Source: Nitrosomonadales bacterium (GTDB taxonomy: Bacteria; Pseudomonadota; Gammaproteobacteria; Burkholderiales; Gallionellaceae). From it: a DNA stretch of 64,000 nucleotides. The position numbers were made by a program, and so were the translations under genes. Shown here one piece after another: positions 1 through 64,000 of this stretch. Below the pieces are notes generated by a model. That model made no database searches and was not told where the DNA came from. It saw only the letters and a list, made by a program, of their open reading frames with translations. The stretch's first letter is position 1; every line of letters begins with the position of its first letter. The DNA is taken from positions 372,001 to 436,000 of the forward strand of contig JAHFQZ010000001.1 in NCBI GenBank assembly GCA_023259055.1, read 5' to 3'.

Positions 1-2
1 TA

Positions 3-197
3 CAGGATACTTCACCGGATAAACTGCGCGACTACTTGCCGCTTTCTTCGCAGATGCAAAAACTCACCAGCCCGGCAGAGATGGGTGAGCTGTTCAAGGT
101 GATTGCGCTGGGTAAAAAACCTGTCGCGGGCCCTATTGAAAGAATGGCGAGTCCATTATCAGGCTTTACCCGTGGTGACTTGACTCGTTCGTTATAA
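3..197 (+). CDS. MidA/NDUFAF7-like SAM-dependent methyltransferase, C-terminal 64 residues
   Basis: The open frame enters from the left edge and ends in TAA at 195-197. The translation includes TSPAEMGELFKVIALG followed by SPLSGFTRGDLTRSL. This resembles the C-terminal tail of COG1565 class I methyltransferases (MidA family), where a conserved 'MGE.FKV.AL' stretch precedes a short arginine-rich end. The SAM-binding part lies outside the window, so the family call rests on the tail only. It points rightward and is followed by a 303-bp spacer. Confidence 0.6.
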   Translation, partial: QDTSPDKLRDYLPLSSQMQKLTSPAEMGELFKVIALGKKPVAGPIERMASPLSGFTRGDLTRSL

Positions 198-500
198 AAA
201 CATTGTGCAGTTCGGTTTGATACCCGATGGTTAAAATATTTCAAATGAACTCCAATGCCCTTTGGATTCCCTCAATTTTGCATATGTACATTACTCAATT
301 AGTGCGATATGTTGCGATTATTAAACAGGTTGCGCAGATAATACGGTCAACAGGCGGGAAATTGAGCTATAAACCCGGCTTAAAACCCCACACAGGGAAC
401 CCGAAAATCTTACGGCAGCTTATTTGGCCGATTGCATTCGGACAATATTTGGAATGTGTATTGCGTTGCAGGGAAATATGATTATGGAGACAGGTTGAAG
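198..500. other. Spacer with no convincing gene
   Basis: AT-rich spacer between the methyltransferase tail and the GGDEF/EAL gene. Short open frames run through it, but none has a good ribosome site or recognisable protein features. It probably holds the promoter of the downstream gene, although I could not pick a clear -35/-10 pair. Confidence 0.5.
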
Positions 501-2567
501 ATGGAAAAATGGATTCCCAACAATACTAAATCTCGCCGCAACCAATATACTCTCCTGTTGGTGCTAGCCTTTTTTCCTTGCGTGTTGTTATTTAGCCTGT
601 ACTACCTTTATCGCAATATTGACAGTCTTGAAACGACCTTGCATCACAACGTTGCGGTTTTGTCATCGAAAAAGGAACAAATCGACAATGCCCATCACGC
701 ACAGGCTGCTTTCGGTTCTCAGATGCAAGATTGGAAAAATATTCTGTTACGCGGCCAAAATGAACAAGACATGCAAATGTATTTGAAGGATTTTTTGCAT
801 CATGAAGCTGTGGTGCGCAATTCACTTGAAACAATGCTTACCACGGCTCTGGGTGGGCACGAAGATCGCAAAACTGCCGATCTGAAAGCTATTCTCGATT
901 CACATCAATTTATCGGCAAGCAATACCGGGATGTGCTTGCCAAGTTTCCCCTGGCAAAAAACAGTTCTGCGACATTTCAAATTGATCGTATGGTGAGGGG
1001 CATAGATAGATCGTTTGCTGAACAGCTTGCGCACATCTCGGAAGATGCAGAACAGGAATACAAAGGACTTGCCGCCAGAATAACGGCCGCGCAAGCTGAT
1101 GATATCGAGCAGGTGCAGGGGCGCGTCGAGTTAAATCTGATATTTATCACGTTGATAATTCTGGCAGATGCCCTGCTGATCCTGAGAACCGTCTCCAAGA
1201 GCACACGCGAATTGAACCAACTCGCCGATGAAAGCGAGAAGACAGTTTACCAGCTCGCTTATTCCGACCCGCTCACCGAATTGCCCAACCGCCGATTATT
1301 CCAGGATCGGCTTGAGCACGCGATCGCGCTATCGAACCGCACCAAGCAATATCGAGCACTGATGTTCCTGGATATGGATAATTTTAAAACGCTTAATGAC
1401 ACCAAAGGCCATGGGATGGGCGATTTGCTTTTGATAGAAGTGGCGAAGCGATTAAAGGCTAATGTGCGCGCGTCCGACACCTTGGCACGGTTGGGCGGCG
1501 ACGAATTCGTGGTGCTATTGGGTGAGCTGAGCGAAAACGAAAAATCCGCCTCGGAACAGGCATTGATGATTGCCGAAAAAATATCAAGCTCACTCAATCA
1601 ACCGTATCAACTGAATCAATTGGCATACAAATGTAGCGCCAGCATAGGTGTAACGATGTTCGGCAACGCAGGGATAACCATTGAGGAAGTCCACAAGCGC
1701 GCCGATGCCGCGATGTATCAGGCCAAAAATGCCGGACGCAACACCGTGCGTTTCTATGATCCTCATACTCAAGCTGCGCTCGAGGCGCGAAGCGAATTGG
1801 AGCATGCGCTTCGATTGGCAGTTGAACAAAAGCAACTGCGCCTGTTTTTTCAGGTGCAGGTTGATGAAAATAATAAGCCGGTCGGCGCTGAGGTCCTGTT
1901 GCGCTGGATACACCCGCAGATGGGTATGGTTTTCCCCGGTCAATTTATCTCACTAGCAGAAGAAACAGGACTCATCCTGCCCATCGGGCAATGGGTGCTG
2001 GAAACTGCGTGCAAGCAAATCAAACTTTGGGAGGGGCACGCACAAACCCGTGATTTGCAGCTCGCAGTCAATGTCAGCGCACGGCAATTCCACCAAACCG
2101 ATTTCGTCGCACAAGTGGATAATCTGATCAAACAAACAGGCATAAAACCGTCACGTCTCAAGCTTGAGTTGACCGAGAGCATGGTGCTTGTTGATGTTAC
2201 CGACACAGTAGCCAAGATGCATGCTCTAAAGCATTTGGGGGTGCGATTTTCCATGGACGATTTCGGGACAGGTTATTCATCGCTTTCTTACCTGACGCAG
2301 CTTCCACTCGACCAATTAAAGGTCGACCAATCATTCGTGCGTAACATCGGCATAAAATCCTCCGATGCAGTGATCGTTCAAACCATTATTGGCATGGCCA
2401 ATAATTTGAACATGGAATCAATTGCTGAGGGTGTTGAAACACAGGCGCAACGTGATTTCCTGGAGCAGGCTGGATGTAAGCGCTATCAGGGGTATTTATT
2501 TGGCAAACCGGAGCCTTTGGAAAAATTTAAAGATTCGCTCTCAGCCATGCGTTCATTTGCTGCCTGA
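501..2567 (+). CDS. Membrane GGDEF/EAL bifunctional c-di-GMP protein
   Basis: About 688 residues. A membrane helix lies near residues 17-38, then an extracytoplasmic helical sensor region, a second helix near 210-230, a GGDEF domain and an EAL domain. The cyclase motif is intact (GGDEF, residues 332-336), and five residues before it sits RASD, matching the RxxD product-inhibition site. In the phosphodiesterase domain the signature is EVL (residues 464-466) rather than EAL, but the downstream metal and catalytic motifs are present (VNVSARQF, ELTES, DDFGTGYSSL, KVDQSFV, AEGVET). Both activities are therefore plausible. The frame is open upstream to 432; I chose the ATG at 501 because the hydrophobic anchor follows it directly, though its ribosome site is weak. 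It is a single gene, convergent with cca. Confidence 0.9.
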   Translation: MEKWIPNNTKSRRNQYTLLLVLAFFPCVLLFSLYYLYRNIDSLETTLHHNVAVLSSKKEQIDNAHHAQAAFGSQMQDWKNILLRGQNEQDMQMYLKDFLHHEAVVRNSLETMLTTALGGHEDRKTADLKAILDSHQFIGKQYRDVLAKFPLAKNSSATFQIDRMVRGIDRSFAEQLAHISEDAEQEYKGLAARITAAQADDIEQVQGRVELNLIFITLIILADALLILRTVSKSTRELNQLADESEKTVYQLAYSDPLTELPNRRLFQDRLEHAIALSNRTKQYRALMFLDMDNFKTLNDTKGHGMGDLLLIEVAKRLKANVRASDTLARLGGDEFVVLLGELSENEKSASEQALMIAEKISSSLNQPYQLNQLAYKCSASIGVTMFGNAGITIEEVHKRADAAMYQAKNAGRNTVRFYDPHTQAALEARSELEHALRLAVEQKQLRLFFQVQVDENNKPVGAEVLLRWIHPQMGMVFPGQFISLAEETGLILPIGQWVLETACKQIKLWEGHAQTRDLQLAVNVSARQFHQTDFVAQVDNLIKQTGIKPSRLKLELTESMVLVDVTDTVAKMHALKHLGVRFSMDDFGTGYSSLSYLTQLPLDQLKVDQSFVRNIGIKSSDAVIVQTIIGMANNLNMESIAEGVETQAQRDFLEQAGCKRYQGYLFGKPEPLEKFKDSLSAMRSFAA

Positions 2568-2747
2568 AGTGTAATGCATCAGTATGCGCATTGAACTTCC
2601 TGCATTGAATTCCACTAACCTGAAATCCGTCATAAGCTTGCATGCCTGAATTCATGCAATGTCGCTAGAATCCCCCACAATCAAATCATATTGCGGAAGA
2701 CACCATGGTTTTCGTCCTTCACAAATTGATTGCCCTCAATCTCCCCG

Positions 2748-3983
2748 CTATTCCTTGTTCCTCGCCCTCACCAGTACTTTTATCGCCATGATACGCGCCT
2801 GTTGTATTGCGGCAGCAATTGCATTGTTATCGGCAAATTGCCTGGCAATTTCACCCGCGTCCACGGCGCGTGCAGCGGCCAATAGTTCCAACAGGTAATC
2901 TGCCTGCGGGTAATCATCATTTTCGTGTCCGGTACGTCCGCGTGCATCCGAAGCGCAGGCATGCAACAAATGGTTGAAACGCTCCGGCCTGCGCCAGGCA
3001 TCCGTTGACTGAAATAATTTAATTATGGTTTCGGCGCGCAATTCAACCGCGCGATGAATATCGCTGTGGTAGCGTGCAGCCAGCAAAGCCAGATCGCGGC
3101 ATTCGCTGGGTGCACGCAATCGTAGCGAAAGTTTCTTCACCAGCTCCACACTGCGCAGTTCGTGCCCGATGTGGCGTGGCAATATATCCTTGGGCGTGTC
3201 ACCCTTGCCAAAATCATGAGCCAGTGCGGCAAAGCGCACCTCCATAGGGTAACCGTGCTGCGCAGCATCGTCCACTACCAGCATGGTGTGTATGCCGCAA
3301 TCTACTTCGGGGTGATATTTTTCCGGCTGTGGCACACCGAACAGCGCATCCACTTCAGGAAGGATTTTTGCAAGCGCGCCGCAACTGCGCAGCGTCTCGA
3401 AAAAACGAGATGGTTTTTTTTCCATCAGGCCGCGTGCCAGTTCCTGCCAGACGCGCTCCGCCACCAATGCATCAACCTCGCCATTTGCCACCATGCCGCG
3501 CATCAGCGCCAAGGTCTCCGGCGCAATGATGAAACCGAAGCGCGCTGCAAACCGTGCCGCACGCAGAATGCGCACCGGATCTTCACTGAATGCAGCGCTA
3601 ACATGGCGCAAGATGCCTGCACGCAAATCTGCGATACCGTTATGAGGGTCGACCAGGTTGCCATCGACATCTTGCGCGATTGCATTGATCGTGAAATCGC
3701 GGCGCAGCAAGTCCTGCTCCAGCGTGACATCTGGCGCGGCATACACGGCAAAACCTTTGTAACCGCGAGCGGTCTTGCGTTCGGTGCGCGCCAGCGCGTA
3801 TTCCTCGTGGGATTGCGGGTGCAGGAACACCGGAAAATCTTTCCCCACCGGCTGGAAGCCCAGTGCCACCATTTCTTCCGGCGTGCTGCCGACCACCACC
3901 CAGTCGTGATCCTGTACCGGCAGGCCCAGCAGCTTGTCGCGTACCGCGCCGCCTACGCAATATATTTTGCTTTCACTTTTCAT
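2748..3983 (-). CDS. cca: Multifunctional CCA-adding tRNA nucleotidyltransferase
   Basis: About 411 residues, close to the length of E. coli Cca (412). It builds or repairs the 3' CCA end of tRNA. The N-terminus has the class II nucleotidyltransferase signature GGAVRD (residues 11-16), then QDHDWVVVG, RRDFTINAIA and DPVRILRAARFAARF. The C-terminal half carries an HD phosphohydrolase domain (ALAHDFGKG), as in the long bacterial form with added phosphatase activities. The frame is open to 4061, but the ATG at 3983 matches the usual family start. It overlaps the 3' end of slt by 11 bp, so the two are probably translationally coupled. Confidence 0.95.
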   Translation of the reverse strand: MKSESKIYCVGGAVRDKLLGLPVQDHDWVVVGSTPEEMVALGFQPVGKDFPVFLHPQSHEEYALARTERKTARGYKGFAVYAAPDVTLEQDLLRRDFTINAIAQDVDGNLVDPHNGIADLRAGILRHVSAAFSEDPVRILRAARFAARFGFIIAPETLALMRGMVANGEVDALVAERVWQELARGLMEKKPSRFFETLRSCGALAKILPEVDALFGVPQPEKYHPEVDCGIHTMLVVDDAAQHGYPMEVRFAALAHDFGKGDTPKDILPRHIGHELRSVELVKKLSLRLRAPSECRDLALLAARYHSDIHRAVELRAETIIKLFQSTDAWRRPERFNHLLHACASDARGRTGHENDDYPQADYLLELLAAARAVDAGEIARQFADNNAIAAAIQQARIMAIKVLVRARNKE

Positions 3984-6063
3984 CTGAAATTGCTTGCTGG
4001 CTATCCAAATGTTTGGCGGCAACGACCCCCATACGCTGTTTGAGCGAGCGCGGTGGCGCATTGAATTGTCTGGCGTAATACACGGTGTTGCTCATCACCT
4101 TTTTCACATAATCACGTGTTTCTTCGAACGGGAGGGTTTCGGCGTAAATCGCGCCTTCCAGCGGCCGTACGCCGCGCCACTGATCCGCCCGCAGAGGTCC
4201 GGCATTGTATGCCGCCGTAGCCAACACCGGATTGCCCTCAAATTGGGAAAGTATGGATTTCATATAATAGGTCCCGAGGCGCAAGTTAGTGTCAAACTGA
4301 TCAATTAACCTGTTGCGATAGCTTTTCAAACCCAGCTTGCCCGCCGCCCATCGCGCCGTTGCCGGCATGATCTGCATCAACCCGGCTGCGCCGGTATCGG
4401 ATTTTGCGCTGCTGGCAAAACGGCTTTCCTGACGCATCAGCCCAAACACCCAGGCCTCCTCCAGGCCATGCTCGTGGATGTGTATCCGCAACGCATCTCG
4501 ATAAGGCGCGAGATAGCGCATGCTGAAATCATGCACGCTGACAGTCTTGTCCGCAGCTCCGATAGCGCGGTCATACATTTTATTGCGCCGCGCGATTTCT
4601 GCCGCGGTAAGCAGCTCCCGGTCATTGAAATTGCGCAGCACCCAACGCCATTCCTCCAACGCATCGCTGAATGACCCCACGCGATATAACGCCAGCGTGC
4701 GTTGAATACCGGGCCGCCCAAGCATCGTCTCTATAGCCTGCTGGTCAGGCTTGTATGTCTCCACCGTTTCGCTCAACACCGGTATATCCGTCAACTCATC
4801 GCTTGCCAATTGTCCGTAAAAGTTAAATTCGCCGCTTAACAATACGAACAGGTTTCTCGCCTCGACAGGTTTGTCCAATTCCTGCAAAGCGCGCGCCTTC
4901 CAGTAGAGCCATGCAGGTTCGCGTTGCTGTTGCGGGCTCATCGCGCCAACGCTTCCCAACACTTCCGTCCAATCCTGCGCGCGCAAAGCCGCGCGCACCC
5001 GCCATTCCGCCTGCCGCTCGTTAAGCGGGGTATTTGCAGCTTTCCTGAACCATTGCAACGCGCGCCCATCCAGATTGCGCGCCGCCTCATAACCCAGCAA
5101 GCCGTAAAAATATTGTTGTTCAGCAGGTGGGAAATATGCCGACATTCCAGCCCAGCGTGTTGCAGCTAATTCAGGTGATTGTTTTGCCAGGCGTTGCAGG
5201 GCGAACAACGCGACAATGCGCTGGCTATTATTCATATTATCCAGTGCCAGTTTTTCCAGATAGCGCGCCACGTCAGCCTGTGCGGTTTTCAAATCAGCTG
5301 ACAACCCCGAATATTTGCCCCCCAGGCTCCCGGCAAGCTTTTGGGCAAGCGACACATTGTTTGCTTCCAGGGCCAGGCGCAGACGCCGCAAAACATCCTC
5401 CTCACTGATAATGCCGGCTGACATTGCCGATTCGAACAGCACACCGCAACTTTCCGGTTGATCCTTGCCGTTGAACCACAATCCGCGCGCTTCGCGCAAA
5501 GCGGCCTGTTTCTGGCTGCGAAGACGAGATTGCATGGCATAGCAGGCCAGCTCGGTGTCTTCAATAAGCAGGTGGGGATATTCCGCATCGAACAGTTCCC
5601 ACTGCTGTTTTTTGCCGAGCAGTTTTAGCCATTCGCCGCGCAGACGGTCAATCATCGGCGTGTCTTCCGGCCTGGAAAGAAAGCTCTCGACCATCCTGTT
5701 GTCGGCATTTTCCAGATCCAGGCGCAATTGGTAATAACTGACGTACACCTCCAGCGGCGATTTTTTCAGCCGATATGCATAACGCTCCAGCCTTACCGCA
5801 TCACCGGCGCGAAACGCTTCTTGCGCGGCGCGAAAATCAGCATCATTTATAAAGGGCACACCCAAGGTAAGCAATCTGCCATCGGTTTTGCCCGATGCAG
5901 GTGTGGCATCGCCGATAGATTCCCCTGCGCCCGCGTCAAAACTGCCCTCAGAGAGAATGCTCCGCGGCACTTCATTTGCAGAGGATTGCAGCGCCCCTCT
6001 CTCGGGCTGATCTGCCCGTGCGTGCGAGGCGGTCAGCAACAATAAATAAAGTAATAATTTCAT
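3973..6063 (-). CDS. slt: Soluble lytic murein transglycosylase
   Basis: About 696 residues. A signal peptide (hydrophobic leucine run, then SHARA) sends it to the periplasm, where such enzymes cleave peptidoglycan to 1,6-anhydromuropeptides. The long alpha-helical superhelix region precedes a C-terminal SLT domain with RQESRF, whose Glu (about residue 546) is the family catalytic acid. AGLMQIMPATA and AAYNAGP follow, the standard goose-lysozyme-like motifs. A GTG three bases upstream of the chosen ATG is an alternative start. The gene overlaps cca, giving an slt-cca operon. Confidence 0.93.
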   Translation of the reverse strand: MKLLLYLLLLTASHARADQPERGALQSSANEVPRSILSEGSFDAGAGESIGDATPASGKTDGRLLTLGVPFINDADFRAAQEAFRAGDAVRLERYAYRLKKSPLEVYVSYYQLRLDLENADNRMVESFLSRPEDTPMIDRLRGEWLKLLGKKQQWELFDAEYPHLLIEDTELACYAMQSRLRSQKQAALREARGLWFNGKDQPESCGVLFESAMSAGIISEEDVLRRLRLALEANNVSLAQKLAGSLGGKYSGLSADLKTAQADVARYLEKLALDNMNNSQRIVALFALQRLAKQSPELAATRWAGMSAYFPPAEQQYFYGLLGYEAARNLDGRALQWFRKAANTPLNERQAEWRVRAALRAQDWTEVLGSVGAMSPQQQREPAWLYWKARALQELDKPVEARNLFVLLSGEFNFYGQLASDELTDIPVLSETVETYKPDQQAIETMLGRPGIQRTLALYRVGSFSDALEEWRWVLRNFNDRELLTAAEIARRNKMYDRAIGAADKTVSVHDFSMRYLAPYRDALRIHIHEHGLEEAWVFGLMRQESRFASSAKSDTGAAGLMQIMPATARWAAGKLGLKSYRNRLIDQFDTNLRLGTYYMKSILSQFEGNPVLATAAYNAGPLRADQWRGVRPLEGAIYAETLPFEETRDYVKKVMSNTVYYARQFNAPPRSLKQRMGVVAAKHLDSQQAISDEK

Positions 6064-6222
6064 CACAAGCCGTCAGCAAAACATTCCTGTTGAGCATAGC
6101 ACATCATGCTGTTAGCCCGTTCCGGGCCATGCAGCCATGCAGCCATGAAGAAAGAATTATTATGTGATGCTAATGAATTCGACGGCGGGGTTAACTGTGC
6201 GCGCCATAAGGCAGCAAGCAGC

Positions 6223-6843
6223 CTAGGAGTCAATTCTGCGGCAATAGCAATATACAAACTGCTGTTCAGTACCGGTTGGCGTGTGATGAGATTCTTTCCG
6301 GTGACTCATTAGCGAGAACGCCTCGCCGAACTCGGCATGCAATTCATCCGCACGATAACGCATCACGGGCAAACCGCTGCATTGATCCGGTCCGTCTTCG
6401 GCAAAAGTGGCGACGATGACATGTCCCCCTGGCTTGACCGAATGAAACACGGCTTTGACATAAGCGGCTCGATCCTCCGGCTTGGTGAGAAAATGGAAGA
6501 CGGCTCGGTCATGCCAGACATTGTATTGGTTGGCGGGCAAAGCCGCCCTGGTGATATCCGCCTCGATCCAGCGCACCCTGGAAGCGATAGAGCCGAGGCG
6601 TTTGCGAGCCTCAGCCAGCGCGGCAGCAGAAAGATCGAGCACCGTCAAATTGGTAAAACCGTTTGCCAGCAGATCATCGACGAGGGTCGACGCCCCGCCG
6701 CCCACATCGATGATGGAAGCATCGCAACCGACACCGGCGGCTTTGATGAGACCAACAGAATAATCGGCGTGAGGCTGAAACCAGCTCACCGCGTCTATTG
6801 CCTTGGACGAGTAAACCTTTTCCCAGTGTTCTTTTGAATGCAT
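6223..6843 (-). CDS. Class I SAM-dependent methyltransferase
   Basis: About 206 residues, a compact single-domain methyltransferase. It shows motif I IIDVGGGAS, an acidic motif II (LTVLDLS), the post-I stretch WIEADIT and a VWHDRAVFHF segment. The start at 6843 is fixed by a perfect AGGAGG seven bases upstream; a longer open frame (to 7089) lacks such a site and overlaps the LuxR gene. The substrate is unknown. The N-terminal HWEKVYSSK and DAVSWFQ motifs are typical of the 'methyltransferase domain 25' type that also acts on small molecules or thiols. The gene lies 82 bp downstream of the LuxR-type regulator on the same strand and may be co-transcribed with it. Confidence 0.85.
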   Translation of the reverse strand: MHSKEHWEKVYSSKAIDAVSWFQPHADYSVGLIKAAGVGCDASIIDVGGGASTLVDDLLANGFTNLTVLDLSAAALAEARKRLGSIASRVRWIEADITRAALPANQYNVWHDRAVFHFLTKPEDRAAYVKAVFHSVKPGGHVIVATFAEDGPDQCSGLPVMRYRADELHAEFGEAFSLMSHRKESHHTPTGTEQQFVYCYCRRIDS

Positions 6844-6925
6844 GTTGCCTCCTGACTCGAAACGAAATTGACCTTGCACATTGACCTTGCACGAAGATCC
6901 CAAAGTATTGGCTGATTTGCGGCCG

Positions 6926-7900
6926 TTAATCTTCAGAATCAAGAATAATGCGCGCCATCTCGACCTTGTTGCTGACCCCGAGTTTGCCATAAATGGCCTG
7001 CAGATGGTTGCGTACCGTCGCTGGCGCAATATGCAACTCATCCGCGATTTTGCGAAAATCCATACCCTCCCCGAAGCGCCTTGCCACATCGAATTCGCGC
7101 GGGCTTAATTGATCCACTGAGGCTTTTCTCCTGACGCTGAGCAATAGCATGTCGTTAAGCGCCTTGATCGTGGCAACGATACCATGGCCGATATACTGGC
7201 GCTGCACCTCACCAGAAGTATCCAGCAATACACTGGGCAATTGCGGCCCATGCCAATCCGGCCATTCGGCGAGCATCAGGTCATCAAAATTCTGGCTGGC
7301 ATTATGCAATACCCCTTTCTTGTCGCAGATCGCCCGGGCATGGCCTGGTTGTGTGCCGTCCTTGCTGGGGGAATGCATGAAGTTGAAGCGATTGCTATTC
7401 CATGTTTCGGCAAGATGCAACATCAGATTTTGTTTGAACAGCCGTTCGGCTTCGGTAAAAGGCTGTTCCGGATTGGCGCGGTAGAACGATATAGCCGTAA
7501 ACAATCGTAAAACCGGGATGGCGATGATCGTCGCCAGAATATGCTCCATGCCATAGCGCTTGATGTGCACCATTACATCAGGATGAACGCGCGGTTGCCA
7601 ATAGGGGTCGATGGAAAGTGCGGCATTGATCGTTTGTCCCAAACGGCTAAAAGCTTCAAAGTTCAATACGTCGTGATGTTTGATGCGCTCCCAATTTTCC
7701 ATCATGTCCGGCGGCTGGTGATAGACGTGAATCGTATGCGGTACCCCGCCATCTTGCGTCATCCCGCCCGTAACCCATATGGCAGAATCGAAGGTGAGCA
7801 CTTCCCGCACTTGATCCAGCGCACGTGTTTGAAATTCCGCTGGCGGAGCATTCTGAGCCAGGCGATAAAGGCTGAGCAACAGGCTGCTAAAAGCTTCCAT
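6926..7900 (-). CDS. LuxR-family transcriptional regulator
   Basis: About 324 residues. The C-terminus is a LuxR-type helix-turn-helix (LSPREFDVARRFGEGMDFRKI, then LHIAPATVRNHLQAIYGKLGV). The N-terminal 200 or so residues look like a GAF/PAS-type sensory region rather than a receiver; I see no phospho-acceptor aspartate pattern, and the ligand is unknown. The ATG at 7900 has GAGGGG four bases upstream. A longer version starting at 7927 is possible. A perfect 20-bp palindrome sits 81-100 bp before the start, a candidate operator for this protein. Confidence 0.85.
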   Translation of the reverse strand: MEAFSSLLLSLYRLAQNAPPAEFQTRALDQVREVLTFDSAIWVTGGMTQDGGVPHTIHVYHQPPDMMENWERIKHHDVLNFEAFSRLGQTINAALSIDPYWQPRVHPDVMVHIKRYGMEHILATIIAIPVLRLFTAISFYRANPEQPFTEAERLFKQNLMLHLAETWNSNRFNFMHSPSKDGTQPGHARAICDKKGVLHNASQNFDDLMLAEWPDWHGPQLPSVLLDTSGEVQRQYIGHGIVATIKALNDMLLLSVRRKASVDQLSPREFDVARRFGEGMDFRKIADELHIAPATVRNHLQAIYGKLGVSNKVEMARIILDSED

Positions 7901-7980
7901 ATATCCCCTCAATGGACCGCGACTCATCTAACCGTGCGCTCCTGTTGCAGGATATACGCGGCGCGAAGCTGTACATCAAA

Positions 7981-8000
7981 AATGATGCATATGCATCATT
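7981..8000. promoter_or_regulatory. Perfect 20-bp palindrome, candidate operator
   Basis: The sequence aatgatgcatatgcatcatt equals its own reverse complement over all 20 bases. It lies in the divergent spacer between the LuxR-type gene (leftward) and the TIG lipoprotein gene (rightward), as expected for a dimeric regulator site. That the LuxR protein binds here is inference. Confidence 0.5.
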
Positions 8001-8144
8001 CAAAATTCTATCACCTTCCTGCATCATGTTTGCCATATCAGAGTTCGGTCTTCGTCATGACCACCGGAGCTATCCAGCAGCCTGCCGCAAGCACGCGACA
8101 GGCATGAACTAAAAACCAGGACAAACCATTCGGGGGCAACCAAA

Positions 8145-8570
8145 ATGAATTTCAACAGCACGAAAACTATTTATAGCGCGCTGTTCCTGGTTTCGATATT
8201 GCTATCCGCTTGCGGCGGCGGTGGCGGAAGTTCTGCTTCTGCAACCGGCACAGCACCAGCTATAAGCAGCTTCACCCCAACCTCTGGCGCGGCAGGAACG
8301 GCGGTAACCATTACGGGTATCAATTTCAGCGCGACAGCGGCCAACAATGCCGTTAGTTTCAACAACGTTTCTGCAACCGTAACCAGCGCTACCGCTACGC
8401 AACTTATAGCAACGGTTCCGGCAACGTCAACCAGTGGCACGATCACGGTGACCGTAGGTGGATCAACGGCCACTTCGACCACAAACTTTACTGTTACACC
8501 AACACAGGCCAATACAACTGGTGTATGGGCCAACTCGACTTGGGATGGCGGTGCCACATGGGGGCCTTGA
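8145..8570 (+). CDS. IPT/TIG-domain lipoprotein
   Basis: About 141 residues. The N-terminal signal ends in the lipobox LLSAC, followed by a glycine-rich linker, so it should be a lipoprotein. Residues 38-118 form one TIG/IPT immunoglobulin-like domain (SFTPTSGAAGTAVTITGINF and later ISGTITVTV-type strands), typical of cell-surface proteins. It ends soon afterwards with a short Trp/Gly-rich tail, so it may be a shortened version of a longer surface protein. Role unknown. Confidence 0.7.
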   Translation: MNFNSTKTIYSALFLVSILLSACGGGGGSSASATGTAPAISSFTPTSGAAGTAVTITGINFSATAANNAVSFNNVSATVTSATATQLIATVPATSTSGTITVTVGGSTATSTTNFTVTPTQANTTGVWANSTWDGGATWGP

Positions 8571-8630
8571 GAAATTGAAGCATATTCTCGATAACCTACC
8601 GATTACTTAACTTATATATTGGAGCATAAA

Positions 8631-9086
8631 ATGACTCGTCAATTCAAAACACATTTTAAGCATTTCATGATTGGATCTCTGGCGGCAGCCCTTGGTGCCA
8701 GTGCTTTTGCTATCGCCGCAGTGGCTTTTACAGACTTCACGGCAGGGACAACCATTTCATCAACTGAGATGAACACGAAACTCAATGCTCTCAAGACTGC
8801 TGTCAATGCAACTCCAATAACAGTCACGGCACAATCCACCTTCTTCGGGAACACGTTTAATGTCGCAACGGTCTCTTGCCCAGCCGGGTACTACGCAACC
8901 GGAGGAGGAATAGACCTTGGCAACGTCATGACTATGTATGTCACTTCATCCGCACCGACGTATGCCGGCATCCGTCTTCTAGGGTCAGCCCCAACCAGCG
9001 CTCCAGATGGTTGGCAAGCGTCCGCGTTTAACACCACCACCACACTATATAATTTTACAATCGCCGTAATTTGCATGCCATCGTAA
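8631..9086 (+). CDS. Small secreted protein of unknown function
   Basis: About 151 residues. The hydrophobic leader SLAAALGASAFAIAAVAF marks export. The rest contains VSCPAGYYATGGG and a final VICMPS, resembling the Cys-bounded 'CPAG..ATGGG...VxC' domain seen in secreted proteins of many bacteria, with the two cysteines likely forming a disulfide. I chose the ATG at 8631 with GGAG upstream; a TTG at 8619 is in frame. It follows the TIG lipoprotein by 60 bp. No function assigned. Confidence 0.65.
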   Translation: MTRQFKTHFKHFMIGSLAAALGASAFAIAAVAFTDFTAGTTISSTEMNTKLNALKTAVNATPITVTAQSTFFGNTFNVATVSCPAGYYATGGGIDLGNVMTMYVTSSAPTYAGIRLLGSAPTSAPDGWQASAFNTTTTLYNFTIAVICMPS

Positions 9087-9316
9087 AACGGGATTGTTAC
9101 GGTTCGTGGAGAAATTAGAGAAAAGATTCGCTTTGTAATACATTTTCTCGGTAAGCCGTAACGCTCAAAGAGCTGAGCCACTGCGAAGCAAGATCGGCTC
9201 CGCTACTTTTTGTTTTACCGTTATCATGATTGTTGCTATCTGGCTACGAGGTGTTTTAAACAATATCTCGCAGCCCATCCATCCCCCGATCATTTACGAG
9301 AAGAAAGGAAACGACC

Positions 9317-10150
9317 ATGAAAAAGACAAGCTTCGTGCTGCTGCTTATCTCTGGCCTCATTGCTGTCGCCCCGTGTTTGGCAGAACAAAAGGACGCTGCC
9401 AACTGCAAGGACCATCCGCTGCTCACCCGGCTCCCCGATTACTGGATTGAGGCATGCACGCTGAAGCAGTTCGACGCATACGGGTTCATGGTGGGCAAGG
9501 GCAAGCCGGTGCAGGTGGAAGGCCTGTTCACGAACATCAGGTATCGCCCGCCGGCAAATCTGACGACCAAGCCCAGCACGCTGCAGGTGCTCCGCAACGT
9601 CGAAAACGCCGTGAAGCAGGTCGGGGGCACGCTCGTGGCAACCGACTCGAGCAAGGAAACCCTGAAGCTCACCAAGGATGGCAAGGAATTATGGATCGAG
9701 GTCTGGGCCGACTATACCGGCAAGTACATCCTGACGATCGTGGAAAAGGCGGCTATGGCCCAGCAGCTTGCCGCAAACGCCGATGCGTTCTCCAATAGCC
9801 TCAAGACGACAGGCCACATTGCCGTGGAAGGAATCTACTTCGATACCGCCAAGTCCGAGCTCAAGCCCGAATCGTCAGCGGCGATCACCGAAGTGGCGAA
9901 ACTCCTGAAGGGAGAAGCCAGCCTGAAGCTCTACGTCGTCGGACACACCGACAATGCGGGCGCGCTGGAAGGGAACATGAAACTCTCCCAGGATCGCGCC
10001 CAGTCAGTCGTCCAAGCGCTCGTCAAATCGCACGGCATCGAGGCTGCACGTCTCAAGGCCTATGGCTCCGGCCCTTATTCACCGGTGGCCTCGAATGATA
10101 CAGAGGAAGGACGAGCGAAGAACCGCCGCGTCGAGCTCGTGAAGCAATAA
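9317..10150 (+). CDS. OmpA-family protein
   Basis: About 277 residues with a cleavable signal peptide (SGLIAVAPCLAEQ). The C-terminal 110 residues are an OmpA-like peptidoglycan-binding domain: IYFDTAKSELKPES, VVGHTDNAG, LSQDRAQSVVQALV, YGSGPYSPVASND and the final NRRVEL. The N-terminal half has no barrel repeats, so it is more likely a periplasmic or lipid-associated OmpA-domain protein than a porin. The start has GAAAGG upstream. The next gene begins 44 bp downstream on the same strand; the two may form an operon. Confidence 0.88.
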   Translation: MKKTSFVLLLISGLIAVAPCLAEQKDAANCKDHPLLTRLPDYWIEACTLKQFDAYGFMVGKGKPVQVEGLFTNIRYRPPANLTTKPSTLQVLRNVENAVKQVGGTLVATDSSKETLKLTKDGKELWIEVWADYTGKYILTIVEKAAMAQQLAANADAFSNSLKTTGHIAVEGIYFDTAKSELKPESSAAITEVAKLLKGEASLKLYVVGHTDNAGALEGNMKLSQDRAQSVVQALVKSHGIEAARLKAYGSGPYSPVASNDTEEGRAKNRRVELVKQ

Positions 10151-10194
10151 TGAGCTAACTGATTTTTGTCTTACTTGGCCACAGGAGGCAACAA

Positions 10195-11295
10195 ATGAGC
10201 ACGCCATTACTTCTTTTGATATCACTGATCGCTCTGGTTTCGCCTGTTGCCTTTGCGCAGGAATTGCCTGCGCTTGTAGCCAAGCCATATCCGGGCTCTG
10301 TGCCGGAACACATGAAAGAAGGGATGCATGTGACCTGCGGCGACAACAAAAAAGCCTACTGCTTTCTGTCACGCGATCCGGTTGACAAGGTCAGTGCATT
10401 CTATGCCCAGCAAGGAATCCGGCTGGAATCCCTCCCTGCCAAAGAACTGGCGTCGATTGGCGGATGGCTTTCAAATTTCGAACAGGCTTTACGTGTTGAT
10501 CTGGAGAACAAGCCAAGCGCGCTGCTAGTGGCTCCGCTGGAGTTTTACCAGACTAAAGGTGCGGACGACGAACCATCGTATTTCAATGCAGTCGTTGTCA
10601 TGACCGGTGCAAAGCGGGCACCACTGAAAGCGGATGACAAGGGGCGGCAAGCAGTGATCGACGATAAGGTGCTGGGGTTCTTTGCGCTGAGCACCGTATC
10701 GAAAATAATGGTGCCGCTCTATGGCAACATCTATATGGATCCGGCTCAGCTTGTACCCCATCACAACCGGCACTTGTCCATGCTGAGCGGATATTTCAGG
10801 GACGTGGACGGCAACTCTGCGGCGAAGATGAAATACGCGGAGATGCATCCAACATGGGCGCAGCCGGCAGGGAGTGATACGGATGCTCTGATGGCTGGAA
10901 TGAAAAATGAGCTCGCAGAGAGCCAAATGGAAAACGAGCTCTCAGATATCCTGGACAGAAAGCCAGACAAGAAACGCGAATACAGGGCGCTGCTGCGGGG
11001 AAACAGAAGCCATGAGGCGCGAATTAAAATCCAGCCCGAACTGGACAAGGTGCTGATGAGTGATCCGGAACTAGCCGCCTGGAAAAAACGTTCGGATGCG
11101 CTGGTTCAGAAGACGAAACAAGTAAGCGTAAAGGGATCGGCGCAGGACAATCGCACACTTCGTGACGGGGATGTGGAGGCCTATCTGCAAGCGCTGGAAA
11201 AAGAGGTTTATTACACGCGCATCCTGATTCACGTATCGGAGGGGCGGCGCGTTAGTCGCGATCCCGCAACGATTCAGCGCGAATGGAAATTTTGA
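10195..11295 (+). CDS. Exported protein of unknown function
   Basis: About 366 residues with a clear signal peptide (ending PVAFAQ) and a strong AGGAGG before the ATG. The mature part is charged, with a mixed N-terminal region (residues 30-200) and a helical, Glu/Lys-rich C-terminal region. I recognise no catalytic motif. It follows the OmpA-domain gene closely and may act with it in the envelope. Confidence 0.7.
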   Translation: MSTPLLLLISLIALVSPVAFAQELPALVAKPYPGSVPEHMKEGMHVTCGDNKKAYCFLSRDPVDKVSAFYAQQGIRLESLPAKELASIGGWLSNFEQALRVDLENKPSALLVAPLEFYQTKGADDEPSYFNAVVVMTGAKRAPLKADDKGRQAVIDDKVLGFFALSTVSKIMVPLYGNIYMDPAQLVPHHNRHLSMLSGYFRDVDGNSAAKMKYAEMHPTWAQPAGSDTDALMAGMKNELAESQMENELSDILDRKPDKKREYRALLRGNRSHEARIKIQPELDKVLMSDPELAAWKKRSDALVQKTKQVSVKGSAQDNRTLRDGDVEAYLQALEKEVYYTRILIHVSEGRRVSRDPATIQREWKF

Positions 11296-11549
11296 TTGGA
11301 CTCGCTGCAGGACTGATACGGCAGGCGAATCTTTCAAAAAATACACTTCCCCACTCAGGATCGAAGCATTTCCCACCTGAAGCAAAGCCCACGCATTCAC
11401 CTTGACTGCGTGTTTTAGTTGCGCGCTCTTTGCGGTAAGCTGTGCCCTCCCCTGTTCTGCATCGCGGAGAAAAGCATGTTCGTGGAAACCTTCAGCAATC
11501 CGTTGCGCACCCTCTCCCGAACATGGCGTGTGCTTACTGAGCAAGCATC

Positions 11550-14204
11550 GTGATCCCGCACGGCCATACAATTGAAGAACTCTATGCGTACCTGCAGAGT
11601 GGTGCACAGGGCCTGACACAGGCCGATGCCGGGCAGCGGCTGACAAGGTACGGGGCAAACCAGATTGAGAAGATCGCCGGACAATCGTTCATCGTCAAGC
11701 TGTTCAAGGAATTCACCCACTTCTTCGCGCTGATCCTGTGGCTGGCCGCGGGGTTGGCTTTTGCCGCAGAATGGAAAGATCCCGGCCAGGGCATGGCAAT
11801 GCTGGGCTACGCGGTGCTCGGCGTGATCGTGATCAACGGATTGTTTTCGTTCTGGCAGGAATACCGCGCCGAAAAGGCGCTGGCCGCGTTGCGCAACCTG
11901 CTGCCGCGCCACACCACCGCGTTGCGCGACGGGAAAGCGGTGCAATTGCTCGCAGTGGAACTGGTGCCGGGCGATGTGGTGGCGCTCGCGGCGGGCGACG
12001 ATGTGCCCGCCGACTGCCGCCTGATCGAAGCGTTCGGTGTGCGCGTCAACACCGCCAACCTTACCGGCGAATCGAAACCGATGGCGCGCAATGCAACCGC
12101 CGAACCCGAGGAACAGGCCGCATTGCGGCACGACATCCTGCATGCCGGCACCTCGCTGATCTCGGGCGAGGCAAAGGCCATGGTGTACGCCACCGGCATG
12201 CACACCGAATTCGGGAACATCGCGCGCCTGACCCAAACTGCGGTTGAGCCGCTGTCGCCGCTGCAAAAGGAAATTGCGCGCCTGTCGCGGCTGATCGCGC
12301 TGTTCGCCTCTCTGCTCGGCGCAGTGTTCTTCCTGATCGGTCATATGGCGGGCCTGTCGCTCTGGGAAAACATGGTGTTTGCCATCGGCATCATCGTCGC
12401 GAATGTGCCGGAAGGATTGCTGCCCACCGTCACGCTGTCGCTGGCACTGGCGACGCAGCGCATGGCGAAAAAGAATGCGCTGGTGCGCCACCTGCCCGCC
12501 GTGGAAACGCTGGGGGCGGCCAGCGTAATCTGCAGCGACAAAACCGGCACGCTGACGCAGAACCGCATGAGCATCCGGCAAGTTTATTTTTCCGGCGCGC
12601 TGCTTACTCCAGACGAGTTGGCAGCAACCGCAGCCGAACCGCTGTTCGCGATCATGCGTCATTGCCATGACCTGCGCCGGGTCGAACAGAACGGGCAACC
12701 GGTATGGCAGGGCGACCCGATGGAGGTGGCGCTGCTGCAAGGCGTCCCGCCCGACGGTGCAGCGTTCCCGCGCCTCGATGAAATTCCGTTCGACACCGAG
12801 CGCAAGCGCATGTCGGTGATCTGCGATACGCCGCAGGGTCACATGCTGTACTGCAAGGGCGCGCCTGAAAGTGTGCTGCCGCTGTGCAACACAATACTGC
12901 TGCAAGGCAAAACCCTGCCGCTGGACGAAACCAGCCGCGCCAGCCTGCTGGGTGCGCATAAGCAGATGACGGAACAAGGGCTGCGTGTGATCGCCCTCGC
13001 CTATCGCGGCTTGCCGCGTGACCCCAAACAAACCTCCGAACAAAGGGAGAGCGAACTGATCTTCGCCGGGCTGATCGGCCTGCTCGACCCACCGCGCGAA
13101 GGCGTTCCCGAGGCGGTGCGCCGCTGCCATGCCGCCGGCATCCGCGTGATCATGATCACTGGCGACCATCCTGTAACCGCCAGCGCGCTGGCGCGCGAGA
13201 TCGGGTTGGCGCAGAACCCGGTTGCGGTGACCGGCGACCGGCTGCGCCATATGTCTGAAACCGACCTGCAACTGTTGCTCGACGAACCGGAAGTGCTTTT
13301 TGCACGCACCGGCGCCGACCAGAAAATGCGCATCGTGCAGGCCTTGCAGATCAAGGGAGAAATCGTCGCGGTGACCGGCGACGGGGTAAACGATGCGCCG
13401 GCGTTGAAGTGCGCCGACGTCGGCATCGCGATGGGTATCTCCGGCACCGATGTCGCCAAGGAAGCTGCCGACATCGTGCTGCTCGACGACCACTTCGCCA
13501 CCATCGTCGCCGCGATCGAAGAAGGGCGCGCGGTGTTTGACAACGTCCGCAAGTTCCTGACCTACATCCTCACGTCGAACGTGCCGGAGATGGTGCCCTA
13601 TCTGGCCTTCGTGCTGTTCAAGATTCCGCTGCCGCTCACCATCATCCAGATACTCGCAGTAGACCTCGGCACCGACATGCTGCCCGCGTTGGCGCTCGGC
13701 GCCGAAAGACCCGATCCAGACATCATGCTTCGGCCGCCGCGACCGCGCAGCGACCGGCTGCTCGACTGGGGCACAATGTTGCGCGCCTACCTGTTCCTCG
13801 GACTGCTGGAATCAATCGCAGGAATGGCTGCATTCTTCTTCGTGCTGCACGGCGGCAACTGGCAACGCGGCAATGTGCTTGGCATCCACACCAACCTTTA
13901 CCTGCAAGCCACCACTGCCTGCCTGTCGGCGATCATCGCGATGCAAGTGGTCAACGTGTTCCTGTGCCGCCATCCCACCTTGTCCGCATTCAGTCGCGGC
14001 CACCGATTCAACCGCTTGATCGCATACGGCATCGGATTCGAGCTGGTGCTGCTGTTGCTCATCGACTACACCCCGTGGGGCAATGCGCTATTCGGCACCG
14101 CGCCGCTGGGCGTCGAAGTCTGGCTGTTCATCATTCCGTTCGGGTTCGGCATGTTGCTGCTGGAAGAGCTTCGCAAGTCGGCAGTGCGCAGGCGGAAGGC
14201 GTAG
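11550..14204 (+). CDS. P-type ATPase of the Na,K-ATPase-like (IIC) class
   Basis: About 884 residues. It carries TGES (172-175, actuator), DKTGTLTQN with phospho-Asp 330, CKGAPE in the nucleotide domain and TGDGVNDAP (from 609). Ten membrane segments are expected. The ion-site helices match the animal IIC class: VANVPEGLLPTVT in M4, LTSNVPEMVPYLAF in M5 and DLGTDMLPA in M6, keeping the acidic and Asn ligands. It is therefore probably a Na+/K+ or H+/K+-type pump rather than a Ca2+ or heavy-metal pump. The start is a GTG with a poor ribosome site; the N-terminus (EELYAYLQSGAQGLT) matches a cation ATPase N domain, so little is missing. It stands alone. Confidence 0.92.
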   Translation: MIPHGHTIEELYAYLQSGAQGLTQADAGQRLTRYGANQIEKIAGQSFIVKLFKEFTHFFALILWLAAGLAFAAEWKDPGQGMAMLGYAVLGVIVINGLFSFWQEYRAEKALAALRNLLPRHTTALRDGKAVQLLAVELVPGDVVALAAGDDVPADCRLIEAFGVRVNTANLTGESKPMARNATAEPEEQAALRHDILHAGTSLISGEAKAMVYATGMHTEFGNIARLTQTAVEPLSPLQKEIARLSRLIALFASLLGAVFFLIGHMAGLSLWENMVFAIGIIVANVPEGLLPTVTLSLALATQRMAKKNALVRHLPAVETLGAASVICSDKTGTLTQNRMSIRQVYFSGALLTPDELAATAAEPLFAIMRHCHDLRRVEQNGQPVWQGDPMEVALLQGVPPDGAAFPRLDEIPFDTERKRMSVICDTPQGHMLYCKGAPESVLPLCNTILLQGKTLPLDETSRASLLGAHKQMTEQGLRVIALAYRGLPRDPKQTSEQRESELIFAGLIGLLDPPREGVPEAVRRCHAAGIRVIMITGDHPVTASALAREIGLAQNPVAVTGDRLRHMSETDLQLLLDEPEVLFARTGADQKMRIVQALQIKGEIVAVTGDGVNDAPALKCADVGIAMGISGTDVAKEAADIVLLDDHFATIVAAIEEGRAVFDNVRKFLTYILTSNVPEMVPYLAFVLFKIPLPLTIIQILAVDLGTDMLPALALGAERPDPDIMLRPPRPRSDRLLDWGTMLRAYLFLGLLESIAGMAAFFFVLHGGNWQRGNVLGIHTNLYLQATTACLSAIIAMQVVNVFLCRHPTLSAFSRGHRFNRLIAYGIGFELVLLLLIDYTPWGNALFGTAPLGVEVWLFIIPFGFGMLLLEELRKSAVRRRKA

Positions 14205-14234
14205 CGCCGCACCATGCATGAACATGGGCGGCGC
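14204..14234. terminator. Hairpin between convergent genes
   Basis: The arms GCGCCGC and GCGGCGC flank a nested CCATG/CATGG pair just after the ATPase stop codon and before the 3' end of the ferritin-like gene. There is no T-run on either side, so terminator function is a guess from position. Confidence 0.35.
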
Positions 14235-14266
14235 CTGAATCAATAGATCGTTTCGTTTGAATCCTG

Positions 14267-14689
14267 CTATTTGGCAATCGCGTTGACGAGATCGCGCTTG
14301 TGCTCTTCTTCCTGGATCAGGATATCTTCCAGCACGCGCCGCAAGCCATACTCCTTGAGCTCCTCGGCCTGGCCGATGCGCTCCTTGTAGCGCTTGATGG
14401 CGTTCTCCTCGCCGGCCAGATCCTGCTTGAGCATTTTCACGCTGTCCGTCGAAATTTCGCGTTTTTCCACATCCACTGTGGGTACCCCGCCGAGAAAGTC
14501 GATCTGGTCGGACAGCATGACGGCATGCGCCATTTCCTGCTGGGCGTGAATCAGCAGCTCTTTCTGGATGGAATCGAATTCCGCGCCGTTGATCGTGGAG
14601 GCGTGCTGCGTATACTGGATGGCCGCCGAGTATTCCCATTCCAGGTCCTTGTTAAGTTCCGACAACAGCTTCTTCATGGTGGTTTTCAT
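14267..14689 (-). CDS. Ferritin-like (bacterioferritin-type) protein
   Basis: About 140 residues in a four-helix ferritin-like pattern: EWEYSAAIQY, then HAQQEMAHA, then LAGEENAIKRY, then IQEEEHKRDL. The paired Glu and ExxH residues match a di-iron site. It lacks the bacterioferritin haem-ligand context that I could verify, so storage versus redox function is open. AGGAGG precedes the ATG by six bases. It is divergent from ettA, sharing a 177-bp spacer that should hold both promoters. Confidence 0.8.
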   Translation of the reverse strand: MKTTMKKLLSELNKDLEWEYSAAIQYTQHASTINGAEFDSIQKELLIHAQQEMAHAVMLSDQIDFLGGVPTVDVEKREISTDSVKMLKQDLAGEENAIKRYKERIGQAEELKEYGLRRVLEDILIQEEEHKRDLVNAIAK

Positions 14690-14866
14690 TTGATACCTCC
14701 TGTCGTTTAGCGAAATGGTCGTTCAACAAAATGGCGGTTCCATCTTAACACACGCCGCCCAGTGCGCTACCCGCGCCCGGGCACTGCAATAGCACCACGC
14801 CTGTCTCCCAAACTCCGGCGCGATAGGTTAAGCTTACACCCGTTTTTAATTCATCAAGCAAACACC

Positions 14867-16531
<1,665 letters not shown>

Positions 16532-16589
16532 TTTTTACGGGAATAATTACTTAGTGCAATTTTGTCATTCTTGGGGTTAAGGGTGTGTT

Positions 16590-17693
16590 ATGAAAATACT
16601 GTCTGTGTTTAACAACAAAGGTGGGGTAGGGAAAACCACACTAACTTACCATTTGTCCCATGCGCTTTCTGAGATGGGATATAGGGTACTGATGATAGAT
16701 GCTGACCCACAGTGCAATTTGACCATCTACTCAGTTCCAGAAGAAATTATCCATGACATATGGTCCGTAGAAGATCCATTTATTGACGAGGGAATGGATG
16801 CGACGAAGAGCAATATGACACCAGATGTATTCAAAGGGATACTCAGTGCTCCTCGCAGCCTTCATTTCATGGTTAAGTCCACTGAAGAAGGTACTGGAGA
16901 GCTTGATAAGTTACCGCCCCCCTACAAGGTATCTGGCTCGCTGGATATCATTCCCGGTCGTCTTTCCTTGCATATGTTTGAAGAAAAAGTTTCCGCCAGA
17001 TGGACAGAGGCTTATCGCGGTGATCCATTAGCGATTAGAACTTTGACTCGAATTAGAACCCTGTCGGAACAGTATGCCAATCAGTTTGGATATGATTTTG
17101 TAATAGTTGACACCTCGCCTAGCCTAGGTACGTTGAACAAAGTTATCATCTCAACAGTAGATGGCTTCTTTGTTCCAGCCCTACCTGACCTGTTTTCTCT
17201 CTATGGCATTAGAAACATTGGGAAGGCGTTGTCAGCATGGAAGGGCGAGTTTGAAATTCTCTACAAATTAATCAGCGAAGACAAACGCAAATCATTTCCA
17301 GCCCGGTTTGTCAGTTTTCTTGGATACACAATCTACAATGCGAAACCATATCCAAATCCAAAAGGAAAATGGAATTTGGCCAAGGCTCATCTGAATTATG
17401 CGGAACAAATACCAGAAGCAATCAAAAAATACATTAAGCCGGAGCTGCGTAGTCATCTGTCCGATGAACAGTTAAGTCATCCAGTAGGTGGCGATGCAAT
17501 TATGTACACACATAATACGTTTCCGGCCATGGCGCAAAAATATCACTTACCTATGTGGCTTGTCCCCGGACATCCAAATAAGGAAGCTCAAGATGTAGGT
17601 ACTCTGGCGGGTTCACGTACCAAGTATGAGACCACAAAAATAGATTACAAGAAATTTGCAGAGGCCTTATTGGAACGAGTTAACTTGCTTTAG
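16590..17693 (+). CDS. ParA-like ATPase paired with a RelA/SpoT-domain protein
   Basis: About 367 residues. The N-terminus has the deviant Walker A of ParA/MinD ATPases (KGGVGKTT, residues 10-17), then MIDADPQCNLT and FVIVDTSPSLGTLN. Between these lies an insertion of roughly 80 residues, and the C-terminal part (residues 240-367) is unlike chromosomal ParA. There is no ParB gene or centromere-like repeat beside it. The next gene starts 12 bp after its stop, so the two form an operon. Base composition is visibly more AT-rich than in ettA, suggesting acquisition. Confidence 0.85.
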   Translation: MKILSVFNNKGGVGKTTLTYHLSHALSEMGYRVLMIDADPQCNLTIYSVPEEIIHDIWSVEDPFIDEGMDATKSNMTPDVFKGILSAPRSLHFMVKSTEEGTGELDKLPPPYKVSGSLDIIPGRLSLHMFEEKVSARWTEAYRGDPLAIRTLTRIRTLSEQYANQFGYDFVIVDTSPSLGTLNKVIISTVDGFFVPALPDLFSLYGIRNIGKALSAWKGEFEILYKLISEDKRKSFPARFVSFLGYTIYNAKPYPNPKGKWNLAKAHLNYAEQIPEAIKKYIKPELRSHLSDEQLSHPVGGDAIMYTHNTFPAMAQKYHLPMWLVPGHPNKEAQDVGTLAGSRTKYETTKIDYKKFAEALLERVNLL

Positions 17694-17705
17694 GGGAGTG
17701 TAGGT

Positions 17706-18392
17706 ATGGCCGAGAATTTAGATGAGTTGATAAGCCTATATAAAGAACAAAACCATTTGTTTGAACAGTTCAAGAATGCAGTGGTGGATTGTTTCAGGCT
17801 TGAGCCAACTCTCAATCAGGCGGGTAGCCCGACTATTCACTCTATAAAATCTCGGCTAAAAGACCCGGCACACCTTCGCGAGAAATTAGAACGAAAGTCA
17901 CACGATGCCAACAGTGCGCCGATAACGCGCGATAATTTTTTTAAACGCGTTACCGATCTTACTGGTGTGCGTGTATTGCATCTGTATCAGGATCAGTTTC
18001 CTCAAATTCATAAATTTATCGAACATAAAATTAATTCACAGGACTGGTATTTGGCCGAGAAGCCAACTGCGTATTCGTGGGATCCTGAGGCGGCCAGTTT
18101 TTTTGAATCGCTTGGGCTAGAGGTAAAGCTAAAAGAATCTTATTACACTAGCATTCACTACCTAATAAAGCCGAAGGAATCTTCAGACGTTTGTTGCGAA
18201 ATTCAGGTGAGAACGCTGTTCGAGGAAATATGGGGGGAAATTGATCACACGATAAATTATCCGACCCCAACAAATTCTAGATCGTGCAAAGAGCAACTTC
18301 GAGTTTTGTCAAAGCTAGTATCTACTGGTACGAGATTAGCTGATTCAATATTTCGAACTCACGCTGAAGAAGGTACGCGTGCGAATCAATAG
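17706..18392 (+). CDS. RelA/SpoT-type nucleotide pyrophosphokinase domain protein (small alarmone synthetase-like)
   Basis: About 228 residues: a single synthetase domain without the hydrolase or regulatory domains of long Rel proteins. Visible family motifs are SIKSRLK (basic, substrate side), TDLTGVRV with metal-binding Asp84, YTSIH (Tyr147 to His151, nucleotide stacking) and CEIQVRTLFEEIW with Glu165. All key catalytic positions seem kept, so (p)ppGpp or a related pyrophosphorylated product can be expected; toxic relatives instead pyrophosphorylate tRNA. GGGGAG lies before the ATG. Its tight coupling to the ParA-like gene suggests that the two form one functional unit. Confidence 0.82.
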   Translation: MAENLDELISLYKEQNHLFEQFKNAVVDCFRLEPTLNQAGSPTIHSIKSRLKDPAHLREKLERKSHDANSAPITRDNFFKRVTDLTGVRVLHLYQDQFPQIHKFIEHKINSQDWYLAEKPTAYSWDPEAASFFESLGLEVKLKESYYTSIHYLIKPKESSDVCCEIQVRTLFEEIWGEIDHTINYPTPTNSRSCKEQLRVLSKLVSTGTRLADSIFRTHAEEGTRANQ

Positions 18393-18796
18393 TCCGCGTA
18401 GATACTGTTATCCCGAGAACTAATGGGGTCAGCATCGTAATTGCTTTCGAGAAGTGCAGTTATTGAAAGCAAAGTTGAAGCTGACCCGTTTGGATTTTTG
18501 GTTTTAACCGTCATCTATATCGTTCCTTATTACCGAACTGCAGAGTTCTCTGCTTCCACAAAATCCTGGCCAACTCGTGCGGAACTGGCACGACATCGCG
18601 ATGCCCGGCTGCATGATTGCCGGGTAATCAGTGTGCGGCACCGCACGGATGCAAACGACAAGCTCCGATAAGGTCACAGCAATTGCATACGGTGCTTGGC
18701 GTATCGATGGCAACGGCTGGTTTCCTTTTTTCGCAGACGTTGCTTTTTCGATCAATTCCTGGCACTTCACATAAACCGACCTGATAGGGAGCACCC
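18393..18796. other. Spacer with a palindromic repeat, no gene
   Basis: 404 bp between the RelA/SpoT-domain gene and the HU operon. It contains the palindromic repeat listed separately. The remainder shows only short unconvincing frames and presumably holds the HU operon promoter. Confidence 0.5.
18425..18487. repeat. Palindromic GGGTCAGC repeat
   Basis: The left arm GGGTCAGCATCGTAATTGCT and the right arm (read on the other strand) GGGTCAGCTTCAACTTTGCT form an imperfect inverted repeat of about 23 bp per arm, with a short centre. This is the first full member of the repeat family that recurs in spacers up to about 40 kb. Confidence 0.75.
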
Positions 18797-19102
18797 ATGG
18801 ATCAATCTGAGCTTATTGAAAAAGTTGCAAAGGAGTTGGCCATATCGAACGCTTCGTCACAGCGCTTGCTGAAGGCGACACTGCGGGAGATTCGTGACCT
18901 GCTCCGGGTCGGACACGCGGTAACCATCCCGCACCTTGGCACTTTCGATACGGCGACGTACGAGGAGCACCGTGGTTATCGGCCAGTCAGTCATGACTTT
19001 GCGATCTTCCCAAAACGGCGCGTACCCGTGTTTCGCACGGGCACATTGCTTCGTGATGAAGTTTACGATATCGAATCGGACGAAGCCGGTGCGCCGACAT
19101 GA
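18797..19102 (+). CDS. HU/IHF-like DNA-binding protein
   Basis: About 101 residues. It has the HU fold order: N-terminal helices (ELIEKVAKELAISNASSQRLL, then LREIRDLLRVGHAVTI), the PHLGTFDTATYEEHRGYRP strand-arm segment and a beta return (VPVFRTGTLLRDEV). It diverges from housekeeping HU, resembling the divergent HU-like domains of CCDC81-type proteins. A GGGAG precedes the ATG. Its last codons overlap the next gene's start (ATGA), so the two products are made together and may pair as a heterodimer. Confidence 0.75.
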   Translation: MDQSELIEKVAKELAISNASSQRLLKATLREIRDLLRVGHAVTIPHLGTFDTATYEEHRGYRPVSHDFAIFPKRRVPVFRTGTLLRDEVYDIESDEAGAPT

Positions 19103-19992
19103 GCGACGACAACAAGATAACGCTCCACGCCTTTGCGGCGCTGGTGGCCGCGCGTGCCAAGGTCAGTAGTGCCGAAGCAGACGCCTATATCCACCAACTC
19201 GCGAAGACCATGAGTGAGGAATTGGAGGCGGGTGGCGACATTCATCTGTATCACTTTGGTCGTTTCCATACGACCCATGTCGATGAACAGGCGGGGCACG
19301 ATCCCAACTCCGGCGCGCCGTTAACGATTCCCGAGCACTCGCGTGTTCACTTTCGCCCCTACGGCGCATTGCGTTTTGCAGTCAACGCGCCTTTCAATCA
19401 GCTGCGAATCAGGGAACTCACTCCGGACAAAACAGCTTGGCGTACCAGAACCGGCGTTTGGATCTTGCTGGTGCTGCTTGCATTGCTGCTGATCGTGCTC
19501 GGCATCAGGTCAAAGAGTGGGGTATCCACTCAGGATGCGTCCCTGGTTCCGCCCGCTACTGTTCCAGCTGTTCCCGCTGTTCCCGCTGTTCCCGCTGCTC
19601 CAGCTGCTCCAGCTGCTCCAGCTGCTCCAGCTGCTCCAGCTGTTCCCGTAGAACCGGAAACCGCCCCATCGGTAGCTGCGGCGACGGGGGTTATCGTGTC
19701 GCCCGGCGATACGTTGTGGGGGATTGCTGCGACCAGATTGGGCGATTCCGCTTGGTGGCCGATTATCTATGCGGAGAACAGACCAGAGTTGCCCCGCCGA
19801 AACCCGGACCTGATCAAAAGCGGGATAACACTGCGGATACCCGCTCTGGCCGGTAGTGTGAACAACCCTAGTGCCGCTGATCTCCGTCTGAAAACGAGCG
19901 GCTACCAAATAGCGGCCGACGATTACCGGAAACTTGGCAATCCTCGAGCCGCAGAGTATGAGAAGGTCGCGAAGCGCTGGTCTAAAGAATAA
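19099..19992 (+). CDS. HU-like domain, transmembrane helix and LysM domain in one protein
   Basis: About 297 residues. Residues 1-95 repeat the HU-like pattern (ALVAARAKVSSAEADAYIHQL, HLYHFGRFHTTHVDEQAGHDP, VHFRPYGALR). A single membrane helix follows at about 119-136 with arginines on its N-terminal side, which puts the HU domain inside and the rest in the periplasm. Next comes a PAVPA/PAAPA linker (155-184) and a LysM domain (about 197-248: VSPGDTLWGIAATRLGD...WWPIIYAEN...PDLIKSGITLRIP). LysM binds peptidoglycan sugars. As drawn, the protein could connect DNA to the cell wall. It overlaps the upstream HU gene by four bases. Confidence 0.82.
   Translation: MSDDNKITLHAFAALVAARAKVSSAEADAYIHQLAKTMSEELEAGGDIHLYHFGRFHTTHVDEQAGHDPNSGAPLTIPEHSRVHFRPYGALRFAVNAPFNQLRIRELTPDKTAWRTRTGVWILLVLLALLLIVLGIRSKSGVSTQDASLVPPATVPAVPAVPAVPAAPAAPAAPAAPAAPAVPVEPETAPSVAAATGVIVSPGDTLWGIAATRLGDSAWWPIIYAENRPELPRRNPDLIKSGITLRIPALAGSVNNPSAADLRLKTSGYQIAADDYRKLGNPRAAEYEKVAKRWSKE
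19561..19650 (+). repeat. Ten tandem 9-bp units encoding the Pro/Ala/Val linker
   Basis: Units of the form GTTCCCGCT and GCTCCAGCT repeat ten times without a break (one starting variant, three GTTCCCGCT, five GCTCCAGCT, one ending variant). They encode a rigid periplasmic spacer between the membrane helix and LysM. In-frame 9-bp units can vary in number without breaking the gene. Confidence 0.9.
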
Positions 19993-20034
19993 TCGGGTAG
20001 CGTAGCCCAGCCTTGCGATTGACCTCCCAGGCGA

Positions 20035-20240
20035 ATCGATGGGGTCAGACTCCTTTGATCCATAAAAATGGCTCACTCCATCGACGTACTCCAGTCCAGC
20101 ATAATCCAGTCACGGGATTGGATGACCAGATCGGATTTGGGGATGGCGCAACAGAACAGCGCGACGCCCGCATCTCTTTCCTCCGCGGACAGGGCAGTTC
20201 CGTTGCCTTGCCGTGATCCACCCTACCTTGCAGCACATCG
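20035..20240 (-). pseudogene. Broken second copy of the 3' part of the 2Fe-2S ferredoxin gene, with attached repeat
   Basis: This stretch aligns base by base with 21396-21603. Both begin ATCGATGGGG(T/G)CAGACTCC and continue through the reverse-strand 3' half of the ferredoxin gene to CAGCACATCG. The copy lacks one base at GGGCAGTTCCG (GGGCAAATTCCG in the intact gene), giving a frameshift, and lacks the cysteine-cluster half. It is therefore a non-functional fragment. The left end is the GGGGTCAGACTCC repeat, and eight bases beyond the right end begins a second type of hairpin. Confidence 0.85.
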
Positions 20241-20248
20241 AGTGATAT

Positions 20249-20296
20249 AGGGACGGAGCCCCATTCATTCATTTCATTCAATAGGGCTCCGTCCCT
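20249..20296. repeat. AGGGACGGAGCCC inverted-repeat hairpin
   Basis: The arms AGGGACGGAGCCC and GGGCTCCGTCCCT are perfect 13-base inverted repeats around a 22-base AT-rich loop. No T-run follows, so I read it as a REP/MITE-like intergenic element, not a terminator. It abuts the broken ferredoxin copy. Confidence 0.75.
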
Positions 20297-20412
20297 CTAT
20301 CATTGAGCGTTCCGTCATACGCGTCCAGTTCGGCGGCAGCATGTAGCCTCCAATCGTCTTTCTGACCTAACCAGCCTTCCGGCAAGAATATAGTCTTGCA
20401 ATCGGGATCAAT

Positions 20413-20431
20413 TAGGACTAAATTGGTTCTA
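20413..20431. promoter_or_regulatory. Candidate operator before the 20507 gene
   Basis: TAGGAC and GTTCTA form a near-perfect inverted pair around a 7-base AT-rich centre in the spacer upstream of the 20507 gene. The shape resembles the operators of Rrf2-type Fe-S regulators, but no such regulator is in the window. The rest of the 20297-20506 spacer shows nothing else. Confidence 0.25.
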
Positions 20432-20506
20432 CATTAGAGCGCGCTAATACTTTGGCAGGACAGCACGCCTTATACCGACCGTTCACAACTTTTTGCGGAG
20501 GACTAA

Positions 20507-20917
20507 ATGTATACCCCAATTAGCGTTCCTTTTGGTGCCAAGATGCTTTTCAACACCGTGAAACTGAAACCCGGCGTGGAGATGGAGGATGTCGAGCTGG
20601 CTTTGGGCGAGATGTGTAACGTGGTGAAAGAGACCTACGGCGGCGACAAGGGCGGGTTTATCGCCGGCCAGGTTTTCAAGTTCTCGGGCTTCGTGTCCAA
20701 AGAAGGCTCGCTGAACGGCGTCAGAGCGGCAGACGACCACATCGCGATTGTCACGTTCTGGAATTCGTTCGGCGAGCACGAGAGATCCCATGCCGACAGC
20801 GCGTTCAAGGAGAAATTCGAGGCGCTGAGTGATCTGTGCGTGGACAGCAAGGAGTTGGGCTACGACATGCTGTGGCAGGGTGAGCCGGAATGCCGGGCCT
20901 CCGGTTGCGCAGGGTAA
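20507..20917 (+). CDS. Conserved small protein of unknown function
   Basis: About 136 residues, soluble, with an alternating strand-helix pattern (KMLFNTVKLKPGVEMEDVEL, VTFWNSFGEHERSH) that could be a dimeric alpha/beta barrel of the ABM-like type. That is a structural guess. The C-terminus ends in ECRASGCAG with two cysteines. A good GCGGAGG precedes the ATG. Not recognised as a named family. Confidence 0.65.
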   Translation: MYTPISVPFGAKMLFNTVKLKPGVEMEDVELALGEMCNVVKETYGGDKGGFIAGQVFKFSGFVSKEGSLNGVRAADDHIAIVTFWNSFGEHERSHADSAFKEKFEALSDLCVDSKELGYDMLWQGEPECRASGCAG

Positions 20918-21048
20918 CCGCAGGCAGACTCAACGAAAATACTGGCCTGAACAATCAGGCCAGACTAAAGGTACCGGAGTCGAACTGTTTCAGTGCATGG
21001 TGACAGGCTAGATGATTTTCAACACCGCAATAGTTTTTCACAAACCAG

Positions 21049-21114
21049 AGAATCGATCATAGAATCGATGGCATAGAATCGATGGGGTCACATAGAATCG
21101 ATGGGGTCAGACTC
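21049..21114. repeat. Tandem AGAATCGAT units running into the GGGGTCAGACTCC repeat
   Basis: Four AGAATCGAT units lie in a row, the last three as CATAGAATCGATGG. Two of these continue as GGGTCAC and GGGTCAG. The last copy passes into GGGGTCAGACTCC, the same repeat found at 20041 and, as GGGGGCAGACTCC, at 21402. The pattern suggests slippage or repeated insertion at the same site. Confidence 0.7.
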
Positions 21115-21146
21115 CATTGATACCTAAACAATCGGAAAGGGTTCTT

Positions 21147-21287
21147 ATGTCGAAAACGCTATGCAAAACAAAGGATGCGGAAAAACGTGCCAAGAAGCAG
21201 GCCGATCCAAAGTTTGTATGTGCCAAATGCGGCAAAAAGGTACACAAAGAAAAACACGTATGTAAGCCTGAAAAATTACAAAACTGA
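21147..21287 (+). CDS. 46-residue zinc-ribbon-like protein
   Basis: A short gene with GGAAAGGG upstream of the ATG. The lysine-rich product contains CAKCGKKV then HKEKHVC, a CxxC plus HxxxxC arrangement consistent with one bound zinc ion. It is basic and may bind nucleic acid; that is inference. It lies between two repeat copies, like a stand-alone unit. Confidence 0.6.
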   Translation: MSKTLCKTKDAEKRAKKQADPKFVCAKCGKKVHKEKHVCKPEKLQN

Positions 21288-21323
21288 TGTGGTCAGCAAT
21301 GCAATAGTTTTCAGGATGCCATC

Positions 21324-21398
21324 ATGGAAATAGAGAAGATCAATTCGGGCGAGTTGCGCGCCATCGGCTACGATGCGCGCGCCCGGCTGCTAAAGATC
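21324..21398 (+). pseudogene. 5' fragment of a KTSC-domain gene cut off by a repeat
   Basis: The first 25 or so codons (MEIEKINSGELRAIGYDAR...) and the leader before them match the intact KTSC gene at 35582. Similarity stops exactly where ATCGATGGGGGCAGACTCC begins, after which the sequence is that of the ferredoxin 3' end on the other strand. It is a truncated remnant with an intact leader. Confidence 0.8.
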
Positions 21399-21434
21399 GA
21401 TGGGGGCAGACTCCTTTGGTCCATTAAAAATGGC

Positions 21435-21743
21435 TCACTCCATCGGCGTCTCCCAGTTCAGCATACTCCAGTCACGGGGTTGGATGACCAGATCGGATTT
21501 GGGTATGGCGCAACAAAACAGCGCGACGCCCACATCTCTTTCCTCCGCGGACAGGGCAAATTCCGTTGCCTTGCCGTGATCCACCGTACCTTGCAGCACA
21601 TCGCCCTTGCACAATCCGCACGCTCCATCGCCGCAACCCCGCGGCAGCTTGATGCCATGCTTATTTGCAGCTTCGAGGATGGTTTCGCCAGCTTCGGCGG
21701 TGAAGGTGTGATTGTCCGGCTGTAGTGTGATACTGAATTCCAT
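21435..21743 (-). CDS. 2Fe-2S ferredoxin (plant/adrenodoxin-type fold)
   Basis: About 102 residues. The cysteine pattern is Cys37-x4-Cys42-x2-Cys45, then Cys77 or Cys78 (RGCGDGACGLC ... ALFCC), the standard ligand set for a ferredoxin-type 2Fe-2S cluster. The segment AEERDVGVALFCCAIPKSDL resembles the ferredoxin domains attached to flavin reductases, but here it stands alone, so the electron partner is unknown. The gene's 3' half is duplicated as a fragment at 20035-20240. Confidence 0.88.
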   Translation of the reverse strand: MEFSITLQPDNHTFTAEAGETILEAANKHGIKLPRGCGDGACGLCKGDVLQGTVDHGKATEFALSAEERDVGVALFCCAIPKSDLVIQPRDWSMLNWETPME

Positions 21744-21859
21744 GGCGTCTTCTCGGTTGATTAGCGGCCAGCTCTCAGAATTTGCGAGACGTAGGCCCTT
21801 GCAAAAAAGAGGCTACGATACATGCTGACGGGGTGTGGCTCAAGTAAAATAGACCTAAC

Positions 21860-21899
21860 GGGTCAGGGAGCCAATAGGGGTATGCCTAATGGGTGACCC
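21860..21899. repeat. GGGTCA/TGACCC inverted pair
   Basis: GGGTCAGGGAGCC and, 22 bases on, GGGTGACCC face each other in the spacer between the divergent ferredoxin and CPBP protease genes. The arms share the GGGTCA core of the repeat family. It may be a degenerate member. Confidence 0.4.
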
Positions 21900-22015
21900 T
21901 TTTAATTCTCCGCCAACGAGAATGTGATTTGTAAGGCCTGGCCCAAGGGCCTGTGTGGTTGATCGGTAGCCCGGTTACTTTTGTGATTCCATGTTGCATG
22001 ATGCAGGAGGGGATG

Positions 22016-22837
22016 ATGAATGTTCGCACATCAAAAAGAAGATCGCTTCGAAACTTCCTTCTCCTGCTGTTCGCTTTGTCTATTCCGCTCTGGATATTCG
22101 GCTCGATTGTCGATGTGCAAATCTTTCCCGGATTCAATTTGTATCAGCTCCCGCTTGCGATGCCGATGGTCACTGCGCTGATTCTCATTTACCGGGAAAG
22201 CGGTAAATCCGGTGTCATTGCGCTGTTAAAAAGAACCTACGACTTTCGCAACATTAAGTCCAAAGCCTGGTACATTCCTATGCTTCTGATGATTCCCAGC
22301 ATAGGTTTTATAGAATATTTGATTCAACGCTTTTCAGGAACATCTATTCCGCCACCGCAATTCTCATGGGCTATCCTCGCTTACATCTCAGTTTTCTTTA
22401 TGACCTACGGAGAAGAATTGGGTTGGACGGGATACCTCATTGACCCAATGCAAGCTCGATGGAGCGCACTTAAATCAGGAATACTCGTTGGAATAGTGTG
22501 GGCAGTCATCCACTTTCCGATTCACTACATTAACGGATATTCATTCGAATGGATTTTCTGGCACGGTACCTATACTGTGGCGGCCCGAGTTTTGATGGTC
22601 TGGATCTATAACAATGCCGGGAAGAGCTTGTTTGCTATGGCTTTGACCCATTGGACATTTGGCATGTTCTGGTGTCTATGGCCTGTGGAAAATTTGCATC
22701 GGGTCGTGTCTTTTTACGACCCGCGCATCATGGCCTTTACCGCCATATTCTATACTGTGATAGTGACGTTGTTGTGGGGGGGCACGACATTGGCGCAGTA
22801 CAGATATTGGAGGGCGAGCTTTACAAATCGATCATGA
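22016..22837 (+). CDS. CPBP-family intramembrane metalloprotease
   Basis: About 273 residues with eight or so hydrophobic segments. The CPBP/Abi signature EELGWTGYL is present (in many family members this reads EExxWRG; Thr replaces Arg here, a known variant), followed by the second motif around VWAVIHFPIH and a third near HWTFG. Such proteins cleave membrane substrates or protect against bacteriocins. The start was chosen by AGGAGG five bases upstream; the ATG at 22013 and two further upstream are in frame. No partner gene is evident. Confidence 0.8.
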   Translation: MNVRTSKRRSLRNFLLLLFALSIPLWIFGSIVDVQIFPGFNLYQLPLAMPMVTALILIYRESGKSGVIALLKRTYDFRNIKSKAWYIPMLLMIPSIGFIEYLIQRFSGTSIPPPQFSWAILAYISVFFMTYGEELGWTGYLIDPMQARWSALKSGILVGIVWAVIHFPIHYINGYSFEWIFWHGTYTVAARVLMVWIYNNAGKSLFAMALTHWTFGMFWCLWPVENLHRVVSFYDPRIMAFTAIFYTVIVTLLWGGTTLAQYRYWRASFTNRS

Positions 22838-22852
22838 ACTAAGACGGCCAAA

Positions 22853-23098
22853 GGGATCAGCATCGCAATAGGGAACAATCAGGAACCCACGCCCTGTTTG
22901 AAATCCGTAAATCATCCCCCCTACTGAACGAGTCCGTTGTACAGGAAAAATGCGTAGGCGCTGACGAGTCCGCCGCCGACAAAACGCGGGATGCGCCCCA
23001 AGACGCCTGTGTAATCAGGAAGCTTAGGCAAGAAAGGCTATAATTCAAACAGCAGCCGTTGTCATTATCTTTTCACCGATGGAAACAATGCTGACCCC
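22853..23098. mobile_element. 246-bp MITE-like element with GGGATCAGCAT / ATGCTGACCCC ends
   Basis: The stretch starts with GGGATCAGCATCGCAATAG and ends with ATGCTGACCCC, which read inward are the same repeat with one mismatch. Inside, on the minus strand, is a short reading frame ending at a TAG at 22921-22923 (translation includes PDYTGVLGRIPRFVGGGLV and a hydrophobic tail) that looks like the C-terminal end of a membrane protein without its start. It therefore appears to be a gene fragment captured between inverted repeats. No transposase. Confidence 0.6.
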
Positions 23099-23120
23099 AC
23101 TGAAAAACTGAGCGTGAAAA

Positions 23121-23486
23121 ATGTCCAAAACTATTTTAATTGTTGATGATTCTGCTGCCATCCGCCAAATGGTGGCATTTACCCTGAAATCGGAGGGCTA
23201 TGCCGTAATTGAGACGGAAGATGGCGAAGAGGCGTTAGCCAAGGCTAATTCGCATGCTATTGATCTGGTGCTGACCGACCAGAACATGCCCAACATGGAT
23301 GGTTTAACTTTGGTGAAAACGCTGCGCGGCCTTCCGAAGTTTGCCACCACTCCTATTCTTGTGTTGACCACCGAATCCGGCGATGCAAAGAAAATGGAAG
23401 GCAAGGCGGCGGGCGCCAATGGGTGGCTGGTCAAGCCGTTCAACCCCCATACGTTGCTCAATGTCGTCAAAAAGTTTGTAGGCTAG
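23121..23486 (+). CDS. Single-domain CheY-like response regulator
   Basis: About 121 residues, receiver domain only: acidic pair VDDS near the N-terminus, phospho-acceptor Asp in LTDQNMPNMDG, VLTTES with the switch Thr, and VKPF with the conserved Lys. No output domain, so it should act by protein contact. It resembles the CheY-type regulators found with chemotaxis or pilus systems, but no kinase or Che gene is nearby. The start follows directly on the 22853-23098 element. Confidence 0.88.
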   Translation: MSKTILIVDDSAAIRQMVAFTLKSEGYAVIETEDGEEALAKANSHAIDLVLTDQNMPNMDGLTLVKTLRGLPKFATTPILVLTTESGDAKKMEGKAAGANGWLVKPFNPHTLLNVVKKFVG

Positions 23487-23509
23487 TAGCCCTCGGAAGA
23501 GAGTTAATA

Positions 23510-23532
23510 GGGTCAGCATCGCAATAGATTCG
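23510..23532 (+). repeat. GGGTCAGCATCGCAATAG spacer repeat
   Basis: This copy matches the one at 22853 in the core GTCAGCATCGCAATAG. It lies 24 bp after the CheY stop and about 80 bp before the next ATG. Confidence 0.7.
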
Positions 23533-23614
23533 ATGAGGGGGTTGAAATCGCGAATTCAAAAAGCATCGCAAGATTGAACGGCTGGCAGGTCGAAGTAATT
23601 AAAAAGGAGCAGGA

Positions 23615-24235
23615 ATGTTTAAGGTGGGTCTACTGTTTGGTTTTGTATTCCTGTCAGGTTGCGCAAGCACGCTTGGAGGCCAAACCGCAAAACCATGGGA
23701 TTTGCTCAGTGAGCAAGCTGCTCAATGTTTCTATGGTCTTGAAAAAGATGCAGAGCTCGCAACCATTGCGAACAAAGTGATGCTTATTCACTCTTTGGAA
23801 TACGCAAAGGAGACGAACCAGGAATTCACGAAGATCAGGGAGCTCCCCAATCCGGAAGAACTGAAGGTGATTCAAAAATGGGCAGCAAAGTTAGAGGTTT
23901 GTTACAAGATCAGGGCTGCACACCATGCTTACGAATCACCAAGGGTTGTAATGGCTTCTATCGAGTCAGATGCCGAGCAGCAATTACTGGTAACGGAGCT
24001 GTATAAGGGAAAACTTTCCTTTGGGCAATTTGCAATTAAGCGTAACCAGCTCAACTCACTTCGTTCCAGCCTGTTCCTTCATGCTGTGACTGCCGACATC
24101 AAGGAGTTTGAAGCAAGCCAGCTTTACCGTCCAGACGGATCAAAAACAGCACCACCGCCATCGTCAAATTCTCCTTGCGGGTATGTGGGCTCGAAGGGCA
24201 ACTATCGTTGGGTTTGTCGAGAGAAGAACGATTAA
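23615..24235 (+). CDS. Lipoprotein of unknown function
   Basis: About 206 residues with lipobox LSGC (Cys16), so probably a membrane-anchored lipoprotein. The mature part is mainly helical with a Pro/Ser-rich segment before a C-terminal CGYVGSKGNYRWVC, where two cysteines bracket a small loop. AGGAGCAGG lies before the ATG. Family not recognised. Confidence 0.65.
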   Translation: MFKVGLLFGFVFLSGCASTLGGQTAKPWDLLSEQAAQCFYGLEKDAELATIANKVMLIHSLEYAKETNQEFTKIRELPNPEELKVIQKWAAKLEVCYKIRAAHHAYESPRVVMASIESDAEQQLLVTELYKGKLSFGQFAIKRNQLNSLRSSLFLHAVTADIKEFEASQLYRPDGSKTAPPPSSNSPCGYVGSKGNYRWVCREKND

Positions 24236-24280
24236 GAGATAATGGGTTCAGCATGAACTGACCACGGTTTTCCGTTTGAG

Positions 24281-24319
24281 TTAAAGGGGCCAAGCTCGAA
24301 ACAGTTTGAGGATGCCATC
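24281..24319 (+). repeat. Leader repeat (AAAGGGGCCAAGCTCG...GGATGCCATC) before the Omp85-like gene
   Basis: TTAAAGGGGCCAAGCTCGAA, then ACAGTTTGAGGATGCCATC, ends at the ATG. It aligns with the leaders at 21289 and 35549 over the whole length, and similarity continues into the first eight codons of the gene. Confidence 0.75.
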
Positions 24320-25633
24320 ATGAAAATGAAGCTAATCAATTCGGTCATGAAGCAATTCTCCGTAACGCTATGCCTGTTGATCGTGCTGGTTCCGGCTGCG
24401 AGTGCCGGGGACGAAACGGCTGACTCCGCAGGAACAGGGTACTCGTTTCTCGTCGACCGCCGCAAGGAGCAATTCGAGACCAGCTTTGCATACGCAGTCT
24501 TCCCCCTGCCGTACTCTCTTCCCGGCATCGGCAAGGGCATCTCACTGGTCGGCGGCGCCATGAACATCGCGAACACATACACCGATGCATACGGCATCGT
24601 ATACGGAGGCGACGTTGAAGGCGCGGCAGTGGGCCTGGCCGACATTCACATCATCCCGCGAACGCTTATCCTCGATGTCGGCGGCGGCGCGGTGAACAAG
24701 GCTTCGATCCAGAACTTCAGGGAACGGGGCATGAATACGAACAAGGATAACTACCTCTTGTTCGATGTCGACAATTCGGAATATTTCGGCGGCAGGTTGA
24801 CGGCCACGTTTCTCGAGCGCCGCTTTGAAATGTACGGGGCATGGTACGGAGGCGCATCGAAGCTGCGCAGCATCCGGGACAAGGACGGCAATGTGATTGT
24901 CGAGGCGCATAACGCCTCACGCCAGAGCTCTCACTCGACCATATTCGGAACACGCATTGACCTGACCGACGACTATGACGACCCCAGGCGAGGAGCTCGT
25001 CTCGCGGTGACACGGTCATCATCCCCGCCCAGCGATTCGGGACCGGATTACTCCGTGATGGACTACAACATGACAGCCTACATTCCCATGGCCAGCCGGA
25101 ATACCTGGGCATTCAATTACCTGCGCTCGGATGCGATCGTCAGCAGCAAGGGCGAGACCGATCCGGCCAAAATCCAGACCCAGCGGGGAATCAATTGCAG
25201 CGATCCCGCGCTCACGCCGCAGCAACAGCAATACTGTGCCGATGCGGTGAACCTGGTAATCGCAAACAATACCTATGGCACGGCCACATCGCTCGGCGGC
25301 TTCGACCGTCTGCGTTCCTATTCCCAAGGGAGATACCGCGGAGCTCACACCCTGTTCTACGGTACCGAGTTCCGCTGGAACCTCACCGAAGAGGCCAAGC
25401 CGTTCGACCTTTTCATCATGAAGGATATCCGGACTTCAGTGCAGCTTGCCGCCTTCTACGAGATTGGCAGCACTGCCGATCTGCGGGATGACGTGGGCAA
25501 GACATGGCGGAAATCCTATGGAGTCGGGTTCAGGATGGTCACGGCTTCGGGGGTCGTGTTCCGCGGGGATATCGCGGATGGGCATGATGGCGTCTCGACA
25601 GCGATTTTCATCGGCTACCCATGGGAGCTTTGA
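24320..25633 (+). CDS. Omp85/surface-antigen-type outer-membrane barrel without POTRA domains
   Basis: About 437 residues. A signal peptide (TLCLLIVLVPAASAG) precedes a barrel-like sequence with alternating hydrophobic strands. The features YFGGRLTATFLERRFE, TDDYDDPRRGARLAVT, GFDRLRSYSQGRYRG and the end GVVFRGDIADGHDGVSTAIFIGYPWEL match the barrel of Omp85/bacterial surface antigen proteins. No POTRA repeats fit before it. The first residues MKMKLINSV come from a leader shared with the KTSC genes, so the ancestral start may be the Met at residue 10. Role unknown. Confidence 0.75.
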   Translation: MKMKLINSVMKQFSVTLCLLIVLVPAASAGDETADSAGTGYSFLVDRRKEQFETSFAYAVFPLPYSLPGIGKGISLVGGAMNIANTYTDAYGIVYGGDVEGAAVGLADIHIIPRTLILDVGGGAVNKASIQNFRERGMNTNKDNYLLFDVDNSEYFGGRLTATFLERRFEMYGAWYGGASKLRSIRDKDGNVIVEAHNASRQSSHSTIFGTRIDLTDDYDDPRRGARLAVTRSSSPPSDSGPDYSVMDYNMTAYIPMASRNTWAFNYLRSDAIVSSKGETDPAKIQTQRGINCSDPALTPQQQQYCADAVNLVIANNTYGTATSLGGFDRLRSYSQGRYRGAHTLFYGTEFRWNLTEEAKPFDLFIMKDIRTSVQLAAFYEIGSTADLRDDVGKTWRKSYGVGFRMVTASGVVFRGDIADGHDGVSTAIFIGYPWEL

Positions 25634-25644
25634 ACGATATAAGC

Positions 25645-25675
25645 AATTAAAAGGGCAAGGCTCGATATCCAGGAG
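25645..25675 (+). repeat. AATTAAAAGGGCAAGGCTCG spacer repeat
   Basis: A degenerate copy of the AAAGGGGCCAAGCTCG spacer repeat, between the Omp85-like and hydrolase genes. Confidence 0.55.
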
Positions 25676-25724
25676 GTCGCCAGAGATTTATGCGTGACTC
25701 AATTTGAAAGACTGGAGAACGAAA

Positions 25725-26717
25725 ATGAAGAAGATAAAACTCTGGATGCTTGGTTTGATCCTTCTGCTGGCGTTGCCTTTGTTGCTGTCGTTTTTTCCGT
25801 GGCTGCATGTTCCCAGAACGGTCCAGTTTGACGCTGGGCTCCCCTATACGGAAATCAACGGTTACAAATTCCATACGGAAATCTTTGGCAAGCCGGAGGC
25901 GACACCTCTCATTGTGGTGCATGGCGGGCCGGGCGGGGATTACGAATACCTGAGGCCGTTGCAGAATCTGTCGAAGGATTACCGCGTCATTTTCTATGAC
26001 CAGAGAGGCACGGGTTTATCCCCGCGAGTGGACAAAAAATATCTCACGGTTGAACAGAACCTGGACGACCTGAAAGCCATCGTCGAACATTTTTCCAATG
26101 GCAACAAGGTAAAGCTCATCGGCCATTCCTGGGGCGGGATGCTGGTCGTTGGTTACCTGTCGCAATATCCGGAGAAGGTGTCGCAGGCAGTGGTAGTCGA
26201 ACCCGGAATCCTGTATCCGGAATCTGCCAAGGCGGATGTCAAAATAATCAAGGGATCGCAAACTATCGGGGATGCCTTCGCGCTTGCCCAATACGTAGCC
26301 ATGTATCCCTTCGTCAGCAAGGAGGATGGACAGGAGGGCTACGATTATGTGATGACCGAGCTTATGAACCGGAATAAACCCGGCCCGCCTTATCAATGCG
26401 AAGGCCAGGCCATGCCGCCCGGCATATTCAAGCGGGGAGGCTATGAGGCCATGAACAATACGGTGAAGACCGTGATTGATAATCCCGAATTATTTACTTA
26501 TGACTTGACCGAGGGAATATCCCGTTATCGCGGAGACTTGATGCTGATCAGCAGTGATTGCAGCGCTATCGGCTATGCCTATCAGGAAAAATATCATGTT
26601 CCGAAACTCCCGGCGCAGACTGTGCACGTAAAGGCTGCAGGCATGGGGCATAACATGCTGACCCTTAATCTGGAATGGAGCCTGAAAACCATAGGGGCGT
26701 TTTTCAAGCCGCAATAA
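25725..26717 (+). CDS. Membrane-anchored alpha/beta hydrolase, proline iminopeptidase-like (S33)
   Basis: About 330 residues. The N-terminal hydrophobic segment (LWMLGLILLLALPLLLSF) should act as an anchor or signal. The hydrolase core shows HGGPGGDYEYLRPL (oxyanion region), DQRGTGLSPR and the nucleophile elbow GHSWGG with Ser135; a C-terminal GMGHNML supplies the likely catalytic His. The HGGPG and DQRG motifs are those of prolyl iminopeptidase-like enzymes. GGAGAACG before the ATG fixes the start. Substrate unknown. Confidence 0.82.
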   Translation: MKKIKLWMLGLILLLALPLLLSFFPWLHVPRTVQFDAGLPYTEINGYKFHTEIFGKPEATPLIVVHGGPGGDYEYLRPLQNLSKDYRVIFYDQRGTGLSPRVDKKYLTVEQNLDDLKAIVEHFSNGNKVKLIGHSWGGMLVVGYLSQYPEKVSQAVVVEPGILYPESAKADVKIIKGSQTIGDAFALAQYVAMYPFVSKEDGQEGYDYVMTELMNRNKPGPPYQCEGQAMPPGIFKRGGYEAMNNTVKTVIDNPELFTYDLTEGISRYRGDLMLISSDCSAIGYAYQEKYHVPKLPAQTVHVKAAGMGHNMLTLNLEWSLKTIGAFFKPQ

Positions 26718-26720
26718 ATT

Positions 26721-26749
26721 ACAGGGGGTAAGACTCGAAATAGTTCTAG
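26721..26749 (+). repeat. GGGGGTAAGACTCGAAATAG spacer repeat
   Basis: It fills nearly the whole 46-bp gap between the hydrolase stop and the next gene's ribosome site (GGGAGG). ACTCGAAATAGTT is shared with other spacer copies. Confidence 0.65.
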
Positions 26750-26763
26750 CGGGAGGAATAGAA

Positions 26764-27129
26764 ATGGCAAACTCAAAAAACATCGCAGGTTTGCTCGGCC
26801 CTGCACTCATTGCGATCACAATTTCCGAAACGGTGAATGTGCATATCTGGGCAGGCAACACGGCTGCCGGGATTCATTTCAACGGTGCCGTGCTCTTCGT
26901 TGTCGGCCTTGCCATCGCTCGGGCACATAATCTCTGGGTTCGCGGCTGGCCGGTGCTGGTCACGCTCTCGGGCTGGTTCATCATGTTCCTGGGCTTGTTC
27001 AGGATGTTCTTTCCAGAACTGCAACTTGAAGGCGCCAAACATACTTCCGCCGTGATTGCGGAAACGATGCCTGTTCTTGCGGTCGGCATATATTTGACTT
27101 ACAAAGCCTATAGCCGTGAAGCAAGGTAG
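26764..27129 (+). CDS. Small four-helix membrane protein of unknown function
   Basis: About 121 residues with four hydrophobic segments (GLLGPALIAITI, GAVLFVVGLAIA, VLVTLSGWFIMFLGLF, MPVLAVGIYLTY). No catalytic residues seen. The start has GGGAGG upstream. A truncated copy of its 5' end lies at 30489, just before the Sel1 gene. Confidence 0.7.
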   Translation: MANSKNIAGLLGPALIAITISETVNVHIWAGNTAAGIHFNGAVLFVVGLAIARAHNLWVRGWPVLVTLSGWFIMFLGLFRMFFPELQLEGAKHTSAVIAETMPVLAVGIYLTYKAYSREAR

Positions 27130-27165
27130 GATGGGCACGCTCTGAGGCGCTCATTGAGCAAGTAG

Positions 27166-27705
27166 ATGAAGACTTATATCGCGCTCTTCCGGGGCATCAA
27201 CGTTGCCGGGAAAAATATCCTGCCGATGAAAGAACTGGTGGCCGTGCTGGAAAACCTCGGCATGCAGGACGTCAAGACTTACATCCAGAGCGGCAATGTG
27301 ATTTGCCGGAGCAAGGCTGCAGACGCCGCGCAACTTGCCAGGAAGATCAGCGCAGCGATCAGGAAGAGCCACGGTTTCGAACCGCAAGTGCTGTTGCTGA
27401 ACCCTGCGGTACTGGATAAGGCGATCAAGGAAAATCCTTATCCCGAAGCCGAAGCAGCCCCCAACACCTTGCATGTGAATTTCCTTGCCGCTATCCCGCC
27501 CAAGCCCGACCTCAAGGCGCTGGAAAAGATCAGATCGGAAAGCGAACGGTTCCATCTGGCAAGAGAGGTGCTCTACCTGCACGCCCCGGATGGCATCGGC
27601 AGATCAAAACTGGCTGCCGGCATGGAACGCTTGCTTGGAGTGCCGATGACCAGCCGCAACTGGAACACCGTGCTCAAGCTAAAGGAGATGGCCGGCGACG
27701 ACTAG
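27166..27705 (+). CDS. DUF1697-family protein
   Basis: About 179 residues. The start YIALFRGINVAGKNILPMKEL, followed by YIQSGNV, is the hallmark of DUF1697; the C-terminal part also fits (RNWNTVLKLKEM). Members are small soluble proteins with no established function. The ATG lies 36 bp after the previous gene, and no leader repeat is present, so these two may be co-transcribed. Confidence 0.85.
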   Translation: MKTYIALFRGINVAGKNILPMKELVAVLENLGMQDVKTYIQSGNVICRSKAADAAQLARKISAAIRKSHGFEPQVLLLNPAVLDKAIKENPYPEAEAAPNTLHVNFLAAIPPKPDLKALEKIRSESERFHLAREVLYLHAPDGIGRSKLAAGMERLLGVPMTSRNWNTVLKLKEMAGDD

Positions 27706-27860
27706 AGAATAACCAAAGGTACCGGATTGAAAAACTTGCATTGACCACGGCATAACTGCCAGAGATAATCGGCGCCGTTCTGCTGAATTCCTGTCCCCCG
27801 GTTTAACCGAACCTAGGTGGCTTTAACGCATCAAGGCGTCATTCATTAAGAGAGGCCTGA

Positions 27861-28463
27861 ATGAAATCATTCTTCCGCGAGAACCCTACCATCGCTTTTG
27901 GCCTGGGTTTGCCCCTGCTGCTCGTTGTTGCATTCCTGCTGATTTCGGGGATTCCTGCCCTGCTGGTGGAGCCCCCGCAATACGACGTGCTTTATGCGAC
28001 TGAATACTACAATTATCCAAACGGCGTGCAGATCACCGTCGTGAACCAGAAGGCTCAGGTCATTTACCAAGGCAGTTCAGCGGGCTACCAGAGACCGCGT
28101 CTCTGGCGTTACAACCCCAAGACCGGGGCAGTGAAAGAGATCGCCATCATGCTGCCACCCGGCTTGGCTCCTCCCGGGCAAAGCCCCGTCACACCCGAAG
28201 CGGCTGCAAAAATCACGCCGATCGAGGTTCCCGATCTTGCAGCGTTGACGATCGATTCGTCCAGCGTTGCACCGGATGGATACGAATTCAGTGCGGGACA
28301 GAATGTCTATTCGGGTGATGTCTTTACCGGCCTGTTTTATTCCTCGCGCTACCGCAACGACGCGGTGCTGACAAAAAAAGGGCGCAGCATCCGCCTGCCG
28401 AACGCCTCCAATATGTATTACGGCAATAACACCCACTTCATCGGCTGGGTCGTGTCGCCATGA
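27861..28463 (+). CDS. Membrane-anchored protein, first gene of a two-gene unit
   Basis: About 200 residues. One N-terminal membrane helix (FGLGLPLLLVVAFLLISGI) is followed by a beta-rich extracytoplasmic domain with several Tyr/Asn-rich strands. Function not recognised. Its stop overlaps the start of the next gene (ATGA at 28460-28463), so the pair is translationally coupled and probably works as a membrane complex. Confidence 0.7.
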   Translation: MKSFFRENPTIAFGLGLPLLLVVAFLLISGIPALLVEPPQYDVLYATEYYNYPNGVQITVVNQKAQVIYQGSSAGYQRPRLWRYNPKTGAVKEIAIMLPPGLAPPGQSPVTPEAAAKITPIEVPDLAALTIDSSSVAPDGYEFSAGQNVYSGDVFTGLFYSSRYRNDAVLTKKGRSIRLPNASNMYYGNNTHFIGWVVSP

Positions 28464-29656
28464 TCTGGCTGCTGCTCCTCATTGTTATATTCGTGCTGTT
28501 AGGCGGTGCTTGGTGGGGCGGCTGGCCGCTGTTGGCTGGAATCCTTGGCGCTTCAAGCGTAACGGATAAGGCAAGCGCGCTGGAGAGTATCGCGCAGCTC
28601 ATGCGCAACTACGACATCACGCCCGCCGAAGTCGAAGCCGCCTTTCGTGCGCCTGCCGCTTCCCGGCCTGAGCCCACTCGCCGCAGCAGGGGCGATATCG
28701 CCAAAACTCTCTTCATCTATCTCGGCGCGATTTTCATTCTCGCGGGTATCAGCACCTATATCGGCACGTTCTGGGTGAGCATGGGCAGCGTGATGCGGGT
28801 TTTGGTGACGCTGGGCGTGGGCTACATTCTGCTCATCGTGCTGCTTTCCGCGCTGTATGAGAATAAATATCCGAAACTCATCCTGCCGCTTGCGCTGGCC
28901 TCGGTGTTCATGATGACCGGAGGCTGGTTCGTTCTAATCCACGAGGTATACCCACATGGCGACAACTGGCGTGCCGCAGCGCTCTTCGTATTCGGCGTGA
29001 TGGCCTTGCATCAGGGCGCGCTGTTCGGCAAATACCGGCTCACGGTGCTGGCATTCACAGCACTGTTTTTTGTTTACGGATTTATGCAGGTGGGCCTCGA
29101 TCTGCTTGACGTCCCGTTCGCTTACATCGCCATTGTTCTGGGCGCCTCGCTGTTCCTGGTCGCCACTGCGCTTGAAGAGACGGATTACCGTGTGCTCGCA
29201 GCCCCCGCTCTGTTGATCGCGATCTGCTGGCTGAACAGCGGCTTGTTCGACCGCATCGCAATGTCTACCTCCGCCAACTGGGCAAGCCTGCTCACGGGTA
29301 TGTGCGTAATTTCTGCGGCCTATGGCCTGCAGAAGGCGGGGCGGTATTCTGGACTGGCAGGCATCGGCTATTTCGTCGGCTCGATCTTGGCCTATAGTGG
29401 GTTGTTCGATCTCGTGCATAACACGTCCTTCGAACTTGTCTATCTCGCAATAACCGCGTCTACGCTCTATGCCTGCGTGGTACTGCAAAGCCGGGCGCTG
29501 TTGTTCACCACTGTCATTGCGATGCTCGGCTTCATCGGGTTTTATACCGCAAAGCATTTCGCCAATTCTTTGGGCTGGCCCGTCACGCTCGTCCTCATGG
29601 GCGTTGCTTTCCTGGGCGTCGGCACCATCGCCATCAAGGTAAGGCGGCACATATAG
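28460..29656 (+). CDS. Polytopic membrane protein (DUF2157/GDYXXLXY partner type)
   Basis: About 398 residues with around ten hydrophobic segments after a short N-terminal helix and a linker (RPEPTRRSRGD). The layout resembles DUF2157-type integral membrane proteins, and DUF2157 genes often pair with a 'GDYXXLXY' protein; the upstream gene may be that counterpart, but the signature itself is not visible. Start fixed by the ATGA overlap. Confidence 0.65.
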   Translation: MIWLLLLIVIFVLLGGAWWGGWPLLAGILGASSVTDKASALESIAQLMRNYDITPAEVEAAFRAPAASRPEPTRRSRGDIAKTLFIYLGAIFILAGISTYIGTFWVSMGSVMRVLVTLGVGYILLIVLLSALYENKYPKLILPLALASVFMMTGGWFVLIHEVYPHGDNWRAAALFVFGVMALHQGALFGKYRLTVLAFTALFFVYGFMQVGLDLLDVPFAYIAIVLGASLFLVATALEETDYRVLAAPALLIAICWLNSGLFDRIAMSTSANWASLLTGMCVISAAYGLQKAGRYSGLAGIGYFVGSILAYSGLFDLVHNTSFELVYLAITASTLYACVVLQSRALLFTTVIAMLGFIGFYTAKHFANSLGWPVTLVLMGVAFLGVGTIAIKVRRHI

Positions 29657-29707
29657 GCCGGTTCAAAAAGAGCGTATGACTCAAGCTGCTTCGATCAGGC
29701 ATCAGAA

Positions 29708-30412
29708 ATGACAGCGCAAGAAATCAGCAGACTCCTGAAAAGCCTGGCCGATCCGGTGAGAGCAGAGCATTCGGGACGTTACTTCAAAACTGGGCCAGGC
29801 GAGTACGGCGAGGGGGATCGATTTCTGGGTGTTCGTGTTCCTGATCTCAGGGCGCAGGTGAATAAGTGCGGGGCGGTTTCACTGGAAGATATTCAGGCGC
29901 TGTTGATGTCGGACTTTCACGAGGAGCGCTTGTTCGCGCTGCTGCTTTTGGTTCGAAAATTCGCAAAGGGCGATGAGAAAGAGAAAACGGCCATTTACAA
30001 TTTGTATTTGAAGAATACCCATCGCATCAATAATTGGGATCTGGTGGATAGCTCGGCCAGCTACATAGTCGGTAGTTATCTTGAATCCAGGGACAGGCGA
30101 ATACTGTATAAGCTGGCCAAATCCGCCAGTGTCTGGGAGAGGCGAATCGCCGTCATATCCACCTTTCAATTCATCGGGAATAATCAGTTTGATGATGCGC
30201 TCAAGCTGGCCGGGCAGCTCCTTGAGGATGAACACGATTTGATCCACAAGGCCGTTGGCTGGATGCTCAGGGAAATCGGGAAGCGCAATATGGCTGTTGA
30301 AAAAGCTTATTTGCTGGCCCACTACAAAAAAATGCCCCGTACAATGCTGCGTTATGCGATTGAGAAATTTCCGGAGCAAGAGCGGAAAAAGTATCTAATG
30401 GGCGAAGTTTAA
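29708..30412 (+). CDS. AlkD-like DNA glycosylase (DNA alkylation repair protein)
   Basis: About 234 residues of HEAT-like helical repeats. Family motifs: FLGVRVPDLRA near the N-terminus, NNWDLVDSSA (Trp and Asp in the lesion pocket), WERRIAVISTFQFI and HKAVGWMLREIGKR. AlkD removes positively charged alkylated bases without base flipping. No other repair genes are adjacent. An independent unit in the accessory region. Confidence 0.88.
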   Translation: MTAQEISRLLKSLADPVRAEHSGRYFKTGPGEYGEGDRFLGVRVPDLRAQVNKCGAVSLEDIQALLMSDFHEERLFALLLLVRKFAKGDEKEKTAIYNLYLKNTHRINNWDLVDSSASYIVGSYLESRDRRILYKLAKSASVWERRIAVISTFQFIGNNQFDDALKLAGQLLEDEHDLIHKAVGWMLREIGKRNMAVEKAYLLAHYKKMPRTMLRYAIEKFPEQERKKYLMGEV

Positions 30413-30488
30413 GGTAACAACTCAGCAGGATGCGGTAAGGGGAAAGTGGAAATTTCCTGAGTCGAATTGATTTGAGACGGAGGTCAAA

Positions 30489-30578
30489 ATGGCAAATTCA
30501 AAACACATCGCGGGCTTGATCGGTCCCGTCACTCGTTGAGATCACAATTTCCAAAAAACGTGAATATCCACATCAAGA
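30489..30578 (+). pseudogene. 5' fragment of a second copy of the 26764 membrane-protein gene
   Basis: The sequence reads MANSKHIAGLIGPVTR and stops at a TGA caused by a small change, while the following DNA still matches the intact gene (GATCACAATTTCC, GTGAATAT, CACATC against GTGCATATC). Similarity ends just before the Sel1 gene start. Its ribosome site (CGGAGG) is kept, so it may act as a leader for the next gene. Confidence 0.8.
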
Positions 30579-30591
30579 AATTTTGCGCGCG

Positions 30592-31647
30592 ATGATAAAA
30601 AGATTGGATAAATTGCTTAAGCAAGTTCTGTTTGTATGTGTCTATTTGTTTGCGTTGACCGGACAAGCAATGGCTGACCAGATATCAGATGTGTTCGATG
30701 CATATAATGCAAAAGATTATGCAAAAGCGGAGAAATTGGCCAAGCCGTTAGCACAACAAGGTGAACAAAATTCCCAATTTATTCTTGGTGCTTTGTATTA
30801 CATGGGTGGGGGTGTCGCTCAAGATTACAAAGAGTCTGAGTACTGGTTTCAAAAGGCAGCAGCTCAGGGTCACCCACAGGCTCAGGAGGGGCTAGGTGAT
30901 ATATACAGAAAGGGGCACGGTGTACCTAAAAATTTGACCGAAGCGTTGAAGTGGCTCCGGTTGGCGGCAGCGCAAGGCGATGCCTCTGCTCAATCTGATT
31001 TAGGGCAAATGTACTATGCCGGAGAAGGTGTACCGCAGAATTATAACGAAGCGGAGAAATGGTTTCGTTTGGCAGCTAAGCAAGGTGATGTTTATTCGCA
31101 AGCAAAACTTGGCTACATGCAAGACACTGGGCAAAGTGTTACACATGATTACCGTGAGGCCGAGAAAATGTATCGGCTGGCAGCTGAACAAGGAAATGCT
31201 GCTGCTCAATACAATCTTGGGCTGCTGTATGACATTGGGCAGAAGGTGCCTCAGGATTACACAGAGGCAGTTAAATGGTATCGAAAGGCAGCCGCGCAAG
31301 GTCATACTGATGCACAGGCTCTTCTCGGGTACAAATATAAAATCGGTCAAGGTGCTCCACAGGATTACAGGGCGGCGATGAAGTGGTATCGAAAGGCAGC
31401 AGAAAAAGGCCACCCCGAAGCTCAATTCAATCTTGGGGCAATGTATAGCGAGGGGGAGGGGGTTCCCCGGAATTACGTTCAATCAGAGATGTGGATCAGT
31501 ATTGCAATTGCAAATGCCAATCAAGAAGAGAAAGAGAAATTTATTAAGAATCGAGATTCAGTGGTACGTTTTATTACTAGTGACGAAATCGCCGAGTCGC
31601 AAAAACTTGCTGAAAGATGCACTGCCAGGAAATTCAAGGGGTGTTAA
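30592..31647 (+). CDS. Exported Sel1-repeat (TPR-like) protein
   Basis: About 351 residues. After a signal peptide (VCVYLFALTGQAMA) it consists of seven or so Sel1 repeats of about 36 residues with the pattern AQxxLGxMYxxGxGVPQDYxEAxKWxRxAAxQG. Sel1 repeats form helical solenoids that bind partner proteins. The C-terminus has two cysteines (ERCTARKFKGC). I used the ATG at 30592; a TTG nine bases upstream is open. Partner unknown. Confidence 0.85.
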   Translation: MIKRLDKLLKQVLFVCVYLFALTGQAMADQISDVFDAYNAKDYAKAEKLAKPLAQQGEQNSQFILGALYYMGGGVAQDYKESEYWFQKAAAQGHPQAQEGLGDIYRKGHGVPKNLTEALKWLRLAAAQGDASAQSDLGQMYYAGEGVPQNYNEAEKWFRLAAKQGDVYSQAKLGYMQDTGQSVTHDYREAEKMYRLAAEQGNAAAQYNLGLLYDIGQKVPQDYTEAVKWYRKAAAQGHTDAQALLGYKYKIGQGAPQDYRAAMKWYRKAAEKGHPEAQFNLGAMYSEGEGVPRNYVQSEMWISIAIANANQEEKEKFIKNRDSVVRFITSDEIAESQKLAERCTARKFKGC

Positions 31648-31661
31648 GAATTAGAGCAAAA

Positions 31662-31728
31662 CAATCGATTAAAAGGGCCAAGCTCGTAAATTTTTTTTGA
31701 GCCGCAAGGTCAGGGGCTAATCGATTTT
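31662..31728. repeat. Inverted AATCGATT / AGGGGC spacer repeat with AAAAGGGCCAAGCTCG core
   Basis: CAATCGATTAAAAGGGCCAA and, on the other strand, AAATCGATTAGCCCCT face each other between the Sel1 and DUF6629 genes. The left arm holds the AAAGGGCCAAGCTCG member of the spacer family. The right arm overlaps the last codons of the DUF6629 gene. Confidence 0.6.
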
Positions 31729-32408
31729 GTACCTGCAACAAGATGGCGAATCATGTAAACGAGATAGAGCGAGAGCACGGCAGCGAAGAAGCACCAGACA
31801 GAGATATAGGCATAACTAAAGGCCTCCGATGTCAACACCATGGACAAGGTAACCAGCCCCCCGAAGATTCTGATCCACTTGTGGCTGGAGAAGAGCAGCG
31901 GCACAAGGATAGTCAGGGCATAGAGCGCAGCTGACGTGATCGGAAGATGAATGGAGCTGCGAAAGGGGACGGAAAAATTGTAGGCGATGGAGTGTTCTCT
32001 TACCGCAACCTCCCTCCACTCGGGATGCAAGAGCATGGCTGAATAGACCAGCGTACCTGCGAGAGCGCCGAAAGCGGCGCAGCCGCCAAAGACCCTCCTG
32101 CGAATCTTTCCAACCTTGTTGGTCTGGCCGGGCTCGACAAGGTAGCTGCAGAGCGGGAGCCACCACAACCACAGAAAATGCGAAAAGAAGTGAAACCCCA
32201 GCGCATATGGCATTACTGCACCGGCATTCCCCGCATCGAGCTCCTGCCATACCCGTCCCTCGAATGCCTGCTGGATACCGAAGAAGACAGGTACCAGCGC
32301 CCACATCCAGTATGCGGGCGGCAACCGCCTTGCCTGCTGGACGGAATACAGTCCAGTAGTCACCAGCACGGCAGCGGCGCTGTAGCTAACTGTTGCAGAA
32401 AAGCACAT
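31710..32408 (-). CDS. DUF6629-family membrane protein
   Basis: About 232 residues, seven hydrophobic segments. The N-terminus MCFSATVSYSAAAVLVTTG is the recurring start of this family; FFGIQQAFEGRVW, HFLWLWWLP and a Tyr/Trp-rich C-terminus also fit. Function not established. One of the few leftward genes in this stretch. Confidence 0.75.
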   Translation of the reverse strand: MCFSATVSYSAAAVLVTTGLYSVQQARRLPPAYWMWALVPVFFGIQQAFEGRVWQELDAGNAGAVMPYALGFHFFSHFLWLWWLPLCSYLVEPGQTNKVGKIRRRVFGGCAAFGALAGTLVYSAMLLHPEWREVAVREHSIAYNFSVPFRSSIHLPITSAALYALTILVPLLFSSHKWIRIFGGLVTLSMVLTSEAFSYAYISVWCFFAAVLSLYLVYMIRHLVAGTKSISP

Positions 32409-32724
32409 TGGGCAAAAGTGTCACCTGTAATTGTCATGCGGGCAGATAACGGAACCATAGCATTAACATGTGCAAACATCGAAATAATTTCTAGTACTAA
32501 TGAGGCAGCATGATCTGAAACAACCAACTCACTGGCAACGGCGTTCCGATGCTCTTCTTTCTCTGTATGCGGACAATGTTAAGCGCGAGCATGGCGGCGC
32601 CTGGAAGATCGCTCGCTTGATTGACAATAGCGATTGTGTACCAGCAAGCAGCTAGTAGAATAGTTACAATTAAAGGGGCCAATCTGGCCCCTTGTCACCG
32701 ACATAATTCTCTATTCTTACCACG
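32409..32724. other. Spacer with a hairpin and a possible gene remnant
   Basis: 316 bp between two leftward genes. On the minus strand there is a 60-codon frame (about 32497-32682; APLIVTILLAACWYTIAIVNQ near its start) that opens with TTG inside the hairpin. It could be the end of a membrane protein gene fused to the repeat, but it has no independent support. Confidence 0.35.
32674..32692 (-). terminator. GGGGCCA/TGGCCCC hairpin after the HD-GYP gene
   Basis: The 7-base perfect stem GGGGCCA-ATC-TGGCCCC, read on the minus strand, is followed by TTTAATT, 34 bp past the HD-GYP stop. It may serve as its terminator. The same DNA read rightward (TTAAAGGGGCCAA) matches the spacer repeat core. Confidence 0.5.
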
Positions 32725-33951
32725 TCAAACATACCTCTTTCCAATGGCAATGATCGAGTCGAGAGCTATAAAGAAAGCATCTATCATTTCCGGGTCAAAT
32801 TGTTTTCCCCTGCCCTTCCTTAATTCCTCCAGAACATCCTCTTGACCCCATGGCTCCTTGTAAACACGTTGGGATGACAGGGCATCATATACATCCGCTA
32901 TTGCCACAAGCCTCCCGAATGGTGGTATCTCTTCGCCTTTGCGGCCAATGGCCTTGCCATCGCTGGTTTCATAACCCGGGAGGCATTGGCCGGTCATGAC
33001 GTTGATGTACCCCGGATACCCGTTTCCGTCCCAGCGTTCATGGTGGGAGAGCGCCACCTGGGCTGCAGCCTCGTCAAAATCGGAGTGGGATACGGCAAAG
33101 AGTTTTGCGCCCAGATATGTGTGAGTCTTCATGATTTCGTATTCAGCAGGATCGAGGCGAGCCGGTTTTTTCAGGATCATATCCGAGATGGCCACCTTGC
33201 CAACATCGTGAAGCATGGCGGCGATCCTCAGTATGTCCTTGTTTTTTGCAATCTCAGCTCCAGATACCCCGCGGCGGCTTGCCCATACTTCGTATATCTC
33301 AACGGCATATCCGGCCACCCTGTTTACATGGGCGCCTGTTTCTTTGGGATCTCTGAGCTCCGCCATGCTGATCATCCTGAGGATGATGTCCCTGGTAAGC
33401 TTGGCCCTTTCTATGGCAATGGCCGCGTTGTTGGCAAAGTGGACAATGTACTGTTCGTCATCTTTTGAAAAAGGGATGATGTTCCCACCTTCATCCATTG
33501 AATTTATTAGCTGGAGCACGCCAATAACCTGGCCCTGGAGGTTCTTCATGGGGAAAGTCAGCATCGACTTCGTGCGATATTGGGAGATATCGTCATAGCT
33601 TTTGTTGAATGCGTAAGTGACATCCTCCTTGAGCTCATAGACATCCGGGATGTTAAGCATCTCGCCTGTACCAGCCACGTAGCCGCAGATTGATTCGTTA
33701 TCGACAGGTGTCGTGAAGGTGGAATAGATAAGCTTCTGTCCCGGTTGCAGCCTCTTCTGTATGGTGTTGTTCAACGTGTAGCTGAACTTCAGGTAGTTTC
33801 CCTCCATGATATAAATGGAGCCGGCATCAGCGTTGGCAAATTGACATGACACAGTGAGAATGTGCTCAAGGAGAATATCAAGGTCGTTTACCCTGGCAAT
33901 TTCCTGACTGAGGCCAATGATCTGGTTAATTTTCTGCTTTTCATCGAGCAT
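32725..33951 (-). CDS. GAF/HD-GYP cyclic-di-GMP phosphodiesterase
   Basis: About 408 residues. An N-terminal GAF domain (residues about 20-165, IYIMEGNYLKF, FPMKNLQGQVIGVLQL) precedes an HD-GYP domain: LHDVGKVAISD holds the HD pair, KTHTYLGAKL follows, then LSHHERWDGNGYPGY with the GYP motif, and IADVYDALSS. All metal-binding positions look intact, so c-di-GMP hydrolysis is likely. No receiver domain; the GAF domain should sense a small ligand. AGGAGG precedes the ATG at 33951. With the GGDEF/EAL protein at 501 it is the second c-di-GMP enzyme in the window. Confidence 0.92.
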   Translation of the reverse strand: MLDEKQKINQIIGLSQEIARVNDLDILLEHILTVSCQFANADAGSIYIMEGNYLKFSYTLNNTIQKRLQPGQKLIYSTFTTPVDNESICGYVAGTGEMLNIPDVYELKEDVTYAFNKSYDDISQYRTKSMLTFPMKNLQGQVIGVLQLINSMDEGGNIIPFSKDDEQYIVHFANNAAIAIERAKLTRDIILRMISMAELRDPKETGAHVNRVAGYAVEIYEVWASRRGVSGAEIAKNKDILRIAAMLHDVGKVAISDMILKKPARLDPAEYEIMKTHTYLGAKLFAVSHSDFDEAAAQVALSHHERWDGNGYPGYINVMTGQCLPGYETSDGKAIGRKGEEIPPFGRLVAIADVYDALSSQRVYKEPWGQEDVLEELRKGRGKQFDPEMIDAFFIALDSIIAIGKRYV

Positions 33952-34052
33952 AAATCCTCCTATAACCATCTCTTGAAATGCGATATCTTGAATATATCAG
34001 GCTGTTTCTTTTATACAAGCCCTCTGTTTCGATTCTACTCTGTATAAACTAT

Positions 34053-34087
34053 AGTGGTCAGCATCGCATTACATTTGGAGAGCTGAA
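34053..34087 (+). repeat. GTGGTCAGCATCGCATTAC leader repeat before the cellulase gene
   Basis: The core GGTCAGCATCGCA matches copies at 22853 and 23510. It ends at the ribosome site TTGGAGAGC, seven bases before the ATG. Confidence 0.7.
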
Positions 34088-35518
34088 ATGGAAGCGTTTC
34101 AGAAAAACAATTGCAAGGCAGACATCTTTGATTACCGAATAATCAAAATGACAATAACTCTAAAAAAAATCTATGTGTTGGCGGCACTTTTCGCCTTAGG
34201 CATTGCAGCGAGCCAATCTAATGCAGCCGGTATTTCTTCAGGCAGCGGTTCATCGAAACAGCGCATGCGTAATCCATTTGTGGGCGCAACCTGGTACGTA
34301 AACCCAATATGGCGGAACAACGTTTTAAAGGAGCCCCATGGTTCTTTGATAGCCAATTACAGCACGGCGGTATGGCTTGATCACATTGGCGCGATTGCTC
34401 CAACCGATGGTGTTACCTGGGGTTTGGCGGCACATCTGGATCACGCGATTTCGCAAAAGGCCAACCTGATCGAAATCGTTATTTACGATTTACCGAATCG
34501 CGACTGCAACGCCCTGTCGTCCAGCGGTGAGTTGTTAATTTCAAAAGACGGTTTTAATCGTTACAAAAATGAATACATCACCCCACTGGTGAAAATCTTG
34601 GCCAATGCAAAATACAAAGATCTGCGAATTATCGCCATCATTGAACCCGATTCATTGCCCAACCTGGTGACCAACACCAGTGTAAAAAAATGTCAGGAGG
34701 CCGCAGGCGTAGGGGGTTATGTGGAAGCTACGCAATTTACGCTTGACTCGCTCTACCCGCTTTCCAACGTGTACAGTTATGTGGATATCGGCCACTCGGG
34801 CTGGCTGGGTTGGGATGACAACCTGAGCAAATCCGCCTCCTTTATTGCTACTGCCATTAAAGGTACTGCCAATGGTGTGAACAGTGTCGCAGGTTTTATC
34901 TCTAACACCGCTAACTACACACCGTTGAGCGAGCCGTTCCTTGATGAGTTTTCCATGAGTGCAGTGCCTGGTAGCAATGGAAGCATTCAAGTGCGTCAGG
35001 CCAGGTTTTATGGATGGAATGCCCATTATAGTGAGTCAGCTTATGTCCAGGCTTTCCACGAGAAAATGATTTCTTTTGGCTTCCCATCCACCATTGGTAT
35101 GCTGGTAGATACTTCACGTAATGGATGGGGTGGCGCAAAGCGTCCCAAGGCTTTGTCAACAAATAACAATGTTGATGCTTTTGTCGATCAATCAAGAATC
35201 GATCGCCGTGTTAACCGTGGTTTGTGGTGTAACCAGCCTGGCGGTATTGGCGAGCGTCCAGCGGCGACTCCTGTGCCCGGTATTGATGCTTACGTCTGGA
35301 TAAAACCACCAGGTGAGTCTGATGGTGTTGCTATGGCTGGTATCATCGATCCAGATGATCCTGCTAAAAGTTTCGACCCCATCTGCGATCCGACTTATGT
35401 CGCTCCGGATTCTGATGGCCAGCCGACTGGCGCAATGCCAAGCGCACCACATGCCGGTCGCTGGTTTAGTGCTGGTTTCAAAACGTTAATAGAAAATGCC
35501 TATCCACCCCTGAAATAA
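34088..35518 (+). CDS. Secreted glycoside hydrolase family 6 cellulase
   Basis: About 476 residues. The catalytic domain shows the GH6 signatures: IVIYDLPNRDCNALSSSGE (first signature), IAIIEPDSLPNLVTN (second, with the Asp near the cleavage site) and LVDTSRNGWGG near the C-terminal base. GH6 enzymes cleave beta-1,4-glucan with inversion. No cellulose-binding module is attached, and no other polysaccharide gene is near. The signal peptide (AALFALGIAASQSNA) is preceded by 30 residues; the ATG at 34088 has GGAG, but the ATG at 34148 would give a normal-length signal, so the first 20 residues may be a captured leader. Confidence 0.88.
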   Translation: MEAFQKNNCKADIFDYRIIKMTITLKKIYVLAALFALGIAASQSNAAGISSGSGSSKQRMRNPFVGATWYVNPIWRNNVLKEPHGSLIANYSTAVWLDHIGAIAPTDGVTWGLAAHLDHAISQKANLIEIVIYDLPNRDCNALSSSGELLISKDGFNRYKNEYITPLVKILANAKYKDLRIIAIIEPDSLPNLVTNTSVKKCQEAAGVGGYVEATQFTLDSLYPLSNVYSYVDIGHSGWLGWDDNLSKSASFIATAIKGTANGVNSVAGFISNTANYTPLSEPFLDEFSMSAVPGSNGSIQVRQARFYGWNAHYSESAYVQAFHEKMISFGFPSTIGMLVDTSRNGWGGAKRPKALSTNNNVDAFVDQSRIDRRVNRGLWCNQPGGIGERPAATPVPGIDAYVWIKPPGESDGVAMAGIIDPDDPAKSFDPICDPTYVAPDSDGQPTGAMPSAPHAGRWFSAGFKTLIENAYPPLK

Positions 35519-35548
35519 GGGATCGCTGACTGACCTGCGGGCGTCAAC

Positions 35549-35581
35549 GGGCCAGGCACGAAATAGTTACAGGATGCCGCC
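35549..35581 (+). repeat. GGGCCAGGCACGAAATAG leader repeat before the KTSC gene
   Basis: It runs through GTTACAGGATGCCGCC to the ATG and aligns with the leaders at 21289 and 24281. Confidence 0.75.
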
Positions 35582-35845
35582 ATGGAAATGAAGAAAATCA
35601 ATTCGGGCAGGTTGCGCGCCATTGGCTACGATGCGCGCACCCGAATACTGCAGATCCAGCTCGACGACGGCAGCACGCTACAGTACGGCAGCATCGGCGA
35701 GGATACATGGCGCCGGTTCAGCAGCTCGGGGGCGGCCTGGAGCTTCTATCGCGACAACATCGAGGAAGAGTTCGCTGCAAAACGCGTTTCTGGAAGCGCT
35801 CCCGCAGGCAAGAACCCGCTCGACGATTTATTCCGGAAATCCTGA
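35582..35845 (+). CDS. KTSC-domain protein
   Basis: About 87 residues. INSGRLRAIGYDARTRILQI, then DDGSTLQYGSIGEDTWRRF and WSFYRDNIEEEF fit the KTSC domain, a small beta-rich domain found alone or next to nucleic-acid enzymes and of unknown role. This is the intact copy of the gene whose 5' fragment remains at 21324. Confidence 0.8.
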   Translation: MEMKKINSGRLRAIGYDARTRILQIQLDDGSTLQYGSIGEDTWRRFSSSGAAWSFYRDNIEEEFAAKRVSGSAPAGKNPLDDLFRKS

Positions 35846-35850
35846 ACGAA

Positions 35851-35880
35851 TTAAAGGGGGTAGCATCGAACTAAAGTTGG
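35851..35880 (+). repeat. TTAAAGGGGGTAGCATCGAA spacer repeat
   Basis: It fills most of the 45-bp gap between KTSC and the peroxidase gene and combines the AAAGGGG and AGCATCGAA cores. Confidence 0.65.
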
Positions 35881-35890
35881 AGGGAATGAA

Positions 35891-37048
35891 ATGAATGAGT
35901 TTCGGAGCATTTATTTGGGAATTACCCTTGGTGTCTTTTTGGGCGTCCTTTTGGCGGGTAATGTATTGGCTGAAAGCCCAATGCCAACGTCACAGACGAT
36001 GAAGTTTGAGGATTTTATACTTGAATTGCCAATAGGCCTGAACCGTGAGGATTTTTATCTGCCCCCGGATAATCCGATAAGCAAGGATAAGGTAGAGCTA
36101 GGACGCACACTTTTTTTTGATCCCCGGCTTTCCAGCGACAACACCGTCTCATGCGCTTCCTGTCATTCTCCACAGCATGCTTTTTCAGATATCCGCCCAG
36201 TATCTCTAGGGGTAGGTTTACAAGCAGGAGACAGAAATGCACCAACGATTATCAACCGGGCATTTTCCAGAAAACAGTTCTGGGATGGCAGAGCGAACTC
36301 GCTGGAGGACCAGTCCAAGCTACCTCTAATTAATCCAAAAGAGATGACTATGTCCAGCCACGTGCTTCTCGTTAAAAAAGTGGGTGATATCAGGGGATAC
36401 AAAAGCTGGTTCAAAAGGGTCTTTGCAAGGGATGTGAACATAGATGACATGGCTAAGGCCATCGCTGCATTTGAACGCACAGTGGTTTCCGGCAATTCCA
36501 AATACGATGAATTCAAGGCGGGAAATCAGAAGGCTCTCAGTGCGGCAGAAAAACGCGGCCTGGGGCTTTTTGAGGGCAAGGCTCGTTGTTCGCAATGCCA
36601 TAACGGGCCAAATTTTACCGATGAGAAATTTCACAATATCGGCGTCGGCTGGGATGCCACTCTTGTTGATCTTGGCCGTTACAAGGTCACCAATAATGAA
36701 CAGGATATTGGCGCCTTCAAGACGCCGACACTTAGAGAGATTGCCGGTACTGCCCCTTATATGCACAACGGGGCTTTTGCAACTCTGGAAGAGACGGTGA
36801 CTTTTTACAATATGGGAGGCGTTGCCAATCCGTTTCTGGATGTTGAAATGAGGCGTCCGAAACTTACTCTGGAACAAATGCTGGAGTATTATGAAAAAAA
36901 GAATGATCCGGGAAAGCCTTCTCCAGAAATTGAGTTAGTTAAGCTGGAGCTAACAAAGCAGGAGCAAACGGACTTGGTAGCTTTCCTGATGACGTTGAGT
37001 GGGCAAGGGTGGCAGCATATTACGCCCCCCGATTCCTTTCCGGAATAA
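35891..37048 (+). CDS. Di-haem cytochrome c peroxidase (CcpA/MauG family)
   Basis: About 385 residues. A signal peptide (GVFLGVLLAGNVLAE) sends it to the periplasm. Two haem c sites are present: CASCH (88-92) and CSQCH (233-237), in the order typical of bacterial di-haem peroxidases that reduce H2O2 with electrons from small cytochromes. The middle segment TLREIAGTAPYMHNGAFATLEE provides the Met-containing loop of the high-potential haem. GGAGGGAATGAA lies before the ATG. Confidence 0.92.
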   Translation: MNEFRSIYLGITLGVFLGVLLAGNVLAESPMPTSQTMKFEDFILELPIGLNREDFYLPPDNPISKDKVELGRTLFFDPRLSSDNTVSCASCHSPQHAFSDIRPVSLGVGLQAGDRNAPTIINRAFSRKQFWDGRANSLEDQSKLPLINPKEMTMSSHVLLVKKVGDIRGYKSWFKRVFARDVNIDDMAKAIAAFERTVVSGNSKYDEFKAGNQKALSAAEKRGLGLFEGKARCSQCHNGPNFTDEKFHNIGVGWDATLVDLGRYKVTNNEQDIGAFKTPTLREIAGTAPYMHNGAFATLEETVTFYNMGGVANPFLDVEMRRPKLTLEQMLEYYEKKNDPGKPSPEIELVKLELTKQEQTDLVAFLMTLSGQGWQHITPPDSFPE

Positions 37049-37088
37049 GCGGAACGTATTGCCGCATAACTATTTCAAGGAGACAGCC

Positions 37089-37238
37089 ATGTTTTTACGT
37101 ATATCTTGTATGAACACATTAAACCGTCTGGTCATAATGTGCGGCGCATCCATCTTGATTGCCGCATCCATCTTTACGGGCAGCCTGCGGCAACGGCTTT
37201 ATCCGGCTTTGTCTTCTGCTTGTTCTGCCTTATTCTGA
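37089..37238 (+). pseudogene. Truncated exported-protein gene
   Basis: A strong AAGGAG lies before the ATG, and the first 30 residues look like a signal peptide (LVIMCGASILIAASIF). The frame then runs 40 bp into the 3' end of the oppositely oriented AI-2E transporter gene and stops after 49 codons. This reads as a leader plus signal sequence whose body was lost. It could instead be a real tiny membrane peptide. Confidence 0.4.
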
Positions 37239-38293
37239 CTGCTCCAGATTTCCAGAAGTATTCGGGTGACGGTGAACATCACGGGGCCCAGGATCAGGCC
37301 AGAGGACCCGAAAACAATCAGCCCGCCAACGATGGATACAAATGCAAGGATGGTGTGCATTTTTAACCGGCTTCCAACCAGCATCGGATACAGCAGGTTG
37401 TCAATTCCGCCGACCACAATCGCGCCCCAAAGGGTGAGCAGCAGGGCTTTTCCTTCGCTGCCTGCCAGTAATAAAAAGAGGGCGGCAGGTATCCAGATGA
37501 TAAAGGCGCCCAATACCGGCACCACGGCAAGGAGCGCCATGATAACTCCCCACAGTAATGGCGATGGCAAGCCCAGCCACCAAAACATCAGCCCGCCCAG
37601 GGTACCCTGCACAAGAGCAACGGTAAACGTACCGAAGACGGTCGCATGAACGGTATCACTGACGCCTTCGAAGATCAGGTTCATATCCGCCTTGGAAAGC
37701 GTTGATAGAGACCGGAACGTATCGAGTATTGTGCTGCGGTCGCGCAAAAAAAAGAAAAACATGTAAAAGGTCAGAACTACGCCTATCAACTTCAACGCCG
37801 ATCCTTGAACGAAGGAAGCGGCGGCACTGGTCAGCCATGAGGCCACGTTATTGATTATTCCCGGCAGATCGAATTGCTGATCAATCCAAAGTCCGACAGG
37901 CGCAATGCGCGGGTGAGCATCCAGGACTCTGCGCCATCCTCCTGACTCGATCATAGCCTTGATGGTTTCCGCGCCGCTGACGGCTTCACCCAATATTCGC
38001 TGCGCCACAAATGTTACAGGCACAACCACGATCAACGCAGCCGCAAGAACGCACATCGCGGCAGTCAGGCTGGGGTGTTTTATTTTCTTCTCAAACCGCC
38101 GGTAGATCGGGGCAAACAAAACAGTTAGCGCCAAGGCCCAAGTGAACACTGGAATGAATGGTGCCGCTAACTGGTAACAGGTATAAATTCCGGCGACGGT
38201 CCCTGCCATCAGCAGGAGCGTACGAACGTGGATGCGTGAGCCCCAGTCATTCGCATTTGGAGCTGCATTTTCTTTGGTATTAGGTTCGTTCAT
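37199..38293 (-). CDS. AI-2E/PerM-family membrane transporter
   Basis: About 364 residues with eight hydrophobic segments in the PerM pattern: two-helix hairpins at the N-terminus, a long soluble stretch (VSGAETIKAMIESGGWRRVLD), then ALVQGTLGGLMFWWLGLPSPL, ALLAVVPVLGAFIIWIPAAL and GGLIVFGSSGLILGPVM. These are family hallmarks. Substrates vary (autoinducer-2 export, Na+/H+). The ATG at 38293 has no clear ribosome site; the frame is open to 38353. Confidence 0.85.
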   Translation of the reverse strand: MNEPNTKENAAPNANDWGSRIHVRTLLLMAGTVAGIYTCYQLAAPFIPVFTWALALTVLFAPIYRRFEKKIKHPSLTAAMCVLAAALIVVVPVTFVAQRILGEAVSGAETIKAMIESGGWRRVLDAHPRIAPVGLWIDQQFDLPGIINNVASWLTSAAASFVQGSALKLIGVVLTFYMFFFFLRDRSTILDTFRSLSTLSKADMNLIFEGVSDTVHATVFGTFTVALVQGTLGGLMFWWLGLPSPLLWGVIMALLAVVPVLGAFIIWIPAALFLLLAGSEGKALLLTLWGAIVVGGIDNLLYPMLVGSRLKMHTILAFVSIVGGLIVFGSSGLILGPVMFTVTRILLEIWSSQNKAEQAEDKAG

Positions 38294-38347
38294 CAATTGT
38301 TTGATTTGGACTTGGATGATGGAATGCCGGGACGGCTTCGGCGAATA

Positions 38348-38367
38348 CAGCACAGCGCGCTGTGCTG
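38348..38367. repeat. Perfect palindrome CAGCACAGCG/CGCTGTGCTG
   Basis: A 20-base perfect palindrome followed on the plus strand by TGCTGTTTTAAAC, between the two leftward genes for the transporter and the DUF2934 protein. It may be a processing or termination hairpin. Confidence 0.5.
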
Positions 38368-38383
38368 TGCTGTTTTAAACAAG

Positions 38384-38596
38384 CTAGTGTGTGCTGTCGG
38401 CTTTATCTTTATTGGACGCAGCCTTGATTTCAGCCTCTGCAGCAAGCCAGCCTGCTACCGGATCGCCACCATTGAAGCCGCGATGCTCGGCGTGAAAGTA
38501 TGCGGCCTCGGCAATCTGTTTGTGATAATCGGTTGCCTTGTGTTTTGTGCCTGGTTGCTTACGAGGTATTTTTGCTGCGTGCGTGGTATGTGGCAT
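38384..38596 (-). CDS. DUF2934-family small protein
   Basis: About 70 residues. IAEAAYFHAEHRGFNGGDPVAGWLAAEAEI is, apart from small changes, the DUF2934 core (IxxxAYxxAExRGFxxGxxxxDWLxAExEI). The N-terminus is basic. AGAGGA precedes the ATG. No known function. Confidence 0.8.
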   Translation of the reverse strand: MPHTTHAAKIPRKQPGTKHKATDYHKQIAEAAYFHAEHRGFNGGDPVAGWLAAEAEIKAASNKDKADSTH

Positions 38597-38868
38597 GATG
38601 TTCCTCTATTGGTAACCGGTTGTGTTTCGAGAACAGATGTTCACGGCTATACAAGTGTCCTCCATAATGGCACATACTAGGCTTATGATTGCGGCTGCAC
38701 TGTACGGCAGCGCACATAATGAATTGGCTACTTGGCTATTTGTTGGGCGAATTCAAAAAGTGCGGGGACAAATAATGCCAAGGGGATAATATTGATCCTG
38801 CTACTAAAATCAGGGCGATTCGATTGTGTTAGTCTAGCCGTGTCAGGAGTATGAAAGGAACGCGACTC

Positions 38869-39726
38869 ATGGAATTTACACGCAAAGGAGCTGTCGCTTC
38901 GATACTCACGTTGTTGTCACTGACTCTGCTGGCAGGATGTAAAGGTGGCAGCAATGCGTCGCCATCGAACTGGTTTCCCACCAGCAGCATCTACGCTTAC
39001 ATGAAGGCAGTTCAGAACGAAAGCGGCGGCGTTACCACGTCGGTGCAGCTGCGCGACGGGCCGGCCAGCACTGCCGCCTATCTCTATCTCTCCAGCGGCG
39101 AGAATCTTTACTCCAGTCTCGATGTGCCGCCCCAGCAATACCTTACTTTCAATAACGATCTTTTCGGCAATTCTTTGGACTTGTCGCAACACCTGAAGGT
39201 GATGTCATCACGCGACATCTACACCGATTACTTCCTGTTCACCCAGATCGTCTGGGGGAAACCTGAATATTTTTCGCTCGACACACCGAGCGCCAGCTCA
39301 ATACCAACACGTGCCTATGTTGGCTTCGAACGCGCCGGGAATGTTATGACGGGAGATTCCTATGTCGAGTTGCCCCCGGTATTCCAGATTCTCGCACCAG
39401 CCAGTAATGCCAGCGTCTCACGCGCTTCCCCCATTATCCTCACCTGGTCAGGCGCCGACCCAGCATCCACGATGGAGCTCGACGTGGCGGGTATCTGCAT
39501 AGACAATAGCCAATATACCCTGCATCTAATTCTCGGCGCCGATACGGGATCTGCCACTCTGAATGGCGCCAGTTATTTCCCGGCCACCGGGATCAACCCA
39601 TCGATCAGCTGCCGTGTGGCCTTTTTGCTCCAGCGTGTGCGCTTAGGGGGCGTCTCTGCGCAATTTGCCTTCGGCAGCTTCAAGGGCGTTCAGCAAAAAA
39701 CCGTTCAATTCACATCCAACCCATAG
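38869..39726 (+). CDS. Lipoprotein of unknown function
   Basis: About 285 residues with lipobox LLAGC. The mature part is beta-rich. It contains an FQILAPASNASVSRASPIIL segment resembling an Ig-like strand repeat and three cysteines (ICID, ISCR). The ATG at 38851 is also in frame with AGGAG one base away. It sits 9 bp before the next gene, an outer-membrane barrel, so the two probably act together at the outer membrane. Confidence 0.65.
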   Translation: MEFTRKGAVASILTLLSLTLLAGCKGGSNASPSNWFPTSSIYAYMKAVQNESGGVTTSVQLRDGPASTAAYLYLSSGENLYSSLDVPPQQYLTFNNDLFGNSLDLSQHLKVMSSRDIYTDYFLFTQIVWGKPEYFSLDTPSASSIPTRAYVGFERAGNVMTGDSYVELPPVFQILAPASNASVSRASPIILTWSGADPASTMELDVAGICIDNSQYTLHLILGADTGSATLNGASYFPATGINPSISCRVAFLLQRVRLGGVSAQFAFGSFKGVQQKTVQFTSNP

Positions 39727-39735
39727 GAGCCTGGC

Positions 39736-40263
39736 ATGGATCGCCCCATTTGCAAACTGTTGCTCTCACTGTTGCTGCTAACGGCAACTCATGCGTATGC
39801 CGACAGCTCCTTCGTTGTTTCACCCTCGGTGGGAAGTGCATCGATCAGCAACATCAACGGTTATAAAAATTCTTCCTATCTGCGCGTCGACGGCAGCTTT
39901 CATCCCCTACCCGAGTTTGGGATCAACCTGTTTGTTGCCGGCTATTCCGGTTTCAACTCCAGTGGCAGCGGCAACAGCGTCGCCATCAAGCTAAGCGGTT
40001 ACGGGGCGGGAGTGACCGGCAAATGGCCTGTCCACCCGCATGCGCAACCATATGTTCGTGTCGATCACATGCGATGGAATGCCGAAGCCACCGGCCTTGG
40101 CAGAACTCTTGCGAAGGACAAGGGAGGTAGCACAGGGCTTGCAGTGGGGATGCAATTTCCCATCAAAAGCATCTATGGGATCAAGGCCGAGATGTCAGGC
40201 TACAACAATGTAAGCGGTGCTGATATCAGACAGTTTTCTCTGGGGCTGACAATCGTATTTTAG
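39736..40263 (+). CDS. Small outer-membrane beta-barrel protein
   Basis: About 175 residues. A signal peptide ending in THAYAD is followed by eight or so amphipathic strands with Gly/Tyr/Ser-rich turns, and the last residue is Phe (LGLTIVF), the usual outer-membrane insertion signal. It begins 9 bp after the lipoprotein gene and has GGAG before the ATG. Function unknown. Confidence 0.75.
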   Translation: MDRPICKLLLSLLLLTATHAYADSSFVVSPSVGSASISNINGYKNSSYLRVDGSFHPLPEFGINLFVAGYSGFNSSGSGNSVAIKLSGYGAGVTGKWPVHPHAQPYVRVDHMRWNAEATGLGRTLAKDKGGSTGLAVGMQFPIKSIYGIKAEMSGYNNVSGADIRQFSLGLTIVF

Positions 40264-40346
40264 GTGCGGCGCTCAGGTCAACAAAATCCAACATCAAGCA
40301 ACATCAGGATCAGAGTGATTTGTTTTCAGCAACTAGCTAATGGGGT

Positions 40347-40389
40347 CTACTCTCCGAATTTTCGAGATGCAGGATTCGGTCGAGAGTAG
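40347..40389. repeat. CTACTCTC..CGAA hairpin after GGGGT
   Basis: CTACTCTCCGAA and TTCGGTCGAGAGTAG form an imperfect stem; GGGGT lies just before it, so it may be a diverged member of the GGGGTCAGC spacer family. It is the last such element on the right side of the accessory region. Confidence 0.45.
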
Positions 40390-40434
40390 CATAATCATAG
40401 CCAGACCACGGTACCCAAGTAATCACTATCGCCC

Positions 40435-41238
40435 ATGGAACTTAAGCTAAAAAATCGCCAAGACTTGAAAGCCCGTGCGCTGTTGCTAGGCGACCGGCTG
40501 GATTTGAAGCTGTTCAAGATCAGCGATTGCCTTGCCACCACGCCGTTGACGCTGGAGGTGAATGCCGACGGCGGTATCGCGGTGTTATTCCGCTACGGGG
40601 TGGTGGTACTGTTTGGAGTGATGAGCCTGGATGAAGTCCGTTTCATTGATACTCTCAAGCCGCTGTTGACCAACCCATACCCGACACCGGAGATTGAAGA
40701 ACTGGAAATCCACTGCGGCAAGAGCAGCATCGGCGTGCAGAGCGGCGCCGTTTCGCTGGATGACATTTCACTGGAGAAATTGCAGGTCATCGCCGATGCC
40801 CTGAGCAAAAATCTGGTGCTGTCGCTGTATGAGAAAAAGGTCGCCGGTGAGTTCGACAAGATTGAGCCTCTGGCGCAGGAGTTGGCCACGCATGGACAAG
40901 TGAGCGCCGGTTCCAGAAATCTGTTGTCCAAGATCGGCAATATGCTATTGATCGAGCATCGCATGGTGGGGCGCGCCGAGATCGGGGACAAGCCGGAAAC
41001 GCTGTGGGATTTCCCGCATCTGGAAGGGCTGTATGCCAGCCTGGAAGACGAGTTCGAACTGATAGAACGTCAATCTGCACTGGATCGCAAACTGGGGCTG
41101 ATTTCGGATACTGCGCAGACGCTGGCCGACGTGTGGGACAACAAGCAACTGCACAAGCTAGAATGGTATGTGATCGGGCTGATCCTGTTCGAAATCGTCA
41201 TCAGCCTGTATGAGATAACCGGCAAGTTTTTCCATTGA
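40435..41238 (+). CDS. RMD1-family (DUF155) protein
   Basis: About 267 residues, mostly soluble with one C-terminal membrane helix (WYVIGLILFEIVISLYEIT) preceded by charged helices (LEDEFELIERQSALDRKL). This helix-bundle and tail-anchor layout is the RMD1/DUF155 signature; YGVVVLFGV near residue 60 also fits. In yeast, relatives are mitochondrial proteins linked to meiotic division; the bacterial role is unknown. A terminator follows. Confidence 0.82.
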   Translation: MELKLKNRQDLKARALLLGDRLDLKLFKISDCLATTPLTLEVNADGGIAVLFRYGVVVLFGVMSLDEVRFIDTLKPLLTNPYPTPEIEELEIHCGKSSIGVQSGAVSLDDISLEKLQVIADALSKNLVLSLYEKKVAGEFDKIEPLAQELATHGQVSAGSRNLLSKIGNMLLIEHRMVGRAEIGDKPETLWDFPHLEGLYASLEDEFELIERQSALDRKLGLISDTAQTLADVWDNKQLHKLEWYVIGLILFEIVISLYEITGKFFH

Positions 41239-41332
41239 TGGGACTGCCCGCACAGGACTAACAGTCGTAACAATCGGGGCACAGTTTCTTGATTCACCCT
41301 GATTTCGTTTTATCGCTCTACGTTTTTATTCT

Positions 41333-41356
41333 TCGCCCGCAAGGGCGATTTCTTTT
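41333..41356 (+). terminator. Intrinsic terminator after the RMD1-like gene
   Basis: Stem TCGCCC / GGGCGA with a GCAA tetraloop, followed by TTTCTTTT. It lies 94 bp past the stop and 13 bp before the pepD start. Confidence 0.75.
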
Positions 41357-41368
41357 AGGTGTGCATCG

Positions 41369-42859
41369 ATGGCAACGAACAACAATTTGGATAATCTGCA
41401 ACCGCGCTCTGTCTGGGCGCACTTCGCAACGCTGTGCGCGATACCTCGCCCCTCGCTGCATGAGGCGGCACTGCGCGAACATCTGATCGAGTGGGCACGG
41501 GCGCGAGGCATTACCGCCATTGTGGATGACGCAGGCAACCTGATCCTGAAAAAACCCGCCAGCCCCGGCTGCGAGGCGATACCCGGCGTGATCCTGCAAG
41601 GCCATCTCGATATGGTGTGCCAAGCCAATGCCGGAACACGGCACGACTTCGAACGCGACCCGATCCGCGCGGTGGTGCGCGATGGTTGGGTCGTTGCGGA
41701 GGACACAACGCTGGGCGCAGACAATGGCATCGGCGTCGCGCTTGCGTTGGCCGCGCTGGAAGAGCCGGGCCTGATCCACCCACCGCTGGAGGTATTGCTC
41801 ACCGTCAACGAAGAATCCGGCATGGACGGCGCGCGAGGACTGGCGCCCAGCACGTTGCGAGGCAAGACGCTGATCAATCTGGACACCGAGGAGTGGGGGC
41901 ATTTTTATCTCGGCTGTGCGGGTGGCGTGGATGTGGAGGTGCGCCACGATTGCGCGCAGAAAAATGTGCTGTCGGACTATGCGCTGCTGCGCTTCGAAGT
42001 GTCCGGACTGCGCGGTGGCCACTCCGGCATCGACATCCATCTCGTGCGCGGCAATGCGATCAAGCTGCTGGCGGAGGCGCTGCGCGATTTGTCCGCACAC
42101 ACCGACCTGCGCCTGATCGAAATGAAGGGCGGCACGGCGCGCAATGCGATCCCGCGTGAGGCGTTTGCGATGTGCGCGCTACCCGTTGCCGTGGCAGCAA
42201 GTATCGATGAGTGGGTACGACATCGGCGTGAGGCATGGCGGCAACGCTATGCGGAGAGCGATGCGAACGTATCGTTCGTGTGCAGGCATGACGATATGCC
42301 GCCAAGTGACTCCATTTCGCGCACCGAACAGGAACGCCTGCTCGCTTTCCTCGACACAACCGCGAGTGGGGTTTCGAGCATGAGCGATGCCTTCCCTGGC
42401 GTGGTGGATACGTCGGACAACCTCGGTGTGGTCGCGCTGGAACAGGGGACGTTCCGCGCCACCTTCAAGGTACGCTCGCTGCATGACGCACGGGCTGATG
42501 CGCTTGCCGACAAGCTGATCTCCCTCGCCGTTAGCTACGCGCTGCGCGCATGGAAGGAAGGCGCGTATCCGGGCTGGACGCCAAACCCGGCCTCCGATCT
42601 GCTCGCGTTGTGCCAGCAGGTGTTTACCGTACAATTCGGCCAGCACGCATCGTTGCAGGTGATCCACGCCGGGCTTGAATGCGGCCTGCTCGCAGCCAGC
42701 CACCCGCATCTGGACATGGTCTCTTTCGGCCCAGACATTCGCGGCGCGCATGCGCCCGGTGAGCGGGTCGAAATCGCATCGGTAGCGCGCTGCTGGCAGT
42801 TGATCAAGGCGGTATTGCAGGCGCTCGCGAAGGTTAATTCCTATTCAAAAGTAAAATAA
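41369..42859 (+). CDS. pepD: Aminoacyl-histidine dipeptidase (peptidase D, M20 family)
   Basis: About 496 residues, close to E. coli PepD (485). Metal and catalytic motifs of the M20C clan: VILQGHLDMV (His and Asp), TLGADNGIGVA (bridging Asp), LTVNEESGMDGA (catalytic Glu and metal Glu), INLDTEEWG and the C-terminal ECGLLAASHPHLDMVSFGPD. It hydrolyses Xaa-His dipeptides such as carnosine. The Gly-rich dimerisation stretch (GGHSGIDIHLVRGNAI) is present. Start ATG without a strong ribosome site. Confidence 0.93.
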   Translation: MATNNNLDNLQPRSVWAHFATLCAIPRPSLHEAALREHLIEWARARGITAIVDDAGNLILKKPASPGCEAIPGVILQGHLDMVCQANAGTRHDFERDPIRAVVRDGWVVAEDTTLGADNGIGVALALAALEEPGLIHPPLEVLLTVNEESGMDGARGLAPSTLRGKTLINLDTEEWGHFYLGCAGGVDVEVRHDCAQKNVLSDYALLRFEVSGLRGGHSGIDIHLVRGNAIKLLAEALRDLSAHTDLRLIEMKGGTARNAIPREAFAMCALPVAVAASIDEWVRHRREAWRQRYAESDANVSFVCRHDDMPPSDSISRTEQERLLAFLDTTASGVSSMSDAFPGVVDTSDNLGVVALEQGTFRATFKVRSLHDARADALADKLISLAVSYALRAWKEGAYPGWTPNPASDLLALCQQVFTVQFGQHASLQVIHAGLECGLLAASHPHLDMVSFGPDIRGAHAPGERVEIASVARCWQLIKAVLQALAKVNSYSKVK

Positions 42860-43057
42860 TTGTGGGCAGATCTCGTTTCAATTCGCCTCTCGTTCCATCC
42901 CGGCTACGCCTGCCATTCCCTGCCCGGATATCGCCATCCACAATGATCAAGCTTCAATCGCCCTGCACTGCTTAATCACACTCTTTTGGGTAATTGACTG
43001 CACTCCAACGGTAAGGTTGAATGGCTCACGCTTCCCATAAGTTGAAAGGAGTTGTCC

Positions 43058-43351
43058 ATGCAAATCCCGAATCGTGATGGTGATGGCTATCTCGTCGACA
43101 TGAGCGAGTGGACGCCGGAGATCGGCCGCCTGATGGCCGAGGCGGACGACTACGAGTTGAACGAGAAGAAGTGGGAACAAATCATGAAGGCGCGCGAATA
43201 CTATGAAGAATTCGGCTCAGTGCCACCGATACGCAAGTTCGCAAAATACATCGGTGAAGACCAGAAGGATGTCTTCGAACTGTGGATGACCGGCCCGATG
43301 AAGCCGATTACCAAATACGGCGGGATGCCCAAGCCGACCGGCTGCGTCTGA
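43058..43351 (+). CDS. tusE: TusE/DsrC-family sulfur carrier
   Basis: About 97 residues. It has the DsrC fold pattern and ends in MPKPTGCV, with the invariant penultimate Cys (CysA) that carries persulfide. CysB, the second cysteine ten or so residues upstream in true DsrC, is absent (Lys/Thr there), so it is TusE-like (tRNA 2-thiouridine or general sulfur transfer) rather than a DsrAB partner. AAGGAG lies before the ATG. It stands alone, without tusBCD. Confidence 0.85.
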   Translation: MQIPNRDGDGYLVDMSEWTPEIGRLMAEADDYELNEKKWEQIMKAREYYEEFGSVPPIRKFAKYIGEDQKDVFELWMTGPMKPITKYGGMPKPTGCV

Positions 43352-43424
43352 AGACTCCAGCCGTGAGCTTCTAAATTAAACCGTCCGAAAAAGCCGGGTT
43401 AGCTCAGGCTATCCACGTTTAACT

Positions 43425-43826
43425 TCAAGGATTCAACCTGTCGTATTCCTTGTACAGGACATCCTCTTCTTTGCGAATCCTGGATTTAAGGGTTGAGAAA
43501 AGGCCTCCAATGTCTTTTGCAAACTCCAGTCCTGATCCACCCTGAGCGTATTTGGAAAAAAAGGCAATGGCCGCTGTTGTTATCCCCTCCATATCCTTCG
43601 CGTAGACATCCAGCGTGTGTCCCAGATTCTTGTCATTTTGGGCAGCCCTTTTGAGAGCAGGATATAGCTGATCATCCTCTTTCTTGAGATGGGCGAGAAG
43701 ACCCTTTTTTGCATCCATCAACTTCATCTGCCCCTCTTTTGAGGTTATTCCCAGCTTTGAAACTTCGCCAAGAATATTTGCGATTGCCGCATGCTCTTTC
43801 TTAAGTTCAATAATTAACTGTGACAT
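43425..43826 (-). CDS. Hemerythrin-like HHE-domain protein
   Basis: About 133 residues, an all-helical protein with ELKKEHAAI, LLAHLKKEDDQLYPAL and IRKEEDVLYKEYDRL. The positions where classical hemerythrins have HHxxEE and a final His are replaced by HxxxED and EED, so the metal site, if any, is richer in carboxylates. Iron or oxygen binding is inference from the family. The start is an ATG with AGAGAG upstream. Confidence 0.75.
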   Translation of the reverse strand: MSQLIIELKKEHAAIANILGEVSKLGITSKEGQMKLMDAKKGLLAHLKKEDDQLYPALKRAAQNDKNLGHTLDVYAKDMEGITTAAIAFFSKYAQGGSGLEFAKDIGGLFSTLKSRIRKEEDVLYKEYDRLNP

Positions 43827-44063
43827 ATATCTCTCTTTTAAGTTATTGGGAATCAAACCTTAACCATGATATTAGGCAGTTTGATTATATTCAAAATCTC
43901 AATGATCAGACTCAAATTATTTTATGCAATATTTGCGTGGTCAAGCTGACCATGACACGCGGAACGGAAAACCTGGCACAACCCTGAGAATAAGGATCCT
44001 GCATCGTAGATTACCATCTGTTTCTACGATATTTCTCTATTGGCCATGAAATGAAATTAGCAG

Positions 44064-45227
44064 TTATTTTGCCTCTAGCCGCCACAGCGAGGTGAGCTCT
44101 GCTGCGCGAGCCGCGTGTAGCGGATCGCTGGTATCAGAAACGCGGGGGTGATTGGGTTTCGCATCAATTTTACCCAATATCTTCAAGCCCGCCGCATCAA
44201 TAGCAGCAAGCAGCTCGGCGCGAGTGCGCAGGCCCAGGTGCTCGGCAAGATCGGAAAGGATCAACCAGCCCTCGCCACCTGGTTCCAGATGTGATGCCAA
44301 CCCATTAAGGAATCCCCGCAACATGCGGCTTTCTGGATCAAATACGGCGTGCTCAAGCGGCGAGCTTGGTCTCGCCGGAACCCACGGCGGGTTGCATACG
44401 ACCAGCGAAGCGCGCCCTTCGGGAAAGAGGTCTGCCTGCACCACTTCAACCTGCGCAGCTAAATCCAGCCGCGTCAAATTTTCGCGCGCACAGTTCAGTG
44501 CACGCTGATCCTGATCGGTGGCGACGATCCGTTTGATGCCGCGATGCGCCAGCACAGCGGCCAACACGCCGGTACCTGTTCCAATATCGAATGCAACGGA
44601 CTGGGTTGCGACGAGCTCGGGCAGCGGAGCTTCATTCACCAGCCCGATGTATTCGCTGCGTATCGGTGCAAATACGCCGTAATGCGGATGGATACGCGCT
44701 CCCAGCGCAGGAATCTCCACGCCATTTTTGCGCCATTCGTGCGCGCCGATTAGCCCCTGCAGTCCGCGCAGCGATGCGATATAGGGCTCTGTTTCCGTGC
44801 CATAAGCTTCTGTGCAGGCCGTGCGCACATCGGGTGCGCGGCGCAGGGGAATGCTGTGGTCTGCATTGAACGGGATCAGCAGCATGCCCAAGGTGCGGGC
44901 GCGCTGCGATTGAGCCTGGCGATGCAGATGAAAGGCTTCGGTGGGGGTAACCGGGGGTATTTTGTTTTTTCGCTCGCGCGGTTTTTCATATGCGCGCCGC
45001 GCCAACGCCTGCAGCAATTGACGCGCGTTCTGAAAATCACCCCGCCACAGCAATGCGGTACCCTCGCATGCCAGACGGTAGGCGGTGTCGGCGGTCATGC
45101 GATCGTCGGCGATCACCACCCGTCTGGGCGGTGGCATGCCGCTTTCCGAGCGCCAACGGGCGGATTTTTCTTCGCCTGCTTCGTTCCAACGAATGACCGG
45201 GCAGTTAATAACAGGATCAGTGCTCAT
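44064..45227 (-). CDS. PrmC-like class I methyltransferase
   Basis: About 387 residues. The C-terminal two thirds are a methyltransferase: VAFDIGTGTGVLAAVLA (motif I), ATDQDQRAL, then VVCNPPWVPA, the NPPW motif of glutamine and N6-adenine methyltransferases. The N-terminal 190 residues are unlike PrmC and may select the substrate. It begins directly after the RIO kinase gene: the TAA of that gene lies next to this ATG with no spacer, so they form an operon. Confidence 0.85.
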   Translation of the reverse strand: MSTDPVINCPVIRWNEAGEEKSARWRSESGMPPPRRVVIADDRMTADTAYRLACEGTALLWRGDFQNARQLLQALARRAYEKPRERKNKIPPVTPTEAFHLHRQAQSQRARTLGMLLIPFNADHSIPLRRAPDVRTACTEAYGTETEPYIASLRGLQGLIGAHEWRKNGVEIPALGARIHPHYGVFAPIRSEYIGLVNEAPLPELVATQSVAFDIGTGTGVLAAVLAHRGIKRIVATDQDQRALNCARENLTRLDLAAQVEVVQADLFPEGRASLVVCNPPWVPARPSSPLEHAVFDPESRMLRGFLNGLASHLEPGGEGWLILSDLAEHLGLRTRAELLAAIDAAGLKILGKIDAKPNHPRVSDTSDPLHAARAAELTSLWRLEAK

Positions 45228-46088
45228 TTACCTGCCCTCTTCTCTCTTGAGTTGCTGGTAGCGCAGCTTGGCCGCGTGATCGTCGCGCGCAGAATCTATT
45301 TCACGCATGACAGAACGCACGTCGGCCTGCTTTTCGCTTTGCTGAAAGCGGCCGGTCAAAAGCGTATCGGGAAGCAGCTCGCCGCGCTGGTAGAGCGCCC
45401 ATATTTCCTTGCCGTACTGGGTGGCTTGCAGTTCGGGGGCGAATTGGCCGAAATAATTGGCCAGATTTTCGACGTCCCGCTCCAGCATGCGGCTGGCATT
45501 GTTGTTGGCGGCGGCATCCACCGCCTGCGGCAAGTCGATGATGACCGGCCCGTGGCTGTCGACAAGAATGTTGAACTCGGACAGGTCGCCGTGGACGATG
45601 CCTGCACACAGCATCAGCACGACTTGTCTGATCAGCAGGGCGTGAAATTCACGTGCCTGTTCTTCAGTGAGTTTCAGGTCGTTGAGCCTGGGGGCGGGCT
45701 CGCCATTTTCGTCCGACACCAGCTCCATCAGCAGCACGCCCTCGTAAAATCCATAGGGGTGCGGCACACGCACACCCGCTGCGGCGAGTTTGTACAAGGC
45801 GTCAACCTCGGCATGTTGCCAGGCCGATTCCTGCTCCTTGCGCCCATAGCGCGAGCCTTTTTCCATCGCACGCGCCTGGCGGCTGTTCTTCACCTTGCGG
45901 CCTTCGGTGTAGTGAACCGCCTGATGGAAGCCGCGCTGGTTGGCTTCCTTGTAAACCTTGGCGCAACGAATCTCGTCTCCGCACTGGACGACATAGACCG
46001 TCGCCTCTTTTCCGCTCATCAGTTGGCGCATGACCTTGTCTACAACGCCGTCTTCGACGAGCGGTACGATTCTTTTTGGAGTTTTCAT
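45228..46088 (-). CDS. RIO-type serine protein kinase
   Basis: About 286 residues. Motifs of the RIO1 family: ATVYVVQC with CAKVYK (nucleotide Lys), the flexible loop around GRKVKNSRQARAMEKGSRYGRKEQ, VHGDLSEFNIL (catalytic Asp and Asn) and IIDLPQAVD (metal Asp). Archaeal and eukaryotic RIO kinases act in ribosome maturation; bacterial members (such as Pseudomonas PA4780) are less understood. It is the first gene of an operon with the PrmC-like methyltransferase. Confidence 0.9.
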   Translation of the reverse strand: MKTPKRIVPLVEDGVVDKVMRQLMSGKEATVYVVQCGDEIRCAKVYKEANQRGFHQAVHYTEGRKVKNSRQARAMEKGSRYGRKEQESAWQHAEVDALYKLAAAGVRVPHPYGFYEGVLLMELVSDENGEPAPRLNDLKLTEEQAREFHALLIRQVVLMLCAGIVHGDLSEFNILVDSHGPVIIDLPQAVDAAANNNASRMLERDVENLANYFGQFAPELQATQYGKEIWALYQRGELLPDTLLTGRFQQSEKQADVRSVMREIDSARDDHAAKLRYQQLKREEGR

Positions 46089-46162
46089 TGGATCAAGTGT
46101 TCAGTTTCAATTTAGTAATATCCAGAAGTAATCGGGAAGATGTCACGATTTCAAATAACCAG

Positions 46163-46879
46163 TTACCCTGGTGTTAACAGCGCCAGTTGTTCCTCGTCCA
46201 GATAGCACCATTCGCCTTCCGCCAAACACAGTGTATCAAGTTTCAATCCGCCGATCTGTGAACGGCGCAATGCCGTGCAATGATTACCGGCGGCAGCCAG
46301 CATGCGTTTCACCTGATGATACTTACCCTGTTCCAGCACGATCTTCAGTTGATGTGCGCCTAAAATATTACATGTCACCGCCGCCAGTGGCGCTGGTTCG
46401 TCGTGCAGTTTCACGCCGCCCAACAACTGCATGACCAGTTCGGGTGTCACCGCATCGTGCGTGGTGGCGACATAGACCTTGGGGATGTGGCGCCTGGGTG
46501 ATGATTGCGCGTGAATGAAAGCACCGTCGTCCGACATCAGCAGCAGACCGGTGGTGTCATGGTCAAGTCGTCCGACCGGCTGTACATCACGTCTGATAAA
46601 TTGTTCTGGCAGCAGGCTTAGTACGCCGGGGTGGTGGCTTGGTTTGCGCGAGCATTCGTAATTGGCGGGCTTGTTCAGCGCGATATACAAATGCTCGCGG
46701 TAGCGGTGCGGTTCGCCGAAGACTGCGAATTCGAGGCCGTCGGTTTCAATGCTGGCATGGTTATCGGTGAAGATCGCGCCGGCGATGTTTACGTCGCCGT
46801 CGGCAACCAGCTTGCGGCAGTATTTGCGCGTGCCGAAACCTTGCGATTGCAGGATACGATCCAGAGACAATTTGCTCAT
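46163..46879 (-). CDS. RsuA/RluB-family pseudouridine synthase
   Basis: About 238 residues. An N-terminal S4-type domain (LSLDRILQSQGFGTRKYCRKL) is followed by the catalytic motif GRLDHDTTGLLL with Asp, then HIPKVYVATT and HQVKRMLAAAGNH. This is the small-subunit (RsuA, 16S position 516) type in layout; RluE is an alternative. The family start favours the ATG at 46879, although a longer frame from 46921 is open with GAAAG upstream. Confidence 0.88.
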   Translation of the reverse strand: MSKLSLDRILQSQGFGTRKYCRKLVADGDVNIAGAIFTDNHASIETDGLEFAVFGEPHRYREHLYIALNKPANYECSRKPSHHPGVLSLLPEQFIRRDVQPVGRLDHDTTGLLLMSDDGAFIHAQSSPRRHIPKVYVATTHDAVTPELVMQLLGGVKLHDEPAPLAAVTCNILGAHQLKIVLEQGKYHQVKRMLAAAGNHCTALRRSQIGGLKLDTLCLAEGEWCYLDEEQLALLTPG

Positions 46880-47370
46880 GACAGGATGGAAATCGTGGCG
46901 GTAACCCTGAGGGGTAGGCATGCAAAATCTTTCACGGGGCGGAGTATAAATGTTATCGGGTTGGTTCGCGGGAGTTGTTTGAAGGTGCGCATTAAAGCCA
47001 ACAGCGCCGAATTCGATTTTTTACAGTAGCGGATTTAATGTGCAGCACGAAGGTCTGCACTGCCGGAAGGACGCTGGCGGCAGGGAGCAAACGGAGACCA
47101 CAGTTTCTGAACTAACAGTACCGAGTTTTATGAAAGTAGCGGCTAACAGTATTACTGAGATGGGAAATGCTATCCGCGTAGAAGCTGGTGGTTTCTACAT
47201 GGAAGTGACATACGGTAGCACTTGTAACGGAACAAGCAGACTAATCTGCTTCTCGCAGGTGATGCAACTCAATGGGGGCTTGTGGCAAGGCTTGTATGCC
47301 TGATCTGACATGCTTTCTGCTCAGGTTCGACAGTTGGGCGAAGACATACCGAAGCCAAGCTGAGCTTGGA
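46880..47370. other. Spacer without a supported gene
   Basis: About 490 bp between the leftward pseudouridine synthase and response regulator genes. The one sizeable frame (47040-47303, rightward) starts without a ribosome site and has no recognisable protein pattern. I see no RNA gene. The DNA may hold the promoter of the synthase gene. Confidence 0.5.
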
Positions 47371-47413
47371 TGTAAATCAGCGCTGATCGGAAATCAGCGC
47401 TGATCGGCTTACA
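47371..47413 (-). terminator. Long hairpin built from two 12-bp palindromes, after the response regulator
   Basis: ATCAGCGCTGAT occurs twice, five bases apart, flanked by TGTAA and TTACA. The two copies can pair with each other to give a stem of 12 bp plus an outer 5 bp. It starts three bases past the stop codon of the response regulator gene. No T-run, so a processing or attenuation role is possible. Confidence 0.5.
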
Positions 47414-47415
47414 TT

Positions 47416-47820
47416 TTACATTACAGGTGCGGTTCCACCGACGTGTGTCCGATGGTTGATAGCATTCATTATCACTTCAACCAGTTTGGTTTTTTCAACC
47501 GGTTTGACGAGATATTCAACAACGCCTTCCTTCATAAAATCCACCGCAAGCTTTACGTCAGGATAACCGGTCAACACAATGACCGGAATTGACGGGTACT
47601 CACGACGGAAATATGAAACAGCCTCAACACCGTTGATATTGGGCATGCGCACATCACAGAGGATCGCATCCATAGTGATAGCATTCTCGGAATCAAGCAT
47701 TTCGATTCCTTTCTTTCCGTCCGCTGCTTCTACGACCTCCAAGCCAGTTCCTTTGAGTTGGAGCCGGATCGTCTTGCGAACCTCCTCTTCATCATCCACC
47801 ACTAGTATTTTGTGAATCAT
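47416..47820 (-). CDS. Single-domain response regulator
   Basis: About 134 residues, receiver domain only. VVDDEEEV gives the acidic pair, LCDVRMPNINGVEA the phospho-acceptor Asp, VIVLTGYP the switch Thr and LVKPVEK the conserved Lys. AGGAGG precedes the ATG; the longer open frame (to 47964) is not needed. It lies 339 bp downstream of the histidine kinase on the same strand and is its probable partner. Confidence 0.9.
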   Translation of the reverse strand: MIHKILVVDDEEEVRKTIRLQLKGTGLEVVEAADGKKGIEMLDSENAITMDAILCDVRMPNINGVEAVSYFRREYPSIPVIVLTGYPDVKLAVDFMKEGVVEYLVKPVEKTKLVEVIMNAINHRTHVGGTAPVM

Positions 47821-48159
47821 TTTAAATCCTCCTAAGGTAATCTCATTAGAAACCGTCGTGCCATGGACGGGTTTGTTAAGAATAATTGCACCCTCGCGTA
47901 TAAGTAATGCAGATGCTGATATTCTTATAATTGCGGTCAGGATATTATTCTTCGCACGCAACAAGTGCTATCAGTGTTTGCCTGATTTTGGTGTAGGGGT
48001 CGGAGAGATTTTGTTGTCAGTATTTGCCTGACAGGACGCTAAATGTTTGGTCTAAGCCAACGTTGCGCCTACACAGTAGGCCAACTCTGATACGGATGAT
48101 GACACCAACATTCGCAATCGTTTTACTGCAACGTGACGCCCAATTATGCAGGAAGAAAT
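47821..48159. other. Spacer between kinase and response regulator
   Basis: 339 bp without a gene. Two copies of CAGT(A/G)TTTGCCTGA (near 47971 and 48018) form a direct repeat, a possible regulatory site. It probably carries a separate promoter for the response regulator. Confidence 0.4.
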
Positions 48160-50433
48160 CTACAGGGCTTTTGCAGGGGCTCCCTGGATAGGCTCCGCGC
48201 TGGGAAACCGAATGGTTACCGTTGTCCCTTTATCTACTTCACTTTCCAACGTGATGCCACCGTTGTACTTATTTACTATCTTCTGCACAATATACATGCC
48301 CAAGCCTTGGCCTTCGTCCGGTCCCTTGGTGGTAAAAAATGGATCGAATATCTTTCCAAGGTGCTCTGCCAGAATTCCCGTTCCCGTATCCCGGATGCGT
48401 ATGCAAACTTGGCTGTCCTCCAAGGTGGTCGTTATCTCCAGAAGGCCCTTCTTCCCTGCCATAGCTTGGATACCATTGCGAATAATGTTGAAAAAGACTT
48501 GTTGGATCTCTTCTGGCTTGGCAGATATTTTGGGTACAGGCGCGAAGTTTCGGCGTATTTCAATTCGATCGTCCAGCTGTGAAAGCTTCACCATTTCAAG
48601 AGCCTCAGCGAGCTTCTCATGCACGTCGATTTCTTCCAATTCATGCTGACTGGTTGGGCGGATGTATCCCGAAAGGTTCTTTACGATGGCCGAAATATGT
48701 TTGCTGTACTTGATAATATCCCGTGCATACTCGTTACACACAGAAGGATCCTTTTCATCACTTATTGCTTCAGCCCTGCCCAGGATGACATAAAGAGGGT
48801 TGTTGATTTCGTGACCGATGCCGCTGACCATCGTACCGATTGCCGTCACCTTCTCCGCCTGAATGAGTTGTTCCGTAACGCGATCTTTTTCGGCCTGGTT
48901 CTCTCTTAACGCCTCCTCCGCCTGTTTGCGTTTGGTGATATCCCGAATAATCGCGGTGAAGAATTGACCATCAGCGGCTTGCCATTGCGACATCGAAAGT
49001 TCCAGCGGGAATTCGCTGCCGTCCTTCCGCAAACCGGCAAGCTCAACGGTTTTGCCTATTATATGCGGCACCCCGCCAGCCACCACCCTCGCCAAGCCTT
49101 CTCTATGCAGGTTACGAAAGCGTTCCGGCATTAACACCGTCAAGGACTGACCGTTGATTTCGGTCTCGGTATAGCCGAACAAGCGTTCTGCAGCAGCGTT
49201 CCAACCCACAATGTTACCAGCGCCAACACCAGCGCCAGCACCAGTGATGATGGCATCGTTGGCTGACTCTGTGAGTGCACGGAAATGCCGCTCCCTTCCC
49301 GTTAATTTATCTTCCAGGGCACCTATGTGATGGCGCAGTTGAACTCTCATTTCATCAAACTCACCGGCAAGCTCCTCGATTTCATCCCCCGTGTGAATAG
49401 CTAACGGTTGGCTCAGATCACCACTGGCGATGCGACTCGCCTCATTGCGAAGTCTTTGGATCGGTTTAACGATGCGGCCGCTTGCATAGTAGCCCAAGGC
49501 AACAAGCAATCCCATGGAAAGCAAGCCTGCAAGAAGCACCCCAATAAGGAGGCTTTTTGCCGGGGCAAAGATTTCCTTGGAATCTTGCCAGGCGAACATG
49601 TGCCAGGACTCGTTTAGAGGTAGTAAAGAATTTACATCAGCCAGAGGCGCGTAACCAACAATGGAAAATACACGCTTGCCGTGCCCGTCGTTTTCCGCAA
49701 CAGTCCAACCCGCATGGTTAATTGTGACACGGGCAATAAGAGCCTGATCTTCGATACGGCTTCCTGTTGCCAGCATCGGGCAACTGATGATCGCCCCGGC
49801 ATTACTGATAAGCATTACGTGGCCGGTGCCACCGAACCGGATCGGATAGATGAGTGGGTCGAACAATTTCTTGACATCATAATCACGATGCAACCAACCG
49901 ATATGTGGGTTTCCTTTTCCGCCCCCAATCGGTACCGATATATGGAGCAGGTACTGCTGTGTCGCACTGTTCAAGTAAAGCCCGGTCACCCTGGCTACCG
50001 CATTCTCAGTGGAAGAGGTTGCGTTTTTTGCACTGTCAAGCCCTCCTTCTGGTCCCGACACCCAAGATGCTTTAAGGGCGCCTATTGTTGACTCAGCTTC
50101 TGTGATTGGGGGCCAATCTAACTGAACCACGGATGAGCTCTTGTCCCAAGGTTGATTGATAAAGAGATACGAACGAACTTCTGGATCAAACACCGCCTGC
50201 TGTGCCAGTATGCTATCAACAGTCAGGATTCGCTGGAGTTCAGCATCCACCTTCGCAGCACTGCCCTCGGCCAGTGCCTGAAAGTTTTCGCCGATTACAT
50301 TTTGAAGCTCGCTACTCCCCCTGTAGTAGGCTACCGAAAGACTTATCATCAGGGGAATCGTGCCCACGGCCAGAATGGCCAGCACCAGCTTCTCCGACAA
50401 ACCAAAGCGACGTTTTTTAGATCGTGTTGTCAT
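48160..50433 (-). CDS. Membrane histidine kinase with Cache-like, HAMP and PAS domains
   Basis: About 757 residues. A first membrane helix (LVLAILAVGTIPLMISLSVA) is followed by a large periplasmic sensor (residues about 40-285, dCache-like), a second helix (LLIGVLLAGLLSMGLLVAL), HAMP, PAS (FRALTESANDAII, then FGYTETEINGQSL), and a kinase core with SGIGHEINNPL (phospho-His 541), NIIRNGIQAM (N box), RDTGTGI and GQGLGMYIV. The PAS domain has a small repeat insertion, noted separately. Partner: the response regulator at 47416. Confidence 0.93.
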   Translation of the reverse strand: MTTRSKKRRFGLSEKLVLAILAVGTIPLMISLSVAYYRGSSELQNVIGENFQALAEGSAAKVDAELQRILTVDSILAQQAVFDPEVRSYLFINQPWDKSSSVVQLDWPPITEAESTIGALKASWVSGPEGGLDSAKNATSSTENAVARVTGLYLNSATQQYLLHISVPIGGGKGNPHIGWLHRDYDVKKLFDPLIYPIRFGGTGHVMLISNAGAIISCPMLATGSRIEDQALIARVTINHAGWTVAENDGHGKRVFSIVGYAPLADVNSLLPLNESWHMFAWQDSKEIFAPAKSLLIGVLLAGLLSMGLLVALGYYASGRIVKPIQRLRNEASRIASGDLSQPLAIHTGDEIEELAGEFDEMRVQLRHHIGALEDKLTGRERHFRALTESANDAIITGAGAGVGAGNIVGWNAAAERLFGYTETEINGQSLTVLMPERFRNLHREGLARVVAGGVPHIIGKTVELAGLRKDGSEFPLELSMSQWQAADGQFFTAIIRDITKRKQAEEALRENQAEKDRVTEQLIQAEKVTAIGTMVSGIGHEINNPLYVILGRAEAISDEKDPSVCNEYARDIIKYSKHISAIVKNLSGYIRPTSQHELEEIDVHEKLAEALEMVKLSQLDDRIEIRRNFAPVPKISAKPEEIQQVFFNIIRNGIQAMAGKKGLLEITTTLEDSQVCIRIRDTGTGILAEHLGKIFDPFFTTKGPDEGQGLGMYIVQKIVNKYNGGITLESEVDKGTTVTIRFPSAEPIQGAPAKAL
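49216..49245 (-). repeat. 12-bp tandem repeat encoding GAGAGVGAG in the PAS domain
   Basis: ACCAGCGCCAAC, ACCAGCGCCAGC and a half unit lie head to tail. On the coding strand they add a glycine/alanine run (residues about 397-406) between DAIIT and NIVGWN, where PAS domains usually have a short turn. Confidence 0.75.
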
Positions 50434-50690
50434 GTCCTCGCTGTGCCTTGATGAATGCTACATCAGCGCCATTGTCACTCATTTTTCTGGCGAATGCATC
50501 CTGCCGTTCAAATGCGATGGCGAGCTTGGTAGCCTGACTGCTTCAGGCTCATTTCTACGTGCAGTGTGGACTGTTGCGCATAGTGGTCTGGAACGTTAGC
50601 GTTAAGTATCAATAGTTGAGCAGCCTCCAAAAGGCCACAGATACGTTCTGTGCCCTTTTTGTTTTTGCAGTTCGTTAAAAGGGAAGGGGT

Positions 50691-51057
50691 ATGTCATTAC
50701 CCACCGCATTCGTTTCAGTGATCCTGATTCGGTCCTCCACGCCGCTCGCCATCAAGAGGAGCTCGCTGGGAATTGGCACCAGCTTTGCTGATGCTCTCAC
50801 GGATGATGATCGGCTCGGTGCTTGGTTTCGCACTGTATTACTATATGATCAAGCACATGGAGGCTGGGCATATCGCATCGATTACGCTGGTCACGCCGGT
50901 GCTAGCCTTGTTGCTGGGGCTGGGGTATGGGCTGAACGATGAGGTGGTGCTACCGCAGGTTTGGCTGGGAACGGCGAGCATTATTTCAGGCCTGTGCCAG
51001 CACCGCTGGAGCGGTCATTGGCTGTCGTATTTGCCGATAAATCGCAAAGGCAAATAA
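50691..51057 (+). pseudogene. EamA/DMT-family transporter pseudogene
   Basis: Two overlapping frames together give an EamA protein. The first (from 50691) reads TPLAIKRSSLGIG, the typical N-terminal helix. Soon after, the sequence moves to the next frame (from about 50773), where ALLMLSRMMIGSVLGFALYY and GHIASITLVTPVLALLLGLG represent the C-terminal repeat. The middle of the gene (about 150 codons) is missing and there is a frameshift, so it is dead. The spacers on either side (50434-50690 and 51058-51349) show no gene. Confidence 0.8.
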
Positions 51058-51349
51058 GGGTAGCAAGAGGCGGTAACCAAGCAGTCGTTTCCCCAAAACG
51101 CAAGGCGTTCTGGGGAATTGATCATGTGCCAGGTTTATGGTGCAGCAACAATTAAAAAACTCAACTCACCGTTTTCATGGCCCGTAACGGTCGCGGGAGC
51201 CAAAATAGTTCATTAGAGGAATTCGCCTGCCACCAAATGGCAGTACGGACATTATGGTGGCAGCTTTTAACAAAGCCACTTGCCCTATTGGATTATCCGG
51301 GTTGAACGGGCGCTAGTGCATTGGCACAAACGGCTACCGTTTGAGACAG

Positions 51350-52315
51350 TTACATCCCGAGTTCTTTTTCCAGACTGTCCTGATCCTTTTTGAACTTCTT
51401 CTGGCGTTTACCTTCGTCTTCGCGCTGTTTGGTTTCGGTGCGCTTCTGAAGGTCATGCGCTTCATTATTCAGGCCGGCAATGTGGTAATAGTCGACAGCC
51501 AAGTCGCTTTCGCCTCTGCCTTTGGTTTCGTCACCGAGTTTCTTCGCCTTGCCTTGTACTGATTTGATTTTCTCGGTTTTGCCGGCAAAGTTATAATATT
51601 TAATTGTCTCTTTAAGATAGTAGGGCGTCGTTAGGGACGCCATGCTGTCTCCGCGCTTTTCCGCCCGCTCCGCTGCCATGCGGTTTTCCGGCGCTTCGGC
51701 AAATTCCAGCCATTTCTGGGCTTGTTCGAGCGAACCAAACGCTTTGCCATAAATCTCGGACTGCTTTGATCCGAACTGTTTGTCCTCCTCGGCAAGCCAC
51801 GGCTTAGCATTCTGCACGGCCATCGCGCGTATCGTTTTTAGTGAGTCGGCAATGTGATTACCTTTGAAGTAATCGAAGGCAGTCTTGATGGTACCAAAGT
51901 CATCCGGCTTCGCCTTGGCCATTTTCATCATTACGCGCTCTTCGTCCTTCTTGTAGCTCTCGCCCTTGCGATACCAATCGAAGGCTTCCTGAAGCTGCCC
52001 TTTTTTCTCGGCCTCATCGCCAAGTTCTTTGTAGAGCCGTTTTTGTATGGCCTCAACTTCTCTAAGTTTTTCGCGGAAAGTTTTATCATCATCGGTAGCC
52101 CAAAGGCATGCCGCCCCCTTCAAGATTTCATAGGACTGCCGATAGTTGCCGCCCTGCTCGAGTTCCTTTGCTTTGGCAATATTGGCTACGCCCCGCTTGA
52201 AATCCTCGTCCGTACAGGAGGAACCATCTTCCGAATAATATTCTTTGGCGATGGCGTTGTTCAACGGCGCAACAAGAATCAGCAGAAATACGATCAACGA
52301 TCTCGATATGACCAT
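51350..52315 (-). CDS. Exported helical protein of unknown function
   Basis: About 321 residues. A signal peptide (SLIVFLLILVAPLNNAIA) is followed by TPR-like helices rich in Lys and Glu (GDEAEKKGQLQEAFDWYRKG, LAVDYYHIAGL). The end (QKKFKKDQDSLEKELG) looks like a coiled coil. No family recognised. It lies 30 bp upstream of the DUF4412-like gene's 3' end, on the same strand. Confidence 0.65.
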   Translation of the reverse strand: MVISRSLIVFLLILVAPLNNAIAKEYYSEDGSSCTDEDFKRGVANIAKAKELEQGGNYRQSYEILKGAACLWATDDDKTFREKLREVEAIQKRLYKELGDEAEKKGQLQEAFDWYRKGESYKKDEERVMMKMAKAKPDDFGTIKTAFDYFKGNHIADSLKTIRAMAVQNAKPWLAEEDKQFGSKQSEIYGKAFGSLEQAQKWLEFAEAPENRMAAERAEKRGDSMASLTTPYYLKETIKYYNFAGKTEKIKSVQGKAKKLGDETKGRGESDLAVDYYHIAGLNNEAHDLQKRTETKQREDEGKRQKKFKKDQDSLEKELGM

Positions 52316-52345
52316 GATTATTCCCCTTTGATGAATTGAGATGGC

Positions 52346-52963
52346 TTATCGGCGATGCCGTCCCATCATTGCCCCACCCATCATGGCGCCCATGTCCATG
52401 GTCTTGTAACCAGCAGGGATTTCGAACAGCGCAGGATCCTGATGGCCCACCTTAAGGTTGGTGAGTTCTGTCTTCATGCGAATCTTGCTGCCCTTATCCA
52501 CTGCAATAAGGTCGGATTTGACGAGGATGCCGTCCGAGGTTTTCCAGAAGAAGCCGCCCATTTTCCCCCTATCGGTGGTGACAATGACTTTATATTTCTT
52601 GGTGTCTATCCCGTTGACTTTTTCCGATCCTGCTTCGGTCGATTCGACTTTGGCGTTAGACAGATCAGCAGACTTGGAGCTGTCTTCGCCACTGCCAAGA
52701 GGGCTTTCCATGTACATATTCTGCTCCGGCATAAGCATCCACATTACCTTCTTGTCCTGGCGCAGAATCATGGTTTGTTTATTCCTGCCCATATCCATCT
52801 CGCGCCGTTCCTTGCCGGGCGCATAACTAATATGACTTTTCATCGTGGCTTGCTCCGTTTCCATGCTTGAATCAGCCGAATATTCGACCTTGGGAGCATC
52901 CATGGCAAACGTTGCACTGGTGAACCCAAACATCATGACAGCAGTTATAACTAACTTTTTCAT
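52346..52963 (-). CDS. Exported DUF4412-like protein
   Basis: About 205 residues. A signal peptide (VITAVMMFGFTSATFA) is followed by a beta-rich domain with a Met-rich pattern (MILRQDKKVMWMLMPEQNMYME) and GIDTKKYKVIVTT, as in DUF4412/LolA-like lipid-carrier relatives. The C-terminus MGAMMGGAMMGRHRR is Met/Gly rich. GGAG lies before the ATG at 52963. Role unknown; the LolA-like fold is inference. Confidence 0.7.
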   Translation of the reverse strand: MKKLVITAVMMFGFTSATFAMDAPKVEYSADSSMETEQATMKSHISYAPGKERREMDMGRNKQTMILRQDKKVMWMLMPEQNMYMESPLGSGEDSSKSADLSNAKVESTEAGSEKVNGIDTKKYKVIVTTDRGKMGGFFWKTSDGILVKSDLIAVDKGSKIRMKTELTNLKVGHQDPALFEIPAGYKTMDMGAMMGGAMMGRHRR

Positions 52964-53154
52964 ATTGCATTCTCCGTTTGAGGTTGGAATAAAACGATTC
53001 CAACACACTGGAATCGTGCCTTGGTACTGGATGAATCAAGTTCATACTACAATAGTGTGCCGTCGCGACAATGCCGGTGCAAGGAAGTGTGACGGTACGC
53101 GCGGACGTGATAAGCCGATCCTGTTTTCCATCAGATATTCCGCCTGCAAGCCAA

Positions 53155-53802
53155 TTATTGGCGACGGCCTTTTTTGGAGCAGGTTACGGCGGCGATGTTA
53201 AGGGTGTCATTGTCAAAAGCGGCGCTGACGGGCTTGATCAAACACTTATGCCTGGCCGGCATCGTCTTGATGGCAACGCTATAGTCGCTGCCATCAGGCA
53301 AGCGGGCTCCGGGGAAGATGTATTTGCCATTTTTTGCAACCGCAAGGTCGTTCGCCCCATTGAGCTGAAGCACCAGCCCCTTGCCGGAAAGTCCGGAGAC
53401 CGTGCCTCCGACTGCGAAAGTATTGGTGATGCAGGTGACAGTAATATTGTTAACGGCTGCACCGGCGACGGTGCCGCTACCCTGGTTGACCGTACATGTC
53501 TGTTTGACTGGCGAGGAAGGCGGGGACTTGACGGTGACGGTATAGGAACTGCCTTTGGCTGATGGTTTGGGGAAATGAAAGTTACCGTTGGCGCTGACTG
53601 GCAGATCGGCCGCCCCATTGAGCTGGAGTACGAGTCCGCTGCCGGAAAGCCCGGAGACCGAACCTCCGACTGTGAACGCGGTGGGCGGTGGCGGTGTGGT
53701 GACCGGCGGAGGAGCTTTTTCGCTTTCGTCGCAGGCGGCCAGCCCGGCAATCATGGTTACAGTCAATACCGCACGCACCGTCTGTGTGAACTTTGCCATC
53801 AT
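53155..53802 (-). CDS. Lipoprotein with two tandem beta-rich repeats
   Basis: About 215 residues. Lipobox LAAC, a proline-rich linker (APPPVTTPPPP), then two copies of about 75 residues beginning FTVGGSVSGLSGSGLVLQL and FAVGGTVSGLSGKGLVLQL. Both continue with NGA.DL.V..NG..FP and each has Cys near its end. The repeats resemble the carboxypeptidase-regulatory or Ig-like modules of surface proteins. GGGAG lies before the start. Function unknown. Confidence 0.75.
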   Translation of the reverse strand: MMAKFTQTVRAVLTVTMIAGLAACDESEKAPPPVTTPPPPTAFTVGGSVSGLSGSGLVLQLNGAADLPVSANGNFHFPKPSAKGSSYTVTVKSPPSSPVKQTCTVNQGSGTVAGAAVNNITVTCITNTFAVGGTVSGLSGKGLVLQLNGANDLAVAKNGKYIFPGARLPDGSDYSVAIKTMPARHKCLIKPVSAAFDNDTLNIAAVTCSKKGRRQ

Positions 53803-54020
53803 TGGCTCCCTGTTATTAATTTTCCGAGCTTCGATTGAAGTTTGCTATTCAGGCGGTCATTCATGTCCTGAGATAACACTGTACTTTAATGCCTGACGTG
53901 ATTGTACACAATTTAGACAAGTGATTTGCACTCGACAGGCTTTAGGCAGTGCTATTGCACAGCATTTCCCAAAGCGAACCGGTAAGATGTACGCATTAAG
54001 TAATCAGTGGTGCGCAAACC

Positions 54021-56066
54021 ATGCACAACCGCCTCGCACAGGAGACCAGCCCTTATTTGCAGCAGCACGCAGACAACCCGGTGGATTGGTTTCCATGGGG
54101 CGATGAAGCGTTGCGTTATGCTCGCGAGCAGGATAAGCCGATTTTGCTTTCCATCGGTTATTCCGCTTGCCACTGGTGTCATGTCATGGCGCATGAATCG
54201 TTCGAGGATGCAGAAGTCGCGGCGGTGATGAACCGGCTGTTCATCAACATCAAGGTAGATCGCGAAGAACGCCCAGACCTCGACCACATCTATCAGGCCG
54301 CCCATGCCATGCTGACGCAACGCAGCGGCGGCTGGCCGCTCAACATGTTTTTGACACCGGACCAGACGCCGTTTTTCGGCGGCACTTATTTCCCCAAACA
54401 GGCACGCTACAACTTACCCGGCTTTGTGCAATTACTGGAGTATGTGGCCGAACTTTACCGCACGCGCCGGGGTGATATTGCAAAGCAGGATGCATCGCTG
54501 TTGCACGCCTTTGACTCCACGCTGCCGAGTGCGGAAGATCAGGTCAGCATCAGCGATACGCCTCTGAATGATGCATGCGATGAATTGCGGCGGGCTTTCG
54601 ATCCCGCCCATGGCGGCTTTGGAGATGCTCCGAAGTTTCCGCAACCGACCGGATTGGAATTTTTGTTAAGGCACGCCGCACGCGGCGACGACCAAGATGC
54701 GCGCAACATGGCGCTGCACACGTTGCGCAAGATGGCGGATGGCGGCATCCACGATCAGTTGGGCGGCGGCTTCTGCCGCTACAGCGTGGACGAACGCTGG
54801 GCTATTCCCCACTTCGAAAAAATGCTGTACGACAACGGCTCGCTGCTGGCGCTATATGCCGATGCCCATGTACTGAGCGGCGAGGCATCGTTCAGGCGCG
54901 TGGCACAAGGCATCGCAGGCTGGGCGATGCGCGAGATGCAGTCGCCAAAGGGTAGTTTTTATTCGAGCCTGGATGCGGATTCCGAACACGAGGAAGGCAA
55001 GTTTTATGTGTGGACGCCGAAGCAGGCAGCCAGTCTGTTGAGTACGGAAGAGTATGCCGTCGCAGCCGCACACTACGGCCTGGATCAGCCACCCAACTTC
55101 GAGAACCGACATTGGAATCTACTGGTTGCGCAGCCGCTGGACGCCATCGCGCAAGCGCGCCACCTACCGCTGGAACAAGCCGAACAACTGCTCGCCAGCG
55201 CGCAGAAAAAACTGTTCGCCGCGCGTGCACGCCGGGTGCGTCCAGGGCGCGACGAAAAAATTCTGGTCAGTTGGAATGCGCTGATGATCAAAGGCATGGC
55301 ACACGCTGGCAGGATGCTGGACGAACCGGCGTGGGTAGCCTCAGCGCAGCGCGCGGCGGATTTTGTCCGTGCCGCGATGTGGCGGAACGGTCGCCTGCTG
55401 GCGACCTGCAAGGACGACAAGGCGCACCTGAATGCTTATCTTGATGACTATGCCTTCATGCTCGACGCCCTGCTGGAATTGCTGCAAGCGGAATTTCGCC
55501 AGGCTGATCTGGAGTTTGCCAGCGCACTCGCCGGGGTACTGCTGGAACAGTTTGAAGACACGCAGGAGGGAGGGTTTTTCTTCACCAGCCACGACCACGA
55601 AAAGCTCATCCATCGCCCCAAGCCCGGCCACGACAACGCCACACCGTCCGGCAACGGCATCGCGGCATTCGCCTTGCAGCGCCTCGGCCATCTGCTGGGA
55701 GAAGCGCACTATCTTGAAGCCGCAGAGCGAACGCTGAAGCTTTATTACCCGGCGCTTGCGCAGCAACCGATGGGCTTCATGAGCCTAATGGTAGTGTTGC
55801 AGGAATATCTCGCGCCGCCGCAAATCGTCATCCTGCGCAGTGCGCCGGGGGCAAGCGCAGCATGGCGTCGGCAACTGTTACAGCACTATTGGCCGGGCAC
55901 CCTGATCATGGCGCTGGAAGGCGAGTTCACCGGCTTGCCTGGGACGCTGGCGAAGCCTTTGTCGCAGGGTGTCAGCGCTTGGGTTTGCCAAGGTGTAACA
56001 TGCTTGCCGGTCATAGAGGATTGCCTTGAATTGATAGCTGTTTGCCAATCCGGCGAGACAATTTGA
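54021..56066 (+). CDS. YyaL/SPATA20-type thioredoxin-domain protein
   Basis: About 681 residues. The N-terminal domain (DUF255) starts [20 protein letters not shown] and carries the thioredoxin-like CHWC (Cys50 to Cys53) in SACHWCHVM, then [14 protein letters not shown] and [12 protein letters not shown]. The remaining 500 residues form an alpha/alpha-barrel like a six-hairpin glycosidase ([32 protein letters not shown]). Family function is not settled. No ribosome site lies before the ATG, but the start matches the family. Confidence 0.9.
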
Positions 56067-56168
56067 TACATGGATTTTTGGTGTGCGCAGCACCACTCGA
56101 ATACGAAACGCCGATTGTAATGGACAAAGCGACTGTTCAGCGCGCCGGTGCTTTTGTTTGCGGGCATG

Positions 56169-56193
56169 AAAAAGCCGGAACTAGTCCGGCTTT
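56169..56193 (-). terminator. Intrinsic terminator of the outer-membrane barrel gene
   Basis: Stem AAAGCCGGA / TCCGGCTTT with a 5-base loop; on the minus strand the stem runs into CTTTTTCATG. It starts 18 bp beyond the stop codon of the leftward gene. Confidence 0.85.
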
Positions 56194-56210
56194 CCGGGCG
56201 TTAAGCAGGA

Positions 56211-56735
56211 TTAGAACTTGAACACCCCGCCAACGCTCATTACACTGGTGTTAATGTCAATGCTGGGGTTTGCGCCAACTTTGTATTTATCGTAGCCAAC
56301 GCGAATGCCAATGGCTGAAGTGACATTGTATTGACCGCCAATACCGAATGTTGTGCCGGACTTGGTTTTAGACGCTTGGCCCGTTGCCTCCACTTTCGAC
56401 TGCGCCAAACCTACTTTGGCGAACAACGAGAATTGATCGTTAATCGGGAAAGAACCAACACCGCTTAAACTCAGGACACTACTTTTAACTGTATTGCCCC
56501 CACCAACATCCACGCTGCCCAAGCTGGTGTATGCGGCTTCTGCGGCAAAATTTTTGTTGATGGCATACCCGCCCAGAATACCGACCACTGTCGAGGTATC
56601 TTTTGCAGCGCCTGATATTCCGGCACCCGCGAAGTCATATTTATTTTGGCCCAGATTGACACCCGCATACATACCTTCGGCAAATACAGGTGCAGCAATA
56701 GCGGACAACAACACAGCAATCGCAATTTTTTTCAT
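56211..56735 (-). CDS. OmpA/Opa-like outer-membrane beta-barrel protein
   Basis: About 174 residues. A signal peptide (IAIAVLLSAIAAPVFAEG) is followed by an eight-strand barrel pattern: YAGVNLGQNKYDF, VVGILGGYAINKNFAAEAAYT, FSLFAKVGLAQSK, FGIGGQYNVTSAIGIRVGYDKY, ending in GGVFKF with the terminal Phe. This is the 'outer membrane protein beta-barrel' type, often with structural or adhesion roles. AAGGAA lies before the ATG at 56735. Followed by a clear terminator. Confidence 0.87.
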   Translation of the reverse strand: MKKIAIAVLLSAIAAPVFAEGMYAGVNLGQNKYDFAGAGISGAAKDTSTVVGILGGYAINKNFAAEAAYTSLGSVDVGGGNTVKSSVLSLSGVGSFPINDQFSLFAKVGLAQSKVEATGQASKTKSGTTFGIGGQYNVTSAIGIRVGYDKYKVGANPSIDINTSVMSVGGVFKF

Positions 56736-56991
56736 GATTTTTTCCTTAAAAATTAAAGAAATAATTTGGATGCCTTGAAAATATTTAAACAAAAAGTAAC
56801 TTGTATGTAGAAGTATCAACAGGCACCATAATTATATTATTGAGCACGAAAAAATTTGGCAACGAGACTTTGCAGATGTGTTGTAAAAAAACCACACGCA
56901 CTGCCTGCAATTGCGTAGAAAAACAAAGTGGGCGAACAAAGCTTAAAGTCAAAATGGCATCGTCACGTGCCAAGATGCAAGAAGTGTAGTT

Positions 56992-58575
56992 CTAGTGCCG
57001 TTTTTGCAGCCATTCGATCAGCGCGTCCTGTGCGGCTTGTCCATGTTTGGCATTGGGATGGTTGATGATGAACACCACGATCCAGTGTTCGCCGCTGTGC
57101 GTTTGCACATAACCCGCCAGTGATTTAACGCCTTCCAGCATGCCGGTTTTGAGGTGGGCATATCCTGCGATCTCGTTATCCTTGAAACGTTTTTTCATCG
57201 TGCCGTCCATACCCAGAATCGGCAGCGAAGCCACCAGTTCAGCGGAGAACGGGCTGTGTGTGACACGCTGTAGAAGTTCAGCCATGCTCTGCGGGCTGAT
57301 ACGTTCCTCGCGCGACAGCCCCGAGCCGTTTTCCAGAACCAGTTCGGGGAATTTCAGTCGTTGTGTATTTAACCATTGATGCATGGCAGCAGTGCTGCGT
57401 GCGATACTGGCAGAAGGGTCGCAGCGTAGCGGCTGGTCATTCACTGTAGAAGCAAATCCTGTATCAAGCTTTGCCAATTCGACGTCAGGTGTTGCGGGGG
57501 TCAGGTTGCCTGTATTCGTTATGCCTGATTGCTGCGCATTCACTTCTGTTTTAGCAGGGCGGCTCTGCAATACCGGCTCCCGCAAGGAATTTGTTATATC
57601 ACTTGCAGTGGGTATCGTCCCCAGCGTCAGGAACAGTTGCCGCGCCATGATATTGTTGCTGAACTTGTTGATGTCGCGTATCACTTCCGACAACGGGGGA
57701 GAAAAATGTGTGGAAAACGCGGCCTGATTGGCCGGCACGCTTCCTGCACGCAATTTACCTTGCAGCGTACCGCCGAGTTCCTGCCACAGCGACCTGAACA
57801 CCGCGAAGAAATAATCGCTGTGCGGCAACAGGGAAAAATAGTCGTCCACCTCGCCGCAATCCACAGGAATAGTGCCCTCCAGCACGATGTTGCGTTCTTG
57901 CAGGCGGGCGCTGTAGGTATCGCCTCCTTTGCATGGCTGCTTCGCGGCAGTTTTAATGTGGTTATTGATCTCATAGCCAGACAGATCCGGTTCCAGCAGG
58001 ACGTTGGTATGAGGGGCGTTCGGAATCAAGCGCAAATGCAGCGCGTTGAAGTTAAGCAATAACGCATTGGGGCCAACGTTATATGCGCGTGTCGGGTCAT
58101 TGTCGAATTCCGCCGGGTCGTGTGTGCCAGCCTCAAAAAAACTGCAATCCAGCACAATGTCGCCGCGTATCTCGCGCAATCCGCGCTGACGCAGCTCGCG
58201 TAACCATAGCCAGAATTGTTCGATGTTCAGCTTGGGGTCGCCGTAACCCTTGAACACCAGGTTGCCTTGCAGCACGCCGTTCTCCAGCGTACCGTCCAGA
58301 TAGACTTCGGTTTTCCAGCGATATGCGGGGCCGAGCGTTTCCAGTGCAGCAAAGGTGGTGAGCAACTTCATCGTGGAAGCGGGGTTCATCGCCTGCATGG
58401 CGTTTTGGCTGAGCAGCGGAGTACGGGCATCAGCCTGTTGCACCACAATGCCAACGCTGGACAGCGGAATATTGGCGTGCTTGAGTGCATCACGCACTGA
58501 CTCGGGCAGTGTCGACGATGCGGCTTGAGTGGTCTGGCATAAACAAAGAAGCAGCGCGGCAATCAGATTTCGCAT
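56992..58575 (-). CDS. dacB: D-alanyl-D-alanine carboxypeptidase/endopeptidase (PBP4)
   Basis: About 527 residues. Signal peptide, then class C penicillin-binding (S13) motifs: STMK (Ser67 to Lys70) with the acylated serine, SNN in NKFSNNIMAR, and KTG in HLKTGMLEG. The long insertion between the first two motifs is typical of DacB. It trims and opens peptidoglycan cross-links in the periplasm. Its start is 5 bp beyond the stop of bioA, so it is transcribed after bioA. A TTG start nine bases upstream is possible. Confidence 0.92.
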   Translation of the reverse strand: MRNLIAALLLCLCQTTQAASSTLPESVRDALKHANIPLSSVGIVVQQADARTPLLSQNAMQAMNPASTMKLLTTFAALETLGPAYRWKTEVYLDGTLENGVLQGNLVFKGYGDPKLNIEQFWLWLRELRQRGLREIRGDIVLDCSFFEAGTHDPAEFDNDPTRAYNVGPNALLLNFNALHLRLIPNAPHTNVLLEPDLSGYEINNHIKTAAKQPCKGGDTYSARLQERNIVLEGTIPVDCGEVDDYFSLLPHSDYFFAVFRSLWQELGGTLQGKLRAGSVPANQAAFSTHFSPPLSEVIRDINKFSNNIMARQLFLTLGTIPTASDITNSLREPVLQSRPAKTEVNAQQSGITNTGNLTPATPDVELAKLDTGFASTVNDQPLRCDPSASIARSTAAMHQWLNTQRLKFPELVLENGSGLSREERISPQSMAELLQRVTHSPFSAELVASLPILGMDGTMKKRFKDNEIAGYAHLKTGMLEGVKSLAGYVQTHSGEHWIVVFIINHPNAKHGQAAQDALIEWLQKRH

Positions 58576-58580
58576 GATGT

Positions 58581-59984
58581 TCAACTCAGTTGACCGACAA
58601 TATGCAAGGTGCGATTCACTAGAAAATCCATTTCTTCGTTGTTAATTGTGTACGGTGGCATGAAATATACCGTTTTACCGATAGGGCGCAATAGTATTTC
58701 ATTTTCCAGCGCCAGCGCGAAGCAGCGCTGTGCAAAGTCGCGATGCGGACTGCCCACCTCGAATGCCCAAACCATACCGGTATTACGCCAGTTGTGTACT
58801 GCACCATGCTCGCGTAATGGCCGGGCAATCTCATTCAAATATGCCGCCTTCTCGCGATTCGTAGCAAGCGCATTATCCTGAGCAAAAATATCCAATGTAG
58901 CCAGTGCTGCGCGACAGGCCAGCGGATTGCCGGTATAGGAATGCGAATGAAGAAAACCACGCACGGTTTCATCGGCATAAAACGCCTGATAGATTTCGTC
59001 GCGTGTCATAACCACGGACAGCGGCAAGTAGCCGCCGGTAATGCCTTTCGAAAGGCATAAAAAGTCCGGTGTGATGCCATTCATTGTTTCCCCTACTGCC
59101 CCCCTCCCCCCTCCCGCAAGCGGGAGAGGAGTACAGGAAGGCGCAGGCGCCTGTTCACAGGCAAACATCGTGCCGGTGCGCCCCATGCCGACCGCAATTT
59201 CATCCGCGATTAAATGCACGCCATATTCATCGCAAAGTTGGCGTGCACGCCGCAAATAGATCGGGTGATACATCGCCATGCCGGCTGCCCCCTGCACCAG
59301 CGGTTCGATGATGAAGGCTGCCAACTCGCTGTGAAACTGCTGCAGGTGTTGCTCGAGGGCGGTAGCGCAACGCAATGCGTATGCCTTTGGGCTTTCTCCG
59401 GCACCGGCTTTGCGCCAATCCGGGCTGGGCACCGTGGCCTGCTGCCGGATCAACGCGCCATAGGCATCCCGAAATAGTGCGACATCCGTCACCGACAGCG
59501 CTCCCAGTGTCTCTCCGTGGTAGCTGTTTTCCAGGCTGATGAATTGCGTCTTGCCCGGCATGCCGCTGTTGCGCCAATAATGCGCGCTCATTTTCAGTGC
59601 GATTTCCGTCGCCGATGCGCCATCCGATGCATAGAAACAGTGCCCCAATCCTTCGGGTGCAAGCTCGCGTAACCGTTCCGAAAGCTGCACTACCGGCTCG
59701 TGGGTGAAACCTGCCAGCATCACGTGCTCCAGTTTCCCAAGCTGGTCGGAAATCGCTGCATTGATACGCGGATTGCAATGTCCGAACAAATTCACCCACC
59801 AGGAACTTACTGCGTCCAGATAACGTTTGTTGTCGTTGTCATATAGCCAAACGCCACTTCCGCGCGCTATTGGCAGCAACGGGAAATTCTCATGGTGCTT
59901 CATCTGCGTACAGGGATGCCATACTGCAGCATGACTGCGGTCAAGAAGATTTCGGCTATCAGTTTGCCTGGATTTATTGGACAT
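58581..59984 (-). CDS. bioA: Adenosylmethionine-8-amino-7-oxononanoate aminotransferase
   Basis: About 467 residues; E. coli BioA has 429. PLP-dependent class III aminotransferase of biotin synthesis, converting KAPA to DAPA. Motifs: WHPCTQMK, SSWWVNLFGH, YASDGASATEIALK, DEIAVGMGRTG and the PLP-lysine LCLSKGITGG. Between GTMFACEQA and GITPDFLCLSKG, normally adjacent, lie 23 extra residues encoded by a palindromic insertion (see 59079-59147); the remaining excess is at the N-terminus. The frame is kept, so the enzyme may still work. First gene of the bioA-dacB unit. Confidence 0.93.
   Translation of the reverse strand: MSNKSRQTDSRNLLDRSHAAVWHPCTQMKHHENFPLLPIARGSGVWLYDNDNKRYLDAVSSWWVNLFGHCNPRINAAISDQLGKLEHVMLAGFTHEPVVQLSERLRELAPEGLGHCFYASDGASATEIALKMSAHYWRNSGMPGKTQFISLENSYHGETLGALSVTDVALFRDAYGALIRQQATVPSPDWRKAGAGESPKAYALRCATALEQHLQQFHSELAAFIIEPLVQGAAGMAMYHPIYLRRARQLCDEYGVHLIADEIAVGMGRTGTMFACEQAPAPSCTPLPLAGGGRGAVGETMNGITPDFLCLSKGITGGYLPLSVVMTRDEIYQAFYADETVRGFLHSHSYTGNPLACRAALATLDIFAQDNALATNREKAAYLNEIARPLREHGAVHNWRNTGMVWAFEVGSPHRDFAQRCFALALENEILLRPIGKTVYFMPPYTINNEEMDFLVNRTLHIVGQLS
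59079..59147 (-). repeat. 69-bp palindromic element inserted in frame inside bioA
   Basis: Exactly 23 codons are added between codons for CEQA and GITPDF. The DNA centre is CTCCCGCAAGCGGGAG, a palindrome within a C-rich/G-rich stretch, and CTCCCGC...GCGGGAG sequences are common as intergenic REP-like repeats in Proteobacteria. A short direct repeat AGGCGC lies at its right edge. The boundaries are set by comparing BioA with the normal family sequence, which I recall rather than aligned. Confidence 0.75.
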
Positions 59985-60157
59985 ATAGAAAAGCTTAACG
60001 GATTTTAAGAACATTTACGCAGATACGGCAGGATACAGGGATAAACATGTTTTTTTAGGCTATTTTAGTCCGGATTCGTTCAACTCTGCTTTGAGGATTG
60101 CCCCATCTGTGGCATTCTTCGCATCTCGACTTTTTTGCAGCAAGAAAGAATTGTGTA

Positions 60158-61408
60158 ATGAAACGTGTTGATGATTTCCGTCTGCGCTTTGGCAAGCGTG
60201 AATTAGTGCCTATTGTTATAGGTGGAATGGGTGTGGATATCTCCACCTCGGAACTAGCGTTGGAAGCGGCACGCTTGGGCGGAATCGGGCATATTTCCGA
60301 CGCGATGCTGCCGACCGTAACGGATCGCCGCTACAAAACCAAATTTGTCAGCACCAAGCAAAAGCAATACAAGCTTAACGTCCACAAAGCCGACAAGTCG
60401 ATCGTGCAATTCGACTTGACGCAGGTTGCCGAAGCGACGCGCCTGCACGTCAGCAAGACCATGGAAGCCAAGCGCGGCGACGGCATGATTTTCGTCAATT
60501 GCATGGAAAAGCTTACGATGAATGCCCCGCGCGAAACTTTGCGCACCCGCCTTATAACTGCGCTTGATGCGGGCATCGACGGTATCACGCTGGCGGCCGG
60601 GTTGCATCTGGGCTCATTTGCGCTGATGGAAGATCACCCGCGTTTTCGCGATGCCAAGCTTGGCATCATTGTCTCTTCGCTGCGAGCCTTGCAGCTATTC
60701 CTGCGCAAAATTGCCCGGATGAATCGCTTGCCCGATTTCATCGTCGTGGAAGGCCCGCTGGCGGGCGGGCATCTAGGCTTCGGGATGGACTGGGCGCAAT
60801 ATGATTTACGTACCATCGTCACCGAAATTCAGCAATATCTGCAAGTCGAAAAACTGGATATTCCGGTAATTCCGGCAGGCGGAATTTTTACCGGGAGCGA
60901 TGCGGTGAGTTATCTGGAAACCGGATCCGCCGCCGTTCAAGTGGCAACGCGTTTTACCGTTGCCGATGAGTGCGGCATTCCCGAAAATGTACAGCAGGAA
61001 TACTTCAAGGCCAGCGAAGAGGATATCGAAGTAAATATGCTGTCGCCGACCGGCTATCCGATGCGCATGCTGAAAAACTGCCCGGCAATTGGTTCTGGCA
61101 TACGACCGAATTGCGAGGCATATGGTTACATACTGGATGCGAACGGCAATTGTGCGTACATTGATGCATACAACCGCGAGCTAGCGTTACATCCCGACGC
61201 CAGAAAAATTTCCGTCAAAGACAAGATTTGTTTGTGTACCCACATGCGAAACTATGATTGCTGGACTTGCGGTCATTACACCTATCGCCTGAAGGACACA
61301 ACTCGCCGAAATGCTGACGGAACCTATCAGGTTCTAACCGCCGAGCACATCTTTCACGATTACCAGTTCAGCATCGATAACAAGATCGCCCTGCCACCAC
61401 AAATATAA
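60158..61408 (+). CDS. Nitronate monooxygenase-like NAD(P)H/FMN-dependent oxidoreductase
   Basis: About 416 residues. TIM-barrel flavoprotein: PIVIGGMGVDISTSELALEA (phosphate/FMN site), VEGPLAGGHLGFG (family active-site His), IPVIPAGGIFTGSDAVSYL and AAVQVATRF. These match the 2-nitropropane dioxygenase/nitronate monooxygenase family. Beyond the barrel there is a C-terminal extension of about 110 residues with KICLCTHMRNYDCWTCGHYTYRL, a four-cysteine cluster that might bind metal. The start at 60158 was chosen by its position before the barrel; the upstream frame to 60098 is unlikely. Confidence 0.85.
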   Translation: MKRVDDFRLRFGKRELVPIVIGGMGVDISTSELALEAARLGGIGHISDAMLPTVTDRRYKTKFVSTKQKQYKLNVHKADKSIVQFDLTQVAEATRLHVSKTMEAKRGDGMIFVNCMEKLTMNAPRETLRTRLITALDAGIDGITLAAGLHLGSFALMEDHPRFRDAKLGIIVSSLRALQLFLRKIARMNRLPDFIVVEGPLAGGHLGFGMDWAQYDLRTIVTEIQQYLQVEKLDIPVIPAGGIFTGSDAVSYLETGSAAVQVATRFTVADECGIPENVQQEYFKASEEDIEVNMLSPTGYPMRMLKNCPAIGSGIRPNCEAYGYILDANGNCAYIDAYNRELALHPDARKISVKDKICLCTHMRNYDCWTCGHYTYRLKDTTRRNADGTYQVLTAEHIFHDYQFSIDNKIALPPQI

Positions 61409-61419
61409 TCCGTCACGCT

Positions 61420-61447
61420 CTTGAAATACGAAAGAGCCGCCCCAAGT
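61420..61447 (+). promoter_or_regulatory. Sigma-32-type heat-shock promoter of groESL
   Basis: CTTGAAA, a 13-base spacer, then CCCCAAGT. The consensus of RpoH promoters is CTTGAAA-N(11-16)-CCCCATNT. It is directly followed by the CIRCE operator. Confidence 0.8.
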
Positions 61448-61448
61448 A

Positions 61449-61475
61449 CTGGCACTCGCAAGCGGAGAGTGCTAA
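61449..61475. promoter_or_regulatory. CIRCE operator for HrcA
   Basis: CTGGCACTC - nine bases - GAGTGCTAA; the consensus is TTAGCACTC-N9-GAGTGCTAA, so two mismatches in the left arm only. It lies 46 bp before the groES ATG, just after the sigma-32 promoter, where HrcA would block transcription. Confidence 0.92.
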
Positions 61476-61521
61476 TATTCGCCCCCCGCTTTTTTAAACC
61501 CTTGTTTTAGGAGACCTTAAC

Positions 61522-63500
<1,979 letters not shown>

Positions 63501-63541
63501 CTGTTGTTCGATTGCTTAATTAATTTCTTTGCAATCCAGCA

Positions 63542-63561
63542 AACCCCGCTTCGGCGGGGTT
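63542..63561 (+). terminator. Intrinsic terminator of groESL
   Basis: AACCCCGC - TTCG - GCGGGGTT: an 8-bp GC-rich stem with a UUCG tetraloop, followed by TGTCATTTGG. It lies 42 bp after the groEL stop. Confidence 0.93.
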
Positions 63562-63643
63562 TGTCATTTGGTAGGTTATCGGTATAATGCGCGGCTTCGC
63601 GAGTTGGCCGATTTGCTTGGCTAACGAGGGATGCAGCAAGAAT

Positions 63644-63719
63644 GGCCTGGTAGCTCAGTCGGTAGAGCAGAGGATTGAAAATCCTTGTGTCGGTGGTTCG
63701 ATTCCGCCCCGGGCCACCA
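63644..63719 (+). tRNA. tRNA-Phe (anticodon GAA)
   Basis: 76 bases with a full cloverleaf. The acceptor stem GGCCTGG pairs with CCGGGCC, including one U-G pair. D arm GCTC...GAGC; the anticodon GAA is at 63677-63679 (position 34-36), flanked by T and A-rich loop bases; GGTTCGATTCC forms the T arm. ACCA is encoded at the 3' end. Confidence 0.98.
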
Positions 63720-63825
63720 ACAAAAAAACGGCTTCCAGTAATATTGACTGCGAGCCTTTTTTATTGCGGGACAATACCGGCAAACAAGCTTTTTCAAAGC
63801 AAAAGCATCCGGCCTTAATCAGGAA

Positions 63826-64000
63826 TTACTTGATATCTTCCTTTAGTATCACCTCTCTCGACTCCGGTGTCTCCAGACTGATCCGTCCCAGCTTGCCGCT
63901 GCGGTATTCCGTCAACAGGATCATCGCAGCTTTTTCCAGATCGGGCTCGCCGCCCCTGCCCTTAAGCAGGCAGCCGCGTTTTTTGGCGATAGCCTCGATC
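63826..64000 (-). CDS. RbgA/YlqF-type ribosome biogenesis GTPase, C-terminal part
   Basis: The frame enters from the right edge and ends with TAA at 63826-63828. The 58 residues contain AKKRGCLLKGRGGEPDLEKA, then AAMILLTEYRSGKLGRISLE, which is the conserved C-terminal region of YlqF/RbgA GTPases involved in 50S subunit assembly. The GTPase domain lies beyond the window. Confidence 0.8.
   Translation of the reverse strand, partial: IEAIAKKRGCLLKGRGGEPDLEKAAMILLTEYRSGKLGRISLETPESREVILKEDIK

Follow-up and report, generated by a model that had tools for sequence, protein, structure and literature searches.

Genes and repeats in the uup-M20 peptidase interval

The window, a 64,000-nucleotide stretch of the genome of an iron-oxidising bacterium, contains a long interval (16532..41368) that lies between uup, encoding an ABC-F protein (14762-16531), and an M20 peptidase gene (41369-42859), and that we delimited by these anchors and by interval lengths in 18 relatives. 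Among 19 related genomes the interval measures 2.8-25.6 kb, and 177 of its 228 gene families occur in a single genome only; these turnover figures describe this one interval across genomes and leave out one genome (G007) in which the anchors are 141 kb apart on one contig. The zone is a gene-turnover hotspot between species, with variable gene content and fixed flanks, as the original prediction had proposed. It had also described the genes as mostly rightward, which holds for 23 of the 28 called genes in our interval. An intact KTSC gene (35582..35845, + strand; Pfam PF13619) is present in 15 of the 19 intervals. Among known RNA families at gathering score, the window contains a tRNA alone.

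The spacers of the hotspot carry repeats that match the terminal inverted repeats (TIRs) found around IS200-like Y1 transposase genes in other parts of the genome. The following lie on the + strand unless stated, with weight-matrix scores in brackets. Two CATC-type TIRs form a 78-nt inverted pair, a REPIN/MITE-like dimer, at 18418..18495 (28.9 and 16.2; single-strand hairpin z −5.0), and two others form the inverted ends of a MITE-like unit at 22846..23105 (22846-22872, + strand, 25.7; 23079-23105, − strand, 9.3). Single CATC-type TIRs are found at 23502..23528 (27.1) and, before a GH6 gene and at the right edge of an HD block, at 34047..34073 (26.9). ACTC-type TIRs lie at 20034..20060 (17.2), where one opens a 208-bp segment repeated at 21396 with 92% identity; at 21096..21122 (19.4; palindromic, z −3.1); and at 21395..21421 (9.2), where the boundaries place it at the break of a KTSC remnant (21324-21398). 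TIR-like sites occur in the leader of this truncated KTSC gene (21282..21308; 14.3), which alignment shows to be common to the relative G032, within the KTSC-derived leader of gene 24320 (24279..24305; 17.2) and ahead of gene 26764 (26718..26744; 19.1); a TIR separates the KTSC gene from a CCP gene (35849..35875; 20.6), and weak TIR-like sites lie at 24237..24263 (9.1) and 25645..25671 (9.7). A second repeat type, AAAGGTACCGGAGTCGA, is matched exactly at 20967..20983 (0.03 expected at up to three mismatches), and this motif also brackets a Y1 gene in locus L189. As read in the sequence, GGATCAGAGTGATTTGTTTTCAG at 40307..40329 is a variant of the sequence preceding the Y1 gene C3:257081. On neither strand in particular, a GGGGCC hairpin at 32668..32693, perhaps a terminator (fold −10.4 kcal/mol, z −5.0; matrix score below 9), is flanked in G032 and G069 by a KTSC gene and an HD gene that converge on it.

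Within the window, one repeat family is restricted to the variable zone

Three short cores had been said to recur in the spacers. Two of them did so well above chance: GGGGTCAGCATCG had 8 matches with at most two mismatches (shuffle mean 1.8) and GGGGTCAGACTCC had 4 (shuffle mean 0.8), counts that 0 of 100 shuffles reached in either case. The third, AAAGGGGCCAAGCTCG, was weak, with 4 matches at up to three mismatches and the same count in 2 of 100 shuffles. We then used a weight matrix built from 49 intergenic copies, all outside the hotspot, with the consensus AATTAAAGGGGTCAGCTTCGCATTATT. At a score of at least 9, it detected 16 sites in the window, all within 18418-35875 and none in 1-16531 or 41369-64000, which agrees with the proposal of one repeat family confined, within the window, to the variable zone; copies claimed at 31671 and 35549 scored below 9.

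This concentration extended to the relatives. At a score of 10, the 19 intervals with flanks together with the window contained 78 sites, a total that our own region enters twice, compared with 4 on reversed sequence. The intervals, 225 kb in all, contained 62 matrix sites and the 115 kb of flanks contained 4 (P = 4 × 10−5 per intergenic base), with sites absent from 5 of the 19 intervals, and 12 of 94 exact cores fell in intervals where 0.4 were expected. A further model, R1, gave 29 own-genome matches at E 10, 9 of them in the interval; these counts are kept out of the main evidence because the training set, 7 window copies and 19 from the hotspots of relatives, biases them.

The repeats are probably ends of TIR-associated Y1 transposases

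A pair of inverted copies of GGGGTCAGACTC flanks one Y1_Tnp gene, and a corresponding pair of GGGGTCAGCATC flanks a second. Inverted TIRs bracket two of the genome's own Y1_Tnp genes (on contig C5 and at C3:254595) and one in G069 (L188); around the third own gene, C3:257081, a TIR-like sequence was seen only on the left within the 250 nt viewed. Three related proteins of 236-243 aa scored above the cut-off for PF01797 (Y1_Tnp) and slightly below the cut-off of 80 for NCBIfam REP_Tyr_transpos (71-78 bits). A C-terminal part is present in the Y1 proteins, and no HTH family was matched in Pfam at E 0.1. GGGGTCAG agrees with GGGGWSAS, which Di Nocera et al. (2013, PMC3733652) give as the TIR motif of TIRYTs, the TIR-associated tyrosine transposases. 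In the scheme of Quentin et al. (2018, PMC6006769), TIRYTs are probably TnpA_Y1 subclass 2.1. The repeats are probably the ends of small transposase units of an established type and not a new gene-capturing leader system.

The TIR copies in the genome form a moderate family, single or paired. They resemble TIRYTs or TIRtrons as described in PMC3733652, in which a Y1 gene lies within inverted repeats bearing GGGGWSAS and a family of moderate copy number lies elsewhere, single, paired or grouped; by contrast, the copies here are concentrated in a turnover hotspot without a transposase gene. GTAG REP/REPIN/RAYT systems, as described by Nunvar et al. (2010, PMC2817692) and Bertels and Rainey (2011, PMC3116915), likewise have intergenic repeats by gene ends, paired forms and a related transposase gene within inverted copies. 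Unlike those, our family has tens of copies, not hundreds, and its consensus lacks a GTAG or GTGG head. TIRYTs are rarely named in the literature searched; among the papers listed there was no mention of GGGGTCAGACCCC, nothing related for GGGGTCAGA combined with transposase and intergenic, and nothing describing such a hotspot.

Across the 19 intervals we found no transposase gene or clear remnant, disregarding one match at E 0.69, and we therefore rejected a lost transposase inside the hotspot as the seed of the copies. Two further results count against a transposase origin. The interval contains sites in the relatives G051, G006 and G048, for which there was no Y1_Tnp match, and outside the hotspot only 9 of 67 copies lay within 1 kb of transposase homology, compared with 4.15 expected at random positions in the same stretches.

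Repeats at gene-block junctions

Several junctions coincide with repeats: those of the HD block, of the KTSC and CCP genes, of a DNA-alkylation remnant in G069 and of the KTSC remnant at 21324. Some gene blocks end exactly at a repeat, an observation for which the reading preferred below does not account. The association of repeats with broken gene order had the expected direction over all spacers (P = 0.015) and was not significant for spacers of at least 40 nt (0 of 42 versus 8 of 143, P = 0.20); it gave P = 0.57 where both flanking families occur in at least two genomes. It had also been claimed that some junctions keep the 5′ ends of lost genes. Two such ends are real: at 21324 a KTSC gene start of about 24 codons runs into a repeat, and 30487-30574 matches the start of gene 26764 at 81%. 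The third, at 37089, is not: in three loci, relatives of its peptide follow relatives of the same CCP gene at a distance of about 44 nt, which marks it as a long-standing neighbour of this gene, and its broken end is without a repeat.

We consider it likely that the repeats are non-autonomous TIR copies of several TIRYT-type Y1 transposases, gathered in the uup-M20 turnover hotspot and occasionally aiding rearrangement. The copies would comprise single TIRs, the inverted dimer and one 260-bp MITE-like unit, the transposases themselves being encoded elsewhere in the genome. Judging from the transposase family, they probably arrived by single-strand cut-and-join through Y1 enzymes and may have settled in spacers by gene ends as the place of least harm. 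Now and then they could mark or aid breaks, leaving truncated 5′ ends and gene blocks that end at repeats, in a zone where accessory genes are gained, lost and shuffled between species. The match between repeats and TIRs, the clustering in the hotspot, the gene turnover and several junctions at repeats are shown directly; an origin of the copies through the transposases is inferred, as is any active role of the copies in turnover. The suggestion that the repeats are REP/MITE elements, which the original prediction offered as its alternative, fared better than its leader reading. It is easy to mistake the zone for a cassette system built on leaders, an error that the present result puts right.

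Orientation inside and outside the hotspot

Inside the hotspot, 38 of 44 repeats in ++ spacers were co-oriented with the genes, and 11 of 13 elsewhere in the hotspot had that same orientation, whereas outside the hotspot codirectional copies divided into 12 with the genes and 14 against, without bias (P = 7 × 10−4). This single orientation is a feature that TIR copying as proposed above does not account for. In the single-contig genome G051, at least five copies are listed outside the hotspot, three plus and two minus by eye, too few to decide on an effect of replication strand.

The shared orientation favours a rival reading, in which same-strand TIRs would serve a TIRYT as its left and right ends and the genes between them would be moved. 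The repeats that bound the KTSC and HD blocks and the 208-bp segment duplicated from a TIR edge are also in keeping with such movement. However, we found neither excision nor a clean empty site (one partial case has a 15-nt gap), a simple insertion likewise ends an alignment at the repeat edge, and the orientation counts are not independent because interval repeats are partly shared by descent. We regard this mechanism as unlikely, and consider it similarly doubtful that the hotspot is an integrase-free, single-strand TIRYT cassette system with orientation set by replication strand. The TIRs can be traced as a family across related genomes, with clear junctions, a bias in orientation and copies concentrated in a hotspot whose flanks are fixed, which makes it testable whether TIRYTs propagate nothing but their own ends or assist gene movement as well.

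Readings as leaders, native motifs or an integron array are disfavoured

The original prediction held that incoming genes are set under existing leaders that supply promoter and ribosome site. The repeats at 34047, 35849, 26718 and 24279 do stop shortly before a ribosome site, and start reuse is genuine in one case, gene 24320, which has a KTSC leader and start fused ahead of it (24284-24347 matches 35546-35609 at 81%). KTSC-like N-termini also occur in at least 5 of 40 examined relatives of this gene, and of 111 matches to the KTSC start, a total in which some places count twice, 13 do not belong to intact genes. Placement was contrary. The claimed position between a stop and the next ribosome site arises partly because the spacers are short: nearness to stops was mildly enriched (16 of 44 repeats in ++ spacers within 25 nt versus 10.8 expected; P = 0.026), but nearness to starts was not (11 of 44 versus 10.8 when repeats are placed at random within their own spacer; P = 0.53). 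Promoter-like sites in the hotspot were not in excess (15 versus 16.8 in shuffles), and two of three CCP relatives, read by eye, lack a repeat in the leader, the third (L076) having GCTAATGGGG. Outside the hotspot, the outcome is the one that the original prediction had named as refuting it, copies spread without regard to gene direction: of 48 intergenic copies for which both neighbouring genes could be seen, 19 were in convergent, 26 in codirectional and 3 in divergent spacers, and convergent spacers are favoured. On placement, outside orientation and the missing promoter signal, we rejected leader capture as the main reading and judge it very improbable.

Stop nearness and the hairpin at 32668 might suggest native regulatory or terminator motifs of resident genes. 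This is hard to credit, as the same cores bracket transposase genes and occur in changing contexts, and the copies at 34040, 35845 and 24274 are without a hairpin.

The single rightward genes and short spacers also recall the variable arrays of chromosomal integrons, and the genome carries an integron integrase above cut-off (C5:12475-13416), but we dismiss the spacers being attC sites of an integrase-less array (CALIN), since the repeats correspond to transposase ends, intI and the hotspot are on different contigs (C5 and C4, respectively), and the interval has neither an integrase nor any foldable attC-like site, by a scan that finds two attC beside intI on C5. That home-made scan is not very sensitive, since of 7 further intI stretches there are 2 in which it detects no site. 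Its attC pattern was relaxed because even the integron contig yielded just one site, on both strands, with a strict version; the relaxed scan gave three matches in the right-hand part of the window, probably by chance.

Repeats concentrate in a turnover hotspot

Relatives found through the KTSC gene comprised Gallionella, Candidatus Ferrigenium, Sideroxydans and other Nitrosomonadales. At the thresholds used, we detected uup in 56 of 61 genomes and the M20 peptidase gene in 43. Both anchors lay on one contig, 2.75–25.6 kb apart, in 18 relatives, 17 of which were collinear; in G001 they had the opposite relative orientation. One genome with anchors 141 kb apart (G007) was left out, and in the remaining genomes the anchors were on separate contigs or one was absent. 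The interval between these genes (16532–41368 in the window, which spans C4:372001–436000) appears to be a hotspot of gene turnover: 177 of its 228 gene families were seen in a single genome, KTSC was present in 15 of 19 intervals, and the HD, DUF6629, 27861/28460, 26764 and 20507 genes reappeared at other positions, with DUF6629 in either orientation. In the window, 16590–19992 carries ParA-like and RelA/SpoT-like genes and two HU-like genes, the second HU-like gene containing a 9-bp tandem repeat (19550–19666).

Exact GGGGTCAGNNTCG occurred 94 times in 19 genomes, versus 13 for the reversed pattern, and 12 of the 94 fell in uup–M20 intervals (0.4 expected). We read 67 of the 82 copies outside the intervals (49 intergenic, 18 within called genes) and trained a matrix on the 49 intergenic ones. 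At a score of at least 9, this matrix found 16 sites in the window, every one within 18418–35875, although one, at 34107, falls within the GH6 gene and may be due to chance. Across the 19 genomes, there were 62 sites in 225 kb of intervals versus 4 in 115 kb of flanks (P = 4e-5 per intergenic base); the intervals of G040, G063, G065, G044 and G001 had no site. The interval also held 3 of the 14 exact 12-mers of the source genome (P = 3e-4).

Repeats resemble transposase ends

The original prediction that spacers here share short cores held for the two main cores, whose window counts exceeded those of shuffles, but the third was hardly above them. In the source genome (2.6 Mb, 9 contigs), GGGGTCAGNNTC occurred 14 times, versus 3 for the reversed pattern. 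Inverted pairs flank two genes for IS200-like transposases (Y1): C5:15468(+)/16255(−) around 15541–16251 and C3:254563(+)/255369(−) around 254595–255326. A third Y1 gene (C3:257081) has GGGGTCAGAGTGATTTGTTTTCAGC upstream, with nothing similar among the 250 nt read on the other side of the gene. Window 40307 has a variant of GGGGTCAGAGTGATTTGTTTTCAGC. A further type, AAAGGTACCGGAGTCGA, at window 20967, flanks a Y1 gene (1671–2381) at locus L189 of G069, with repeats at 1622 (+) and 2431 (−). That the cores and the AAAGGTACCGGAGTCGA type flank or adjoin several Y1 genes indicates that the repeats are the ends of several related transposase units. We also observed that AAGGTACCGGAGTCGA (L189 1622–2446; window 20967–20983), which forms an inverted pair around a Y1 gene and itself turns up again in other loci, is a type of terminal inverted repeat (TIR) not matching GGGGWSAS.

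A Y1 match was present in 16 of 19 genomes. The intervals of the three genomes lacking a match, G051, G006 and G048, carry 9, 2 and 5 sites, indicating that copies can remain after a local enzyme has gone, or be present where there is none. Transposase homology lay within 1 kb of 9 of the 67 outside copies (4.15 expected), and no transposase remnants were found in uup–M20 intervals.

The component parts are already known. Di Nocera et al. (PMC3733652) coined the terms TIRYT (TIR-associated tyrosine transposase) and TIRtron, with the GGGGWSAS motif, and Quentin et al. (PMC6006769) detected no REPs for their subclass 2.1, which they regard as the probable counterpart of TIRYT. The repeats that Nunvar et al. 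(PMC2817692) describe accumulate, in a few species, near particular rayt genes, whereas the hotspot cluster contains no transposase gene. In the literature searched, we found no precedent for a concentration of such repeats in a mapped turnover hotspot.

Placement argues against expression leaders

The repeats had been proposed to act as leaders beneath which incoming genes are installed and expressed. Their placement spoke against this. In rightward codirectional spacers of the hotspot, 11 repeats lay within 25 nt of a start (10.8 expected) and 16 within 25 nt of a stop (10.8 expected), and 30 of 44 were closer to the stop (P = 0.02). Promoter-like sites showed no excess over shuffles. Outside copies were often in convergent spacers (19 convergent, 26 codirectional and 3 divergent; P = 0.005 against spacer numbers and P = 0.052 against spacer lengths in the same stretches). 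This convergent and stop-side placement matches what Di Nocera et al. (PMC3733652) report for REPs, which lie downstream of genes and between convergent ones.

Start reuse is well supported only for gene 24320, where 24284–24347 is 81% identical to the KTSC leader and start. KTSC-like N termini occurred in at least 5 of its first 40 relatives, most clearly P0019, and a single old fusion would be sufficient to explain these starts. These N-terminal extensions (window 24320–24347; P0001, P0009, P0016, P0019 and P0022) occur in an outer-membrane protein family unrelated to KTSC, ahead of an apparent signal peptide.

Within the hotspot, most repeats share one orientation (38:6 in rightward codirectional spacers; in the remaining spacers 11 of 13, sites within genes excluded). 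By contrast, outside copies showed no orientation bias (12:14; inside versus outside, Fisher P = 7e-4, with copies that are not independent, some being common by descent or duplication). Our explanation does not account for this orientation. A replication-linked single-strand mechanism would give such a bias; G051 had too few copies for testing it.

Junctions at repeats

Alignment of the HD block starts at 32669 and ends at 34051 (G032) or 34046 (G069), with a GGGGCC hairpin at one limit and a TIR at the other. G032 and G069 both have KTSC sequence ahead of the hairpin; in the window, a TIR and the CCP gene come after KTSC. Of the DNA-alkylation gene, G069 has the initial five codons, which lead into a repeat and KTSC. 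The broken 5′ gene end predicted at 21324 was confirmed as a KTSC remnant ending at a TIR. A 208-bp segment starting at the edge of the TIR is duplicated at 92% identity. Since alignments also end where an element has inserted, finding a junction at a repeat is no proof of exchange there. The general test of repeats against broken gene order was weak: adjacency was conserved in 1 of 46 repeat-bearing spacers versus 35 of 233 others (P = 0.015), and in 0 of 42 versus 8 of 143 among spacers of at least 40 nt (P = 0.20).

Other truncated genes were seen. The N-terminal 2Fe-2S ferredoxin domain (PF00111) at 21435–21743 (−) belongs to a gene that seems shortened at the repeat at 21395, and a piece is duplicated at 20063–20240. 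A separate inverted repeat, TGATATAGGGACGGAGCCCCATT / AATAGGGCTCCGTCCCTCTATCA (20243–20302; 91% complementary), sits at the broken end of the 20035–20240 duplicate, and its core also occurs in L080. The start of a small truncated gene lies at 37089–37235; in L070, L076 and L078, relatives of its first 32 residues come after the CCP gene.

Comparison with integrons

The predicted lack of integron features in the hotspot agreed with our scan, which found no attC-like site there and was also blank in 2 of 7 other intI stretches. An intI gene exceeded the cut-off in 8 of 19 genomes. In the source genome it lies at C5:12475–13416, followed by cassettes with attC sites (C5:12475–16300, L038). The C5 transposase unit, with ACTC-type repeats, lies inside that array, behind attC sites and about 2.2 kb from intI.
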